Source: Candidatus Thioglobus sp.
GTDB taxonomy: Bacteria; Pseudomonadota; Gammaproteobacteria; PS1; Pseudothioglobaceae
Length of the DNA: 64,000 bases
Reading direction: 5' to 3'
NCBI GenBank assembly: GCA_028345055.1
Contig: JAOMCO010000003.1
Location: 1 to 64,000 of the forward strand
Positions 1 through 64,000 of the stretch are shown piece by piece. A program made the translations under genes and the position numbers. Each line of letters opens with the position of its first letter. The stretch's first letter is position 1. A model generated the notes under the pieces. It saw only the letters and a list, made by a program, of their open reading frames with translations, was not told where the DNA came from and did no database searches.

Positions 1-42
1 TCAGCTAGGAAAACCACCAAAAAGACAGACGCCGATAAGTAA
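1..42 (+). CDS. rpsB: 30S ribosomal protein S2, C-terminal fragment (truncated by window start)
   Basis: Frame 1 reads SARKTTKKTDADK* directly upstream of tsf; basic tail and conserved rpsB-tsf order. Confidence 0.65.
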   Translation, partial: SARKTTKKTDADK

Positions 43-71
43 TCACGATTGTTGAACATAGGAGACAAAAT

Positions 72-950
72 ATGGCAATCACTGCCGCTTTAGTTAAAGA
101 ATTAAGAGAAAGAACTGGTGCAGGAATGATGGACTGCAAGAAAGCATTAGTTGAAACTAACGCTGACCTTGAAGCAGCAATTGACTTGATGAGGGCTTCT
201 GGCGCTGCAAAAGCTGCAAAAAAAGCTGGTCGTGTTGCCTCTGAAGGTCTGGTTAATGTGGCTATTAGCGATGACCACAAACATGCAGCTATTCTTGAAG
301 TTAACTCCGAAACTGACTTCGTCACAAAGGGCTCTGAATTTATTGACTTTGTTGAGGCGCTAGGAGTGCTTGCGCTCAAAAACAAGCCTGACTCTGTAGA
401 AACTTTTGTAGGCCAGAAGCTGGACTCTGGCGAAACTGTTGACGAAGCCAGAGAGGGAATTATTGCGAAGATTGGTGAAAATATTTCAGTTAGAAGAGTG
501 CAAATTGTAAATGCTGAAAGCGGCCTTTTGGGCGCTTATAAACACGGTGATCGCATTGCAGTACTTGCTGTTCTTTCATCTGAAGATGCAGAATTAGCTA
601 AAGATGTGGCAATGCATATTGCCGCCTCTAGGCCAGAGTGTATCAGCGAAGATCAGCTATCAAATGAACTTCTTGAAAGAGAAAAATCTATCTTTATTGA
701 ACAAGCAAAAGAAAGCGGAAAGCCTGACAATATAATTGAAAAAATGATTGTAGGCAGAATGAAAAAATTTGTCAATGAAGTCACTCTTTATGGCCAAGCT
801 TTTGTGAAAAACCCAGACATGACAGTTGGTACTCTTGTAAAGTCTAAGAATTCAGAGGTTTTATCATTTATTCGATATGAGGTTGGAGAGGGAATAGAGA
901 AAAAAGAGGACAATTTTGTTGAAGAGGTTATGGCCCAGGCTCAATCTTAA
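72..950 (+). CDS. tsf: Elongation factor Ts
   Basis: MAITAALVKELRERTGAGMMDCKKAL N-terminus, full-length EF-Ts. Confidence 0.98.
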   Translation: MAITAALVKELRERTGAGMMDCKKALVETNADLEAAIDLMRASGAAKAAKKAGRVASEGLVNVAISDDHKHAAILEVNSETDFVTKGSEFIDFVEALGVLALKNKPDSVETFVGQKLDSGETVDEAREGIIAKIGENISVRRVQIVNAESGLLGAYKHGDRIAVLAVLSSEDAELAKDVAMHIAASRPECISEDQLSNELLEREKSIFIEQAKESGKPDNIIEKMIVGRMKKFVNEVTLYGQAFVKNPDMTVGTLVKSKNSEVLSFIRYEVGEGIEKKEDNFVEEVMAQAQS

Positions 951-970
951 TAGGAGTAAAAAAAAATTTG

Positions 971-1000
971 AAAGGGCGTCCTAGGGCGTCCTTTTTTTTC
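971..1000 (+). terminator. Rho-independent terminator after tsf
   Basis: AAAGGGCGTCCTAGGGCGTCCTTTTTTTT folds with G:U wobbles into a stem followed by a T-run. Confidence 0.75.
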
Positions 1001-1009
1001 AAAACAACC

Positions 1010-3481
1010 TTAGATGCTTGTTTTATCTTTAATAATGAGCTTCATTATAGCTGGCATTAGAAAAAAATCAGCCAATAGTGCTACTAAAATCGCACTTGCT
1101 GTCAATACGCCAAAATCGAACATATTATTCATCTGAGAAAATGTAAGCACGAGGAAGCCAAGTGCAAGAACAATGGATGTCAAGGTTATAGCCCTTCCAG
1201 TCCCTAATAGCGTCAAGCGAACTGCCTTATCAACGTCGTTATACTGAAGCTCGTACCTTCTAAAATTATGCATAAAGTGAACTGTGTCGTCTACAGCCAA
1301 ACCAAGTGCAATAGCTCCAATTAAAAGAGTAAACATGTCTAAAGGCATTTTAAAAATTACCATAATGGTTGACAAAATAATAATCGGCAATAGATTTGGA
1401 ATCATACTAATAAGCCCAATCTTAATATTACCAATTAAAAGAACCATAAGAATTGCAATAAGCGAGAACGCTAGAACATAACTAACTGCGCTGCTGTAAA
1501 TTGCCTCCTCAAAAGTGACTGTCATCAGGGTTCCTATGCCCGTGAACTTTACCTTTGCTAATGACCCAAATTTTTGATCAAGATAAATCTGGGCATTATC
1601 AATAAAAGTATTTGCCTCAAGTGAATCTATAAACGGGGTTTTTAGAGTTAAACGAGCCTTAGAGTAATTGGAGTCAACCAAACTAGCAAGATCATTATTG
1701 CCGCTGCTTTCGAATAGTAAAAACTCTTGGGCAATTAAGTCGGGATCATCTGGAATGGCATAGAACTCATCGCGGTTTTCATTAAGCGCTCTGTTGGTTT
1801 CTTTTATCACATCTATATAGCTTATGACTTTTCCAACAAACATATTGCCTGTTGTGATGGAGTTTATATTTTGAGAGACGTCATCAATAACTTTCAAAAC
1901 TTCAGGATTATAAAGGCCATTTGTTTTTTCGGTGTCAATTATCACCTCAAGGGTAAGCGACCCCTTTAAGTTTTCATCTACGGCTTCAGTCGCTACACGT
2001 GCAAAATTATCTTCTGGAAGCCATTGAAGAGGAAAGTGTGAGAATCTTATCTGTGAGGCAATAATAGCTGCACAGATAATTATAACAGCGCCCACAGATA
2101 TAATTAATTTAGGCCTTCCAGTTGCAAAGACGCTGATCCCAATAAGCATTTTATCCATGAACGTTTGGCCATCTTTATCTGCTCTTTGCTTGACAGGCCT
2201 GAAATTAGTTACTGAAATTAAAGACGGTAGAAAAACCAAGGTGAAGACGAGCCCAACCATAACGCCGCTACTTGCAAAAACTCCAAGGTCTGCCACAGGA
2301 GCAACACCAGAAAAAGAAAAAGACCATAGCCCCACAGCTGTTGTTATCGAGGTCATTATAATTGCCAATCCTGAGTGCCCCATTGCGTACCTAAGTGACT
2401 TTTTTGTATCATTGCTGGTTGCAAAATCTTTGTAAAATACTGCCAATAGATGAATTGAGGCGCTAGTTACAACCGCTAAAAGAAACGTTGGCATAATCTG
2501 AGTAGCCATTGTAAATGGTGCTGAAAAGATTGACATAAGTGACACAGTCATTATCAGTGTCAAAGAAACGCATGCAAGTGGCAAAACAACCCCTGAAATC
2601 CGCCTAAATAAAGCAAATAAAACCACCATAATAACGATCATCATTAGGCTAATGAAAACAACTGAATCGTTCATGAGTGCTTGTTTAAAAATGCCTGCAA
2701 TTGCTGCAGAGCCGGATAAGTATATTTCAAAATTACTGTCATTATATCGCTTCATAATTCTCTGAGTTTCAGCAATAATTTCATCATTTTCAGCATCAGT
2801 TAAATAAAGTCTTTGTTCTTCTAAGCTGATTTCATCAAAATCAAGGGCGTCATCAAAATCAAGGGCGTCATCAAAATCAAGGGCGTCATCAAAATCAAGG
2901 GCGTCATCAAAATCAAGACCTGAAGACTCTTGTTGGAGCCCCCTACTTGAATAGGTTTCTGTATCAATTGTGACAGTAGTCATCGTAAAGTCTTCGCTAT
3001 AGAGTGAATTTTCATAAAGACTATTATTTGTGACTGTTTCTTTTAGTTTAATCAGATCTTCTTTGTTTTGAGGAAGGCTAGCAATAAGAGGCTCAACAAT
3101 GAGCTCACCCTCAACTCCATAGGTATTTCTGGCGCTGATTAAAGAGTCTATGGCTTTAATATTTGGCAATTCATTCTCTAAAGCATGGTGAAAGCTATCA
3201 AGCTTTTCTAGAAAATTTAAATCGAAAATGTTTTTGGTTTTCACGGCGATCATAAGCTTTTCATCGCGACCAAACTGATCTCTAAAAACATCGTACTCAA
3301 CTCTCATTGGATCAGTTTTATGTAAAAATCCTTCCGTTGTAGTATCTACTTTTAAAGAGAAAATCTGCGAACCTACAACTAAAACTATTAGAAAAACAGC
3401 CACAATAGTTTTTTTAGCGTTTTCAAAAAGCCAGTCAGAAAAAAGTTCAATTTTGTTTTCAGTCTTTGTTCGCCAGTTCAT
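1010..3481 (-). CDS. RND/MMPL superfamily transporter
   Basis: 823 aa, two repeated multi-TM halves with large periplasmic loops, GLAVDDTVHFMHNFRR motif. Confidence 0.85.
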   Translation of the reverse strand: MNWRTKTENKIELFSDWLFENAKKTIVAVFLIVLVVGSQIFSLKVDTTTEGFLHKTDPMRVEYDVFRDQFGRDEKLMIAVKTKNIFDLNFLEKLDSFHHALENELPNIKAIDSLISARNTYGVEGELIVEPLIASLPQNKEDLIKLKETVTNNSLYENSLYSEDFTMTTVTIDTETYSSRGLQQESSGLDFDDALDFDDALDFDDALDFDDALDFDEISLEEQRLYLTDAENDEIIAETQRIMKRYNDSNFEIYLSGSAAIAGIFKQALMNDSVVFISLMMIVIMVVLFALFRRISGVVLPLACVSLTLIMTVSLMSIFSAPFTMATQIMPTFLLAVVTSASIHLLAVFYKDFATSNDTKKSLRYAMGHSGLAIIMTSITTAVGLWSFSFSGVAPVADLGVFASSGVMVGLVFTLVFLPSLISVTNFRPVKQRADKDGQTFMDKMLIGISVFATGRPKLIISVGAVIIICAAIIASQIRFSHFPLQWLPEDNFARVATEAVDENLKGSLTLEVIIDTEKTNGLYNPEVLKVIDDVSQNINSITTGNMFVGKVISYIDVIKETNRALNENRDEFYAIPDDPDLIAQEFLLFESSGNNDLASLVDSNYSKARLTLKTPFIDSLEANTFIDNAQIYLDQKFGSLAKVKFTGIGTLMTVTFEEAIYSSAVSYVLAFSLIAILMVLLIGNIKIGLISMIPNLLPIIILSTIMVIFKMPLDMFTLLIGAIALGLAVDDTVHFMHNFRRYELQYNDVDKAVRLTLLGTGRAITLTSIVLALGFLVLTFSQMNNMFDFGVLTASAILVALLADFFLMPAIMKLIIKDKTSI
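2832..2917 (-). repeat. In-frame 18-bp tandem repeat (4 full copies plus partial) encoding repeated DFDDAL
   Basis: tcatcaaaatcaagggcg repeated at 2832, 2850, 2868, 2886, partial at 2904. Confidence 0.97.
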
Positions 3482-3623
3482 ATATGTGAGATAGTTTGAT
3501 AATTAGATGATTGTTAAGGCTTAAAATAAATTAAGCTCGGACATTATATTGAACTAAAAAAATATTTGTTCTAAATAAAAGCAAAAACTTTTCTTTAAGG
3601 AAGAAGTTTATTTTATAAAAATG

Positions 3624-4532
3624 CTATAAAGGCTCTATCAATTTTTCTTTATCATCTGACTGGCCATCATTGTTTTTCATAACGCGCCAGGACACAAAAA
3701 GGCCGCTTCCAATAATTACCAACAAACCAATAATGGCTTGTAAGTTTGGCACATAGCCAAAAACTATATAGCTAAGAGTAATAGCGCCAACAATTTCAAA
3801 ATAATTGAAAGGACTTAGTTCTGAAGCACTTGCAAACTCAAAAGCTTTAATAATCATAAAGTGTGATGCTGCAGCAAAAAATCCCATTGCTGAGCCAAGC
3901 AAAATACCTCTCATGTCAGGAGCAGTCCAAGACATTAGGGCTAGTGGCATCATAATTAACAGCCCAACAGCGGCAGAATAAAAAAGGGTTAAAACAGGTG
4001 GCGCCCTAAAGGAAAGTTTTTTAGTAAAAATAATGTACAGCGCATAACAGACTCCTGAAACAACGGCAAGCAAAAGACTTGGATTGAACTCATCTCCAGT
4101 CGGCTGCAATACAACAATCACGCCAATAAACCCAACTATGACTCCTGAACCAATAAAAAGATCAAACTTCTCTCCTAACATTCTTGGAGAAAGAACTGCT
4201 ACAACAAGAGGTGAGATAAAAAGCAGGGTAAGCGCATTAGGAATAGGATTAGATTTGATGGCCGCAAAAAAGGAAAGAGTTGCAAGAGTTAACATCAGCC
4301 CCCTCATAAATTGTAACCTAGGATTTTCTGGTAGTCTTTTCCAGTCCAACTTCTGCCATAGAACTATGGGAATTAACCAGCATGCATGGAAAAAGAATCG
4401 TGTCCAAGTTACTTGCATCACAGAATAATCCTCGCTTAATAGTTTTGCAAAAATGTCTAAAAAAGGAACTGTGCTCATACCCAAAAGCATAAGACCTATT
4501 CCTTTGAGGACTTTTTTATCAAGAAGGCTCAT
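3624..4532 (-). CDS. EamA/DMT family transporter
   Basis: 302 aa, about 10 TM, duplicated EamA architecture. Confidence 0.85.
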   Translation of the reverse strand: MSLLDKKVLKGIGLMLLGMSTVPFLDIFAKLLSEDYSVMQVTWTRFFFHACWLIPIVLWQKLDWKRLPENPRLQFMRGLMLTLATLSFFAAIKSNPIPNALTLLFISPLVVAVLSPRMLGEKFDLFIGSGVIVGFIGVIVVLQPTGDEFNPSLLLAVVSGVCYALYIIFTKKLSFRAPPVLTLFYSAAVGLLIMMPLALMSWTAPDMRGILLGSAMGFFAAASHFMIIKAFEFASASELSPFNYFEIVGAITLSYIVFGYVPNLQAIIGLLVIIGSGLFVSWRVMKNNDGQSDDKEKLIEPL

Positions 4533-4597
4533 AGTGTATTGAATGAAGAAGTATGCTGATTGTACAACATCAAGCGTGCTTGTAAGATTAAATTGGG

Positions 4598-4682
4598 TGG
4601 TGCCGTCGGACGGAGTCGAACCGTCACAGCTTGCGCTACAGCCCCCTCAAGGCTGCGTGTCTACCAATTTCACCACGACGGC
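4598..4682 (-). tRNA. tRNA-Leu (anticodon GAG), CCA encoded
   Basis: Reverse complement GCCGTCG...CAGCC-TTGAGGG-GGCTG...CGACGGCACCA; class II variable arm. Confidence 0.95.
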
Positions 4683-4687
4683 CTTAG

Positions 4688-5017
4688 CTAATTAGTTGGG
4701 ATTTCACTTGTATCTGAATCAATGCTATCATCGCTAATAACGCTTTGGGTCATAATGCTTTGTTCAGGGTCTGAGGCAGCTCTTTCATTTGAGGCAAAGT
4801 AGGCTAGGCTGATACTAGTAATAAAAAAACCAATAGCTAAAACTGCCGTAAGCTTATATAAGAAAGAGTGCGCTCCTCTAGCACCAAAAACTGAGCCTGC
4901 GGCTCCTGAGCCAAATGCAGCTCCTGCATCAGCGCCTTTACCGTGCTGAATAAGAATCAGACCAACAAGACCAAGAGCCAGCAACACGTGAATTACTAAA
5001 ATAATTTGAAATGTCAT
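4688..5017 (-). CDS. secG: Preprotein translocase subunit SecG (start trimmed to MTFQII)
   Basis: LVLIQHGKGADAGAAFGSGAAGSVFGARG motif; tpiA-secG-tRNA-Leu order; upstream extension of the ORF overlaps tpiA. Confidence 0.95.
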   Translation of the reverse strand: MTFQIILVIHVLLALGLVGLILIQHGKGADAGAAFGSGAAGSVFGARGAHSFLYKLTAVLAIGFFITSISLAYFASNERAASDPEQSIMTQSVISDDSIDSDTSEIPTN

Positions 5018-5018
5018 A

Positions 5019-5765
5019 TTAACCTGCCTTACATATTTGTAAAAAATCTTCTGCCTTAAGAGCTGCGCCACCAATGAGCCCACCATCAATATCTGAACAA
5101 GAAATGAGCTCAGCTGCATTGCCAGCATTCATACTTCCACCATATAGTATAGGGGTTTTTTGAGCAATACTCTCACTACTGTCAGCCAAAAGGCCGCGAA
5201 TAAACAAATGAACAGCTTGCGCCTGTTCAGGTGAAGCAGTCAAACCAGTTCCAATCGCCCATACTGGTTCATACGCAATAATTATGCCCTCAAAAGCTTC
5301 TATTCCAAGAAGGTTGATTACTGCATTAAGCTGCTCTGCAACAACGACCTCAGTATTTCCAGAATCTCTCTCCTCAAGAGATTCTCCAACACAAAGAAGA
5401 GGGATTAGGCCAGCATCTATTGCCGCCTTGGTTTTTTCCGCAACAATTGTAATTGATTCACCATAAAGACTTCTTCTTTCTGAATGTCCAACAATAACAT
5501 GTTGAGCCCCAAAATCCTTAATCATATCTGGACTAACTTCTCCTGTAAATGCTCCCTTTGTATTTACATTCAGGTTTTGTGCACCAAGCATTAGGCTGGT
5601 ATTGCTGATTAAAGTTTCTACTTGAGAAAGGTATGGAAAAGGAGCACAAACTATCACTTCAGAGGAAACTCCGTTCATTCCAGAGAGGATGCCCTCAATG
5701 AGAGTCTTAACTGATTCTTTGCTTGCATTCATCTTCCAGTTTCCAGCAACTATTGTTTTTCGCAT
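5019..5765 (-). CDS. tpiA: Triosephosphate isomerase
   Basis: GNWKMNAS, VGHSERR, AYEPVWAIGTG, LYGGSMN motifs. Confidence 0.98.
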   Translation of the reverse strand: MRKTIVAGNWKMNASKESVKTLIEGILSGMNGVSSEVIVCAPFPYLSQVETLISNTSLMLGAQNLNVNTKGAFTGEVSPDMIKDFGAQHVIVGHSERRSLYGESITIVAEKTKAAIDAGLIPLLCVGESLEERDSGNTEVVVAEQLNAVINLLGIEAFEGIIIAYEPVWAIGTGLTASPEQAQAVHLFIRGLLADSSESIAQKTPILYGGSMNAGNAAELISCSDIDGGLIGGAALKAEDFLQICKAG

Positions 5766-5847
5766 CCCGCCTCCTGGACTTTATAAAAAGAGGGCAATTT
5801 TACTCGAAAACACATAGAAAATCAATTAAGAAAAGGCTATTAGAGCC

Positions 5848-7911
5848 CTATTTGAGGCTGGGCATCTCTCTCTTAAACATATCTCTTTGAATGACTGCAT
5901 CATCTGCTTCAAAATTTTGTGCTGCCAGATGTCCTAAATAAACTGCATCTGCAATTAGGCCAGGAGCCTCAGCATCACCAATAATTTTAATGTTGTATTT
6001 TGTTTTTCCCTCTAAATTACTCTGCATTAAGCTGTCATAAAGATTGGTGTCGGATATGCGCTCTGTCACCATTACAACAGATTCACAAGGCATTTTTGTA
6101 ATTGAGCCTGTGAAAGTACACTCTAAAAGCGCAGTTTCATTCTCTATTTTGTTGATAGACTTATTGCAAATAATTTTGACGCCAGAATTGATCAAAGCCG
6201 CCTGAACTCTCTTTTGCTCTAAAGTTGAATCAGTCCATGGTGAGACAACGCTTGCAGGCGTTACAAATACGACCTCGATTTTCATAGAGTTAAGGTGGTC
6301 TGCAATCACTCCAGCTAGGTAGCACTGCTCATCATCATAAACAACAAGTGGGCCCTTAATATCTTGATAGTTTTGAACAGCCTCCTCTGGCGAATATACT
6401 TTAATAGTCTCTAGACCTTTAATAGGGCTTCTTCTACTTCTTCCAATTCCATCCTTTCGCCAATTAGAACCAGTGGCCAAGAAAATGTTATTAATACCTA
6501 GCTCATCAATATGTTCTGCAGTTAGCCTGCTCTCTTTATAGACCTCTATGGTGCTTTTCTGAAGAATTTCATGAACCCTATTATCAACAACTCTTTTCCA
6601 AGCCGAAAGCCCTTTAAGTCCAGACTCAAACAAAACTCTACCACCTAATCTATTTTCAGACTCTGCAAGAATAACCTGATATCCTCGCCTTGCTAACTGA
6701 ACAGCACACTCTAGTCCCGATGGTCCAGAGCCGACAACAAGGGTCTTTTGATCTGTAATCTTAGGTTTAATGTTTTCTGGATCCCAGCCTCTTCTCCACT
6801 CCTCTCCCATTGTTGGGTTTTGAGTGCAGCGAATCGGAACTGTAAAATTATCACTCGACACACAAATATTACAACCAATACACTCTTTGATTTGATCCAT
6901 CTTTTGTTCTTTTATTTTATTTGGCAAATACGGATCAGCAATAGAGGGCCTAGCAGCGCCAATAAGATCTAAAGCTCCTTTTTCAACCAGCTTAACCATT
7001 AAGTCTGGAGAGGATAGTCTTCCAACCCCAACTACGGGCTTGGTAGTAATACTTTTTACAAACTCAACATAAGGCATTTGGTATGCTTCATCTGGCTGAA
7101 AACGTGAGGTTTGAGAGTCATTAGACCAATCAGAGACGTTTACATCCCAAAGATCGGGGTGCTCTGCTAGAAGCTCAACCACAGCTCGCCCCTCTTCCTG
7201 AAACTGCATCCCATCTTTTCCTTTTAGTTCATCAACAGCGAACCTGAAAGCAATCCCACAACTATCACCAATGGCCTCTCTGGTTTCTTCTAGCAATTCT
7301 CTTGTGAGCCTTAATCTATTTTCTAAGCTTCCTCCATACTCGTCTGAACGATTATTCATATCTGGCAATATAAATTGCTGAGCCACTGACATTCCATGAC
7401 CAGCATAAACATAGACAATATCAAAACCTGCAGCTTTTGCATTTAGTGCTGCTTTTTTATGCCAAGACCTGAAGTCTGAAATATCTTTTTTAGTCATTCT
7501 TCTAGCTTGTTTTGGATATAAGAAATTAACTGCCTGCGCATTAGGCGCCATAGCCGGAATTCTGGAGAAAAGATTAGTGGCATTATGGCCACTATGAGTC
7601 AACTCAATTGCCGCTAGAGCGCCATGCTCATGAACAGCTTCTGTCATAAGTCGAAGAGCTGGAATATCTTTTTTATCCCAAATCCTTTGTTCTGCATATG
7701 GAGCTAAATCAGAGCTTGGATGAATTTCTGCCTCTTCGGTACTAACAACACCCCAGCCGCCCTTTGCTTTAAGACCCCTCATAGCAGCATGAGCTCTTGG
7801 CCTTACATGACCCATTCCACAACAATGTGGCACCTGATAGAAACGATTTTTAGTTACAACAGGTCCAATTTGAACTGATTCAAAAAGTCGGCTATATAGA
7901 TTTTTATTCAT
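5848..7911 (-). CDS. FMN/4Fe-4S amine dehydrogenase, trimethylamine/dimethylamine/histamine dehydrogenase family
   Basis: RNRFYQVPHC-like N-term, CIGCNIC 4Fe-4S motif, C-terminal dinucleotide-binding domain, GDAEAPGLIADAVYLGH. Confidence 0.85.
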   Translation of the reverse strand: MNKNLYSRLFESVQIGPVVTKNRFYQVPHCCGMGHVRPRAHAAMRGLKAKGGWGVVSTEEAEIHPSSDLAPYAEQRIWDKKDIPALRLMTEAVHEHGALAAIELTHSGHNATNLFSRIPAMAPNAQAVNFLYPKQARRMTKKDISDFRSWHKKAALNAKAAGFDIVYVYAGHGMSVAQQFILPDMNNRSDEYGGSLENRLRLTRELLEETREAIGDSCGIAFRFAVDELKGKDGMQFQEEGRAVVELLAEHPDLWDVNVSDWSNDSQTSRFQPDEAYQMPYVEFVKSITTKPVVGVGRLSSPDLMVKLVEKGALDLIGAARPSIADPYLPNKIKEQKMDQIKECIGCNICVSSDNFTVPIRCTQNPTMGEEWRRGWDPENIKPKITDQKTLVVGSGPSGLECAVQLARRGYQVILAESENRLGGRVLFESGLKGLSAWKRVVDNRVHEILQKSTIEVYKESRLTAEHIDELGINNIFLATGSNWRKDGIGRSRRSPIKGLETIKVYSPEEAVQNYQDIKGPLVVYDDEQCYLAGVIADHLNSMKIEVVFVTPASVVSPWTDSTLEQKRVQAALINSGVKIICNKSINKIENETALLECTFTGSITKMPCESVVMVTERISDTNLYDSLMQSNLEGKTKYNIKIIGDAEAPGLIADAVYLGHLAAQNFEADDAVIQRDMFKREMPSLK

Positions 7912-8029
7912 TGTTCAGTTATACAATATTAGGGGGATTTAAATCAAACTATTCTACTTAATGCTTTAATCAAATTTAACATCATTACAGGTATCATTAG
8001 AATTTTAATTCCAAATTTTATACTAGCCA

Positions 8030-9343
8030 ATGTCACAGACTTGGGCCAAATGTTTAGACTCTCTAAAAGACGCACTTCCGCTGGGTGAGTATAGTGTTTG
8101 GGTTAAGCCCTTACAAGCATCTGAGAGAAATGAAACTCTCTACCTTAATGCTCCAAGCGCTTCTGCTCTTAAGTATATCCATAATCACAAAAGCCTCGAA
8201 TCAGCAATAGTTCTTGCTGTGTCAGAACAAGATCGAAAAATTAAGGTACGATTCGGGGTTGTAGAATCTAGAAAAAAAACAAACGCCCAGACCAAGCACC
8301 ACACAACCCCGCTTTTTCCTGAATACACTTTTGATAACTTGGTTTTAGGAACAGCAAACCAAGTGGCCGCTCTGGCTAGCAGGCAAATTGCCGAAAAGAT
8401 TGGCGCCTCTCCTTACAATCCTTTTATTATCTACGGTGAATCTGGCCTAGGAAAAACACATCTTATGCAGGCTGCAGGACACCTCGCTCTTGAAAAAAAT
8501 CCTAAAGCAAAAATAATCTATGTTCCTCTTATGGATTTTGTTAGAAATATTACAACAAGTCTTCGTCATAACACCATTGAAAATGTTAAGCTTTTTTATC
8601 AATCTGCTGACTTGTTATTGGTTGATGACATTCACCTTATTGCTGGGAAAGACAAATCTCAAGAAGAGTTTTTTCATGTATTTAATTTTCTTTTTAGCAC
8701 CAAAAAACAAATAATCTTTACTTGTGACCAGCCGCCAAAAAAAATAAAAGACCTCGAAAACCGATTAAAAACAAGGTTTTCACAGGGTCTGAACTTACAA
8801 CTTTCTCCTCCCGAACTAGAGATGAGGGCGGCTATATTATTAAAGAAGTCACAAAACCCACAAATTTCAATAAACCTAACTGAAGATGTTGCTTTGTTTA
8901 TTGCTAGCCATGTAATTTCAAATGTAAGGGATTTAGAGGGCGCCTTATTAAAACTTAAGGCTTTCGTAGACTTTTCTCAAATTGATCACTCTTTAATTTC
9001 AAAAGATGTTGTTGAGGGCGCGCTTGGTGATTTAATCAAGCCAAAAAAATTATTTATTGAGGTTAATGAGGTACAAAAAACAGTAAGTAAGTATTATGGT
9101 ATTACCGTATCTGACCTAGTTTCAAACTCTCGAAAACAGCACCTTGTTAAGGCTAGACAAATGGCTATATATTTATGTCATGAACTCACATCTTTGTCCT
9201 TATCAAAAATTGGTCAGAATTTTGGTAATCGTGATCACTCCACAGTGCTTTATTCTTGTGAAAAGCTCAAAGGACTAATTGAAACAAATAGAGAAATAAA
9301 AAACGACATAGAAAACATTAAAATTAAAATTACTAACTTATAA
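8030..9343 (+). CDS. dnaA: Chromosomal replication initiator DnaA
   Basis: YGESGLGKTHLMQA Walker A, GNRDHSTVLYSC signature. Confidence 0.98.
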   Translation: MSQTWAKCLDSLKDALPLGEYSVWVKPLQASERNETLYLNAPSASALKYIHNHKSLESAIVLAVSEQDRKIKVRFGVVESRKKTNAQTKHHTTPLFPEYTFDNLVLGTANQVAALASRQIAEKIGASPYNPFIIYGESGLGKTHLMQAAGHLALEKNPKAKIIYVPLMDFVRNITTSLRHNTIENVKLFYQSADLLLVDDIHLIAGKDKSQEEFFHVFNFLFSTKKQIIFTCDQPPKKIKDLENRLKTRFSQGLNLQLSPPELEMRAAILLKKSQNPQISINLTEDVALFIASHVISNVRDLEGALLKLKAFVDFSQIDHSLISKDVVEGALGDLIKPKKLFIEVNEVQKTVSKYYGITVSDLVSNSRKQHLVKARQMAIYLCHELTSLSLSKIGQNFGNRDHSTVLYSCEKLKGLIETNREIKNDIENIKIKITNL

Positions 9344-9550
9344 ACAAAATAATTATTAGTTGTGTTGTTAGGAAGAAAGAAAACATTTTATAATTAGGAT
9401 AGTAACCAACAATTTAATAAATAATAAGTAAAGATATTAACAAAATAGTCACAACTTATCTTATTGATTTTATTTATTAAAAGAAAGAAACTAACATAAA
9501 AAGGCTAAGCTAATAATAACAATAATTAATTTAAATAAGAAAGAGAACTT

Positions 9551-10654
9551 ATGAACACAGAATTAAGCGTTGAAGAATTGATTGAGCCTCTACAGACTGT
9601 AATTGGTGTTGTAGAAAAAAAACAAACACTCCCTATACTTTCTCATGTGTTAATCCAGCTAGCTGAAAATACACTCACACTAACTACAACAGATATGGAG
9701 TTAGAAATAAGTGCCTCCTCTAAAATTAGAAGCAATACAGAGGTTACCTTTACAATTTATGCTAAGGATCTTATAGATATAGTTAGAAAACTTCCAGAAA
9801 AAACTCAGATAAAGTTCAAAATAGAAGAAGATAAAATATATTTAAATGCGAATAAAAATACTTTTGAACTAAATACATTTAATCACCTAGATTTCCCAGC
9901 TCTACCAAAAACACAAAATACTATAATTATAAAAATTGAGCAGGAAGCACTAAAAAAATTAATTGAAAATACAAGTTTCTCGATGGGAAACCAGGACATA
10001 AGGGCTTATTTAAATGGCCTATATTTTGAACTAAGTGCAGACTCACTGACTGTAGTAGCAACTGATGGGCATAGGTTGTCAATAGGTGAGGTCAATCAAA
10101 CCAATAATTTAGATGAAAGAAAGACCGTCATATTGCCAAGGAAAGCTGTTCTTGAACTCACAAAGCTTTTGAATAAAAGTTCGCAAGATATTGCAGAGAT
10201 TCACTTATCTGATAATTATTTTTCGCTTATTGAGAATAATACTAAAATTATCAGCCGCCTTATCGATGGTAATTTTCCTAACTACAAACAAGTTATGCCA
10301 ACTGATTTCAGTAATACAATCATTATTAATAGAGAGGATTTTTTATCAAGCCTTCAGCAAGCCTCCATATTTGTTGATGAGAGAACAAAGGGTGTAAAGC
10401 TTGTTTTTAGGGGCGATAAGTTAAGTATTTTTTCTCACTCGGAACGAGGAAGGGCTGAAACCCAAATCGAAGTTACCAAACAAGAAAAAGAACTTGAAAT
10501 AGCATTTAATATTCATTACTTAATTTCAGTTTTAGAGAAGCTTTCTTCACAAAGTGTCAATATGGTGATACCAGGTGGCGAGAATAAATCTTGTCTTCTA
10601 AGTGCTATAGATGATGAGAGTTACCAATATATTATTATGCCGATGAGAATCTAG
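9551..10654 (+). CDS. dnaN: DNA polymerase III beta sliding clamp
   Basis: LPILSHVLIQ, ATDGHRLS, C-terminal MPMRI; downstream of dnaA. Confidence 0.98.
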   Translation: MNTELSVEELIEPLQTVIGVVEKKQTLPILSHVLIQLAENTLTLTTTDMELEISASSKIRSNTEVTFTIYAKDLIDIVRKLPEKTQIKFKIEEDKIYLNANKNTFELNTFNHLDFPALPKTQNTIIIKIEQEALKKLIENTSFSMGNQDIRAYLNGLYFELSADSLTVVATDGHRLSIGEVNQTNNLDERKTVILPRKAVLELTKLLNKSSQDIAEIHLSDNYFSLIENNTKIISRLIDGNFPNYKQVMPTDFSNTIIINREDFLSSLQQASIFVDERTKGVKLVFRGDKLSIFSHSERGRAETQIEVTKQEKELEIAFNIHYLISVLEKLSSQSVNMVIPGGENKSCLLSAIDDESYQYIIMPMRI

Positions 10655-10666
10655 ATATTTAGCCAA

Positions 10667-11752
10667 ATGGCAGCTCTCGAAAAGATCCATATTCTAAAGT
10701 TTAGGAACCTATCAGACCAATACTTTACTCCAGACAAGGCAACCAACCTAATACTTGGAAAAAATGGGCAGGGGAAAACAAACCTTATTGAATCTTTATA
10801 TTATTTAGGACATGGTAGATCCTTTAAGACTAAAAACCTTAAAGACATCGTCCCTTTCGACGATCATCAGATACAAATAACTGCTATTGTTGATGGACAG
10901 AAAATAAGCCTCAACAAAACACGAGATAAGAGCCAGGTTGTGGTTGATGGAAAGAAAATCTCAAGCAATAGTTTTTTAAGTCAGCTTTTGCCAATTCAAA
11001 TTATCTCTCCAGACCGAGGTTTCGTTGTTGGCGGAGTACCAAAACTTAAAAGGTCTTATCTTGACTGGGGGGTTTACCACGACAACGAAAATACCCTTAA
11101 AACATATGCGGCATTTAAAAAAACACTAAAAAACATCAACACCTTATTAAACAATGGTGAACAAACACAACTCGATGAGTGGCTAGTTTTTCTAGCCACT
11201 CTTTCGGTAGAAATCACAAAGGACCGCTTTGCTTATATAGCAAGCCTTTCAACGGTATTAAAAGAAAACAAATCTAAGGAGTTTGCCAGTCTAGTAGAGT
11301 CCCCTTTTGATTTTATATTTAAATTACAAACGGGATGGCCAAAGGAGATTGACCCACTTAATGAGCAAAAAATTATTTCATACCTACTTAATAGTAAGAA
11401 AACACTTATGAAGACAAAACACTTAAATTCTGGTCCACACCGCGCCAACATTGATTTTTCTTTGGATGGTCAGGGTGAAAACTATCTTTCAAGAGGTGAA
11501 CAAAAGAAAATGTCTTTTGTTTTTTGGATGCTTCAGGTTTTGGAGCTGGTTAAAAACAAAAAAAAACCAATTGTTCTTATTGATGACATCTCATCTGAAT
11601 TAGATGAGATAAAAATTAAATCAATCATAGATTTTTTGACTGATATAGAGGTCCAAATCTTTATGACAGACATAGGCAACAACAAACTACCTTTAAAGGA
11701 AGAAAAATCCACTAGTTTTAGCATTGAAAATGGTGTTATTACAAGGTTTTAA
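10667..11752 (+). CDS. recF: DNA replication and repair protein RecF
   Basis: LGKNGQGKTNLIESLYYLGHGRSFK; SRGEQKKMSF; LIDDISSELD. Confidence 0.97.
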   Translation: MAALEKIHILKFRNLSDQYFTPDKATNLILGKNGQGKTNLIESLYYLGHGRSFKTKNLKDIVPFDDHQIQITAIVDGQKISLNKTRDKSQVVVDGKKISSNSFLSQLLPIQIISPDRGFVVGGVPKLKRSYLDWGVYHDNENTLKTYAAFKKTLKNINTLLNNGEQTQLDEWLVFLATLSVEITKDRFAYIASLSTVLKENKSKEFASLVESPFDFIFKLQTGWPKEIDPLNEQKIISYLLNSKKTLMKTKHLNSGPHRANIDFSLDGQGENYLSRGEQKKMSFVFWMLQVLELVKNKKKPIVLIDDISSELDEIKIKSIIDFLTDIEVQIFMTDIGNNKLPLKEEKSTSFSIENGVITRF

Positions 11753-11816
11753 GACCATTAAATAGTTTTTCTAAAAGGCTTGAAATATGTAGATGAATTA
11801 GTGCTAAAGTTATTAG

Positions 11817-14240
<2,424 letters not shown>

Positions 14241-14294
14241 TCTTTGTTCACCATCAACTTGAATCCAGCTAATTAGGGAAAGTAGTTTTATCTA

Positions 14295-16754
14295 CTAGTC
14301 TTTAACTACAATATTAATGATTTTATTTGGTACAACAATTACTTTAAGTATTTGTTTATTCATTGTGAACTTTTCAATCTTTTCATCACAAAGCGCGATT
14401 TTTTGAATAGCCTGATTATTTGAATCAAGAGGCGCCATTATTTTTGCTCTTAACTTTCCATTTACCTGGGCAATGATTTGAACATTTTCTTGAACCAGTG
14501 CTGATTCATCAACTTCTGGCCAGTTTGAATCTATTACTGCGCCCTCCCCACCTAACAAAAACCATAAGTGATGGCAAACGTGGGGCATAACAGGACTAAG
14601 GCATTTAACCATTATCTCGATAGCCTCCTGCTTAATAGCTGTGCCTTGTTCTGAGTTGTCTTTAAACCTAGAAATTGAATTATGCAATTCCATCATGGTC
14701 GCAATTGCAGTGTTGAAAGAGTGCCTTCTTCCAAAATCATCCCCTACTTTTTGGAGTGCTAAGTGAGTTTTTTGACGAACAGAACTTTGTTCTTCATTCA
14801 GATTTGAAAGGTCTATTTCAAAAATCTTTATCCCTACTTTTGAGTCTATAAATTCAGTAACAAGTCTAAAGAATTTATTAATAAATCTATGAGCACCTTC
14901 AATTCCAGAGTCAGACCATTCTAAGTCTTGTGTTGGAGGTGCTGCAAATAAAATAAAAAGCCGTGCAGTATCTGCACCATACTTTGAAATCATTTCTTGT
15001 GGGTCAACTGTATTCCCTTTTGATTTACTCATTTTTGCACCATCTTTCAAAACCATACCTTGGGTCAACAGGTTGGTAAATGGTTCGCCAGCTTTAACAA
15101 TACCCTCATCGCGCAGGAGTTTTGTAAAAAAACGAGAGTATAAAAGATGCAATATAGCATGTTCTATTCCACCTATGTACTGGTCTACAGGTAGCCAGTA
15201 ATTTGCCCTTTCATCTAAAATAGCTTCTTTTTGATCCACGCAGGTGTATCGAGCAAAATACCAGGAAGACTCAAAAAAGGTGTCAAAGGTATCTGTCTCC
15301 CTTTGTGCTTTACCATTACATTTTGGGCACTCAGTATTGACAAATTTTGGTAATTTTTTAAGGGGGGAACCCGCACCATCTATAGCGACATTTTCTGGCA
15401 GCCACACAGGGAGTTTATCAAGGTTTTCGGGCACATCACCGCATTTAGGACAGTTTATTATTGGTATAGGGCATCCCCAGTAGCGCTGCCTAGATACGCC
15501 CCAGTCGCGCAGACGATAGTTTATTTTTTCTTCTCCCAATGACAGGCTTGATAGTTTTTTACTGATAGCTTCAAAAGCTTCATCAAAACTAAGACCAGTA
15601 AATTCACCCGAGTTAATCAGAACACCTTTTTCAACATAGGCTTTGTTTGTTGTGTCTACATAACCACCTAAGTCTGAAATAACATCTAATATAGGTATAT
15701 CGTATTTTTTAGCAAACTCATAGTCTCTTTGGTCATGAGCAGGAACACTCATAACTGCGCCAGTCCCATATCCCATTAGGACAAAATTAGCAACCCAGAT
15801 TGATACCTCTTCTCCTGTAAGGGGGTGAATACACTTAATCCCAGAATCAATACCTTTCTTTTCCATAGTTTCAATGGCAGCTTCCGCTGTTTCCATTTTT
15901 TTACATTCATCAAGAAAAGCTTGGATTTTTTGGTTATTTTTTCCTGCTTCAATGGCAATAGGGTGTTCTGCAGCGATGGCTAGATAGGTAACACCAAAAA
16001 GCGTATCAGGCCTGGTTGTATAAACCATTAGAGAGCTTGATTCATCTATCTTAAAATTAATATCAAGGCCAACAGACTTTCCAATCCAGTTTGTTTGCAT
16101 GATTCTAACAGCATCTGGCCAACCATCAAGTTTTTGAATGTCTGCTAATAGCTCATCAGCATAATCTGTGATTTTCATGTACCACTGAGAAATTTCTTTC
16201 TTCTCAATAGGAGCACCTGAGCGCCAACCACAGCCCTCAACCACTTGCTCATTAGCCAAAACAGTTTGATCAACTGGATCCCAATTAACAATTGCCTTTT
16301 TCTTATAAACTAAGCCCTTTTTAAAAAGTTTTATAAAAAACCATTGTTCCCATTTGTAATACTCTGGATGACATGTTGCTAACTCTCTTGTCCAGTCATA
16401 ACCAAAGCCTAGCTCGATTAATTGTTCTTTCATGTGGCCGATGTTCTCATATGTCCAGCCGGCAGGCGGCACCTCATTTTTAATAGCTGCGTTTTCTGCT
16501 GGCAATCCAAAAGCATCCCAGCCAATTGGCTGCATTACGTTTTTACCAAGCATTTTTTGATGTCTAGAGATTACATCACCAATGCTATAATTACGAACAT
16601 GGCCCATATGCAGCCTTCCAGAAGGGTATGGCAACATAGATAGACAGTAGTATTTCTCTTTGGTTGGGTCTTCAGTTACAACAAATGAGTTATTTTTTTT
16701 CCAATAATCTTGAGCTTCTTTTTCAATCAGTTTGGCGTTATATTCTTGCTGCAT
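14295..16754 (-). CDS. leuS: Leucyl-tRNA synthetase
   Basis: [21 protein letters not shown] (HIGH-type) and KMSKSKGN motifs. Confidence 0.99.
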
Positions 16755-16771
16755 TGTTTTTCTGTATTAAT

Positions 16772-17701
16772 TTAATTTAGACTCAGTGTGCCTACAAGAG
16801 CTCGAACATTTTTAAGCCCTTTTTTTTCTAAATAAGCACTTATTCCTTTATTAATCGTTTGACAAATAAGAGGATCATAGAATAATGCAGTTCCAATTCC
16901 CACTGTATCTGCGCCAGCAATTATAAACTCTATTGCATCCTCAGCGGTTACGATACCACCTTGTCCAATTATTGGTATGCCGTGTTTTTTGCTCACCTCG
17001 TAAACCTGGTGAACCTTAAGAAGCGCAATTGGCTTGATTGCAGGACCAGAAAGTCCTCCCTGGTTGTTACCTACAATTGGCCGCCTTCTTTCTATATCTA
17101 TAGCCATTCCCATAACTGTATTGATCACTGCCAGCCCATCACTTCCTGCATCAATACAGCGAAGAGCATTTGCAGCAATATCCGTTTGATTTGGGGATAG
17201 TTTTGTGATAATAGGTTTTTCCGTATTTTTACGGCATATTTCAACTACACGAAACGACATATCGGGATCGTTTCCAAAAGCAACACCACCCTCCTTTACA
17301 TTTGGGCATGAAATGTTGATTTCTATGGCATCAATGTCGGTGTCATCAAAGTGTTTTGCTATCTCTCCATATTCCTCAACACTTGATCCTGAAATATTAA
17401 TGATAAAACTAGTTTCACCTTTATCTAGTGTTGGCAAGATGTGATGAATAACATTCTTAGCTCCAGGGTTTTGAAGTCCAATCGCGTTTAGCATACCTTG
17501 AGGCGTTTCTGCAATTCTGTGAGCCTTGTTTCCAAGTCTTGGAGTTAATGTGGTTCCTTTTAAACAAACAGCGCCTACATCAGAATTAGAAAATCCTTTT
17601 ATTCGGGTGTATTCTTCACCAAAACCAACACATCCTGATAGCAAAATGATAGGGGAGTTTAGGGACATCCCACAAAAACTTGTTTTAAGATTATTTTGCA
17701 T
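16772..17701 (-). CDS. pyrD: Dihydroorotate dehydrogenase, class 1B-type catalytic subunit
   Basis: NISCPNVKEGG, NTVMGMAIDIERRRPIVGNNQGGLSGPAIKPIALLKVHQVY. Confidence 0.9.
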   Translation of the reverse strand: MQNNLKTSFCGMSLNSPIILLSGCVGFGEEYTRIKGFSNSDVGAVCLKGTTLTPRLGNKAHRIAETPQGMLNAIGLQNPGAKNVIHHILPTLDKGETSFIINISGSSVEEYGEIAKHFDDTDIDAIEINISCPNVKEGGVAFGNDPDMSFRVVEICRKNTEKPIITKLSPNQTDIAANALRCIDAGSDGLAVINTVMGMAIDIERRRPIVGNNQGGLSGPAIKPIALLKVHQVYEVSKKHGIPIIGQGGIVTAEDAIEFIIAGADTVGIGTALFYDPLICQTINKGISAYLEKKGLKNVRALVGTLSLN

Positions 17702-17760
17702 TGAAGATATTATACTTTTATGATAACTTGAAGGCTACTAAGTTGGTCTAAAATGTTGGT

Positions 17761-18402
17761 ATGAATGGAGTTTTTATCACTGGGAGTAATACAGAAGTTG
17801 GGAAAACAACTGTTTCTGTTGAAATAATTAAGTATCTAAGAAAAAAAAGAAAAATAATTGTAAGAAAGCCTGTTGAAACAGACTGTGACGTGGCTGATGG
17901 AATCTATGTCCCCAAAGATGCAACTAAGCTCAATGAGGCTTGTTCTTCTGGGGAGAGTTTGTCATTAGTTTGCCCTTTTCGCTATCAGCTTGAAGCCAGC
18001 CCAGAAGAAGCCAGCAATCATGAAGGAAAATCGTTAGAACTCAATGATCTTGTTAAAGCTTGCAAGTCAGGTGGAGACAAAAAGTTTGTTTTTGTTGAAG
18101 GTGCAGGAGGCTTTTATTCTCCAATTGCTAACAATTCACTTAACTCTGATCTAGCAGCAGAGCTTGGAATGCCTATAATCATTGTAGTTAAAGATGAGCT
18201 TGGAGCCATTGGTCAGGCATTACTTACCATCAACGCGGCAAAAAGCCAAAAATTAAAAATAGCCTGTGTTGTTCTGAATGAGATGTCAACAAATTATCTT
18301 TCTAATGCAGAAGCTTTACGGTCTTATACTGAGACCCCCATTGTTGAGTATTCGAATAATAGAGTTGAAGCTTTTTGCTTAGAGATAGATGGTTTAATTT
18401 AG
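17761..18402 (+). CDS. bioD: Dethiobiotin synthetase
   Basis: FITGSNTEVGKTTVS, RKPVETDC, EGAGGFYSPI. Confidence 0.92.
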   Translation: MNGVFITGSNTEVGKTTVSVEIIKYLRKKRKIIVRKPVETDCDVADGIYVPKDATKLNEACSSGESLSLVCPFRYQLEASPEEASNHEGKSLELNDLVKACKSGGDKKFVFVEGAGGFYSPIANNSLNSDLAAELGMPIIIVVKDELGAIGQALLTINAAKSQKLKIACVVLNEMSTNYLSNAEALRSYTETPIVEYSNNRVEAFCLEIDGLI

Positions 18403-18753
18403 AATTGTGAGGCTAGGTTTTTTACCTTTTTTTTCTGAGCCCTTTTTAGTGTTGTCAAACATCATACCCTCACCACTTTCTTGGGCATAAATTGACAATA
18501 CAGCATCACAAGGAACAATGATTTCGTGAGATTTTCCTTGAAATCTTGCTTTAAAGCTGATTGTTTCATTTGTAATATTACGATTAACAGCGGCTGAAGA
18601 ACTAATGTTTAAGACTATTTTTCCATTTGCATCAAGCTCTTTTGGAACAATAACCCCTGCAATTACAGTGTTGACAAGCAAATATGGCGTAAGGCTATTA
18701 TCTTCTATCCAGTCACAATAAGCACGAATAAGATAAGGAATAACTCCGGGCAT
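18394..18753 (-). CDS. sspB: ClpXP protease specificity-enhancing factor SspB
   Basis: YLIRAYCDWIEDNSLTPYLLVN; downstream of sspA. Confidence 0.92.
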   Translation of the reverse strand: MPGVIPYLIRAYCDWIEDNSLTPYLLVNTVIAGVIVPKELDANGKIVLNISSSAAVNRNITNETISFKARFQGKSHEIIVPCDAVLSIYAQESGEGMMFDNTKKGSEKKGKKPSLTILN

Positions 18754-18763
18754 TTATAGCTAT

Positions 18764-19393
18764 TTAATTAAAGTCTTTTTCAGCAAAAGTAAGGCTATCG
18801 TGAAATCCTTCTTTTTCAAAAAGCCTATTTGCATAATCTTTAATAGGCTTAGCTTTATCGCCCAAGGATATTCCAAGAATATCTAGTCGCCAAAGTATAG
18901 GTGCTATACAAATATCAACGAGTGTCATGCTGTCACTCTTAAAGTAAGGCTTGTGAGCAAATAGAGGAAGAAGCTCAAGAAGGCTTCCATTGAGGCTTTT
19001 TCTTGCAGCAGCAGCTTGTTTTTTGTTGCCATTAAGAATTGTGTTAACAAGCTTATACCAGCAATTATCCGCTCTTGTAAATCGATATACTAAAAGCCTT
19101 TTTTCAGCTTTTTCAATTGGATCAACAGGCAAAAGTGGAGGAAATGGAAAGCGCTCATCAAGATACTCCATGATCACTGAAAGGTCATAGAGAACCATTC
19201 CTCTATCGAAAAGAGTAGGCAGGGATTCACAAGGATTCAGCTCTAATACCTCCTCTGGCATTTCATCAAAGCTAACCTCGACAACCTCCCTTTCAATTGA
19301 TTTATGAGCCATAATAAATCTTACCGCATGAGACTCTAGCTCTTGTGAGGCTGTATAAAGGGTTGTTGAGGCAGGATTAGGTTTTGATAGCAT
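18764..19393 (-). CDS. sspA: Stringent starvation protein A (GST fold)
   Basis: N-terminal thioredoxin-like fold, NPCESLPTLFDRGMVLYDLSVIMEYLDERFPFPPLLPVDP. Confidence 0.93.
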   Translation of the reverse strand: MLSKPNPASTTLYTASQELESHAVRFIMAHKSIEREVVEVSFDEMPEEVLELNPCESLPTLFDRGMVLYDLSVIMEYLDERFPFPPLLPVDPIEKAEKRLLVYRFTRADNCWYKLVNTILNGNKKQAAAARKSLNGSLLELLPLFAHKPYFKSDSMTLVDICIAPILWRLDILGISLGDKAKPIKDYANRLFEKEGFHDSLTFAEKDFN

Positions 19394-19465
19394 AGTTTTT
19401 TACCAGATTAAGTTAAATGAGTTTAGACATTAGGCTGAGGCATATTTCGAAGATTTTATCAGAAA

Positions 19466-20146
19466 TTAATCGCGAGGCCTCCAAACACCATACTTCACAT
19501 CTTTCCAATACTCTTTTTTAAGCATGTAAACGAGAATAAACAATATCCCCAAGAATAGCAACACCCATTTGCCAAGTTTTAAGCGAATTAGTTTTGCTGG
19601 TTCGCCAACATAATCCAAAAAGTTTGTGATATCCCGAACGCTATTATCAAACTCAGCTTCAGATTGATTCTCTCTAAGGGACCAAAGAACATCAGGCATT
19701 GATGCGTTTATTAGAACTTTATTATTTACACCAAAAATTCTAGACTCATCGGGATAAAAGCTTCGAAGGTAGGTATAAATCCAGTCTGTACCTTTTGACC
19801 TTGCAACTAACGACAAGTCGGGTGGAACTCCACCAAACCAATTTGAGGCGCCATCGTTTGGCATTGCTGTAGTAATTGCCTCACCAGTTTTTTTGCCAGC
19901 AAACATTAGGTTCTTAGCAACCTGTTCTTCACTAAGGCCTAGGTCTTTTGCAATTCGGTTATACCGCATAAAGCTTATAGAATGACAGCCTGAGCAGTAG
20001 TTCATAAAAAGCTTTGCTCCATTCTGTAATGAGGCTTCATCAAAAATATCAGTATTAGCATGATCTAAATGGACCTTACTTGCAGCAAAACTGTTAATAG
20101 AGAGTAAAGCAGCAAAAGTAACAATTATTTTGAGGGTTAAATTCAT
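19466..20146 (-). CDS. petC: Cytochrome bc1 complex cytochrome c1
   Basis: CSGCHS haem motif, C-terminal TM; petABC order. Confidence 0.95.
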   Translation of the reverse strand: MNLTLKIIVTFAALLSINSFAASKVHLDHANTDIFDEASLQNGAKLFMNYCSGCHSISFMRYNRIAKDLGLSEEQVAKNLMFAGKKTGEAITTAMPNDGASNWFGGVPPDLSLVARSKGTDWIYTYLRSFYPDESRIFGVNNKVLINASMPDVLWSLRENQSEAEFDNSVRDITNFLDYVGEPAKLIRLKLGKWVLLFLGILFILVYMLKKEYWKDVKYGVWRPRD

Positions 20147-20149
20147 GCT

Positions 20150-21373
20150 CTACCCAGTAACTCTTTCAGGAACTTCTTTGGTTTTTCCAAGAGTGCTGTA
20201 CCATGGCATCAAGAGAAAAAATGCAAAATACAATGTAGTAAAAATTCGAGCAAGCAATACATACAAAGGTGTAACTGGCTGAACACCAAGCCAGCCTAAC
20301 ATAATAAAACTTACAACGAAGACACCAAGTATCCATTTGTAAATCGGACTCCTATATCGAATAGATTTAACCGGACTTCTGTCGAGCCATGGGAGGAAGA
20401 AAAATACCAGCAAAGCTGCAAACATTGCTAATACACCTGGAAATTGAGAGCCAAATAATGGAGGAATTGCTCTTAAAACAGAGTAATAAGGGGTTAGGTA
20501 CCATAGGGGGGCAATATGTTCTGGCGTCTTAAGGGGGTTGGCTTCAATAAAGTTTGGCGCCTCTAGAAAGTAGCCATTAAGCGCTGGAGCATAGAAAACT
20601 ACCGCACAAAAAATCCACAAAAATGCAACAGCACCCATAGCATCTTTAACAGTGAAATAGGGGTGGAATGGGATGCCATCTTTTGGAATTCCATCTTTAT
20701 CTTTGACTTTCTTAATCTCAATGCCATCTGGATTATTTGAGCCAACAGTATGAAGTGCAACTATATGAAGAAAAACAAGAACAACAAGAATAAGCGGAAG
20801 AACTACAACATGTAACGAGAAAAACCTATTTAAGGTAGCATCACCTACAGCATAGTCCCCTAAAATCCAGACCAACAAGTCTGGGCCAATTACTGGAACT
20901 GAGCCAAATAGTGAAATAATTACTTGTGCCCCCCAAAAAGACATTTGCCCCCATGGAAGCACATAACCAAAAAAAGCCTCAGCCAATAAAAGGATGTACA
21001 GCACCATTCCAAGAATCCATATTAGCTCCCTAGGGCCCTTATAAGACCCATACAAGAGGGCACGCATCATGTGAAGGTAGATAATAATAAAGAAAGCTGA
21101 AGCACCTGTTGAGTGAAGATAACGAATAAACCAGCCCCATTCAACATCACGCATAATGTATTCGACTGAGGCAAAAGCATACTCAGCGTCAGGCTTATAA
21201 TTCATTGTAAGGAAAATTCCAGTGAGTAGCTGCATTCCAAGCATCAGAATTGCAAGCCCACCAAAAAAGTACCAAATATTAAAGTTTCTTGGAGTGTAAT
21301 ATTCGGCTAAATGTTCGTTAAAAACTTTAGTTAATGGAAATCTTTGATCTATCCAGCTTTGCTTATTATTCAT
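20150..21373 (-). CDS. petB: Cytochrome bc1 complex cytochrome b (start trimmed to MNNKQSW)
   Basis: Conserved cytochrome b helices, GYVLPWGQMSFWGAQVI. Confidence 0.97.
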   Translation of the reverse strand: MNNKQSWIDQRFPLTKVFNEHLAEYYTPRNFNIWYFFGGLAILMLGMQLLTGIFLTMNYKPDAEYAFASVEYIMRDVEWGWFIRYLHSTGASAFFIIIYLHMMRALLYGSYKGPRELIWILGMVLYILLLAEAFFGYVLPWGQMSFWGAQVIISLFGSVPVIGPDLLVWILGDYAVGDATLNRFFSLHVVVLPLILVVLVFLHIVALHTVGSNNPDGIEIKKVKDKDGIPKDGIPFHPYFTVKDAMGAVAFLWIFCAVVFYAPALNGYFLEAPNFIEANPLKTPEHIAPLWYLTPYYSVLRAIPPLFGSQFPGVLAMFAALLVFFFLPWLDRSPVKSIRYRSPIYKWILGVFVVSFIMLGWLGVQPVTPLYVLLARIFTTLYFAFFLLMPWYSTLGKTKEVPERVTG

Positions 21374-21377
21374 TATT

Positions 21378-21995
21378 TTATGAGAGTTCAGGGTCAGTGC
21401 CAATTCGAATTAGTGTGTCGGTCATATATTTATAAGGAGGTATCTCAAGGTTTGTTGGTGCTGGAACTCCAGCATATACTCTGCCTGCAAGGTCAAACTT
21501 AGAGCCGTGACATGGACAGTAGAAACCGCCTTTCCAGCTACTTCCACCAAGGTCTGCAGCCCCAGGCTCTGGACGATATGTTGGCGAACAGCCTAGATGG
21601 GTACATACCCCAACAATAACAGCTATACTTTCAGTATTTTCAATTGACCTAAATTGGGATGTTACATAAGAAGGCTGTTGATTCTTTGAGTTACCAGTTC
21701 CGTTTGGATCAGCTAGGTTATCAATTACCTCATAAGAATTAAGTGATAGGAGGGCATTTTCATCTCGCTTGAAAATCCAAATTGGTTTTTTTCGCCACAA
21801 AACACGGACAAGTTGCCCTGACTCTAGCTTAGAAATATCAACATCAACTGGCGCTCCAGCCGCTTTTGCTTTTGATGAAGGTTTCCATGTGGACAAGAAT
21901 GGCCAAGCAACAAAACCAAATCCAACCGCCCCAACAACTCCAGTGGCGTTTGTCAAAAAACGTCTCTTTTTTAAATCAATAGTTTGTTCAGACAT
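21378..21995 (-). CDS. petA: Ubiquinol-cytochrome c reductase Rieske iron-sulfur subunit
   Basis: CTHLGC and CPCHGS motifs, Tat-like RRRFL N-term. Confidence 0.97.
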   Translation of the reverse strand: MSEQTIDLKKRRFLTNATGVVGAVGFGFVAWPFLSTWKPSSKAKAAGAPVDVDISKLESGQLVRVLWRKKPIWIFKRDENALLSLNSYEVIDNLADPNGTGNSKNQQPSYVTSQFRSIENTESIAVIVGVCTHLGCSPTYRPEPGAADLGGSSWKGGFYCPCHGSKFDLAGRVYAGVPAPTNLEIPPYKYMTDTLIRIGTDPELS

Positions 21996-22078
21996 ATGAA
22001 TTTTATTACGATGTTAAGTATAAAAACCGCACTATTATAATGTATAGGGCAAATATTTAAAAGTAAAAATGATTCAAC

Positions 22079-22387
22079 TTAACTAGTATTTTTTTCATCA
22101 ACCCCAATAGAAAGAGATTTGATCTCAGCTAGCCCTTCAATTTTTTTTATAATCGACAGCAGTTTTGTTTTTTGCCTCTTGGCTCGAAAGGCTACGGAGG
22201 CATTTTTGGCGGCTAGAAAAACTTTTTGACCCTCAACTAGGCAGAGAGAAAGCCCAGCAAGCTCTGAAGGAAGCTCATTTTTAAGTAAGCAATCATAGCG
22301 ATTATGTAATTTAGCCTTTTCAAACAAAAAGCCAAGTCGGCTTTTAGAGTTAAAATTTGTAGGGTTTTCTTTTGATTTATCTTGCAT
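22079..22387 (-). CDS. DUF721 (DciA-like) domain protein
   Basis: About 100 aa, position upstream of and divergent from secA, DciA-like pattern (AKNASVAFRAKRQKTKLLSIIKK). Confidence 0.6.
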   Translation of the reverse strand: MQDKSKENPTNFNSKSRLGFLFEKAKLHNRYDCLLKNELPSELAGLSLCLVEGQKVFLAAKNASVAFRAKRQKTKLLSIIKKIEGLAEIKSLSIGVDEKNTS

Positions 22388-22433
22388 ATATGAGAAAATA
22401 CCACAGTTTTGTCAACTAATGTTTTGTTCTTCA

Positions 22434-25094
22434 ATGAGTATTATAAATAATGTTTTATCTAAAGTCCTTGGGTCTCGGAATGAGCGGCTCATAAAAAAAT
22501 ATAGCAGCCAGGTCTCTAAGATTAATGCTTTTGAGGAACAAATGCAGTCCATGAGTGAGGAAGAGCTTGCTTCAATGACTGTGAACCTCAAGCAAAGAAT
22601 TCAAAACAGTGAGCCCATTGAAGACATTCTTCCAGAAGCATTTGCTACAGTCAGAGAGGCTAGCCAAAGAGCTTTGGGGCTTAGGCACTATGATGTTCAG
22701 CTTATTGGAGGAATGGTTCTTAATGAGGGCTGTATTGCTGAGATGGGAACTGGAGAGGGCAAAACCCTTGTTGCAACATTGCCTGCCTATCTTAATGCTA
22801 TTAACAACAAGAAGGTTCATATCGTTACTGTAAATGATTACTTGGCTGCTCGAGACGCAGAATGGATGGGCAAAGTTTTTTCTTTTTTGGGGCTTACTGT
22901 AGGGGTGTCAGTTTCAGGCATGTCAGGTGAAGAAAAACAAAAAGCGTATTCTTGCGACATAACCTATGCAACAAATAATGAGCTCGGTTTTGATTATCTT
23001 CGCGATAACATGGCATTTTCGAGTGAACAAAAAATGTTACAAGACCTGTCCTTTGCAATAATTGATGAGGTTGACTCAATTTTAATTGATGAGGCTAGAA
23101 CACCACTAGTCATATCTGGACCAACTGGTGACCATGGTGAAGTATACAAGGCAATAAACATCATGATCCCTAGATTTACTCTTCAAATAGAAAAAGGGCA
23201 AGGTAAGGAAATAGAGGTGATCACCCCAGGAGACTATACTGTCGATGAAAAACATAAACAGGTTTTTCTCAGCGATGATGGCCATGTTAAAGCAGAAGAT
23301 ATGCTTATAGCGGCAGGTGCACTGACTGAAGGATCAAGCTTGTATGACGCTAGTAATATTATTTTGTTGCAGCACCTTATTTCTGGCCTCAGGGCACACG
23401 TTCTATTTCAAAAAAATGTTCATTATATTGTTAATAATGATGAAGTCGTTATTGTAGATGAGTTCACTGGGAGAACAATGGAGGGGAGGCGCTGGTCTGA
23501 GGGGCTTCATCAGGCAATTGAAGCAAAGGAAAATGTAAGCATTAAACAGGAAAATCAAACTCTAGCATCTATAACTTATCAAAACTATTTTAGGCTTTAT
23601 GAAAAGCTTTCTGGAATGACCGGTACAGCTGAGACTGAGGCCACAGAGCTTCAAGATATCTATGGTCTTGAAGTGGTAGTTGTTCCCCCAAATACTGAAT
23701 CAACAAGATCTGACTTATCAGACCTTATTTATGGAACTATGGATGAGAAGCTTGATGCTGTATTGAAAGATATTGTGGCCTGCCAACAAAGAGAGCAGCC
23801 TGTTCTTGTTGGCACTAGTAGCATTGAGAGCTCAGAAAGTGTTTCGTCAATTCTCAAGAAACATAAAATTAAACACGAAGTGCTTAATGCAAAACAACAT
23901 GAGAGAGAGGCCGAGATAGTGGCAAATGCTGGCGCCCCTGGGGCTGTAACAATTTCTACGAATATGGCAGGAAGAGGAACAGATATTGTGCTTGGAGGAA
24001 GGCCCATAGAGGGTGCTGGAGAAACAGAAATTCAGGTCTGGAGAGAAAAACATGATGTTGTTATTAAGGCTGGAGGGCTGCATATTATAGGCACAGAAAG
24101 AAATGAGTCTCGTCGAGTTGACAACCAACTTCGAGGCCGAGCTGGAAGACAAGGAGATGTTGGTTCAACAAGATTCTATTTGTCACTAGAAGATAGTCTA
24201 ATGAAAATATTTGCATCAGAAAAGACAGCAAGCATGATGAAAAAGCTTGGAATGAAGGAAGGAGAGGCGCTAGAACATAGCTGGTTGAATAAAACAATTG
24301 CTAACGCCCAGAAAAAGGTAGAGGGAATGCACTATGATGCGCGAAAGCATCTTCTTGAGTACGATGATGTAGCAAATGATCAGCGTAAGGTTGTTTACGA
24401 GTTAAGAGATGAATTAATGGGAAAGGATGATGTTACAGAGCGCTTTGAGGCTATTAGAGATGAGGTGATAGGTAATCTTTTTTCACAACATATTTCGACA
24501 CAAGTTCTTGAAGATGACTGGGATATTGAAGGCCTAGCTAAAGCTTTGAAAGAATCTTATGAGGTAGATATTCCCCTTAAAAAAATGATTGATAAAGGGA
24601 TGGATGTCTCAGAAATGCTGCAAATGATTCAGTCAGGCTTTTCTACTGCACATAGCGCTAAAGAGGCTCTAATTGGGGCTGAGACTATGAGAACCTTTGA
24701 AAAGGCAGTGATGCTCAGAGCCCTTGATCACCATTGGAAAGAGCACCTTGCTGTTATGGATCAGCTTCGTCAGAGTGTTAATTTGAGAGGATATGGCCAA
24801 AAAAACCCTGTTCAGGAGTACAAAAGGGAATCTTTCGAAATGTTTACTGAGCTTTTGGATACAATAAATATTGAAATTGTTAAGGCGCTAAGTAGTGTCA
24901 ATCTTGAGCAAGTCGCTCCTAAGCAAAAAGAAATTTTAGATGAGAGAGAAAAGGAGTCTGTCAAAGTGCGCTTATCTGCACCCCCACCTGGCCGTTCAGC
25001 ATCGAACCAGCATTCAAAAAGAAGCCTAAAGGTTGGTAGAAATGATCCTTGCCCTTGTGGTTCAGGAAAAAAATATAAGCATTGTCATGGGTAG
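22434..25094 (+). CDS. secA: Protein translocase ATPase SecA (start at MSIINN)
   Basis: MGTGEGKTLVATLPAYLNA, TNMAGRGTDIVLGG, C-terminal zinc motif CPCGSGKKYKHCHG. Confidence 0.99.
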   Translation: MSIINNVLSKVLGSRNERLIKKYSSQVSKINAFEEQMQSMSEEELASMTVNLKQRIQNSEPIEDILPEAFATVREASQRALGLRHYDVQLIGGMVLNEGCIAEMGTGEGKTLVATLPAYLNAINNKKVHIVTVNDYLAARDAEWMGKVFSFLGLTVGVSVSGMSGEEKQKAYSCDITYATNNELGFDYLRDNMAFSSEQKMLQDLSFAIIDEVDSILIDEARTPLVISGPTGDHGEVYKAINIMIPRFTLQIEKGQGKEIEVITPGDYTVDEKHKQVFLSDDGHVKAEDMLIAAGALTEGSSLYDASNIILLQHLISGLRAHVLFQKNVHYIVNNDEVVIVDEFTGRTMEGRRWSEGLHQAIEAKENVSIKQENQTLASITYQNYFRLYEKLSGMTGTAETEATELQDIYGLEVVVVPPNTESTRSDLSDLIYGTMDEKLDAVLKDIVACQQREQPVLVGTSSIESSESVSSILKKHKIKHEVLNAKQHEREAEIVANAGAPGAVTISTNMAGRGTDIVLGGRPIEGAGETEIQVWREKHDVVIKAGGLHIIGTERNESRRVDNQLRGRAGRQGDVGSTRFYLSLEDSLMKIFASEKTASMMKKLGMKEGEALEHSWLNKTIANAQKKVEGMHYDARKHLLEYDDVANDQRKVVYELRDELMGKDDVTERFEAIRDEVIGNLFSQHISTQVLEDDWDIEGLAKALKESYEVDIPLKKMIDKGMDVSEMLQMIQSGFSTAHSAKEALIGAETMRTFEKAVMLRALDHHWKEHLAVMDQLRQSVNLRGYGQKNPVQEYKRESFEMFTELLDTINIEIVKALSSVNLEQVAPKQKEILDEREKESVKVRLSAPPPGRSASNQHSKRSLKVGRNDPCPCGSGKKYKHCHG

Positions 25095-25127
25095 CTTATA
25101 TTTTTGCCTGAAGCACTTAACTATTAA

Positions 25128-26165
25128 ATGAAACGAATTACACTAGCTAAGCCGGATGATTGGCACCTCCATTTAAGAGACGGTGCTTTAATGGGCGATG
25201 TTGTTGGAATGTCAGCCCGGCAAATGGGAAGAGCAATTATTATGCCTAATCTCTTGCCGCCAGTAACAGAGGCTAAACAAGCAGTGGCATACAGAAAAAA
25301 AATTATTGAATCTCTTCCTAAACGATCGTCATTTAACCCCTTGATGACTTTGTATCTGACTGATAACACAACAAAAAAAAACATTATTGATGCGAGTAAT
25401 GAGAAGCATGTCTTTGCTGCAAAATTATATCCTGCAGGCGCAACAACAAATTCAGATAGTGGGGTGACAAATCTAAAAAATGTTTATCCCATAATCGAAC
25501 AAATGCAAAAAGAAGGGCTTCCTCTTCTTATCCATGGCGAGGTTATTAATAACTTGGTAGATGTTTTTGACAGAGAAAAAGTCTTTATAGAGACTATTCT
25601 TGGGGATATTTTAAGAAGCTTTCCCGAGCTAAAGGTTGTTTTAGAGCATATCACTACTAAAGATGCGGTTGACTTTGTTTCTAAATCCAAAGAGAATGTT
25701 GCGGCAACAATTACTCCACATCATTTATTGTCTAACCGAAATCATATGTTTCTTGGGGGTATAAAGCCTCACTACTATTGCTTACCTGTCCTTAAAAGAA
25801 AAGTACCTCACCAAGAAGCTTTGATTAAGGCAGCAACTTCAGGGAGTTCTAAATTTTTTTTGGGAACTGACTCAGCTCCTCATGATAAAGGTCAAAAAGA
25901 ATCAGCTTGTGGATGCGCAGGTATTTTTAGCGCAAATGCTGCTATCGAGCTTTATGCAGAAGCATTTGATAGGGCTGCGAAGATTGATAAATTAGAAGGG
26001 TTTGCAGCCCACTTTGGAGCTGATTTTTATGGCCTCCCAAGAAATACAGAAACAATAACACTAGAGAAAAATCCATGGACTGTTCCAGACAATTATGACT
26101 TTTCTAGCTCAAAGGTTATTCCATTTTTTGCTGGTGAGAGCCTCTCTTGGAGGGTTTTATACTAA
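25128..26165 (+). CDS. pyrC: Dihydroorotase
   Basis: [38 protein letters not shown]. Confidence 0.98.
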
Positions 26166-27085
26166 AAAGTGTGATTCTGAAAAAACAACCTGCTTTTTTC
26201 TGCGTCTTTTTGAATCTGCACTTTCAATTCATCGAACGACCTAAACTTTTTTTCATCTCTACACTTTTGTTTAAAAATTACCTCTACCGAGTCACCATAA
26301 ATTTCCTTATCAAAATCAAAAATAAAAACCTCCAAGAGGGGCTTTGTTCCTCCAATTGTAGGCCGTTTGCCAACATTACAAACACCAGCATAGGCTTCTG
26401 AATTGTGCTTGACAATGACGCTATACACACCCAAAACTGGACTAAGCTTCCTCTTAATCCCAATATTTGCTGTAGGAAAACCAATTGTTCTTCCAATTTG
26501 CTCGCCTCTTGCAACTTTTCCGGTTATAGAAAAAGGCCTTCCTAAAAACTCCTGAGCAGTATCAAAGTCTGCAGCTGAAAGGGCCTTTCTAATTTCAGAG
26601 CTGCTAACGCGATATCCTTTTAGAACAATGCCTTTAATTTTTTCTACACTAAATTTGCTTTCTAAAGAGGCTTTTTTTAGTATTGAAAAATCTCCTTCAC
26701 GACCACTTCCAAAGCGAAAGTCATCTCCAATAAAGCAGTGCTTCATGCTTAATTTTTTTATAAGAATTTCATTGATAAAATCCATTGCAGTGATTTCAGA
26801 AAAAGACTTGTTAAATCTTATCAATAGATGCTTATCAACTCCAAGAGACTTAAGAAGCAGATGCTTATCTCTAAAGCTGCTTATTCTAGCCTTTGGCCTG
26901 CCAAAAAAAGTTTCTGGAGTCACAGAAAATGAAATAACAAGCGATGGCAGTTCTTTTTGCCTAGCCGTATTAATAAGATTTTTTAAAATTTCCTGATGAC
27001 CAATGTGAACTCCGTCAAAATTTCCTATGGTCACTACACAGCCTGACTGCTTTTTTAGATTATGAAGTCCTCTTATCAATTCCAC
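26162..27085 (-). CDS. ribF: Bifunctional riboflavin kinase/FAD synthetase
   Basis: [35 protein letters not shown]. Confidence 0.97.
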
Positions 27086-27122
27086 GAGCTTATTTTACTA
27101 TTATCATTAATTTTTTTACTAA

Positions 27123-28139
27123 TTACAGGGCCTGAATTATCTTTGTAACAGGCGCAGGCAAACCTTTTAAGTGGTAGCTCTTATGAAAATAGTTTTCATG
27201 CCCTCCAGGAGAGTCAACCAAAATTGGGCTAATATATAAATTATAGTGAGTAAATGTATGCTTAAACGCCTTAAGACGACGAATAACCGATGCATTATTA
27301 TTGTGCTTTTTTATTGTTTTTGAGATTGTGCTCTCAATATCTTGACACTCTTCAAAGCTCCAAAGTCCGCCCCAAATGCCTTGATCTGGTTTTTTCTTAA
27401 GAAATATTTCATTTTTCTCATTTGTATAAATTAATAAGGCTATGCTTTTTTCAGGCTTTGAGCTCCCCCCCTTTTTTTTGCTGGGGTATAGTGCTTGCTC
27501 TTCATTCAGAAAAGCACCACAGTGGCTTGATATTGGACAATCAGAACAACTAGGATTTTTTGGAGTACACACGATTGCTCCAATATCCATGATTGCTTGA
27601 GTATATTTTGCATTTTTTGTTTGAGGAGTATTTAAGGCGGCAAGTCTCCATAGTTCTCTCATCACAGAGGAGTTTGAATAATGCCCTTCTACCCTATAAT
27701 ATCTTGCAAGAACTCTCTTAACATTTCCATCAAGGATTGGCATCCCAATATCACTTCCTAGTGATAATATGGCTCCTGCTGTTGAAGGACCAATACCAGG
27801 TAAGGATAAAATTTGATCAAAATTAGTTGGAAGTATGCCGCCATACTTGGAGTTAATTATCTTTGCAGTTTTATGCAGGTTTCTTGCCCGGCTATAGTAT
27901 CCCAGCCCAGCCCATGCAGACATAACCTTGTCATCGTCTGCTATCGCTAGAGACTTTATGTCTGGAAAGTTAGCAATGAAGTTATTAAAATAGCTAATAA
28001 CGGTAGTCACCTGAGTTTGCTGAAGCATAATTTCAGAGAGCCAAATATGATAAATGTTCGGCGGTGAGGACTGCCAAGGAAGATTTTTTCTTCCGTTATC
28101 TTCAAACCATTCCAGCAGGTCTTTTGCTAGCTCTGTCAC
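27123..28139 (-). CDS. mutY: A/G-specific adenine glycosylase
   Basis: LPWQ, EIMLQQTQV, LPGIGPSTAGAI, CX6CX2CX5C Fe-S motif (CTPKNPSCSDCPISSHC). Confidence 0.97.
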   Translation of the reverse strand: MTELAKDLLEWFEDNGRKNLPWQSSPPNIYHIWLSEIMLQQTQVTTVISYFNNFIANFPDIKSLAIADDDKVMSAWAGLGYYSRARNLHKTAKIINSKYGGILPTNFDQILSLPGIGPSTAGAILSLGSDIGMPILDGNVKRVLARYYRVEGHYSNSSVMRELWRLAALNTPQTKNAKYTQAIMDIGAIVCTPKNPSCSDCPISSHCGAFLNEEQALYPSKKKGGSSKPEKSIALLIYTNEKNEIFLKKKPDQGIWGGLWSFEECQDIESTISKTIKKHNNNASVIRRLKAFKHTFTHYNLYISPILVDSPGGHENYFHKSYHLKGLPAPVTKIIQAL

Positions 28140-28141
28140 TA

Positions 28142-29194
28142 CTATAGATTAAGTGGGTTAAGTGGGTTTACAGAGGCCATAAAGGGCAGCTTAATATCTT
28201 CATTGGTAATTTGATAAACACTTCCTATCCAATTATTAATGACAGCACTAGCACTATCATGCCAAGTATTATCCAGTGTTTTCATTATAAGCTTTTCTGG
28301 AAAATCTGAAAGGGAGGCAACATTAGAAAGGAGCTTAGCTTTAAACTCGTCAAGGATTGCGCAGTTTTGAAGTGATAAGTAATTATCTGGAAAAGGCGGA
28401 TAATCAGGACGATTTCCTTCTAGGTATAGAGCAACCTCTCTTTTATATTCTTTCAGTAGACTAATTGAGTCATATTCTGGATGCCCCTGAAAGAAAACTA
28501 TTCGAAATAGGTCAGGACTAACCGCTAAGTGCACGCCAACTGGACTTGCGGCTAAAATCTTGACACCCGCCTTATTAAATTGCGCTTCTGAAATTTCGTT
28601 ATAGCGAGAGTGGGGAATGTCAAAACGAGTATTCACCCCCTTAACCAATGGATGTGAGCGATCAACGACTTGATGTGGAAAAATGCCCCAATGTTTTTTT
28701 CCATTTGGTATTCGTTTCTGAGAGTATTTAAACTCTAAAACTGCATGAGTTGCAAGGCACGAACACAGAGTTGAGGTAACATTTTCAAACGACCATTCAA
28801 CCACCTGACGAAGCTGCTCATAAAAAGGGGCTTGAGTAAGGTCAGGATTTGATACATTTGCGCCTGAGATAATTAACGCATCGAGACCCTGAAGCTTGAT
28901 TTCATCAAATGTCTTATAGTGTTCTTTGATATGCCTAGACGCAGACTCCCCTCTCTTAATGCTTGATAGAGAGAAGGGGTGAATATAGAACTGAGCAACC
29001 TGATTAGAGTGGCCCACCAGCCGAAAAAATTGCCGCTCTGTAGCCTCAAGGGCTGCATCAGGCATCATATTTAAAAGCCCAATATGAAGCTCTCTTATAT
29101 CTTGTTGTGCAGCCCTCTCTTTTGATAGAATTGTCTCACCTCGTTTTTGAAGGCGCTCAAAAGAAGGAAGTGATGAGTGTGCGATAAGTGGCAT
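28142..29194 (-). CDS. metA: Homoserine O-acyltransferase (MetA family)
   Basis: LNMMPDAALEATERQFFRLVG, FFQGHPEYD; nucleophile region TSTLCSCLATHAVL. Confidence 0.85.
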   Translation of the reverse strand: MPLIAHSSLPSFERLQKRGETILSKERAAQQDIRELHIGLLNMMPDAALEATERQFFRLVGHSNQVAQFYIHPFSLSSIKRGESASRHIKEHYKTFDEIKLQGLDALIISGANVSNPDLTQAPFYEQLRQVVEWSFENVTSTLCSCLATHAVLEFKYSQKRIPNGKKHWGIFPHQVVDRSHPLVKGVNTRFDIPHSRYNEISEAQFNKAGVKILAASPVGVHLAVSPDLFRIVFFQGHPEYDSISLLKEYKREVALYLEGNRPDYPPFPDNYLSLQNCAILDEFKAKLLSNVASLSDFPEKLIMKTLDNTWHDSASAVINNWIGSVYQITNEDIKLPFMASVNPLNPLNL

Positions 29195-29195
29195 A

Positions 29196-30029
29196 TTATT
29201 GGAGCGCGCTAGAAATTAAATTAAGAACATCGTTGGGAGACTTGCAGGCATGAAGCTTATCACTTTCAATAATGCAGCCATAGTTGCTTGCTAGTTCAGC
29301 ATACTTGGCAAGCCTATCTTTTATAAGCTTAGGAAAAACCCAGCTTACAAAAGCATCTGGATTTATTTGTGCGGCATAATCAAAGTTATTTTCATCAAGA
29401 TAGACCCTCAAAGAATTTTCAAAAAAAACAGGACTATAGTACATAGGTTTTGGATTAGTCTTTGCACGCTCAATAAGAGCTCGCTCGTTTTCTTTATTTG
29501 TTTTAATGTAAACAACAAGAGTTTTTTCAGATAGAAGCTGAAATAGCTTTGAGTCTCCAAGCTCACAAAGACTTCCTCCTGCATCATTTATAAAGTGCTT
29601 AAATCCCTTTGCTTGAGAACGTTTGATGAACTCTGGAACTTCGTACATTGTTTTTTTCTCAGCCTCAAAAAATAAGTGCTGTCGACGAACAAATTCATCA
29701 AAAGCAAGACCCCCATCTTCTGGATTTCCAACCTTCCCAAGAAAAGTTGAAATCGGCTCGAGGTTATCAAAAGAAACCTGGCTATTTATGCTAATGGAGT
29801 TACTATCCAAAAGATTTTTTAGCCAGTTATTAGCTTTCATCTTGGTGGAGATATTTGAAATAATTTCTTCTTTGAGGTGAGTGGCACCAATTCGGTAGTC
29901 GCCAGAAAAATGAAACCAACCCCCTTCTTCACCAATAAGTTTTGCTAGATGCGTCTTTCCAACGCCAGACATGCCTAAAAGGGTAATGCACTTATTTTCT
30001 TTGGCTATAAATTCTTTTGCAGATATCAT
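29196..30029 (-). CDS. P-loop ATPase/kinase-like conserved hypothetical
   Basis: Walker A GMSGVGKTHLAKL; 277 aa; no named family recognised. Confidence 0.7.
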   Translation of the reverse strand: MISAKEFIAKENKCITLLGMSGVGKTHLAKLIGEEGGWFHFSGDYRIGATHLKEEIISNISTKMKANNWLKNLLDSNSISINSQVSFDNLEPISTFLGKVGNPEDGGLAFDEFVRRQHLFFEAEKKTMYEVPEFIKRSQAKGFKHFINDAGGSLCELGDSKLFQLLSEKTLVVYIKTNKENERALIERAKTNPKPMYYSPVFFENSLRVYLDENNFDYAAQINPDAFVSWVFPKLIKDRLAKYAELASNYGCIIESDKLHACKSPNDVLNLISSALQ

Positions 30030-30042
30030 TTTCTTAATATGT

Positions 30043-30843
30043 TTAAATGTTAATCTCTAGATGATAGGAGCTATATTTTCGAAGATTAATTACGCCACTA
30101 TCAAGTAATAAATATTGACCCTTAATTCCTTCCAAAGTGCCTGAAATAAATGGAGTTTTGTCAAGATTTAATGATACAATTTTGGACGGGTATTTTAGCA
30201 CAGGATAGTGAATATTAACCACCGCGTCGTCTAACCATTTTGCATCAAGCTCTTTAGTCAAAGCTTCTACTTCTCCTAAAAGCGCTGTTTTTTTTGAAAC
30301 AAGATCTACTATTTCAACTTCATTTTTAAGCATCTTACGCCAGTTCGTTTTGTCGGCAATAAATGGCTTTAATGCAGTTTCTACTCTCCCAGAGTCAAGT
30401 CTTGACTTAACTTTTAAAATCGGAATTGCGCTAATAGCACCTTGATCAATCCATCTTCCAGGAACATTTTTTTCACGAGTTATTCCAACCTTTGGTCCTG
30501 AGGAGTTTGCCAAATAAACCACGTGGGATGAAAAGCAATTTTCTAGGCCCCATTCTGGCTCACGACAAGTACCAAGGTGATGATGACAGGTTTCTGGCTT
30601 CATAATGCACAAGTCACATCTAGCAAGAGATCGAGCACAGGGAAAACAATATCCCTGTGAGAAGCTTTTACTCATTTTATTTCCACAATTAGAGCATGAA
30701 ATCTGACCTAGAAAATTAATCTCAATTTGTTTTCCCACTAAGGCATTCATATTGACTGTGTCGCTTCCAATCGATAAATCATAATAGGCCTGCCCTTCGA
30801 CTAAAGAGGTTTTCATCATTTTAATTTGGCCACTTAGTTGCAT
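30043..30843 (-). CDS. DUF2797-type zinc-binding conserved protein
   Basis: CSNCGNKMSKSFSQGYCFPCARSLARCDLCIMKPETCHHHLGTCREPEWG. Confidence 0.8.
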   Translation of the reverse strand: MQLSGQIKMMKTSLVEGQAYYDLSIGSDTVNMNALVGKQIEINFLGQISCSNCGNKMSKSFSQGYCFPCARSLARCDLCIMKPETCHHHLGTCREPEWGLENCFSSHVVYLANSSGPKVGITREKNVPGRWIDQGAISAIPILKVKSRLDSGRVETALKPFIADKTNWRKMLKNEVEIVDLVSKKTALLGEVEALTKELDAKWLDDAVVNIHYPVLKYPSKIVSLNLDKTPFISGTLEGIKGQYLLLDSGVINLRKYSSYHLEINI

Positions 30844-31709
30844 AATATTAGCTCAATATAATTGTATTTATTTGCAGCTCTAGTCATTATTTCTTCAGGA
30901 ATATTAGGGGCTGGAGAGGCTTTATTCCAGTCAAGTGTATCTAGGTAATCTCTGATGATTTGCTTGTCAAAGCTTTTTGGGCTTTGCCCAGGAAGATAAT
31001 CTTCTACTGACCAAAACCGAGATGAGTCAGGTGTTAGCACCTCATCCATAAGAGTAAGCCGATTGTCAGAGTCTAGGCCAAACTCAAACTTTGTGTCAGC
31101 AATAATAATGCCACGACTAGCAGCATAGTGTGAAGCATATTTATAAATTTCTATGCTTTTCTCTTTGATTTGATGTGCTATTTCTGAGCCAACCAGTGCC
31201 TCAGTTTCAGAGAATGAAATATTGGTGTCATGCTCACCAACTGAAGCTTTTGAGGAGGGCGTGTAGACTGGATCTTTTAATTTGTCAGCAAGCTTTAGTC
31301 CGTCAGGAAGCTTGATTCCACAAACTGATCCCATTTTCAGGTACTCTTTCCAGCCTGAGCCAATGATGTAGCCTCTAACAACTGCTTCGATAGGCACAGG
31401 CTTTAGTTTTTTTACCACTACAGCTCGGCCTTCAAGTGCTTTTGCTTCTTCTGCAGGTAGAACCTCATCCAGGCTAATCCCAGTAAGGTGGTTTTGAATA
31501 ATGTGACTTGTTTTGTCAAACCAGTAATTTGCAATTGAGGTAAGAGTTTTTCCTTTGTTCTTGATTGCTTGATCAAAAATAACATCAAAAGCAGATAGTC
31601 GATCAGAGGCTACAATTAACATGTTATCTCTATCAATATCAAAAATATCTCTTACCTTTCCTTGGTGAATAAGAGGAAGCGATAACTCTATTTTTGCATT
31701 GACTGACAT
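30834..31709 (-). CDS. purC: Phosphoribosylaminoimidazole-succinocarboxamide synthase
   Basis: GKVRDIFD, ASDRLSAFDVIF, VVRGYIIGSGWKEY, IADTKFEFG. Confidence 0.97.
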   Translation of the reverse strand: MSVNAKIELSLPLIHQGKVRDIFDIDRDNMLIVASDRLSAFDVIFDQAIKNKGKTLTSIANYWFDKTSHIIQNHLTGISLDEVLPAEEAKALEGRAVVVKKLKPVPIEAVVRGYIIGSGWKEYLKMGSVCGIKLPDGLKLADKLKDPVYTPSSKASVGEHDTNISFSETEALVGSEIAHQIKEKSIEIYKYASHYAASRGIIIADTKFEFGLDSDNRLTLMDEVLTPDSSRFWSVEDYLPGQSPKSFDKQIIRDYLDTLDWNKASPAPNIPEEIMTRAANKYNYIELILCN

Positions 31710-31787
31710 TTCAACAAACTAAAGCTTGAATACTTTATTTTAATCGATTGAAGCCCCCTGTTTGTTCGAGTTATTTCTATTGAGAGA

Positions 31788-32906
31788 CTATTTTATGTTT
31801 AACTCAAAAAGAATTCTTTTGGCCTTTTTTTGAAAGCTAGGTATTTCGCTGTTAGGAACAGTAGATCTTTTGTCTAGCTTAATTTTTTCAGCATCTTTAT
31901 GAATGCCATTTATCCTAATTTCATAGTGAAGATGAGGCCCTGTGGACATGCCTGTGCTTCCAACATAGCCAATCAGTTCACCTTTTTTAACGCGTTTTCC
32001 AGATTTCAAACCCTTTGCAAACCTAGACAGATGGGCATAAACAGTAACTAATTCTGAGCCATGTTTTAAATAGATTACATTTCCATATCCAGAGAGTGTG
32101 GCAACATATTTCACTAGGCCTTTAGCTGGAGCATAAACAGGTGTTCCTTTGGGGGCAGCAAAATCAGTTCCACGGTGTGGCCTATAGGTTTTAAGTTTTG
32201 GATGCCATCGTCTTTTTGAAAAGCCAGAGCTTATTCGGCTATATTTTACTGGGGCAAAAGCGAAAGTTTCGTTGATCGTCAAGCCATTCGACGTGTAATA
32301 TTTTTTTCTGCCTTGTGAGTCTTTGTAGGAGAAAAGCGCAATTGTTTTTCTATCTCCAATATAAATCATAGCTTCTGGGGTGTTGCCCCCATTCCAAGAC
32401 AAAACAAATCTATCACCTTTTCTTAGATCACGACTAAAGTCAATTTCCCAAGAAAAATGATCAACCATCATTTTTACAACTTCGGAGTCAACCCCTGCCT
32501 TTTTAGCATCATAGTTTAAAGATTTTTGAATTTTAACGACAGTATAGGTAAGCTCACTATCAGCTCGAGCGTCTTTCTTCTCGTATGAAAAAGTATCGCC
32601 ATCATAATAAATATTAAGTGGATTGTCATTAAGCGGACTAAAAACTATCTCTTTGAGTGAGTGGTCATCATTTAGAATGATTCTAAATTTGTCTCCTGGA
32701 AAAATATTATTTAATCTTTGAGCTTTCTTATCAGAGCTCATAAGTTTCGTTAACAAGTCTCCAGAAAGTCCAGCGTTAAAAAAGAATTTATAGAAGGCAT
32801 CCCCCCTCGACACTTTGAAGCTTAAGTCATGGTTTCCTTTTGCATGAGAGGGTGCGTACAGCAGGATGAGGGCCAAGAACAAGGAAGGTAAAAAAGACTT
32901 TTGCAT
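31788..32906 (-). CDS. M23 family peptidoglycan metallopeptidase
   Basis: HRGTDFAAPKGTPVYAPAKG, STGMSTGPHLHYEIRING; signal peptide. Confidence 0.93.
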   Translation of the reverse strand: MQKSFLPSLFLALILLYAPSHAKGNHDLSFKVSRGDAFYKFFFNAGLSGDLLTKLMSSDKKAQRLNNIFPGDKFRIILNDDHSLKEIVFSPLNDNPLNIYYDGDTFSYEKKDARADSELTYTVVKIQKSLNYDAKKAGVDSEVVKMMVDHFSWEIDFSRDLRKGDRFVLSWNGGNTPEAMIYIGDRKTIALFSYKDSQGRKKYYTSNGLTINETFAFAPVKYSRISSGFSKRRWHPKLKTYRPHRGTDFAAPKGTPVYAPAKGLVKYVATLSGYGNVIYLKHGSELVTVYAHLSRFAKGLKSGKRVKKGELIGYVGSTGMSTGPHLHYEIRINGIHKDAEKIKLDKRSTVPNSEIPSFQKKAKRILFELNIK

Positions 32907-32918
32907 CAGTGTATGGTT

Positions 32919-34070
32919 TTAGTCGCTAGATCCTATAAACGACTGAGCTATTTTTCGAGAAAGTTGGTCATTTTCCATGACACTTTCTAATGTGTCAAGA
33001 TGTTGAGTCGGGGCCTCTTTAAGTGTTTTTTCAATAATTTTTGCAATATCTAAAAACCTCACTTTGTTTTGTAAAAAAGCTTCAACAGCTACCTCATTGG
33101 CTGCATTGAGGGTGCAAGGCGCACTTTTTCCTATAGCAATCGCATCATACGCCAGTTCTAGGCACTTGTATTTTTTCATATCAGGGCTTCGAAAATCTAG
33201 CGATGACTCTTTTGTCAGGTCAAGTTCTTTAACTCCTGAGCTTTGTCTTCTAGGATAAGAAAGTGCATAGGATATTGCGCTCCTCATATCTGGCAAACCA
33301 AGCTGAGATAGAACACTTCCGTCATTAAAATACACAAACGAATGAACAATGCTTTGTGGGTGAACAATAACCTCAATTTCACTTGAGGCCAACCCAAATA
33401 AAAAGCTTGCCTCAATCACCTCTAAGCCTTTGTTCATCATTGTTGCTGAATCAACGGAGATTTTTTTACCCATTTTCCAATTGGGATGATCACATGCTTG
33501 AGATGGAGTCACAGAGTGAAGTTCGTCAAATGGCACGTCTAAAAAAGGACCTCCTGAGGCGGTCAATTGTATTTTATTAAGACCATCACTTCCACCTTTG
33601 AGACATTGAAAAATCGCACTATGTTCAGAGTCAACAGGTATGATTTCAGCTCCTGATTTTTTTGCAAGATTGATCAAAAGAGTGCCGCCTAAGACCAATG
33701 ACTCCTTATTCGCTAGCATAATTCTTTTGCCAGCTTTTGCTGCGCTGAAGGTTGATGAAATACCGGCACTACCAACAATTGCAGCCATAACAAAGTCTGT
33801 ATTTTTATGAGAGGCTATGGCGTTAAGTGAATCTTTGCCACATAAAACCTCAGTTTCAGATGGGACAGCTTGTTTAAGTTTTTCTGCTGCAGCTTCATCC
33901 ATCAAAACCGCAAAAGAGGGCCGATGATTTTTACAAATATTAAGAAGCCCCTTCCAGTCGGAGTGGGCACTTACCGCAAAAACTCTATACTCGTTTAGAT
34001 GGCGGGAGATGACATTTAAGGTGCTAAGTCCAATAGAGCCAGTTGCCCCTAAAATTGTTATGTTTTTCAC
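32919..34070 (-). CDS. dxr: 1-deoxy-D-xylulose-5-phosphate reductoisomerase
   Basis: ILGATGSIGLSTLNVI, LANKESLV, PVDSEHSAIFQ. Confidence 0.98.
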   Translation of the reverse strand: MKNITILGATGSIGLSTLNVISRHLNEYRVFAVSAHSDWKGLLNICKNHRPSFAVLMDEAAAEKLKQAVPSETEVLCGKDSLNAIASHKNTDFVMAAIVGSAGISSTFSAAKAGKRIMLANKESLVLGGTLLINLAKKSGAEIIPVDSEHSAIFQCLKGGSDGLNKIQLTASGGPFLDVPFDELHSVTPSQACDHPNWKMGKKISVDSATMMNKGLEVIEASFLFGLASSEIEVIVHPQSIVHSFVYFNDGSVLSQLGLPDMRSAISYALSYPRRQSSGVKELDLTKESSLDFRSPDMKKYKCLELAYDAIAIGKSAPCTLNAANEVAVEAFLQNKVRFLDIAKIIEKTLKEAPTQHLDTLESVMENDQLSRKIAQSFIGSSD

Positions 34071-34873
34071 AGCACAAATACCACAAATAGCACAAATATT
34101 GGAGCAGAAGCAGTAAGGCTATCAATACGGTCTAAAAGCCCACCATGCCCAGGTATTATGCTGCCACTATCTTTCTGATTGCTAATCCGCTTCAAGACAC
34201 TTTCAAATAGGTCTCCAAGAATTGAAACCAAAGAGACTATCAAAGCTAAAAAGCAAAATACTAAAAAGTCTTTTACTGTTGGACTTTGTATGCTACTCAA
34301 GACATAGGCAATAGCAACCACTTGTGCAAGAATGACTCCACCATAAGCCCCTTCCCATGTCTTATTTGGGCTGACATTGGGGCACAGCTTTTTATTGCCA
34401 AATAGTCTTCCTGAGAAATAAGCCCCAATATCAGCAGCCCAAATGTATAGCAGCAAAAGCAATACTAAAGACCTTTCTTGTGAGTGAAGTAGTGATAAAG
34501 ACGCAGCCATTGGAACAAATAAAAAGAGGCCATTGATTAGACCTATACCCATATTTCCGTTGAGAAGATTTGAGTTTTTTGGATGACTTAGAATAATGAA
34601 AAATGCACTAAGCCACCAAGCTAAAGTTGCATAAAGAGCAACCTTAAGAGTCGATGGACTAATAGGCAATAGGAATAAACAGGTTAAAATGACAATAATA
34701 TAAATAGACTTGTTTGAAAATAGGCTTAACTTGATAAGACTGCAATACTCCCATGAGGCAATAATAACCATTATGCTAAGAACTAATGAAAACCAAAAAG
34801 AGCTCAAAAATAGAGTTCCAAAAATGACTATTGGAGCCAAGATCAGTGCAGTTACGATTCGCTGAGATAGCAC
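34067..34873 (-). CDS. cdsA: Phosphatidate cytidylyltransferase
   Basis: C-terminal LGDLFESVLKRISNQKDSGSIIPGHGGLLDRIDSL. Confidence 0.97.
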   Translation of the reverse strand: MLSQRIVTALILAPIVIFGTLFLSSFWFSLVLSIMVIIASWEYCSLIKLSLFSNKSIYIIVILTCLFLLPISPSTLKVALYATLAWWLSAFFIILSHPKNSNLLNGNMGIGLINGLFLFVPMAASLSLLHSQERSLVLLLLLYIWAADIGAYFSGRLFGNKKLCPNVSPNKTWEGAYGGVILAQVVAIAYVLSSIQSPTVKDFLVFCFLALIVSLVSILGDLFESVLKRISNQKDSGSIIPGHGGLLDRIDSLTASAPIFVLFVVFVL

Positions 34874-35628
34874 TATATGTTTCCTTTGCGCTGACCATAA
34901 CGACGCTCTCTAAGATGAAAATCCTCAATTGCATCATCTAGAGCTTTTTCATTAAAATCAGGCCATAAAGTATTACAAAAATAGAATTCGCTATAGGCGA
35001 TATCCCATAGAAGAAAATTACTAAGCCTAACTTCACCGCTGGTTCGAATCAATAAGTCAACTTTTGGAAGAGTCGAAAGCGATGTATATTTATTAAATAA
35101 AGCCGTATTAATCTTCTCTGGATCTATGCTTCCATTAGCTACGTTTTGGGCAATTTTTTTTGCAGACTCTGTAATATCCCATTGACCACCATAGTTAGCT
35201 GCTATAACAAGAGTTAAGCCAGTATTCTCCTCAAGGCTAGATTCTGCCTCTTCAGCTAAAGATATAATTTCTGGAGTAAAAACTGATAAATCACCAATAA
35301 TTTTAAGCTTAATATTATTCTCTTTGAGTTTTCTTGTTTCAGTTTTAAGAACTGATAAAAATAGTTTAAATAGAAGACTAACCTCTTCGTTTGAGCGCTT
35401 CATATTCTCACTACTAAATGCAAATAAGGTCAATACTTTAATCCCTAAAATAGCACTATATTTGACAATTTTTCTAACTGTTTGAACCCCTTTTTGGTGT
35501 CCACTTGAGCGAGGAAGGTGTCTAGCTTTTGCCCACCTACCATTTCCATCCATAATGATAGCTATATGTTTAGGCGCTGGCTTTCTTAGAGTTTTATGAC
35601 TGTCTTTTTTTGAGCTCATAGAGCGCAA
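34873..35628 (-). CDS. uppS: Undecaprenyl diphosphate synthase
   Basis: IAIIMDGNGRWAKAR, LIRTSGEVRLSNFLLWDIAYSEF. Confidence 0.97.
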   Translation of the reverse strand: MRSMSSKKDSHKTLRKPAPKHIAIIMDGNGRWAKARHLPRSSGHQKGVQTVRKIVKYSAILGIKVLTLFAFSSENMKRSNEEVSLLFKLFLSVLKTETRKLKENNIKLKIIGDLSVFTPEIISLAEEAESSLEENTGLTLVIAANYGGQWDITESAKKIAQNVANGSIDPEKINTALFNKYTSLSTLPKVDLLIRTSGEVRLSNFLLWDIAYSEFYFCNTLWPDFNEKALDDAIEDFHLRERRYGQRKGNI

Positions 35629-35740
35629 TTATACCCACTAGAGTTAAAGTTGCCCATTCTAAAGTGATCCAATTTGAGTGTTAATTTTGTAGTCTATTTG
35701 TTCCCTAGATCTTAGTGCTTTATGCGGTAAAATTAAATTT

Positions 35741-36514
35741 ATGAGTTTAGCAAAAAGAATAATTCCATGTTTAGATGTTCGAGATGGAAGGGTAGTTAAA
35801 GGTGTTAAATTTATAGATATAAAAGATGCTGGTGACCCAGTCGAGGTTGCAAAACGATATGATCGAGAGGGAGCAGACGAGATTACTTTTCTTGATATTA
35901 CGGCCTCCCATGAAGGTCGAGATACAACAGTGGCTATGGTAGAAAAAATTGCTGAACAAGTATTCATTCCGCTTACAGTTGGAGGGGGTATTCGAAAAGC
36001 ACAGGACGTTAGAGCTATGCTTAAAGCAGGCGCCGACAAGGTTGCAGTCAATTCTGCAGCTATTTTTGATCCAGGATTAATTAATGAACTATGCGGTATT
36101 TTTGGGTCTCAGTGCATCGTTATTGCTATAGATGCGAAAAAACTCTCTTCCAGCCCCTTGAGGTGGGAAATTTATACCCATGGTGGACGCAAACCTACAG
36201 GAATTGATGCTGTAGAATGGGCTGTTAAAATGACACAAGGGGAGGCTGGAGCCGGTGAGATTCTTCTGACATCTATGGATAGGGATGGCACCAAAAATGG
36301 CTTTGATCTTGAATTAACAAAGGCAGTCTCTGATGCAGTAGATGTTCCTGTGATTGCATCTGGAGGAGTTGGGAGTCTTGAACATTTAGCAGAAGGTGTC
36401 ATTCATGGTGGTGCAGACGCAGTCCTCGCTGCCAGCATATTTCATTTTGCTGAATTCACTGTTGAAGAGGCTAAAAAGTCAATGCAAGAGTGGGGCATAG
36501 AAGTTAGGCTTTAG
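35741..36514 (+). CDS. hisF: Imidazole glycerol phosphate synthase subunit HisF
   Basis: [37 protein letters not shown]. Confidence 0.98.
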
Positions 36515-36573
36515 CAAGTTGAGTTTTTAATATCTTAAGCGTATCATTACGCAATTTTGAATTTAGTAAAGAC

Positions 36574-37110
36574 ATGACCTTTAAAAAAGAATTTTGGGCA
36601 CTTTTATCAATATTTCTCCTACCAATTGGCCTTGGAACTTTGTTTTTTTATTTGAATCCAGGTTACTTCAGCCAAAATACGGTTAATTATGGTGAGCTTA
36701 TTAGTCCAGTAATAGTCACGGAGAAGTCTGATATCGAGCTTATGGGAGATGCCTCACTAGATGGTATTTGGACTTTTGCTTATTTAACTGAGAGTTGTGA
36801 TTCGCTTTGTGACAAAGCCGTTGAAGACGTTAAGACGATCCGTACGCTTATTAATATGGATATGCGGCGCATACAAAGAGTTCTGATTGCCAAAGATGGG
36901 TCCAGGCCTTCCCAAGAGGATGAAAGCCTAATTCTTGCAAGTATTAATGATGATGAACTGTCTGATAAGCTAGCAATCTTTCCTAAAAACTCGATTTTTC
37001 TAATCGATCCGATAGGAAACTTTATGCTCTATTACAATCCAACAGATATTAATGTCAAATTTGTTCTGAAGGACCTTAAGCGCCTCCTCAAATATTCTAG
37101 GCTTGGGTAA
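36574..37110 (+). CDS. SCO/thioredoxin-like membrane-anchored protein (hypothetical; cytochrome oxidase-associated)
   Basis: N-terminal TM, CDSLC (CxxxC), LIDPIGNFMLYY; abuts cyoE/ctaB. Confidence 0.55.
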   Translation: MTFKKEFWALLSIFLLPIGLGTLFFYLNPGYFSQNTVNYGELISPVIVTEKSDIELMGDASLDGIWTFAYLTESCDSLCDKAVEDVKTIRTLINMDMRRIQRVLIAKDGSRPSQEDESLILASINDDELSDKLAIFPKNSIFLIDPIGNFMLYYNPTDINVKFVLKDLKRLLKYSRLG

Positions 37111-38006
37111 TGAGCAGTTATCCATCATTAACAGACCTATTGGGGCTTTGTAAGCTTAAGGTTGTTTCGCTTATATTATTGACTGCTATAGTTGGAATGC
37201 TTTTGGCGGTTCCCTATTTCCCAAATCTATTTATCGTGCTCATCGCCTCTGCAGGAATATCTTTAGCCGCTATGTCTGCTGCAGTTTTTAACCATGTTGT
37301 CGATGAAAAAATTGATATTCAGATGTCTAGAACTGATCGTCGCCCTCTGCCACAAGGCAAAGTAACTAGAAAGCAGGCTTTGATATGGGGGCTATTTTTA
37401 GGTGTTTTGGGAATTGCGCTTTTGGTTGTGTTCGTTAATCTTTTAACTGCTGCGCTAACACTAATATCCTTAATAGGGTATGCAGTTTTCTATACGATGT
37501 ACTTAAAGAGAGCTACTCCACAAAATATAGTTATTGGTGGCGCTGCTGGAGCAGCGCCGCCTGTTCTAGGATGGACAGCAGTTGCTGGTTCAAATGGCAT
37601 TGAGTACGCACTTCTTCTCTTTCTAATTGTTTTTATATGGACCCCCCCACATTTTTGGGCTTTGGCTATCCATCGAAGAGAAGAATACAAAAAAGCAGAG
37701 ATCCCAATGTTGCCTGTTACCCACGGTCTGGAATTTACTAGAGTGCAGATTCTTTTGTATACAGTGCTTTTATTTCTTGTAACTTTGCTACCCTTTCTAA
37801 CAGGAATGAGTGGCTTGATATATTTAATTTGCGCAGTATCTCTCGGAGCTCTTTTTTTAGGATATTCAATTAAGATTTTTCTAGAGCCAGACAATCCTAA
37901 AATTGCATTTAAGACCTTTAAGTATTCTATTAATTATTTAATGGTTTTGTTTGTTGGGCTTTTGGTAGACCATTATCTATTAATGAATTTTGGAGTGCTT
38001 CTATAG
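37110..38006 (+). CDS. cyoE: Protoheme IX farnesyltransferase
   Basis: NHVVDEKIDIQMSRTDRRPLPQG, polytopic UbiA family. Confidence 0.95.
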   Translation: MSSYPSLTDLLGLCKLKVVSLILLTAIVGMLLAVPYFPNLFIVLIASAGISLAAMSAAVFNHVVDEKIDIQMSRTDRRPLPQGKVTRKQALIWGLFLGVLGIALLVVFVNLLTAALTLISLIGYAVFYTMYLKRATPQNIVIGGAAGAAPPVLGWTAVAGSNGIEYALLLFLIVFIWTPPHFWALAIHRREEYKKAEIPMLPVTHGLEFTRVQILLYTVLLFLVTLLPFLTGMSGLIYLICAVSLGALFLGYSIKIFLEPDNPKIAFKTFKYSINYLMVLFVGLLVDHYLLMNFGVLL

Positions 38007-38008
38007 AA

Positions 38009-38200
38009 ATGAAATCTTTGATGCTGGTTTTTAGAGCTGTGCTTTCAGCTATGATTGGGGTTGGAAAAAAGAAAAACCTAGCTCAAGATTTTGATGCTAC
38101 AGAAAAAACAGGTCCGTGGCCTTATATTGTCGTTGGTCTAATTATGACTCTTCTATTTGTCAGCTCATTAATTTTAGCAGTTAGGCTAATCCTTCCCTAA
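38009..38200 (+). CDS. DUF2970-type small membrane protein
   Basis: 63 aa, FRAVLSAMIGVGKKKNLAQDF...GPWPYIVVGLIMTLLFV. Confidence 0.75.
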   Translation: MKSLMLVFRAVLSAMIGVGKKKNLAQDFDATEKTGPWPYIVVGLIMTLLFVSSLILAVRLILP

Positions 38201-38905
38201 AGCCTCGATGATCTTGTCGAGAGCATTCGCCATAGGCTCTGGATTATGAGGGTTTGTTAAAAGCGCAACTAACTCTAATTTTGGATTAAAGAGTAAATAG
38301 CTACTAGTGTGATCAATATCATAGTGTGCAACTTTTGATGAACTTTGATTTTCATCGGTCACCATCTTATTAGAATCATGGGAATGCTCATGATCGCTAT
38401 GATCCTCCTCGGCCGTTTCTTGAGACTTAACTACTTCATGATAAACACCAAGTGTTTTGCTGATCAGCATAAGCTCATCCTGATTCGCGGTTAAACCTCG
38501 AAAGGATGGATTAAAAGCACTTGCAAAGTTATCCAACTTTCCAATATCTCTATTGGGGTCAACAGAAATAAACACAACCTGAAGCTGGTCGCTTTTGCCC
38601 ATAAGCTGATGTGCTTGATTTATTTTGGAAAGGTCAATTGGACAAACATCAGGACATGATGTGAAACCAAAATAGAGAAGAGCCCATTTGTCATTTGTTA
38701 CATCTGACAAATGAGTCTGTATTGATGAGTCATTAACAAAGTTAAGTTTGTCTGAAACAGATTTTGCTTCAGGATATAAAGACGCAGCTGGAGCAACAGA
38801 TTTTTTCAATTCTTCAATACTAGGCTTACTATCCATAAAAAAGAAAAAAACAGCACCAATAATTGCTAAGAGAATTAGCAAATAAATTTGAATTGATTTT
38901 GTCAT
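38186..38905 (-). CDS. SCO1/SenC copper chaperone
   Basis: FGFTSCPDVCPIDL CxxxC, VFISVDPNRD, conserved His near the C-terminus. Confidence 0.93.
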   Translation of the reverse strand: MTKSIQIYLLILLAIIGAVFFFFMDSKPSIEELKKSVAPAASLYPEAKSVSDKLNFVNDSSIQTHLSDVTNDKWALLYFGFTSCPDVCPIDLSKINQAHQLMGKSDQLQVVFISVDPNRDIGKLDNFASAFNPSFRGLTANQDELMLISKTLGVYHEVVKSQETAEEDHSDHEHSHDSNKMVTDENQSSSKVAHYDIDHTSSYLLFNPKLELVALLTNPHNPEPMANALDKIIEALGKD

Positions 38906-38935
38906 AATGTAATCAAAATAAGAGACATATGTTTT

Positions 38936-39904
38936 TTAAATAGCGTTTTCTTTTGAGAACATTTTATGCGCCAGGTTGACTAGACTTAAAAGCAGTGCAA
39001 GTCCGACTACATTATGCATTGTGGCAGCGAACATTGGTAGAGACATCACAACATTGATGATCCCCAGTGCAACTTGAATTGTTAAAAGAGCAAGCACAAT
39101 ATAGACACTCTTTTTTAATGCCATATAATTTCTTAAAGCAAATGATAAGGCAATTATTGCAGCAGTCACAACCAGCGCCCCTATTCGATGTACCATTTGA
39201 ATGGCTGTCCTTGTTTGGTTCTCAAGAACGCCAAACTCATAATCAATACCCAGGGGGCCCCAGTAGTATGCATTCTTAAAGTCCATATCATCAGGCCACA
39301 TTTCTCCTAAACAAGTAGGGAAATAGTCTCCACAAGAGAGTGCGGCATAGTTGGTACTTGTCCAACCACCTAAAAAAATTTGAAAGACCAAAAGTATAGC
39401 AACAATGACAAGCATTATTTTGTGATTACTTAAGATTGGCTTATCAAGATTGAGGGGTTTTCGTTCATTAAGAAGAAGCCAAAAAAGAAGAGTAGTAGTT
39501 GAGAAGCCGCCCAGAAGATGCATAGTAACTATTCCAGGATGAACTAATTCAGTCACTGTCCACATCCCTAAAGCGCCCTGAAAGCCAACCAACAAAAGTA
39601 GAGCAGTTGGAAGCTTAATAGAGCGAAGTGTATCTGGTCTTCGAAAAATTGCCAATAAAAATATTACAACAATTGACAAACCAAGGATGGAGGCAGCATA
39701 CCTGTGAATCATCTCTTTCCATGCTTTTGCAATATCAAGAGGCCTGTCATATTCTGCAGATATGACATCAGGAACTAGAAGTTGCCCATAGCATCCGGGC
39801 CAATCTGGACAGCCAAGACCTGCGTCAGCAAGACGAGTATACGCTCCCAAAATAACGACTATAAGTGCCAAAATAAAGGAGAGGTTGAGTGCTTTTGAGT
39901 ACAT
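38936..39904 (-). CDS. ctaA: Heme A synthase (COX15/CtaA)
   Basis: TRLADAGLGCPDWPGCYGQ, EMIHRYAAS, QMVHRIGAL. Confidence 0.95.
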   Translation of the reverse strand: MYSKALNLSFILALIVVILGAYTRLADAGLGCPDWPGCYGQLLVPDVISAEYDRPLDIAKAWKEMIHRYAASILGLSIVVIFLLAIFRRPDTLRSIKLPTALLLLVGFQGALGMWTVTELVHPGIVTMHLLGGFSTTTLLFWLLLNERKPLNLDKPILSNHKIMLVIVAILLVFQIFLGGWTSTNYAALSCGDYFPTCLGEMWPDDMDFKNAYYWGPLGIDYEFGVLENQTRTAIQMVHRIGALVVTAAIIALSFALRNYMALKKSVYIVLALLTIQVALGIINVVMSLPMFAATMHNVVGLALLLSLVNLAHKMFSKENAI

Positions 39905-40257
39905 GTAAATCCTTACAAATTGTGGCTAACCATTTTAAAGACTTTATTGGCAGCTTGATTAAAATTCAAAAATATATGCACTTGATATTTGGTCATTGAA
40001 TCCTTTTTTTCAAGTCTATAAATACATTTTATTTAAATTCATTCAAGTGTTGAAAAATGTTCAATGAAAATTGAGAATAAAGGTCAATAAATACTTGGTA
40101 AATTGCGCAGAAACAGGTATCATTTGATTGCTTTTTTTATTTGCACTTGCAATTAATTAAAAGGCTCCTATATACAGGACAATTATGAACATATTTATCA
40201 ACCATTGACTCTTGATGGTTATTGAGTAATATGATTAAGGATTAATTCGGAGAATCT

Positions 40258-41379
40258 ATGAAATTATTGTTGACTTTTACTGGCGCTATTGCAGCATTGA
40301 TTGGCTCTAAATCTGCTTTTGCAGAGTACACTCTCAATATGACAAAAGGCATTACCGATTTAAGCCAGGACATTTACTGGCTTCATATGATGGCTTTTTG
40401 GGTGTGCGTAGCTATTGGTGTAGTCGTCTTTGGCGCAATGTTCTATTCAATAGTAGCGCATAGAAAGTCTAAGGGAGCTAAAGCTGCAAATTTTCATGAA
40501 AGCACAACAGTAGAATTTATTTGGACGGGAATTCCAATTCTTATATTAATAGCAATGGCAATTCCAGCGTCAAAAACTCTGATTGATATTGAAGTCTTAG
40601 AGAAAGCGGACATGACAGTTAAGGTAACTGGAATTCAGTGGAAGTGGCAATACGATTATCCTGAGGAAGGAATCAGTTTTGTTTCAAATCTTGCGCAGTC
40701 ATCTAGAGACGTTATCAAGGCTTCGCCTGAAGAGCGTGAAGCTGTTCACAATGAGAGCACTTACCTCCGCTCTGTTGACAAGCACTTAGTTCTTCCTGTT
40801 GATACAACAGTTAGATTTCTAATTACCTCAAATGATGTAATCCATAATTGGTGGGTGCCTGCATTTGGCGTTAAGCAAGATGCTAATCCTGGTTTCATTA
40901 ATGATGCCTGGGCAAAGCCTAATGAGATTGGAACTTACAGAGGCCAATGTGCTGAGCTTTGTGGTAAAGACCATGGCTTTATGCCAATTGTAGTTGATGT
41001 TGTTTCTAAGGCCGACTACGCAGCCTGGGTTGAGAGTAAGCAGGCAGAAAAAGTTGCTGAATTAGCAAGTGCCACTCAAGAATGGACAGAGGCAGAATTG
41101 GTTGCTAGGGGCGAAGAAGTTTACAATGCCAATTGTTCAGGATGCCACCAAAAAGATGGCTCAGGTATTCCGGGAGTTTTCCCAGCAATGATAGGTTCTG
41201 AAGTAACAAATGGCCCTGCAGATTATCAGATAGGCATGGTTTTAAACGGCTTAAGGGGTATGCCAGCATTTAAGATGCTTAGTGACACAGATATTGCATC
41301 GGTAATTACCTACGAAAGAAGATCTTTTGGCAACAATGGATCCGTTGTTCAACCATCAGATGTTACATCTGCACGTTAA
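40258..41379 (+). CDS. coxB: Cytochrome c oxidase subunit II with fused C-terminal cytochrome c domain
   Basis: CuA motif CAELCGKDHGFM; C-terminal NCSGCHQKDGSGIPGVFPA. Confidence 0.96.
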   Translation: MKLLLTFTGAIAALIGSKSAFAEYTLNMTKGITDLSQDIYWLHMMAFWVCVAIGVVVFGAMFYSIVAHRKSKGAKAANFHESTTVEFIWTGIPILILIAMAIPASKTLIDIEVLEKADMTVKVTGIQWKWQYDYPEEGISFVSNLAQSSRDVIKASPEEREAVHNESTYLRSVDKHLVLPVDTTVRFLITSNDVIHNWWVPAFGVKQDANPGFINDAWAKPNEIGTYRGQCAELCGKDHGFMPIVVDVVSKADYAAWVESKQAEKVAELASATQEWTEAELVARGEEVYNANCSGCHQKDGSGIPGVFPAMIGSEVTNGPADYQIGMVLNGLRGMPAFKMLSDTDIASVITYERRSFGNNGSVVQPSDVTSAR

Positions 41380-41394
41380 TTTAAGGAGAAATAC

Positions 41395-43008
41395 ATGAGC
41401 TCAACAACAGCGGCAGCAGCACACGACGATCACCACCATGGCCCTGAAAAAGGACTCCTAAGGTGGGTTAAGACAACTAACCATAAAGATATTGGAACTC
41501 TTTACTTGTGGTTTTCTTTTGCAATGCTCTTGGTGGGAGGCGCATTTGCTATGGGCATCCGATCCGAGTTATTACAGCCCGGACTTCAATTGTTTGAACC
41601 TCAGTTCTACAATCAGCTGACAACAATGCATGGACTAATCATGGTATTTGGTGCCATTATGCCTGCTTTTGTAGGCTTGGCAAACTGGCTTATACCTATG
41701 ATGGTCGGAGCTCCCGATATGGCGCTTCCAAGAATGAATAACTGGAGCTTCTGGATATTGCCCTTCGCAGGTACAATTCTCTTAAGTACATTTTTTATGG
41801 AAGGAGGAGCGCCTGCATTTGGATGGACTTTTTATGCTCCACTCTCAACAACGTTTGCACCAGACTCAACAGACTTCTTTATATTTGCAATTCACTTATT
41901 AGGCTTTTCATCAATTATGGGGGCAATCAATATTATTGCAACAGTCCTTAATATGCGAGCACCAGAAATGAGACTAATGGATATGCCACTTTTTGTATGG
42001 ACTTGGTTAATTACCTCATTCTTATTAATTGGCGCTATGCCAGTTTTGGCTGGAGCTGTGACCATGATGCTCACAGATCGAAACTTTGGAACTGCATTTT
42101 TTGATGCAGCAGGCGGTGGAGATCCTGTCATGTTCCAGCATATCTTTTGGTTCTTTGGCCATCCTGAAGTATATATTATGATTTTGCCGGCCTTTGGTAT
42201 TATCTCCCACATTATTCCAACCTTTTCAAGAAAGCCACTGTTTGGTTATTCTTCAATGGTTTATGCAACCGCGTCAATCGCATTCTTGTCTTACATTGTT
42301 TGGGCTCACCACATGTTCCTGACCGGGATGCCGGTGGCAGGTGAACTCTACTTCATGTATGCAACAATGCTAATTGCAGTCCCTACGGGAGTGAAAGTAT
42401 TTAACTGGGTTGCAACGATGTGGAAGGGCTCAATGACATTTGAAACTCCAATGCTATGGGCGCTGTCCTTTGTGTTCTTATTTACGATTGGCGGCTTCTC
42501 AGGATTAATGCTTGGAATAGCGCCTGCTGATATTCAGTACCATGATACTTATTTTGTTGTTGCCCACTTCCACTATGTTCTGGTAACAGGGGCATTATGG
42601 GGGATTATTGCTGCAGTGTTTTATTGGCTTCCTAGGTGGACTGGAAGAATGTACAACGAGAGACTAGCAAAAATCCACTTTTGGATCGCTATGATTTCTG
42701 TTAATGTAACATTTTTCCCGCAACACTTCATAGGGCTGGCAGGTATGCCGCGTCGTATTCCTGACTATGCATTGCAATTTGCTGATTTTAACTTTATTTC
42801 ATCAATAGGCTCTTTTGCTTTTGGTCTTTCATTTCTTTTATTTACCTATATTATTGTTGACTGCATCCGAAATGGTAAGCTAGCCGAGGCAAGACCATGG
42901 GAAAGCGCTAAAGGCTTAGAGTGGACTTTGCCTTCACCTGCTCCATACCACAGTTTTGATGAGCCACCAACAAGAGCAGAAATTTTGGCTGAGTCTCAGC
43001 ATAGCTAA
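41395..43008 (+). CDS. coxA: Cytochrome c oxidase subunit I
   Basis: FFGHPEVYIMILPAFGIISHI, haem-copper ligands, VVAHFHYVLVTGA. Confidence 0.98.
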   Translation: MSSTTAAAAHDDHHHGPEKGLLRWVKTTNHKDIGTLYLWFSFAMLLVGGAFAMGIRSELLQPGLQLFEPQFYNQLTTMHGLIMVFGAIMPAFVGLANWLIPMMVGAPDMALPRMNNWSFWILPFAGTILLSTFFMEGGAPAFGWTFYAPLSTTFAPDSTDFFIFAIHLLGFSSIMGAINIIATVLNMRAPEMRLMDMPLFVWTWLITSFLLIGAMPVLAGAVTMMLTDRNFGTAFFDAAGGGDPVMFQHIFWFFGHPEVYIMILPAFGIISHIIPTFSRKPLFGYSSMVYATASIAFLSYIVWAHHMFLTGMPVAGELYFMYATMLIAVPTGVKVFNWVATMWKGSMTFETPMLWALSFVFLFTIGGFSGLMLGIAPADIQYHDTYFVVAHFHYVLVTGALWGIIAAVFYWLPRWTGRMYNERLAKIHFWIAMISVNVTFFPQHFIGLAGMPRRIPDYALQFADFNFISSIGSFAFGLSFLLFTYIIVDCIRNGKLAEARPWESAKGLEWTLPSPAPYHSFDEPPTRAEILAESQHS

Positions 43009-43106
43009 TGTCAAATAAGCGAAATAAAGGTGTAGGAAGAACGGCGCTTATAGTTGCCATACTAGCAATAGGATTATATGCTGCAACCATAGTGCTTAAC
43101 AGCTGA
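43008..43106 (+). CDS. Small (32 aa) membrane protein, probable cytochrome oxidase small assembly protein
   Basis: MSNKRNKGVGRTALIVAILAIGLYAATIVLNS*; TAATG overlap with coxA stop, stop 1 nt before ctaG ATG; not in ORF track. Confidence 0.8.
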   Translation: MSNKRNKGVGRTALIVAILAIGLYAATIVLNS

Positions 43107-43107
43107 T

Positions 43108-43629
43108 ATGGAGAGGAAAAAGATTACAAAAAGCTTTTGGATAAAGCTTGTATCGGTACCAGTTTTAATGTTCTTTTTTGCTTATGCCATGGTGCCTATA
43201 TATGATGTTTTGTGCGATTTAACAGGCTTTAATGGAAAGACGGGCACTGTGGAGACAGAGCAAGAGTACTTGGTTGATGAAGAGCGTTTGGTTAGTGTGA
43301 GTTTTTTCGCGGCAACGAGTTCTGGGTTTCCAGTCCAGTTTTCGCCTAAAGTAAGCTCAATGGAGGTTGTGCCTGGGAAGTTTTATAACACCAGTTATAT
43401 TGCTAAAAACACGACCGATGAAGTAATCTTTGGTCAAGCAATACCGAGTGTAGCGCCTACAGATGCGGCTCTTCACTTCAAAAAATTAGAGTGCTTTTGT
43501 TTTGTTAAGCAGGAGTTTCAGCCTGGAGAGGAGGTCGAAATGGCACTTCGGTTTGTGGTAGAACCTGAAATGGAAGAGTGGATTAAAGATGTAAGCTTAT
43601 CGTATAATTTTTTTAAGTTAGACAGTTAA
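43108..43629 (+). CDS. ctaG: Cytochrome c oxidase assembly protein CtaG/Cox11
   Basis: YDVLCDLTGFNGKT, LECFCFVKQEFQPGE. Confidence 0.96.
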   Translation: MERKKITKSFWIKLVSVPVLMFFFAYAMVPIYDVLCDLTGFNGKTGTVETEQEYLVDEERLVSVSFFAATSSGFPVQFSPKVSSMEVVPGKFYNTSYIAKNTTDEVIFGQAIPSVAPTDAALHFKKLECFCFVKQEFQPGEEVEMALRFVVEPEMEEWIKDVSLSYNFFKLDS

Positions 43630-43642
43630 GAAGGGAGTAGAA

Positions 43643-44521
43643 ATGAGCAACGAAAAATATTATGTTCCACATGGCACATACTGGCCAATAATTGGATCGA
43701 TTGGTATTTCAACGCTATTTATTGGGTTTGCAAATCAAATGCATGATGTGAGCTGGGGGTGGCCAGTTATGGTTTTGGGTTTTGCAATTATTGCATTTAT
43801 GATGTTTGGATGGCTCGGTACAGTTGTGGCTGAAAGCGTCGGCGGTATGTATAACTCACAGGTTGACAAGTCCTTTAGATGGGGTATGAGCTGGTTTATA
43901 TTTTCAGAGGTTATGTTTTTTGCAGCCTTCTTTGGGGCGTTATTATATGCTAGAGTCTTGAGCGTGCCGTGGCTTGGAGGCGAGTATAACAATATTTATA
44001 CTCCAGAATTATGGGAAGGATTTAAGTCCACTTGGCCACTACTTTCTACGCCTGGTGAGATTGGACAAAACGGTACAACTTTTTCTACCAACTTCAAACT
44101 AGTTGACACGTGGGGATTGCCGGCTTTAAATACCGGACTTCTCCTGACTTCAGGAGTGACGCTAACTTATGCGCATCATGCGCTAAGAGCCGGGCACAGA
44201 AACGCACTAATGGCCTGGATGATAGCAACAATTGCTTTGGGGGTCGTATTTTTAGGCTTTCAGATCACTGAGTATGGACATGCATATCATGATGGGCTTA
44301 AGCTAACCTCAGGAATTTATGGGTCAACGTTTTACTTGCTTACTGGCTTCCATGGCTTCCATGTGACGATTGGCGTTATTATGCTTACGGTTATTTTGTA
44401 CCGCATTCAGAAGGGCCACTTTAATCTGGAAAACCATTTTGCATTTGAAGGCGTTGCCTGGTATTGGCACTTCGTGGACGTGGTTTGGCTTGGATTATTT
44501 ATTTTTGTTTACTGGATTTAA
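43643..44521 (+). CDS. coxC: Cytochrome c oxidase subunit III
   Basis: YYVPHGTYWPIIGSIG, FHGFHVTIGVIML, AWYWHFVDVVWLGLFIFVYW. Confidence 0.97.
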   Translation: MSNEKYYVPHGTYWPIIGSIGISTLFIGFANQMHDVSWGWPVMVLGFAIIAFMMFGWLGTVVAESVGGMYNSQVDKSFRWGMSWFIFSEVMFFAAFFGALLYARVLSVPWLGGEYNNIYTPELWEGFKSTWPLLSTPGEIGQNGTTFSTNFKLVDTWGLPALNTGLLLTSGVTLTYAHHALRAGHRNALMAWMIATIALGVVFLGFQITEYGHAYHDGLKLTSGIYGSTFYLLTGFHGFHVTIGVIMLTVILYRIQKGHFNLENHFAFEGVAWYWHFVDVVWLGLFIFVYWI

Positions 44522-44540
44522 TGTCTAAATAGAGGTTTAT

Positions 44541-44571
44541 GAAAGGCCCCTTAAAAGGGGTCTTTTTTTTC
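44541..44571 (+). terminator. Rho-independent terminator after coxC
   Basis: GGCCCCTTAAAAGGGGTCTTTTTTTT. Confidence 0.8.
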
Positions 44572-44589
44572 AAACACTTAAGGAAAATT

Positions 44590-44808
44590 ATGAGTTTATT
44601 TGTTATTGTTATACTTGCACTTATATTTGGGTTTTTAGGTTCTGCTGTTATCGGTCTTCTAAGAGGTGGCAAGGAAGGATCAGATAGAATGTTTAAGGCC
44701 TTAAGAATGAGAATCATTCTTTCAGTGCTTCTTTTTGCTTTCTTATTATTTGCAGGCTATGTTGGCTGGATAGAGCCAAACGGGTTTAATCTTTTGCCGA
44801 CTCAGTAA
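44590..44808 (+). CDS. Small twin-transmembrane protein (DUF2909-like), start trimmed to MSLFVIV
   Basis: Two predicted TMs; cytochrome oxidase cluster position; upstream in-frame ATG lies before the terminator. Confidence 0.7.
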   Translation: MSLFVIVILALIFGFLGSAVIGLLRGGKEGSDRMFKALRMRIILSVLLFAFLLFAGYVGWIEPNGFNLLPTQ

Positions 44809-45506
44809 TGAGCTGGCGACTTTTACTTCCTGCTTTTCTAATAGTTGCGACCATAGCATTTTTGGTTTCACTAGGATTTTGGCAGCTGGATCGCGCCGAT
44901 CAAAAGCGTGCAATAGAGGCGTCAATTACAAGAGCAAATACGGGAGTCATCGAGCTCATAATAAGTGAGCAAGAGCTTTTGAATAAAGAATTTTATGAGG
45001 TTCGCCTCCAGGGAAATTATCTTAATGAGGCACAGTTTATATATGACAACCAAATTGTAGACCAGGTTTCTGGATATTATGTCTTAACTCCTTTCATCTT
45101 AACAGGCCAATCAAAAGCAGTTATGGTGAATAGAGGCTTTATTCCATGGAATGGTAGAAGAGATAAGCTGGCAGACATCAATGTTGATTCTGGTCAAACA
45201 GAAATCCAGGTTCAAATTTTAAATCCTATTAAAAGAATAGAGCTAAAGACCAGTGAGCTCGTTCGAGAATTTCCAGTAATAATCCAGGCAATAGATTTTG
45301 ATGTAATTGAAGAAATTTCAAACATCAGCTTTATCAAGGTTATTGGTCAGCTCGATGCTTCCGCAGCAGATGGTTTTATTAGGAAATGGGAGCCTTATAC
45401 TGGGAGCATAGAAAAACATATTGGGTATGCTATACAGTGGTTCTTAATGGCACTAGTTCTTGGGCTGATAGGTATTCGAATTGCACTAAAGCAACGCAAT
45501 AAATAA
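44808..45506 (+). CDS. SURF1 family cytochrome oxidase biogenesis protein
   Basis: GFWQLDRADQKRA, VNRGFIPW, C-terminal HIGYAIQWFLMALVL. Confidence 0.9.
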   Translation: MSWRLLLPAFLIVATIAFLVSLGFWQLDRADQKRAIEASITRANTGVIELIISEQELLNKEFYEVRLQGNYLNEAQFIYDNQIVDQVSGYYVLTPFILTGQSKAVMVNRGFIPWNGRRDKLADINVDSGQTEIQVQILNPIKRIELKTSELVREFPVIIQAIDFDVIEEISNISFIKVIGQLDASAADGFIRKWEPYTGSIEKHIGYAIQWFLMALVLGLIGIRIALKQRNK

Positions 45507-45570
45507 ACCTATTTGTAGGACTATAAAATATTGATGAAAAAAAATCCTTTACGGTATAATTTCGCTCTAA

Positions 45571-45646
45571 GCCGACATAGCACAGTTGGTAGTGCAACTG
45601 ATTTGTAATCAGTAGGTCCGCGGTTCGAGTCCGTGTGTCGGCACCA
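45571..45646 (+). tRNA. tRNA-Thr (anticodon UGU), CCA encoded
   Basis: GCCGACA acceptor, CTGAT-TTGTAAT-CAG anticodon arm, CGCGGTTCGAGTCCGTG T-arm, TGTCGGCACCA. Confidence 0.95.
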
Positions 45647-45660
45647 TTTTTATGGTATTA

Positions 45661-45685
45661 AGCGGTCTTTATGGCCGCTTTTTTA
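45661..45685 (+). terminator. Terminator after tRNA-Thr, overlapping the 3' end of the opposing acyl-CoA ligase gene
   Basis: AGCGGTC-TTTAT-GGCCGCT followed by T-run. Confidence 0.75.
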
Positions 45686-47300
45686 TTGCTAACTCTCGAA
45701 GTACAAATTTTTGAACTTTGCCAGTAGATGTTTTGGGAATAATATCAAAAATAAATTTACGAGGAATTTTAAAAGAAGCCATATTGTCTCTACACCATTG
45801 GCTTAATTCTTCATCAGTAGCCTCACACGATTCTTTGATTTGAACAAATGCACAAGGCGTTTCTCCCCATTTTTGATCTGGCATTGCAACCACTGCAGCA
45901 ACTTCGACAGCGGGGTGTTTATATAAAACCTCTTCAATTTCAATTGATGATATATTTTCTCCTCCAGAAATAATAATGTCTTTTGAGCGATCCTTTAGTT
46001 GTATATAACCATCTTCATGAATGACACCTAAGTCTCCAGAATGAAACCAGCCACCCATGAAAGATTCTTCAGTGGCTGACTTATTTTTAAGATAACCTTT
46101 CATAACTATATTGCCCCTAAACATAACCTCGCCAATAGTTTTTCCATCTCGTGGGACAGGCTTCATTGTGCTCGGATCCATGACATCTAAAGACTCGAGC
46201 GGCAGATACCGAACGCCTTGCCTTGCCTTTAAGGAGGCCTGTTCATTTTCATTGAGCTCATTCCAATCTTGATGCCACTCATTTACTACTGCCGGGCCGT
46301 AAGTTTCAGATAGCCCATATAGGTGGGTAATATTAAATCCCGCAGCCTTCATGTTGGTTAAAACAAACTCAGGTGGAGGCGCTGCAGCGGTAAAAAATTC
46401 AACAGTATTTTCTAGTAATTTTTTTTCACTGTCATTAGCTGAGAGTATTGTTGACATGACAATAGGCGCCCCACATAAATGAGTAACCTTATTTTTTTTA
46501 AGAGAGCTCCAAATTGGCGCTGCTCTAACCTGCCTTAAACAAACATGCGTCCCTATAATGGCTGACATTGTCCAAGGAAAGCACCAGCCATTGCAGTGAA
46601 ACATTGGCAGTGTCCATAGATAGACAGAATGTTTCTTGATTGATGCAATCATTGCATTACCTTGAGCTAGAAGATAGGCACCGCGATGATGTGAGACAAC
46701 GCCTTTTGGATTGCCTGTAGTTCCAGAAGTGTAGTTAAGTGAAATTGCATCCCATTCATCTTCAGGCATAAGCCACTGAAAGTTTTCATCACCCTCTAAT
46801 AAAAAGGATTCATACTCAGTTGCGTTAGGCAGTGATTCACTAACTTGATGCTCACTATCATTGTAGTCAATCAGTATTGGGCTGACTTGTGCAATCTTAA
46901 GCGAGGATTTAGCAGTCTCTAAAAATTCTCGATCTACTATAAGAGCCTTTGAATTGGAATGATCTAATTGGTAGGCAATCGTTTCAGGATCTAGTCGCGT
47001 GTTAATGCTATGTAAAACAGCGCCACACATTGGAACACCATAATGAGACTCCAGCATAGCAGGCGTATTCGACAAAATCACTGAAACTGTATCCCCTCTG
47101 ATAATTCCTTTTCTTGATAGCGCCGATGCTAGTCTCAAAGAGCGTGAATAAAATTCGTGGTAGTTTCGCTCAAGTGATCCGTGAACTATGGCAGTGTGCT
47201 GTGGATATACATCAGCTGCCCTTTCTAGAAAGCTTATAGGGGTTAGAGGCTGATAATTAGCTGGATTGCGATCTAAGTCAGTACTGTAGGGGTTGCTCAT
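45669..47300 (-). CDS. AMP-forming acyl-CoA synthetase (possible DmdB-type methylmercaptopropionyl-CoA ligase)
   Basis: LNYTSGTTGNPKGVV AMP-binding motif, C-terminal PKTSTGKVQKFVLRE; context with DmdA-like gene. Confidence 0.85.
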   Translation of the reverse strand: MSNPYSTDLDRNPANYQPLTPISFLERAADVYPQHTAIVHGSLERNYHEFYSRSLRLASALSRKGIIRGDTVSVILSNTPAMLESHYGVPMCGAVLHSINTRLDPETIAYQLDHSNSKALIVDREFLETAKSSLKIAQVSPILIDYNDSEHQVSESLPNATEYESFLLEGDENFQWLMPEDEWDAISLNYTSGTTGNPKGVVSHHRGAYLLAQGNAMIASIKKHSVYLWTLPMFHCNGWCFPWTMSAIIGTHVCLRQVRAAPIWSSLKKNKVTHLCGAPIVMSTILSANDSEKKLLENTVEFFTAAAPPPEFVLTNMKAAGFNITHLYGLSETYGPAVVNEWHQDWNELNENEQASLKARQGVRYLPLESLDVMDPSTMKPVPRDGKTIGEVMFRGNIVMKGYLKNKSATEESFMGGWFHSGDLGVIHEDGYIQLKDRSKDIIISGGENISSIEIEEVLYKHPAVEVAAVVAMPDQKWGETPCAFVQIKESCEATDEELSQWCRDNMASFKIPRKFIFDIIPKTSTGKVQKFVLRELAIKKRP

Positions 47301-47311
47301 TTTGGACGGTG

Positions 47312-48139
47312 CTATTTATCTTGCCACTTTGGCTGGCGCTTTTCAATAAAGGCATCAATGCCCTCTTTTGCATCTTGTTTTAGCATGTTATCAACCATTA
47401 CCTGGGATGTATATTCATAGGCCTCAGATAGAGGCATATCTTTCTGGCCATAAAAAGCCTTTTTACCTGTCTCTAAAACCATGCTTGATTTTGAGGCTAT
47501 TAAAGTAGCCATTTTTAGAGTTTTTTGAGTTAGAGCTTGACGCTCTTCAACACGATTAATAAGACCAATTCTTTTAGCTTTTTGGGCATCAATCATCTCG
47601 CCAGTTAGGAGCATTTCCATAGCCGCCTTGTTAGAGACATTTCTTGAAAGAGCAACCATCGGCGTTGAGCAGAATAGACCAATATTAACCCCTGGGGTTA
47701 CAAATCGAGCAGACTCACTAGCAATTGCGAGATCGCAGCATGCAACTAGTTGGCATCCAGCCGCCGCCGCAACACCAGAAACTTCTGCAATCACTGGTTT
47801 TGGATGGTTAACAATCTGCTGCATAAGAGCAGAGCAAGATGAAAAAACCTGCGAAAAGTATGACAGCCCACCATCATCATTTTTCCTTCCTTCAGACATT
47901 TGCTTCAGGTCATGTCCTGAGCAAAAAGCTGGTCCGTTAGCAGAAATTATGATTACTTTAGTGGCTGGATTTTTTTCAGCCTTGCTGAGTGCAGTAGCTA
48001 TAGAAGACATCATCTCTTCAGATAGAGCATTTCTTCTTTTAGAGTCATTGAGTGTTAACCGCAAGACTCCATTGTCAGTCATTAACTCAATTAAAATTGA
48101 TTCGCTAGAATTGCTTTTGTTGTTTCCATTGCTGCTCAT
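47312..48139 (-). CDS. Enoyl-CoA hydratase/isomerase family protein
   Basis: Crotonase fold: NDSKRRNALSEEM, GPAFCSGHDLKQM, GVAAAAGCQLVACCDLAIA. Confidence 0.9.
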   Translation of the reverse strand: MSSNGNNKSNSSESILIELMTDNGVLRLTLNDSKRRNALSEEMMSSIATALSKAEKNPATKVIIISANGPAFCSGHDLKQMSEGRKNDDGGLSYFSQVFSSCSALMQQIVNHPKPVIAEVSGVAAAAGCQLVACCDLAIASESARFVTPGVNIGLFCSTPMVALSRNVSNKAAMEMLLTGEMIDAQKAKRIGLINRVEERQALTQKTLKMATLIASKSSMVLETGKKAFYGQKDMPLSEAYEYTSQVMVDNMLKQDAKEGIDAFIEKRQPKWQDK

Positions 48140-48179
48140 AATATAAGCTCCATATTAGCAGAATCGTATTGCCAACTTA

Positions 48180-48632
48180 TTAAATGTTTATATTGACCTC
48201 TACTTCTGAGTCTAAAGTGTTGGCAATAAAACAGTATCGATGCGCCCTATCATGCATTTTATCTAATTCTTCACTGCTCACTTCAAAACCATTATCAAAT
48301 GAAACCACTGGATTTAAGTCTATACGATTAACTACCATTTGTTTTTTACTATTTTTCCCTAAGTGGCCTACAGCATGATCACTGTAGGACGATACGGGCC
48401 ATTTAGTTTTTGCTGCAAGAGCTAAAAATGTCATCATGTGGCAGCTACTTAAAGAGGAGGCAAGCGCTTGCTCTGGATTCGTGTTGCTATCTGAGCCACC
48501 CCAGTCTGGAGCAGTATCTGCTTTAACTGAATACTGTTCATTGTATTTAACCTCATGCTCGCTAGAAAATTTTCCAGGTAGTAGCTCAGCTTCTTTTCTA
48601 TTCCAGGTTAAGTCGACGGATAATTCAGACAT
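48180..48632 (-). CDS. OsmC family protein
   Basis: NPEQALASSLSSCHMMTFLALAAK, AHRYCFIANTL (two conserved Cys). Confidence 0.9.
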   Translation of the reverse strand: MSELSVDLTWNRKEAELLPGKFSSEHEVKYNEQYSVKADTAPDWGGSDSNTNPEQALASSLSSCHMMTFLALAAKTKWPVSSYSDHAVGHLGKNSKKQMVVNRIDLNPVVSFDNGFEVSSEELDKMHDRAHRYCFIANTLDSEVEVNINI

Positions 48633-48662
48633 AATTTTTCTCCAGAGCCATTAGCATTTTTT

Positions 48663-49802
48663 TTAAGATTTTGAAGCAATTTTTTTCTTAGGGTCATAGA
48701 ACGGTTTTTGCACTACCTTGGCGGGATAATTGCCCTCAGGTGTTTTAACTTCCCCAATTGTATCTATAGCCGAAAATTCAATATCCATAATAGCGAGTGC
48801 AATATTTTTGTCAAGTCGAGGTGTGTAGACAGCAGAAGTTACATACCCTACTTCTTTTGAATTAACAAGAATAGGCCAATAAGTTGTGTTTGGGTGTTGG
48901 AGTGGCGAGCATGAAATCTCAAGTCCAACTTGGCTTCTCTTAACACCATCAGATTGAATTCTTTTAAGCGCATCTTTACCTATAAAGTCTGCGTCCATTT
49001 CGAGATCAATAAGCCTTCCAAGTCCAAGCTCAAAGGGGTTTACAGTGCAGTCCATATCTGCTTGATAAGAAAGCATTCCGCCCTCTATTCTTCTAATGGT
49101 TGATGTGTGTCCAGGAACCAATCCCATTGGCTCTCCAATCTTCATGATATGATCCCATAACTCAGTACCTCGAGTGCCATCACGCAGGAAGATTTCATAG
49201 CCTAGTTCACTTGACCATCCTGTTCTAGAGACGATAAGTGGAATTCCATTAAGCTCAAACTCTTCAAACCAGTAATACTTAAGACCATCAATCCACTCTC
49301 CAAAGATTGCTCTTGCAATGTCACCTGATTTAGGGCCTTGAAGTTGAAGTGGTGAAACGTCTGGTTCGCACAAGTTAACATTGAGTTCAGAGTTGACTGC
49401 AACACCCTTAGCCCACATTAAAATATCGCTATCCGCCAAAGATAGCCAGAAATGATTTTCTGCAAGCCTTAATAAAACAGGGTCATTTAATACACCACCA
49501 TTTTCATCAGTAATTAGGACATATTTGCATTGGCCAATAGCACATTCAGAAAGATTTCTTGGAGTTAATAATTGGACAAATTGAGCAGCATCAGGGCCAG
49601 TTATTTCAACTTGACGCTCAACAGCAACGTCACAGAGAATTGCATCATTGACAAGGTTCCAAAAGTTTTGAACAGGGTCACCAAAATCTCTAGGGATATA
49701 CATATGGTTGTAGACAGAAAAGCCTTGAGCTCCCCAGCGCACAGTTGCATCAAAATAGGGAGACTTTCTTACCTGAGTTCCAAAACTGAATTCTTTTTTC
49801 AT
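48663..49802 (-). CDS. GcvT-like THF-dependent methyltransferase, candidate DMSP demethylase (DmdA-like)
   Basis: VYNHMYIPRDF, CDVAVERQVEITGPDA, LTPRNLSECAIGQCKY, NDPVLLRLAENHFWLSLADSD, RRIEGGMLSY. Confidence 0.75.
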   Translation of the reverse strand: MKKEFSFGTQVRKSPYFDATVRWGAQGFSVYNHMYIPRDFGDPVQNFWNLVNDAILCDVAVERQVEITGPDAAQFVQLLTPRNLSECAIGQCKYVLITDENGGVLNDPVLLRLAENHFWLSLADSDILMWAKGVAVNSELNVNLCEPDVSPLQLQGPKSGDIARAIFGEWIDGLKYYWFEEFELNGIPLIVSRTGWSSELGYEIFLRDGTRGTELWDHIMKIGEPMGLVPGHTSTIRRIEGGMLSYQADMDCTVNPFELGLGRLIDLEMDADFIGKDALKRIQSDGVKRSQVGLEISCSPLQHPNTTYWPILVNSKEVGYVTSAVYTPRLDKNIALAIMDIEFSAIDTIGEVKTPEGNYPAKVVQKPFYDPKKKIASKS

Positions 49803-49883
49803 GGCTAGTAATAGGTGATTAACAGAATTCGCAGATAATACACATTTTTCAATATGTTGCAGGTGTTTTTTTGGCGCTTTTAG

Positions 49884-50969
49884 TTACTCGATGAAGTTCG
49901 TTTTTCGGGTTAGCTCTGAGAGAATTTCAGGACCATCAGATCTAAGAATTACAATTTCCTCAAGCCTAACTCCAAATCTTCCTTGGAGATAAATTCCTGG
50001 CTCAATTGAAAATACCATTCCCTCATCCAAAACGACCTCAGAAGTTGCTGTGATATATGGGGGCTCATGAATATCGATTCCAAGGCCATGGCCAGTTCGA
50101 TGTACAAAAAATTCACCATAGCCGGCTTCAGTAATAACACCTCTTGCGGCTGCGTCAACCTCTTTGGCCATAACTCCGGGCTTTGCTGCTGCCATAGCAG
50201 CCTGAACAGCCCTCTCAACAACAGCATGAACCTCATGATAGCCTTCTGGCGGTTTTCCAAGCACTGACATTCTTGTCATGTCACTCGGAAAAGTTCCTTT
50301 TCTCCCGCCAATATCAATTAATACTACGTCACCATTTTCTACTTTGCGATTTCCAGTGTGATGGTGTGGAAAAGCACCATTAGGTCCTGAGCCTACAATA
50401 CAAAACTGAGGTTTAGCTCCTTCAGATATAAAGTGTTTATTGATTGCTTCCCCAATCTCGAGTTCTGTAGCTCCTTCCTTGATTGCTTTAAAACCGGCCT
50501 GCATGGCCCTGTCATCAATCAATGCATTTTCTTTAAGATTTATGAATTCATTATTATCTTTCCTCATTCTAAGTGCGCCAACTGTAGAGGCAGTAAATTC
50601 ATAAGATGGATTAGATAAAGATTCAAGGAGAATCAAAGCAAAATGTGAGCGCATGGCTTCATCAATTGCAATGTGTTTGGCAGCAGAAGAGCCAGTGAAT
50701 TCTAGTGCTTCATTTAAAGCTTTATCTGGACCATTTTCGTCATTCCAGCAGCGCATTGGAATATCAGTTTTCGCTCTTATGCCTTCTTCATTTACAGAAG
50801 GCATAAGAAAGGCTTCTTTCTCTTTTCCAATTAAAAGCATACAAGGCCTTTCATCAGGATAAGGATTAAAGCCTAAGAGCCAGTTCATATGAGTACCAGG
50901 GCCTAGAGCAACAAGGTCAACATTGTTATCTCTCATCCGAGTGCGTACAGAATTAATTTTATTTTGCAT
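49884..50969 (-). CDS. M24 family metallopeptidase (Xaa-Pro dipeptidase-like)
   Basis: Metal-ligand motifs IDIGG, SDMTR, HRTGHGLG, SIEPGIY, RLEEIV. Confidence 0.9.
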   Translation of the reverse strand: MQNKINSVRTRMRDNNVDLVALGPGTHMNWLLGFNPYPDERPCMLLIGKEKEAFLMPSVNEEGIRAKTDIPMRCWNDENGPDKALNEALEFTGSSAAKHIAIDEAMRSHFALILLESLSNPSYEFTASTVGALRMRKDNNEFINLKENALIDDRAMQAGFKAIKEGATELEIGEAINKHFISEGAKPQFCIVGSGPNGAFPHHHTGNRKVENGDVVLIDIGGRKGTFPSDMTRMSVLGKPPEGYHEVHAVVERAVQAAMAAAKPGVMAKEVDAAARGVITEAGYGEFFVHRTGHGLGIDIHEPPYITATSEVVLDEGMVFSIEPGIYLQGRFGVRLEEIVILRSDGPEILSELTRKTNFIE

Positions 50970-50982
50970 AGGCTTTTTCTAT

Positions 50983-52653
50983 TTATGCATCCATCATTCC
51001 ATAAACTTCCCTAGCTACTTCTGGAGTAATAAGCTCATTTTTAAGGTCTTCTTTTATCAGTTCTTGGCTTCGAGACTTAGGATCACCTAGGCCACCACCA
51101 TTTCCTGTAACAACTCTAATAACATCATTCTTGCTTAAAGTTAAACCCGATACAAATGCAAATCTTTCACTCTTACCTTTCAGAGGTAGGTATTCAACGT
51201 AATTTGATGAGCCTTCATTGCCACCATCAAGAGACCATGCTGGAAATTTTGATCTTGTATATCCAGCAGTAAGATATCCATCTTCAGCACGAATACGGTA
51301 ATCCATAACAATGCCTCTTCCTCCAGAATATTTGCCTTCACCCCCTGGCTCTGTATTTAGAGACATTTGATCAACCCATAGACCATTTCTAGCTTCATTT
51401 ATTTCTGCAGGACAATTGTAGGTTTCACCGTGGAAGCCACAGAACATTGCATTATTTCCATCAGCTCCATTTCGACCACCCCAGCCTCCAACTTGCGCTT
51501 CAACAATAGTGTATTGACGCCCAGTATCAGGATGAGTGCCACCAATAAAGGTTCCACATACTGAGGCAAAATGACCCGCAGATAATCTTTCAGGCATAAA
51601 CTTAGCTAAGCACCTCCACATTAAGTCATAAACTCTCAGCTCAACTTCATAATAGAATCCAAGTGGTGCGGGTTCTTGAGCGTCAAATACAGTTCCAGGC
51701 TCCGTAATAAGTTCTATAGGACGAAAAGAGCCACCATTGCAAGGAGAATATGGGTCGGTCATAGATTTAAAAATCATCTGCGCAGCAATCATTACTCCAT
51801 CTTTTGTGGAATTGACTGGAGATGATAGCTGTTTTGGATTATCTCTTAGGTCAACAGTAAAAAGGTCATCACTAATGGTAATTTTGACATTATAAAAGCT
51901 ACCATCATCTTGCTCTTCAGATAACTCAAATACTCCATTGGTAAGCTTTGACAGTTCTCTTCGAGACGCTTTCTCGCCAAAATCCATAAACTCTATCATA
52001 GCTCTTTCAAAGACATCAGCGCCATATTTTTTAGCTAGCTCTTGAAGTCTTTTTGCTCCAATCCTTACTGCAGCTATTTGTGCCCAAACGTCTCCATATA
52101 TTGTGTCGGGCATTCTTGAGTTCACTATTAAAATATCCATAACAGATTGGATGGTTTCACCTTGGCTTATGACCTTAACAGCAGGAAGCCTAATTCCTTC
52201 TTGAAATATTTCAGTAGCATCTCCAGTTAGTGACCCAGGAGCCATACCACCTACATCAGAATTATGAGCAATATCTGCAGTCCAAGCGATCAGCTTTCCA
52301 TTGGAGAAGACAGGCATTGCAAGTACGATATCATTCAAATGAGTAACACCTCCATAATAGGGGTCATTGGTCATAAAGACGTCACCCTCTTGAATATCGC
52401 CAGGCTTATTGTATTTTTGCAATATCACTTTTACTGCCTTGTCTAGCACTCCAATAAAAGCTGGAATTCCTGCACCAGAAGCTGCAATTTCACCCTCGGC
52501 ATCCATTATTCCGGTGCCCATATCTAAAACTTCATAGATTATTGAGCTCATGGCTGTTTTTCTAATAGAGGCAAACATCTCATCTGCTGTTGCTTGAAGA
52601 GAGCTCTGAATTATTTCGAGAGTTATTGGGTCATATTCTATATTTTTTTTCAT
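50983..52653 (-). CDS. Hydantoinase B/oxoprolinase family protein (HyuB)
   Basis: DPITLEIIQSSLQATADEMFASIRKTAMSSII, GDVFMTNDPYYGGVTHLNDI, GGGLGDP. Confidence 0.93.
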   Translation of the reverse strand: MKKNIEYDPITLEIIQSSLQATADEMFASIRKTAMSSIIYEVLDMGTGIMDAEGEIAASGAGIPAFIGVLDKAVKVILQKYNKPGDIQEGDVFMTNDPYYGGVTHLNDIVLAMPVFSNGKLIAWTADIAHNSDVGGMAPGSLTGDATEIFQEGIRLPAVKVISQGETIQSVMDILIVNSRMPDTIYGDVWAQIAAVRIGAKRLQELAKKYGADVFERAMIEFMDFGEKASRRELSKLTNGVFELSEEQDDGSFYNVKITISDDLFTVDLRDNPKQLSSPVNSTKDGVMIAAQMIFKSMTDPYSPCNGGSFRPIELITEPGTVFDAQEPAPLGFYYEVELRVYDLMWRCLAKFMPERLSAGHFASVCGTFIGGTHPDTGRQYTIVEAQVGGWGGRNGADGNNAMFCGFHGETYNCPAEINEARNGLWVDQMSLNTEPGGEGKYSGGRGIVMDYRIRAEDGYLTAGYTRSKFPAWSLDGGNEGSSNYVEYLPLKGKSERFAFVSGLTLSKNDVIRVVTGNGGGLGDPKSRSQELIKEDLKNELITPEVAREVYGMMDA

Positions 52654-52687
52654 TTGTTCTCCTTGGAGTAGCTATTCGCTACTATAA

Positions 52688-54763
52688 CTATAATTCAATA
52701 TGTATATTTGAATAGCCATCAATATACACTTTATTTTCTGGATGGACAACTGTAGTTGAGCCAGAGTCTTCAATTATTGCAGGACCAATAAATTCCATTC
52801 CTGGTTTAAGTTTTTCTCCGTCATAGAGGGTCGCATTGTGAGAACCTTCAAGGGCATAATCAACCTCCCTCTCACCTTTTCTGGCCTCTTCTTCAGTAGC
52901 ACCACTGCTTGGCATTTCTTTCATTTCAAGTTTGCCCACTTCAGAAGTAGCAACAACATGAATTCCAACAAGCTCAACTGGCATATCAAGTCGATACGTA
53001 TATTCATGCTCATAAGTTTCATGAAATACTCTCCCTATTTCAACTATTTGTTGATCTGTTATCGATCCACTAGAGAGTGGAACCTCTGTTGTGTGCTCCT
53101 GATTCTTATATCTAAAGTTACCATAACGCATGAATTTAATATTTGTCTCTTTTATGCCTTCCAACTTAAATTGAGATATTGCTTGAGACTCAACTTCAGA
53201 AAAGGCTGATTCAATATCAGTTCCGGCGCCTTCAACAAGATCTGCAAGATGCGTAATGAAATAATCACGTCTTAAGTCAGACATCATCATTCCCCATGCT
53301 GAAAATACAGAGGCAGCCGCTGGTATCACAACCTTCTTAACTCCAAGTTCCTGTGCCAAAGCTACTGCATGCATTCCACCTCCACCTCCAAATGCAACTA
53401 ATACAAAATCACGAGGATCAAAACCTCTGTTAAGCGATACTAACTTCAAAGCATTAATCATATTATTATTCGCAATTCGTATAATGCCTCTTGCAGCCTC
53501 AGTAGGAGAAATTCCTAATCCCTTGCCAACCTTTTCTAGAGAAGATTTGGCAGATTTCATATCTGCCTTAATAGAGCCTCCACAAAAGTAATCTTTATTT
53601 ATGCGGCCTAGCTCTATGTTAGCGTCTGTAGTTGTTGCTTCCTCTCCACCTTTGCCATATGACGCTGGACCAGGAATTGCGCCAGCTGATTGAGGGCCTA
53701 CATGAAGCTTATCAAATTCATCAACCCATGCTATAGATCCACCACCATTTCCAATCTCAACTAGATCAACGACAGGAACCATTATTGGATATCCAGCACT
53801 TTTTTCATCTCTCTCTATCCAGTAATTTGTCATGATTTTGACTTTACCATTCTCAATCAGAGAGCATTTAGCTGTTGTTCCACCTATATCTAGAGCAATT
53901 ACATTTGGTTCATTAATTAATTTTCCAAGCTCTGCAGCGCCCCAAAATCCAGATGCTGGACCAGACTCTACCATTGTTATTGGAATTCGAGAGACTGACT
54001 CTAAGGAGTCCACTCCACAATTAGATTGCATAATATAGGGACTACCTTTAAAACCTTTTTCACTTAATCCAGATGCAAGTTGCCTTAAATATTTTTCTGC
54101 TGCCGGTTGAACATAAGCTGATAGAACTGCTGTGCTCGTCCTTTCATACTCTCTCCATTCTCTAGTAATTTGATGAGAGGCAACTACTGAAACTTCAGGC
54201 CACAACTGTTTTATCTCTTTCATAACAATCTCTTCATGAGCAAAATTTGCATAGCTATGTAGAAAACAAATAGCAACTGCTTCAACTCCTTCTGATTTGA
54301 AGTCATCCAAAATATTTGGCAATGGAGACATATCTAGAGGTTCACTTTCTTCACCTTGGTAGCTCATTCTTCCTGATAGTTCACGTCGAAGATATCGAGG
54401 AACAAATGGGACGGGTTTTTGATAATGCAGATTAAAGAAGTCGGGACGATTGCCACGAGCTATTTCGAGACTATCACGAAATCCTTTGGTTGTAATTAAT
54501 CCAACTTTTACCCCTTTCCTTTCAGTGAGTGAGTTGATAATAACAGTTGTTCCATGTGCTAGAAAGTCTATCTCAGAGGGGTTTACATTCCCTTTTTCGA
54601 GAACGTTAAGAACTCCTGTTTCAAAATCTGGTGGAGTTGTATCAGACTTTGCAGTAATAACTGAGTGTTGGCCACTCTTAATATTGGTTTCAAAGCAAAC
54701 TAGGTCAGTAAATGTTCCACCAACATCTGTTGCAACACGTATTGTTGATTTTTTCATATCCAT
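52688..54763 (-). CDS. Hydantoinase A/oxoprolinase family protein (HyuA)
   Basis: RVATDVGGTFTDLV, HGTTVIINSLTERKGVKVGLITTKGFRD, ALDIGGTTAKCSLI, GGGGGMHAVALA. Confidence 0.93.
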   Translation of the reverse strand: MDMKKSTIRVATDVGGTFTDLVCFETNIKSGQHSVITAKSDTTPPDFETGVLNVLEKGNVNPSEIDFLAHGTTVIINSLTERKGVKVGLITTKGFRDSLEIARGNRPDFFNLHYQKPVPFVPRYLRRELSGRMSYQGEESEPLDMSPLPNILDDFKSEGVEAVAICFLHSYANFAHEEIVMKEIKQLWPEVSVVASHQITREWREYERTSTAVLSAYVQPAAEKYLRQLASGLSEKGFKGSPYIMQSNCGVDSLESVSRIPITMVESGPASGFWGAAELGKLINEPNVIALDIGGTTAKCSLIENGKVKIMTNYWIERDEKSAGYPIMVPVVDLVEIGNGGGSIAWVDEFDKLHVGPQSAGAIPGPASYGKGGEEATTTDANIELGRINKDYFCGGSIKADMKSAKSSLEKVGKGLGISPTEAARGIIRIANNNMINALKLVSLNRGFDPRDFVLVAFGGGGGMHAVALAQELGVKKVVIPAAASVFSAWGMMMSDLRRDYFITHLADLVEGAGTDIESAFSEVESQAISQFKLEGIKETNIKFMRYGNFRYKNQEHTTEVPLSSGSITDQQIVEIGRVFHETYEHEYTYRLDMPVELVGIHVVATSEVGKLEMKEMPSSGATEEEARKGEREVDYALEGSHNATLYDGEKLKPGMEFIGPAIIEDSGSTTVVHPENKVYIDGYSNIHIEL

Positions 54764-54767
54764 TCTC

Positions 54768-55256
54768 TTATGTTTTTTTTATTAGGTTAAGTAAAAAGCA
54801 TGAAATAGCTGGAAGCTTGATTTTTTCAAGCTCATTAATTTTTTCTAAGGTAAAGTAATTTTCTTTATCAAGACAGTTAACTGTTCCCAATAATTGTCCA
54901 TCTACAATAATGGGTAAGTTGCACACAGACTGACAACCTAAGCTTTGTATTAATTTGAAGTCTGAAAATACCTTAGCTATATCATCAATATTATTAGCAA
55001 CAAAAGACTTATGGCCATCCAAAACAGTTTCGGTCCAAGATGATTTTTCAATTGGTTTAATACCAGAGACTGGGTATTCAATTGGCATATTTGAATATAC
55101 TCTTTGAGCCACTGCATTTGGAATGTCAAATGTAGTGAGTGTAAAAAGCTTTATTCCTACTGTCTTGTTAACAAATTCATAGAATTTGTCAAATGCATCT
55201 TGGGGATGATTATTTTTTTTCGATAAAGAGTCTAATAATTCAGAATATGCAGTCAT
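54768..55256 (-). CDS. Stand-alone GAF-domain protein
   Basis: 162 aa, GAF pattern ending LGCQSVCNLPIIVDGQLLGTVNCLDKENYF. Confidence 0.75.
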   Translation of the reverse strand: MTAYSELLDSLSKKNNHPQDAFDKFYEFVNKTVGIKLFTLTTFDIPNAVAQRVYSNMPIEYPVSGIKPIEKSSWTETVLDGHKSFVANNIDDIAKVFSDFKLIQSLGCQSVCNLPIIVDGQLLGTVNCLDKENYFTLEKINELEKIKLPAISCFLLNLIKKT

Positions 55257-55269
55257 TTATAATCCTGTA

Positions 55270-55953
55270 CTAATTTTCCTTCATGTGAAAGTTCAGATCC
55301 ATACTGTGATCTTTAGAAAAAATTAGATTTCCACGACAATCAAAAATTCCAGGAATCTCCTTGTTAATCTCATTGTCTCCAAAAACATTCATTGTGCAAA
55401 CATGCAAAAGAGTAGTTACTTTGTCAGTATGATTCCACGCTGAATGACTTTTTGATGAGTCAAAATGAAGAGAGTCGCCTGTTTCAAGAATATTGACCTT
55501 ACCATCAATATAAATAGTAATAGCTCCTTCTAGTATGTAAAAAAATTCTTCACCTTCATGACTTATAGACTCTGTTCTATGACCAGGCAATTCATGAATG
55601 ATTACACTATTAAGAGTATGTCCAGGAAAGGAGTCAGATAGACGCTCATATTGAAGTCCATTTTTATTAATCGTATAGACATCGCGCTCTTGATGTCTTG
55701 TTATCGATGATTTACTTTTGGGCTGGCTAAGAAAATTAGAAACATCAGACTTGAGAAAATTTGCAATAGCAGTCAATGAGGTCAGTGATGGTGAGGTTAA
55801 CCCTCGTTCAACTTGAGAAATAAATCCTATTGAGAGCCCTGATGAAGTAGCTACCTCTTTCATCGATAGTTTAAGTTCCTTTCGTCTAAGTCTTAGTCTT
55901 TCTCCTAAAGAATTTTCTGGATCTTCTTGAATTATTGCAGAGTTTTTTTTCAT
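55270..55953 (-). CDS. XRE-family regulator with C-terminal cupin domain
   Basis: HTH LGERLRLRRKELKLSMKEVATSSGLSIGFISQVERGLTSPSLTSLTAIA; cupin EGEEFFYILEGAITIYIDGK. Confidence 0.93.
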   Translation of the reverse strand: MKKNSAIIQEDPENSLGERLRLRRKELKLSMKEVATSSGLSIGFISQVERGLTSPSLTSLTAIANFLKSDVSNFLSQPKSKSSITRHQERDVYTINKNGLQYERLSDSFPGHTLNSVIIHELPGHRTESISHEGEEFFYILEGAITIYIDGKVNILETGDSLHFDSSKSHSAWNHTDKVTTLLHVCTMNVFGDNEINKEIPGIFDCRGNLIFSKDHSMDLNFHMKEN

Positions 55954-55973
55954 ATGAGGCTGAGCGTAAAAAT

Positions 55974-56067
55974 TTTAGTATAGGTAAAATATATTAACAT
56001 ATTTTTTATTTAAATTAATCTATATGACTAAAAAAATATCAAAATTTAGTATAACTAAAATATATTA
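55974..56067. promoter_or_regulatory. Putative operator pair: two 23-bp near-identical repeats in divergent promoter region
   Basis: TTTAGTATAGGTAAAATATATTA (55974-55996) and TTTAGTATAACTAAAATATATTA (56045-56067). Confidence 0.65.
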
Positions 56068-56148
56068 GTCAAAATTATAAAAGTGTGTTAATATTAATCT
56101 CCAGTTAATAAAGTTAACTAGGATTATTTTTTTTATAGGAGAGATAAA

Positions 56149-57150
56149 ATGAATGTTAAATATAGCAAAAAGCCTATAGGTATTATTGCATCAATCTTTT
56201 TCGCAATTTTATTTACATTTAGTTCAAATGCGGTTTATGCAAAGAGCTATGAAGTGGCTTATTTATCAGCAAGTTCTGCCAATACTTGGCTTGGAGCATC
56301 TGTTAAAGCAATGGAGGCTGTTGCTGGTAATAATGATATAAATATTACTGAGTTTGATGCACAGTTTGATCCTGCAAAACAAACATCACAACTTCAAGAT
56401 GCAATTGCATCAGGTAAATATCAAGGCATTGTTGTATGTGCAATTTATGGGGTTGGATTGATTCCTGATATTGAAGAAGCAATAGCTGCGGGTATTGAGA
56501 TTGTAGTTCTTAATCAAATTGTTGGTCCTGATTTAACTACATCAGATCCTCAAGTTGATGGAATAGCTGCATCTGTTTTAGCTTCACCTTACCGTTCGGG
56601 TACTCGTCATGGAGAGCTAACAGTTAGAGCTTGTGAAGGTAATGACAATTGTGAAGTTGTCTTCATTTATGGAATTAAAGGAATACCATTAGATGATGCA
56701 ATTAGACAAGGGTTTGATGATGTTATTTCGCAACACCCTTCAATTAAGGTTGTAGCTGAAGGTGAAGGCAAGTATCTAGGACCAGATGGTGGTATCGCAG
56801 CAACACAGGATATTCTTAGCATGAATAGCTCATTTGATGTAATGGTTGGTGCTGATCAATCAATACAGGGAGCTGCAATTGTATTAGCTGATGAGGGTAT
56901 GACAGGCCAAGTTAAATTAATTGGTTTGGGCGGCTCTGCCCCTGCAATTGAGGGGATAGCGAATGGTACATGGTTTGGTGGCGTCTATGGCGCGCCAGGA
57001 GATGAGGGAACATTTGCTATGGAAGCAATGGTTGATGCATTAAAAAATGGTGTTGATCAGGGTGGCATTGACCCACTAACTACTGCTCCGGATAATGGCC
57101 TAATAACATCTGAAAATGTTTCTAAATTTTCAGCTCAGTGGGATGGCTAA
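56149..57150 (+). CDS. Sugar-type ABC transporter periplasmic substrate-binding protein
   Basis: Signal peptide; type 1 PBP fold (QDAIASGKYQGIVV, VMVGADQSIQGAAIVLADEG). Confidence 0.88.
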   Translation: MNVKYSKKPIGIIASIFFAILFTFSSNAVYAKSYEVAYLSASSANTWLGASVKAMEAVAGNNDINITEFDAQFDPAKQTSQLQDAIASGKYQGIVVCAIYGVGLIPDIEEAIAAGIEIVVLNQIVGPDLTTSDPQVDGIAASVLASPYRSGTRHGELTVRACEGNDNCEVVFIYGIKGIPLDDAIRQGFDDVISQHPSIKVVAEGEGKYLGPDGGIAATQDILSMNSSFDVMVGADQSIQGAAIVLADEGMTGQVKLIGLGGSAPAIEGIANGTWFGGVYGAPGDEGTFAMEAMVDALKNGVDQGGIDPLTTAPDNGLITSENVSKFSAQWDG

Positions 57151-57162
57151 TAGATAAACTTT

Positions 57163-57199
57163 AAAACCCTTAGTATTCATAAGGTCTGCTAAGGGTTTT
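57163..57199 (+). promoter_or_regulatory. Intercistronic stem-loop downstream of SBP gene (attenuating terminator/mRNA stabiliser)
   Basis: Perfect 11-bp inverted repeat AAAACCCTTAG...CTAAGGGTTTT, 15-nt loop. Confidence 0.75.
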
Positions 57200-57305
57200 G
57201 CCCTCTTTAAAAGCATTAAATACTAGATTAATTTTGGTTTACTATAGGAAACTATAGTTGATTAGTAATCCTTATAAAAACTAGACTATTTTTAAACTTT
57301 TAACT

Positions 57306-58109
57306 ATGAAAAGTAATAATTCAGCACACAAAATCATGTATTTAAACCCAGTAGGGTTTGATGCTTATGATGCGTTTTTTGCAGAAATGATAAGAAAGAA
57401 CAAGTTTCCAACTTCAGAAGTTCAAGTAACATCACTTTCTCCATCAGTGGGGCAAATGGATAATCTAGAGTATCGAACTTATAATGCACTTATAGCTACA
57501 GATCTTATTAAGGCAACAAGACAAGCATCAGTCGAAGGATTTGATGCACTAATTATTGGATGTTTTTACGACCCATTCTTATTAGATGCTAGAGAAATTT
57601 CTGGCGATATGGTTGTTGTTGGACCATGCCAATCTTCGATCGAAATCGCATTAAAGTTATCCAACTCTTTCTCTGTTATTATAGGACAAAAAAAATGGCA
57701 ACATGAAATGCAATCGACAGTCATAGAATATGGTTATGGAGATCATCTGGCCTCATTTAGAGACGTTGGTATGACTGTTCCAGAGTTTCAAAAAGACCAT
57801 AAGCTAACAGAAAAAAACTTAATAGAGGCAGCTCGTCTAGCAATAGAAGAAGATGGCGCAGAATCTATAATATTAGGCTGTACATTGGAATTTGGTTTTT
57901 TTGAAAAAATTCAAAATAAATTTAATATTCCAGTCATAGATCCTTCAATAGCCGCATTAAAACAAGCAGAGCAGGCCGCTATTTTAAAGAATCAATTTGG
58001 CTGGAAGCCTTCAAGGCAATGGAGCACTGAAGCCCCACCTGAAAATGATATTAATCGCTTTGGTTTGTTCAAAGAAGACTATCATTTTGGAAATCGTATA
58101 ATTGTTTAA
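57306..58109 (+). CDS. Aspartate/glutamate/hydantoin racemase family protein
   Basis: Paired catalytic-Cys motifs ALIIGCFYDP and IILGCTLEF. Confidence 0.88.
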   Translation: MKSNNSAHKIMYLNPVGFDAYDAFFAEMIRKNKFPTSEVQVTSLSPSVGQMDNLEYRTYNALIATDLIKATRQASVEGFDALIIGCFYDPFLLDAREISGDMVVVGPCQSSIEIALKLSNSFSVIIGQKKWQHEMQSTVIEYGYGDHLASFRDVGMTVPEFQKDHKLTEKNLIEAARLAIEEDGAESIILGCTLEFGFFEKIQNKFNIPVIDPSIAALKQAEQAAILKNQFGWKPSRQWSTEAPPENDINRFGLFKEDYHFGNRIIV

Positions 58110-58124
58110 TAAGTATTAAATCCA

Positions 58125-59639
58125 GTGGAAAAACATAACAATAATGCCAAGGCTTTTATTAGTTTTGATAAAGTAAGTAAGAGCTTTGGTGCAACCAAAG
58201 CGCTAATTAACTGCTCTGTATCTTTTGAGGTAGGGAAAATTCATGCCTTGGTTGGAGAGAATGGGGCGGGTAAGTCTACTCTTGGTAAGCTTATTCTTGG
58301 CGTACATAAGCATGATTCAGGCTCTATTAAAATTGATGGAAAGGAGTCTTTTTTGTCTTCACCGAGGGAGTCTGTAAAGCAAGGATTGGTAGGAATTTCA
58401 CAAGAACTGTCATTATTGCCAGACCGGTCAGTTGTTGATAATATTGCCATAGGAAGAGAGACAACTATAGGGCCATTTGTCTCAAACAAGCAGACACTTG
58501 AAAAAGTTGAAGCCGTAATGGAAAAGTATGATCTCTATATTGAGCCTAGTAGAGTTGTTGGTTCGTTATCTGTTGCAGACCAACAAAAAGTTGAAATTCT
58601 TAGGGCGCTCAATACTAATGCCCGCTTAATAGTTTTTGATGAGCCAACTGCTCGTTTAGCAAGTCATGAAGCTGACCAACTCCATAATTTAGTCCACTCT
58701 TTGGCAAAGTCTGGAACTGCAGTTGTATACATTTCTCATTTTCTCGAGGAAGTATTAAAAATTTCAGATACTATTACTTTATTAAGAAATGGTGAAAAAG
58801 TAAGAACTGAGCCAACATCCAAGGAAACCAAAAAAAGCCTTATTGAGGGAATGACTGGAAGAGATGCTGGAAATTTATTCCCAAAAAAACCAAAAATTAA
58901 TGAAAAAAGTGAGGTGCTTTTGAAAGTAAAGAGTCTTTCTCGTGCAAACGAATTTAAGGATGTTTCGTTTGAAATTAAAAAAGGAGAGATCCTTGGAATT
59001 GCTGGATTAGTAGGATCTGGGCGTAGCGAGCTTGCACATGCTATATATGGGAATAGAATGCCAGATAGTGGCTCTATAGAATTAAATGGTAAAGAATTTA
59101 TAACTAAGAATGTGGCTCACTCAATAAAAAATGGTATGGCAATGGTTCCAGAATCAAGAAGAGACCAGGGTCTAATTTTAGAGCGTTCTCTATTAGAAAA
59201 TACATCATTGCCATATTTGGAGCAATTTACATCCTGGATTTATGGCTTAAATAAAAATGATGAATATAGTGAGGTAGATGATAGTTGTAAAACAACTATG
59301 ATAAAACATGGTGGGCTAGAGAAAGAGGTTCAATATTTATCAGGGGGAAATCAACAAAAAGTTTTATTTGCTAGGGCTGCAATGAATAAACCTAAGTTGC
59401 TTATAGCAGATGAGCCAACTCGTGGCGTTGATATTGGAGCCAAACAGGTAATTTATGAGCTCATTTCTCAATTATCAAAAGTAGGTGAAGCAGTTTTATT
59501 AATTTCATCAGAAGTAGAAGAGATTATTGGTATGGCACATCGGACACTAGTTATGTCTCGTGGGAAAGTTGTAGCCGAATTAAAAGGAAATCAAATAACA
59601 AAGTCTGCAATTATGGAGGCCGCTTTTGAGCAGGATTAA
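58125..59639 (+). CDS. Sugar-type (RbsA-like) ABC transporter ATP-binding protein, two ABC domains, GTG start
   Basis: GENGAGKSTLGKLI, FDEPTARL, second domain GLVGSGRSELAHAIYG, LSGGNQQKVLFARA. Confidence 0.93.
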   Translation: MEKHNNNAKAFISFDKVSKSFGATKALINCSVSFEVGKIHALVGENGAGKSTLGKLILGVHKHDSGSIKIDGKESFLSSPRESVKQGLVGISQELSLLPDRSVVDNIAIGRETTIGPFVSNKQTLEKVEAVMEKYDLYIEPSRVVGSLSVADQQKVEILRALNTNARLIVFDEPTARLASHEADQLHNLVHSLAKSGTAVVYISHFLEEVLKISDTITLLRNGEKVRTEPTSKETKKSLIEGMTGRDAGNLFPKKPKINEKSEVLLKVKSLSRANEFKDVSFEIKKGEILGIAGLVGSGRSELAHAIYGNRMPDSGSIELNGKEFITKNVAHSIKNGMAMVPESRRDQGLILERSLLENTSLPYLEQFTSWIYGLNKNDEYSEVDDSCKTTMIKHGGLEKEVQYLSGGNQQKVLFARAAMNKPKLLIADEPTRGVDIGAKQVIYELISQLSKVGEAVLLISSEVEEIIGMAHRTLVMSRGKVVAELKGNQITKSAIMEAAFEQD

Positions 59640-59643
59640 TAAT

Positions 59644-60582
59644 ATGAATAATGCATTAGAGTATTCAAAAAAACATGGTATTGCCATAATCACTATTTTA
59701 CTTTTTATTGTATTAGCATTAACAACTGATGGTTTTTTTACTGAGAGAAACCTTAGAAATATTCTAGACCAGCAATCTACGATTCTTATTGCTGCATCAT
59801 TTATGACAATTGTCATTATTTCAGGTAATTTTGATATTTCTGTTTCATCAATTTTTGTGGTTTCACCTCTATTTGCCTTATATGTTGAGAATGCAACTGG
59901 AAATATATTTTTGGCTGTAATCGCTGGAATCCTTATTGGGCTAGCAATGGGAGCATTTAATGCTATTGTTGTAACGTACTTTAAAGTTAATTCGTTCATA
60001 GCAACTTTAGCAACCTCGTTTATGTTTTTTGGGCTAGGATACTTAATAAGCGATAGGTCTTTAATGAGACCCATGGGAGATGCTTACCAACAAATTGCAC
60101 GAACAAAGTTTTTTGATATTACTTCTGCTACCTGGCTTGCAATAGGCGTTGTAATCATAGCAAGTATAATATTAACGCGAACGAGATTTGGCCGTAATGT
60201 TTTTGCAACTGGTGGAAATCAAGAGGCTGCTCGTTTAGCAGGTGTAAGTGTGTCTAGAGTTCAAGCTGCAACTTTTATTCTACTTGGAGGTGCTTCTGCG
60301 TTAGCAGGTATTGTGAGTTCTTCAAGATCTATTTCTGCACAACCATCAGATGATTTTAGCTTCGTATTTGCTGTGTTAACTGCTGTAATTGTTGGAGGCA
60401 CATCTATTGCTGGAGGTAAGGGAGCTATTTGGAGAACAGTAGCAGCTGCTTTCTTTTTGGCCTTCATGAGTAATGGTTTTAATTTGAATCAAATCGACCC
60501 ACTTTGGCAAAGAATAATACTTGGACTTGTAATCGTTATTGCTGTTGCAATCGATTCGTGGTCACAACGAAAAAATGCTTAA
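59644..60582 (+). CDS. Sugar-type (RbsC-like) ABC transporter permease
   Basis: Polytopic, GNFDISVSSIF, ATGGNQEAARLAGVSV, AVIVGGTSIAGGKGAIW. Confidence 0.92.
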   Translation: MNNALEYSKKHGIAIITILLFIVLALTTDGFFTERNLRNILDQQSTILIAASFMTIVIISGNFDISVSSIFVVSPLFALYVENATGNIFLAVIAGILIGLAMGAFNAIVVTYFKVNSFIATLATSFMFFGLGYLISDRSLMRPMGDAYQQIARTKFFDITSATWLAIGVVIIASIILTRTRFGRNVFATGGNQEAARLAGVSVSRVQAATFILLGGASALAGIVSSSRSISAQPSDDFSFVFAVLTAVIVGGTSIAGGKGAIWRTVAAAFFLAFMSNGFNLNQIDPLWQRIILGLVIVIAVAIDSWSQRKNA

Positions 60583-60613
60583 ATAATATGATGATTAAAG
60601 TTGGAGAATCTAG

Positions 60614-62158
60614 ATGATTAGAATTGGTGTAGACGTTGGCGGAACTAATACTGACGCAGTAGTAATGAAAGGTGAAAAATTTTTGGGAGGTGCTAAAAGC
60701 CCTACTACTAAAGATATCTTAACTGGAGTTGAAAATGCAATTCATGGAGCCTTAGTTGAGGCAAAGACATCCTCTGATAGTGTGAAAGTTTTAATAATAG
60801 GCACTACTCATTTTGTGAATGCTTTAGTTCAGCGGACTAATCTGGCGCAAACTGGTTTAATAAGGATGTGTCTACCTTCAGGCTCATCAATCCTTCCTTT
60901 TGCTGACTGGCCAAAATCTCTTGTTGGTGGTATGAAAGGAACTTACCAGCTTATTAAAGGCGGTTATGAAATGACTGGTAGTGAAATATCTCAACTTGAT
61001 CATGATGAGCTTATAGGTGCAGCTAAAAGGCTAAGTGATACTGGTTGTAATCAAATTGCAATTAGTTCAGTCTTTGCAACCGTTAGAGGTGATATGGAGG
61101 AAGAGGCTTTAGAAATATTAACTAAAGCAATGCCAGATCTTAGCGTTACTCTTAGCAAGAGTATTGGTGGTATGGGGCTTCTTGAAAGAGAGAATGCGGC
61201 AATTATTAATGCTTCTTTGAGACCACTTGCGACAGAAGTTGTAGATTCTTTCAAGCTTCTTCAGAAAAGCTTAAACCTTTCATGTCCAATGTTTTTTACT
61301 CGTAATGATGGAACCTTGATTGAGGCAAAAGAGGTTGTAGAGCTTCCTGTTCTGACTTTTGCTTGTGGGCCAACTAATTCAATGAGAGGAGCTGCATTTC
61401 TTTCAGGCTTAAAAGATGCTTTAGTGGTTGATGTTGGTGGGACCACAACAGATGTTGGAGAGGTTAAAGATGGATTTCCTAGGTTGGCCGGCACTTCTGT
61501 TATGGTTGCTGATGTCAGGACTAACTTTGCAATGCCAGACGTAATAAGCATTGGCCTAGGAGGTGGCTCTATTGTTGCAAATAAAGAGCCCATGGCTATT
61601 GGACCAGTTTCTGTAGGACATGAACTTTTACAAAAAGCAGCCGTATTTGGAGGTGATACTTTAACTGCAACGGACCTTGCAGTTGCAGCAGGGCGATGTA
61701 AAGTTGGAACTAATTCACCACCATCTATAAGTTCTATTGATAAGCTTATTGAGATTTTAGATAAGATGGTTTCAGATCAAGTTGCAAGAGCTAGAACAAG
61801 CAATAAGTCCATTCCAGTAATAGCTGTTGGCGGTGGAAGTGTAATGATGCCCTCTGAGATTGATGGATTAGAAGTCATCACACCTAAACATAATGACCTT
61901 GCTAATGCAGTTGGTGCAGCTATTGCTCAAGTCAGTGGACAGGTATCTCGTGTAGTGTTGCTCAATGACAATGTTGATCGTGAAAGTGCTATAAAAGAAG
62001 TGACAGAAGAGGCTACAAGTCTTGCAGTTAAGAGACATGCTGACCCTAAATCTATTACAATCTTAACGCAATCGGATGTGCCACTTTCATATTTGCCAGG
62101 TAATAATTTATTAGTTAACGTTACCGTAGTTGGTGACCTTTTAATGGAGGAATTGTAA
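60614..62158 (+). CDS. Second hydantoinase/oxoprolinase-like protein (short HyuA type)
   Basis: IRIGVDVGGTNTDAVVM, LVVDVGGTTTDVGEV, ISIGLGGGSIV; 514 aa. Confidence 0.88.
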   Translation: MIRIGVDVGGTNTDAVVMKGEKFLGGAKSPTTKDILTGVENAIHGALVEAKTSSDSVKVLIIGTTHFVNALVQRTNLAQTGLIRMCLPSGSSILPFADWPKSLVGGMKGTYQLIKGGYEMTGSEISQLDHDELIGAAKRLSDTGCNQIAISSVFATVRGDMEEEALEILTKAMPDLSVTLSKSIGGMGLLERENAAIINASLRPLATEVVDSFKLLQKSLNLSCPMFFTRNDGTLIEAKEVVELPVLTFACGPTNSMRGAAFLSGLKDALVVDVGGTTTDVGEVKDGFPRLAGTSVMVADVRTNFAMPDVISIGLGGGSIVANKEPMAIGPVSVGHELLQKAAVFGGDTLTATDLAVAAGRCKVGTNSPPSISSIDKLIEILDKMVSDQVARARTSNKSIPVIAVGGGSVMMPSEIDGLEVITPKHNDLANAVGAAIAQVSGQVSRVVLLNDNVDRESAIKEVTEEATSLAVKRHADPKSITILTQSDVPLSYLPGNNLLVNVTVVGDLLMEEL

Positions 62159-63231
62159 TGAGTATTAAAAAACTAACCTTTGTTGATAACAAATCGATTA
62201 ATGCTGTTGCTATTGGAGGCGCAGTTCTTGGCTCAGGTGGAGGTGGAGATCCTTATGTTGGAAAATTAATGACTCAACAAAGTATTAACGAGACTGGAGG
62301 TGTCAAGGTTATTGACATAGAAACTTTGCCTGATGATGCTTTAATTTTGCCTATTGCTATGATGGGCGCCCCAACAGTCATGGTTGAAAAGTTTCCATCT
62401 GGCAACGAGTTTGCTCAACTAATTCCAATGATTGAAAAAATGCTGACTAAGCCAGTTGCAGCAATTTTATGCATTGAGGCTGGCGGCTTAAATTCTACCA
62501 TTCCTTTTGCTGCTGCATCAAAATTAGGTCTTCCAATAATAGACGGTGATGCTATGGGCAGGGCTTTTCCTGAGTTGCAGATGGTAACTTTTACTTTGGG
62601 AGGTATAAGTGCAACTCCTATGGCTATGGTTGATGAAAAAGGTAATGGCTGTAATTACGATACAATCAGTAATGTATGGACTGAGAAACTTGCACGTGCA
62701 ATAACTATTGAAATGGGGGGCTCTGCAATGTGCAGTCTTTACCCAGTTTCTGCTAAAGATTGCAAAAAATATTTGATTAAAGGAAGCTTGTCTTTGATTC
62801 ATCATATTGGATCAATTATTGAAAAACATAGTTTCAACGCTTACCAAATACTTGTTAAAGAATTAAATGGAAAGCACCTTTTCCAAGGAAGAGTGAGAGA
62901 TGTTGAAAGATTTAGTGAAGGGGGCTTTAATCGAGGCGTAGTTCGACTTGAAGGTATAGATGATTTTGCTAGTCGAGAGGCAAAAGTTGATTTTCAAAAT
63001 GAATTTTTAGTTGCAATGGAGGGCGACAATGTCCTTGCTACTACACCAGATTTGATTTGCATGTTTGACGCTAATACTGGCGATCCTGTTACTGCTGAAA
63101 CAATAAAATATGGGTTGGCTATTAATGTACTTGGGTTGCCATGTGACCCAATTTGGCAAAGTAAGGAGGCAATCGATATGATTGGACCTCGCTACTTTAA
63201 ATACGATATAGACTATAAGCCTCTAAAATAA
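62158..63231 (+). CDS. DUF917 family protein (S-methyl thiohydantoin desulfurase-like)
   Basis: AIGGAVLGSGGGGDPYVGKLM, GLPIIDGDAMGRAFPELQM, PDLICMFDANTGDPVTAE; coupled to HyuA-like gene. Confidence 0.85.
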   Translation: MSIKKLTFVDNKSINAVAIGGAVLGSGGGGDPYVGKLMTQQSINETGGVKVIDIETLPDDALILPIAMMGAPTVMVEKFPSGNEFAQLIPMIEKMLTKPVAAILCIEAGGLNSTIPFAAASKLGLPIIDGDAMGRAFPELQMVTFTLGGISATPMAMVDEKGNGCNYDTISNVWTEKLARAITIEMGGSAMCSLYPVSAKDCKKYLIKGSLSLIHHIGSIIEKHSFNAYQILVKELNGKHLFQGRVRDVERFSEGGFNRGVVRLEGIDDFASREAKVDFQNEFLVAMEGDNVLATTPDLICMFDANTGDPVTAETIKYGLAINVLGLPCDPIWQSKEAIDMIGPRYFKYDIDYKPLK

Positions 63232-63267
63232 ATTTTATTAAAGATTTTCAAAGAGAAACTAATATTT

Positions 63268-63846
63268 TTAGGCTGCTATGCAGAGGCTTGGGTCCCAGTA
63301 CTCATCTTCAATGTCTCCCATCGAAAATATTAACCCGACTATGTCAGTAAAAGAGAATTTTTCAATATCTCCTACAGCCATAATGTATTGCCCTGTGTTT
63401 GAGTCATTAAAGACCTTGATGTAGTATGTTCCTGCTTCATAGACTCGATCAGATAAGAAGTTTTTACCAATTTCTGGGCCATTCCAATACCATTGTTTTC
63501 CATACTCTTCATACCATGGTGTCCACTCAAAGTTTTCACCATCAGCAAGATCGATTTTATGAAAATCCGAGTCTAAGACCTCAAACGAGAATTTACTTTC
63601 CAATGAACACTCGCCTATTTTGGCAGCAAGAATGCCTGCATAAAAGTCAAAATCAATATCTGACTGAATACGATAATAGTGAGGGTCTCCAGTGAGGGTT
63701 GAGTAGATAGCTTTTGATATTTCAGGCTCCTCAATTTCATAAGGCGCATCTGGGGGGTAAGTTGAGCTTTCATTGAGAACAGGCTTATGGGCAAAAGCCT
63801 GTGAAATAAACGTCGATAAAAATAGTAAAGTAAGAAGTTGTCTCAT
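63268..63846 (-). CDS. Secreted hypothetical protein (start trimmed to MRQLLTLL)
   Basis: Signal peptide MRQLLTLLFLSTFISQAFA; GTYYIKVFNDSNTGQYIMAVGDIE suggests a beta-sandwich/pre-peptidase-like fold. Confidence 0.55.
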   Translation of the reverse strand: MRQLLTLLFLSTFISQAFAHKPVLNESSTYPPDAPYEIEEPEISKAIYSTLTGDPHYYRIQSDIDFDFYAGILAAKIGECSLESKFSFEVLDSDFHKIDLADGENFEWTPWYEEYGKQWYWNGPEIGKNFLSDRVYEAGTYYIKVFNDSNTGQYIMAVGDIEKFSFTDIVGLIFSMGDIEDEYWDPSLCIAA

Positions 63847-63923
63847 AAAACTAATCATAGGCATAAACAAAGATAAGTGACCTTTTAAGTAATGTGGTTT
63901 TTTTTGAGCGTAATATTTTTAAA

Positions 63924-64000
63924 TTAATTATCATCTGGCTCAATTGGCTCTGGGGCTAAAACATCTCTATTCCCTGCACTGTTCATTGCGCTAACAATCC
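63924..64000 (-). CDS. C-terminal fragment of unidentified protein (truncated by window end)
   Basis: Open minus frame ...VSAMNSAGNRDVLAPEPIEPDDN* running off the window. Confidence 0.35.
   Translation of the reverse strand, partial: IVSAMNSAGNRDVLAPEPIEPDDN

Follow-up and report, generated by a model that had tools for sequence, protein, structure and literature searches.

The window, that is, the whole stretch of DNA analysed (64,000 nt of contig JAOMCO010000003.1, assembly GCA_028345055.1), comes from a marine member of the SUP05 clade of sulfur oxidisers. An earlier sequence-only reading had described 15 ORFs here, and all 15 are present at the positions it gave. Pfam and NCBIfam back every family label in that reading, with the qualifications that the GAF assignment is only borderline (22.3 bits vs a cut-off of 22.4 bits) and that “DUF917” is now named S-Me-THD. 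The features are:

45669..48632, minus strand: OsmC, enoyl-CoA hydratase and acyl-CoA ligase of the neighbouring GcvT unit (GcvT-OsmC-ECH-ACS order)
48663..49802, minus strand: DmdA-like GcvT paralogue of the neighbouring unit, not a pathway member; under the DMSP-demethylase cut-off
49884..50969, minus strand: M24 peptidase, Xaa-Pro dipeptidase-like; best structures are an archaeal dipeptidase and Xaa-Pro peptidases
50983..52653, minus strand: HyuB, metal-binding hydrolase subunit; Hydantoinase_B, 501 bits
52688..54763, minus strand: HyuA1, ATP-binding subunit of the predicted ring-opening enzyme; three Hydantoinase_A domains
54768..55256, minus strand: small GAF-domain protein of the module; borderline GAF, invariant LGC motif
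55270..55953, minus strand: XRE-cupin regulator, Cupin_2 and HTH_3; divergent from the importer
55970..56067, no strand: candidate operator pair, AAATTTTAGTATAGGTAAAATATATTA and AAAATTTAGTATAACTAAAATATATTA, 71 bp apart
56149..57150, plus strand: periplasmic substrate-binding protein, RbsB type; Peripla_BP_4
57306..58109, plus strand: Asp/Glu-racemase-family epimerase; nearest structure OpaE (9qbx), 121.8 bits
58125..59639, plus strand: ABC importer ATPase, RbsA type; homologue adjoins HyuA1 in genome G833
59626..60582, plus strand: ABC importer permease, RbsC type; BPD_transp_2
60614..62158, plus strand: HyuA2, short HyuA paralogue; Hydant_A_N and partial Hydantoinase_A, pairs with DUF917
62158..63231, plus strand: DUF917/S-Me-THD-family protein; PF06032 and PF20906

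The minus arm is as closely packed as originally described, with gaps of 11, 40, 30, 81, 13, 34, 4 and 13 nt. In the plus arm, one wider gap of 155 nt separates the substrate-binding protein gene from the racemase gene, and the HyuA2 and DUF917 ORFs overlap by one base. The RbsC-type permease is listed with a TTG start, and its true start is possibly downstream. GC content is somewhat low at 54-60 kb (about 35-36%, vs about 40%), with no clear boundary. Scans of the sequence for promoters gave sites no more numerous than in shuffles, and scans for terminators gave sites little more numerous than in shuffles.

The XRE-cupin and substrate-binding protein genes diverge across 195 bp, a shared region through which the XRE-cupin protein probably governs both arms. 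The 27-bp candidate operator element has just two matches in the whole window, vs 0.01 expected, and its second copy contains the palindrome TTTAGT-ATA-ACTAAA. Both copies are retained in G047, and none is visible in the short gap between the substrate-binding protein and GAF genes of G010, a genome without the XRE gene. An XRE-cupin homologue was looked for and not found in G010 and G031; homologues stand at the head of HyuAB operons in G271, G133 and G761 (47-52%), and the Roseateles, Thermus and Qingshengfaniella loci have annotated XRE/cupin regulators. The LGC motif of the small GAF protein is invariant in an alignment of 10 module members; this protein has no assigned role in the pathway proposed below.

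HyuA1 carries the motifs DVGGTFTD, DIGGT and GxxPGP, as read in its sequence, which are ASKHA ATP motifs of the CapA type and correspond to DxGGTxxD, D(V/I/M)GGT and GxxPGP as defined for subunit A (PMC8453981). The Asp-His-Asp-His metal ligands of HyuB line up with those of CapB (6yra, chain 6yra_B). In the tree, HyuA1 falls in a clade of 24 rows with support of 100/99. The nearest curated family of the pair is caprolactamase (NF050156/NF050157), whose cut-off of 1000 bits is missed at 526 and 236 bits, and the nearest solved HyuA structure bears the name N-methylhydantoinase. The pair thus shares the two-subunit HyuA/HyuB architecture, ATP motifs and metal site of CapAB, 5-oxoprolinase and N-methylhydantoinase (PMC8453981, PMC6061476), but lies far under the equivalog scores of caprolactamases and differs from all three in having an Xaa-Pro dipeptidase, a racemase and, in some relatives, proline-oxidation genes nearby.

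The racemase retains its catalytic Cys-Phe and Cys-Thr motifs, C86-F87 and C192-T193 aligning with C90-F91 and C199-T200 of OpaE. The GCFYD core and GCTxE are invariant in 12 aligned homologues (from Proteobacteria, Thermus, Bacillota, Actinomycetota and one archaeon), the only exception being one G-to-A change ahead of the first Cys. Among plasmid records with racemase homologues, HyuA genes lie within about 10 kb in 13 of 13. Sequence comparison assigns the protein to the same superfamily as the diketopiperazine isomerase NozR, a relative of OpaE that isomerises a cyclic dipeptide (PMC12661438, PMC10156859). Both of these have the two-cysteine Asp/Glu racemase fold and act on diketopiperazine or peptide-derived ring substrates; they are biosynthetic, however, whereas the racemase of the window lies in a catabolic-looking cluster.

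In relatives, the place of the importer is taken by a Dpp-type ABC importer, an NCS1-type permease, or an MFS or OPT transporter, in some cases together with a TonB receptor. The best-known cargo of Rbs-type importers is sugars. HyuA2 adjoins DUF917 in the loci examined. The DUF917 protein has the Pfam domains of its family, but reaches only 94 of 440 and 109 of 450 bits against the thiohydantoin desulfurase and S-methyl thiohydantoin desulfurase equivalogs, about a quarter of the cut-offs, and its identification as a known desulfurase is not favoured.

The active site of the M24 peptidase is intact, with metal ligands D219, D230, H294, E323 and E337 invariant across 11 homologues. Of 25 records with close HyuA1 homologues, 10 have their best M24 match within the same cluster; the M24 list includes not one of the next 25 records, in which HyuA is more distant. 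M24 Xaa-Pro peptidases occur inside HyuAB clusters of Rhizobium, Roseateles, Qingshengfaniella, Ketogulonicigenium, Thermus, Parageobacillus, Novosphingobium and Planococcus. The clusters of G833 and Paenarthrobacter instead have an amidohydrolase closest to an amidohydrolase-type Xaa-Pro dipeptidase; Xaa-Pro dipeptidases that recur beside HyuA/HyuB are thus of two unrelated folds. In G767 an M19 dipeptidase is present instead. No dipeptidase was found nearby in roughly a third of the clade’s clusters (G133, A. vitis, G678/G784, G816/G728, G085 and Mycetohabitans). Several bacteria carry a Dpp-GAF-XRE-M24 set without HyuAB, and M24 is found without HyuAB at several Pseudothioglobus-type loci, so the peptidase is not tied to ring opening alone. 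The M24 and racemase families also have members with other substrates, including ectoine, creatine, allantoin and hydantoins.

Only three clusters show proline-oxidation genes, and those of Paenarthrobacter and Rhodococcus lie outside the 24-row HyuA1 clade. PruA and ProDH adjoin HyuAB-M24 in Parageobacillus, a bifunctional PutA is present at the Paenarthrobacter HyuAB cluster, and ProDH and PruA adjoin the Rbs-type ABC-HyuA-HyuB genes of Rhodococcus. Such genes are not linked in the window itself; a proline dehydrogenase is encoded in the source genome. The Devosia cluster contains a proline-racemase-family gene.

GcvT, OsmC, enoyl-CoA hydratase and acyl-CoA ligase are a separate, old, conserved unit. 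HyuA1 is absent from 12 of the 14 family genomes that have this GcvT gene, and other loci that lack HyuAB (Pseudothioglobus-type, Rhodobacteraceae and more) keep the GcvT-OsmC-ECH-ACS order; the unit is widespread in other marine bacteria. Conversely, G010 and G047, both of them incomplete genomes, have HyuAB but yielded no such GcvT gene, and an Lrp-like gene precedes the unit in G031, Marivivens and Hellea. For the gene labelled “DmdA/GcvT-like”, we reject the identification as DmdA: this GcvT paralogue scores 365.6 against the DmdA cut-off of 410, and another gene of the genome (on contig C30) scores 412. A single pathway of 14-15 genes that includes THF-linked demethylation and CoA chemistry, as had been suggested, is therefore extremely improbable, even though the minus-arm gaps are short throughout and several relatives have M24 immediately upstream of the GcvT unit; all 15 genes as one pathway is rejected, the GcvT unit being independent. 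What had been termed a “super-locus” is two things, this old neighbouring unit and one modular pathway comprising the XRE-cupin, GAF, HyuA, HyuB, M24 peptidase, racemase, importer and HyuA2/DUF917 genes.

Of 83 family genomes, the 4 with HyuA1 are also the 4 with DUF917, which is decayed in one of them. Elsewhere, in several phyla and one archaeon, a racemase, an Rbs-type importer or HyuA2/DUF917 is found in or beside a HyuA-HyuB operon. G761 has one run of XRE-cupin, Dpp ABC, GAF, HyuA, HyuB, racemase and M24; in G833, a GAF protein and an Rbs-type ABC importer lead into HyuA-HyuB; and G767 has HyuA2, DUF917, a TonB receptor, an NCS1-type permease, HyuA, HyuB and the M19 dipeptidase. Independence of the arms had been named beforehand as the outcome that would overturn the sequence-only reading; the shared genomes and mixed operons argue against it, and we reject it. 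Most likely, as that reading proposed, both arms belong to one import and ring-opening pathway for a chiral cyclic amide.

On balance, we favour a pathway that breaks down cyclic dipeptides (2,5-diketopiperazines) containing proline, or cyclic proline amides very like them. We infer the substrate, every reaction and the regulation from sequence (families, catalytic residues, operon linkage, co-occurrence, dipeptidase replacement and adjacency to proline-oxidation genes), and read the substrate as a proline cyclic dipeptide because of the neighbours, namely the recurrent Xaa-Pro dipeptidases and the proline-oxidation genes. The compound would be imported by the Rbs-type ABC importer, and its alpha-carbon would be inverted by the two-cysteine racemase, which would make either stereoisomer usable. 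The lactam would then be activated by HyuA1 with ATP and hydrolysed at the HyuB metal site to give a linear X-Pro dipeptide, which the M24 peptidase would split, with proline entering the ordinary proline-oxidation route. For the HyuA/HyuB clade as a whole, we see an even chance that in several bacterial phyla it is the long-missing ATP-dependent cyclic-dipeptide hydrolase, which with the epimerase and prolidase would make both stereo-forms of proline diketopiperazines available as food. HyuA2/DUF917 has no role in this scheme, and may be another ATP-dependent enzyme that opens a related ring.

The (thio)hydantoin substrate that had been considered earlier is less likely than a cyclic dipeptide. 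Here an ergothioneine- or creatinine-derived ring, for example, would be degraded by a hydantoin racemase, HyuAB as an ATP-dependent hydantoinase and DUF917 as a thiohydantoin desulfurase. The family of DUF917, the allantoin/hydantoin racemase superfamily of the racemase, the name of the nearest solved HyuA and the NCS1-type permeases of some clusters all agree with such a route, but it leaves the recurrent Xaa-Pro dipeptidases and proline-oxidation genes unexplained, no carbamoylase was recognised in the HyuAB neighbourhoods, and the desulfurase scores are low; we consider it unlikely. The ergothioneine/urocanate version is not favoured, as no urocanase-family gene was found in G000, G010 and G047, all incomplete. 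It is also unlikely that the arms share only their regulator and serve different cyclic amides, with HyuAB/M24 acting on cyclic dipeptides and the Rbs ABC/HyuA2/DUF917 genes on a hydantoin-like ring. HyuA2/DUF917 does occur without nearby HyuAB in several genomes, and the two Hyu pairs of Novosphingobium lie in operons that converge, both having a racemase and a TonB receptor of their own; however, HyuAB operons without DUF917 still hold the racemase and Rbs-type importer, and the family genomes with one arm are those with the other. That HyuAB is a second 5-oxoprolinase or a general lactamase would fit its family membership and nearest curated family, but is very improbable: against the caprolactamase models it reaches roughly one half and one quarter of the cut-off, and a separate gene of ~1213 aa with a HyuA domain, of the fused 5-oxoprolinase kind common to most of the genus, is the likelier 5-oxoprolinase. 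Given that gene, 5-oxoproline is not favoured as the substrate.

Cyclic dipeptides are common compounds that withstand ordinary peptidases and have been reported to act as signals and inhibitors. The open-licence literature searched contained no gene-level description of a pathway of this kind and no named diketopiperazine hydrolase gene. For diketopiperazine-degrading strains the same general scheme was proposed, ring opening then dipeptidase, but their genes were not identified and ring opening was ascribed to “unknown enzymes” (PMC3852281). The guess that cyclic dipeptide hydrolases might be found among annotated 5-oxoprolinases was made in a 2018 paper, which named no gene cluster (PMC6061476). 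Gene clusters that encode cyclodipeptide-oxidase-like proteins (PMC11055893) are likewise enriched in PF01177 racemases, DUF917, dipeptide ABC importers and peptidases; unlike in those, an oxidase of that kind was not recognised in the clusters here. The passages considered favour hydantoin/allantoin or secondary metabolism, and make no mention of HyuA/HyuB pairs, prolidase or proline oxidation.

Because relatives in several bacterial phyla adjoin proline-burning and proline-dipeptide-cutting enzymes, the present genes suggest themselves as candidates for a step so far without any. If the cyclic-dipeptide reading is true, it would provide testable genes for ring opening, which has no named genes in the literature searched, lead to re-annotation of many “hydantoinase/5-oxoprolinase” operons in cultured bacteria, thermophiles included, and give a widespread marine clade a further source of carbon and nitrogen. 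A related module in Phyllobacterium, Limimaricola and Marinovum combines a Dpp importer with the same regulator type, GAF protein and M24 Xaa-Pro peptidase as here but, unlike the window, is without HyuAB, racemase and DUF917; it looks like a module for the use of linear X-Pro dipeptides.

All 15 ORFs were found in the window with the families that the sequence-only reading had given them; the window is the initial 64 kb of a 117-kb contig, in an incomplete genome of 1.31 Mb (74% complete). These genes form two units and not the single super-locus proposed in that reading, with the GcvT-OsmC-enoyl-CoA hydratase-acyl-CoA ligase set being the separate one. This set adjoins the SURF1/COX genes, and its order is kept in relatives without Hyu genes at that place, as well as in Rhodobacteraceae and other loci. 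Of the 83 genomes of the family, 14 have a close GcvT orthologue, and HyuA1 is absent from 12 of these 14. A GcvT gene of this kind was not found in G010 and G047, two family genomes (both incomplete), despite the presence of HyuA1. The closest named relatives of the window's GcvT gene are on "Candidatus Thioglobus / Pseudothioglobus / SUP05" contigs, which places the organism among the marine gammaproteobacteria of this clade.

The GcvT protein belongs to a DmdA-like family distinct from DmdA, with 69-72% identity among SAR11, Rhodobacteraceae, Halomonas and the window clade, and its gene is often followed by those for OsmC, enoyl-CoA hydratase and acyl-CoA ligase (45669-49802 in the window). 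Read by eye, an ORF resembling isocitrate lyase lies directly before the GcvT gene in SAR11 loci (L055 and L067, about 8600-11100), and an Lrp/AsnC-like ORF lies ahead of it in Marivivens, Hellea and the family genome G031.

Most Pseudothioglobus-type loci carry a Dpp-type importer, often with an M24 gene, at the place of the window's Hyu genes, and in G010 this importer is still there, adjoining the Hyu genes. The Hyu genes thus look like a cassette inserted next to an old unit, at a position whose contents vary. The stretch from the FtsK/orf200 side to SURF1/COX (window 45506-63870, compared with L039, L041, L043, L117 and L119) is a variable cassette site in the genus, with changing contents that include two kinds of Dpp importer, M24, Hyu genes and parts of the GcvT unit.

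As had been proposed, the two arms go together. Of the 83 family genomes, the four with HyuA1 (>80% identity) are also the four with DUF917, a coincidence expected about once in 1.8 million for two independent draws, although genome relatedness makes the true figure larger. In one of the four, G031, DUF917 is decayed (L185:15797-16318, with in-frame stops inside the match); HyuB, M24 and the HyuA1 gene, which the contig end truncates, are open frames on a different contig. G010 and G047 repeat the divergent arrangement of the SBP gene and the GAF/HyuA side. Stronger evidence comes from more distant loci: G761 has XRE-cupin, Dpp importer, GAF, HyuA, HyuB, racemase and M24 in a single direction; G833 has a GAF protein, an Rbs-type importer, HyuA and HyuB; and G767 has HyuA2, DUF917, a TonB receptor, an NCS1-type permease, HyuA, HyuB and an M19 dipeptidase. 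The exchangeable part of the module is the importer. Parts of the arrangement recur on annotated plasmids of Roseateles, Ketogulonicigenium, Thermus, Parageobacillus, Novosphingobium, Planococcus, Arthrobacter and Paenarthrobacter, and of the archaeon Natrononativus, and HyuA genes are close to the racemase homologue in all 13 plasmid records that have one.

Three lines bear on the substrate. The five metal ligands are all intact in the M24 protein, whose closest structures are those of an archaeal dipeptidase and Xaa-Pro peptidases, and an Xaa-Pro peptidase lies inside the cluster in 8 of 12 plasmid genera with close HyuA1 homologues (Devosia sp. A8/3-2 being counted with Devosia). Other clusters have, in place of M24, an M19 dipeptidase, or an unrelated amidohydrolase, best matched among curated entries by an amidohydrolase-type Xaa-Pro dipeptidase (~230 bits, below the cut-off of 500); such substitution by unrelated enzymes named for one function suggests a dipeptide as the HyuAB product. 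Next to the cluster in Parageobacillus (Bacillota), and likewise in Paenarthrobacter and Rhodococcus (Actinomycetota), lie genes for proline dehydrogenase and P5C dehydrogenase. The racemase, whose two catalytic cysteines are invariant in 12 module members, is closest among solved structures to OpaE, an epimerase of a peptide-derived ring system, and the substrate of the related isomerase NozR is a diketopiperazine (PMC12661438, PMC10156859). A proline-containing cyclic dipeptide would agree with all three lines, whereas hydantoin or 5-oxoproline would not, which speaks against the (thio)hydantoin-type substrate first suggested. The proposed scheme, whose putative steps would be import, epimerisation, ATP-dependent ring opening by HyuAB, prolidase cleavage and proline oxidation, has no step for HyuA2/DUF917, which lie beside HyuAB in several lineages (the window clade, G767, Novosphingobium, Planococcus, Arthrobacter/Paenarthrobacter). 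The window DUF917 is far from named desulfurase equivalogs, and the Arthrobacter-type DUF917 is without the conserved GGGGDP stretch. Phyllobacterium, Limimaricola and Marinovum (L206, L207, L208) carry a cluster of Dpp importer, XRE-cupin, GAF protein and Xaa-Pro peptidase that lacks HyuAB, which suggests a linear X-Pro pathway as the foundation of the proposed cyclic-dipeptide pathway.

A tree of 40 HyuA sequences, its deep part unsure because of long branches, places the window HyuA in a 24-row clade (support 100/99) together with proteins of Parageobacillus, Planococcus, Thermus and Novosphingobium. Outside it are HyuA of Paracoccus, Aminobacter and Leisingera, in whose neighbourhoods neither racemase nor Xaa-Pro peptidase was seen. 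HyuA of Paenarthrobacter, Arthrobacter and Rhodococcus are also outside yet have matching neighbourhoods, so the function would either predate the clade or have been recruited more than once. A lone close HyuA in Mycetohabitans (L198), with no HyuB annotated, has recombinase and transposase genes as neighbours.

Two 27-bp elements, spaced 71 bp from each other in the 195-bp XRE/SBP region, are kept in G047 and form a candidate operator; their core has no further occurrence in the window. In G010, an XRE homologue was not found, and the short SBP/GAF gap is without these elements. The GAF protein (54768-55256) is conserved, with an invariant cysteine within an invariant LGC motif, and small GAF proteins with this motif accompany such clusters from Actinomycetota to Gammaproteobacteria. 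In another compared genome, G816, a cyclophilin-type protein (L190:13884-14414) follows HyuA-HyuB and an NCS1-type permease, and G728 has a similar ORF.
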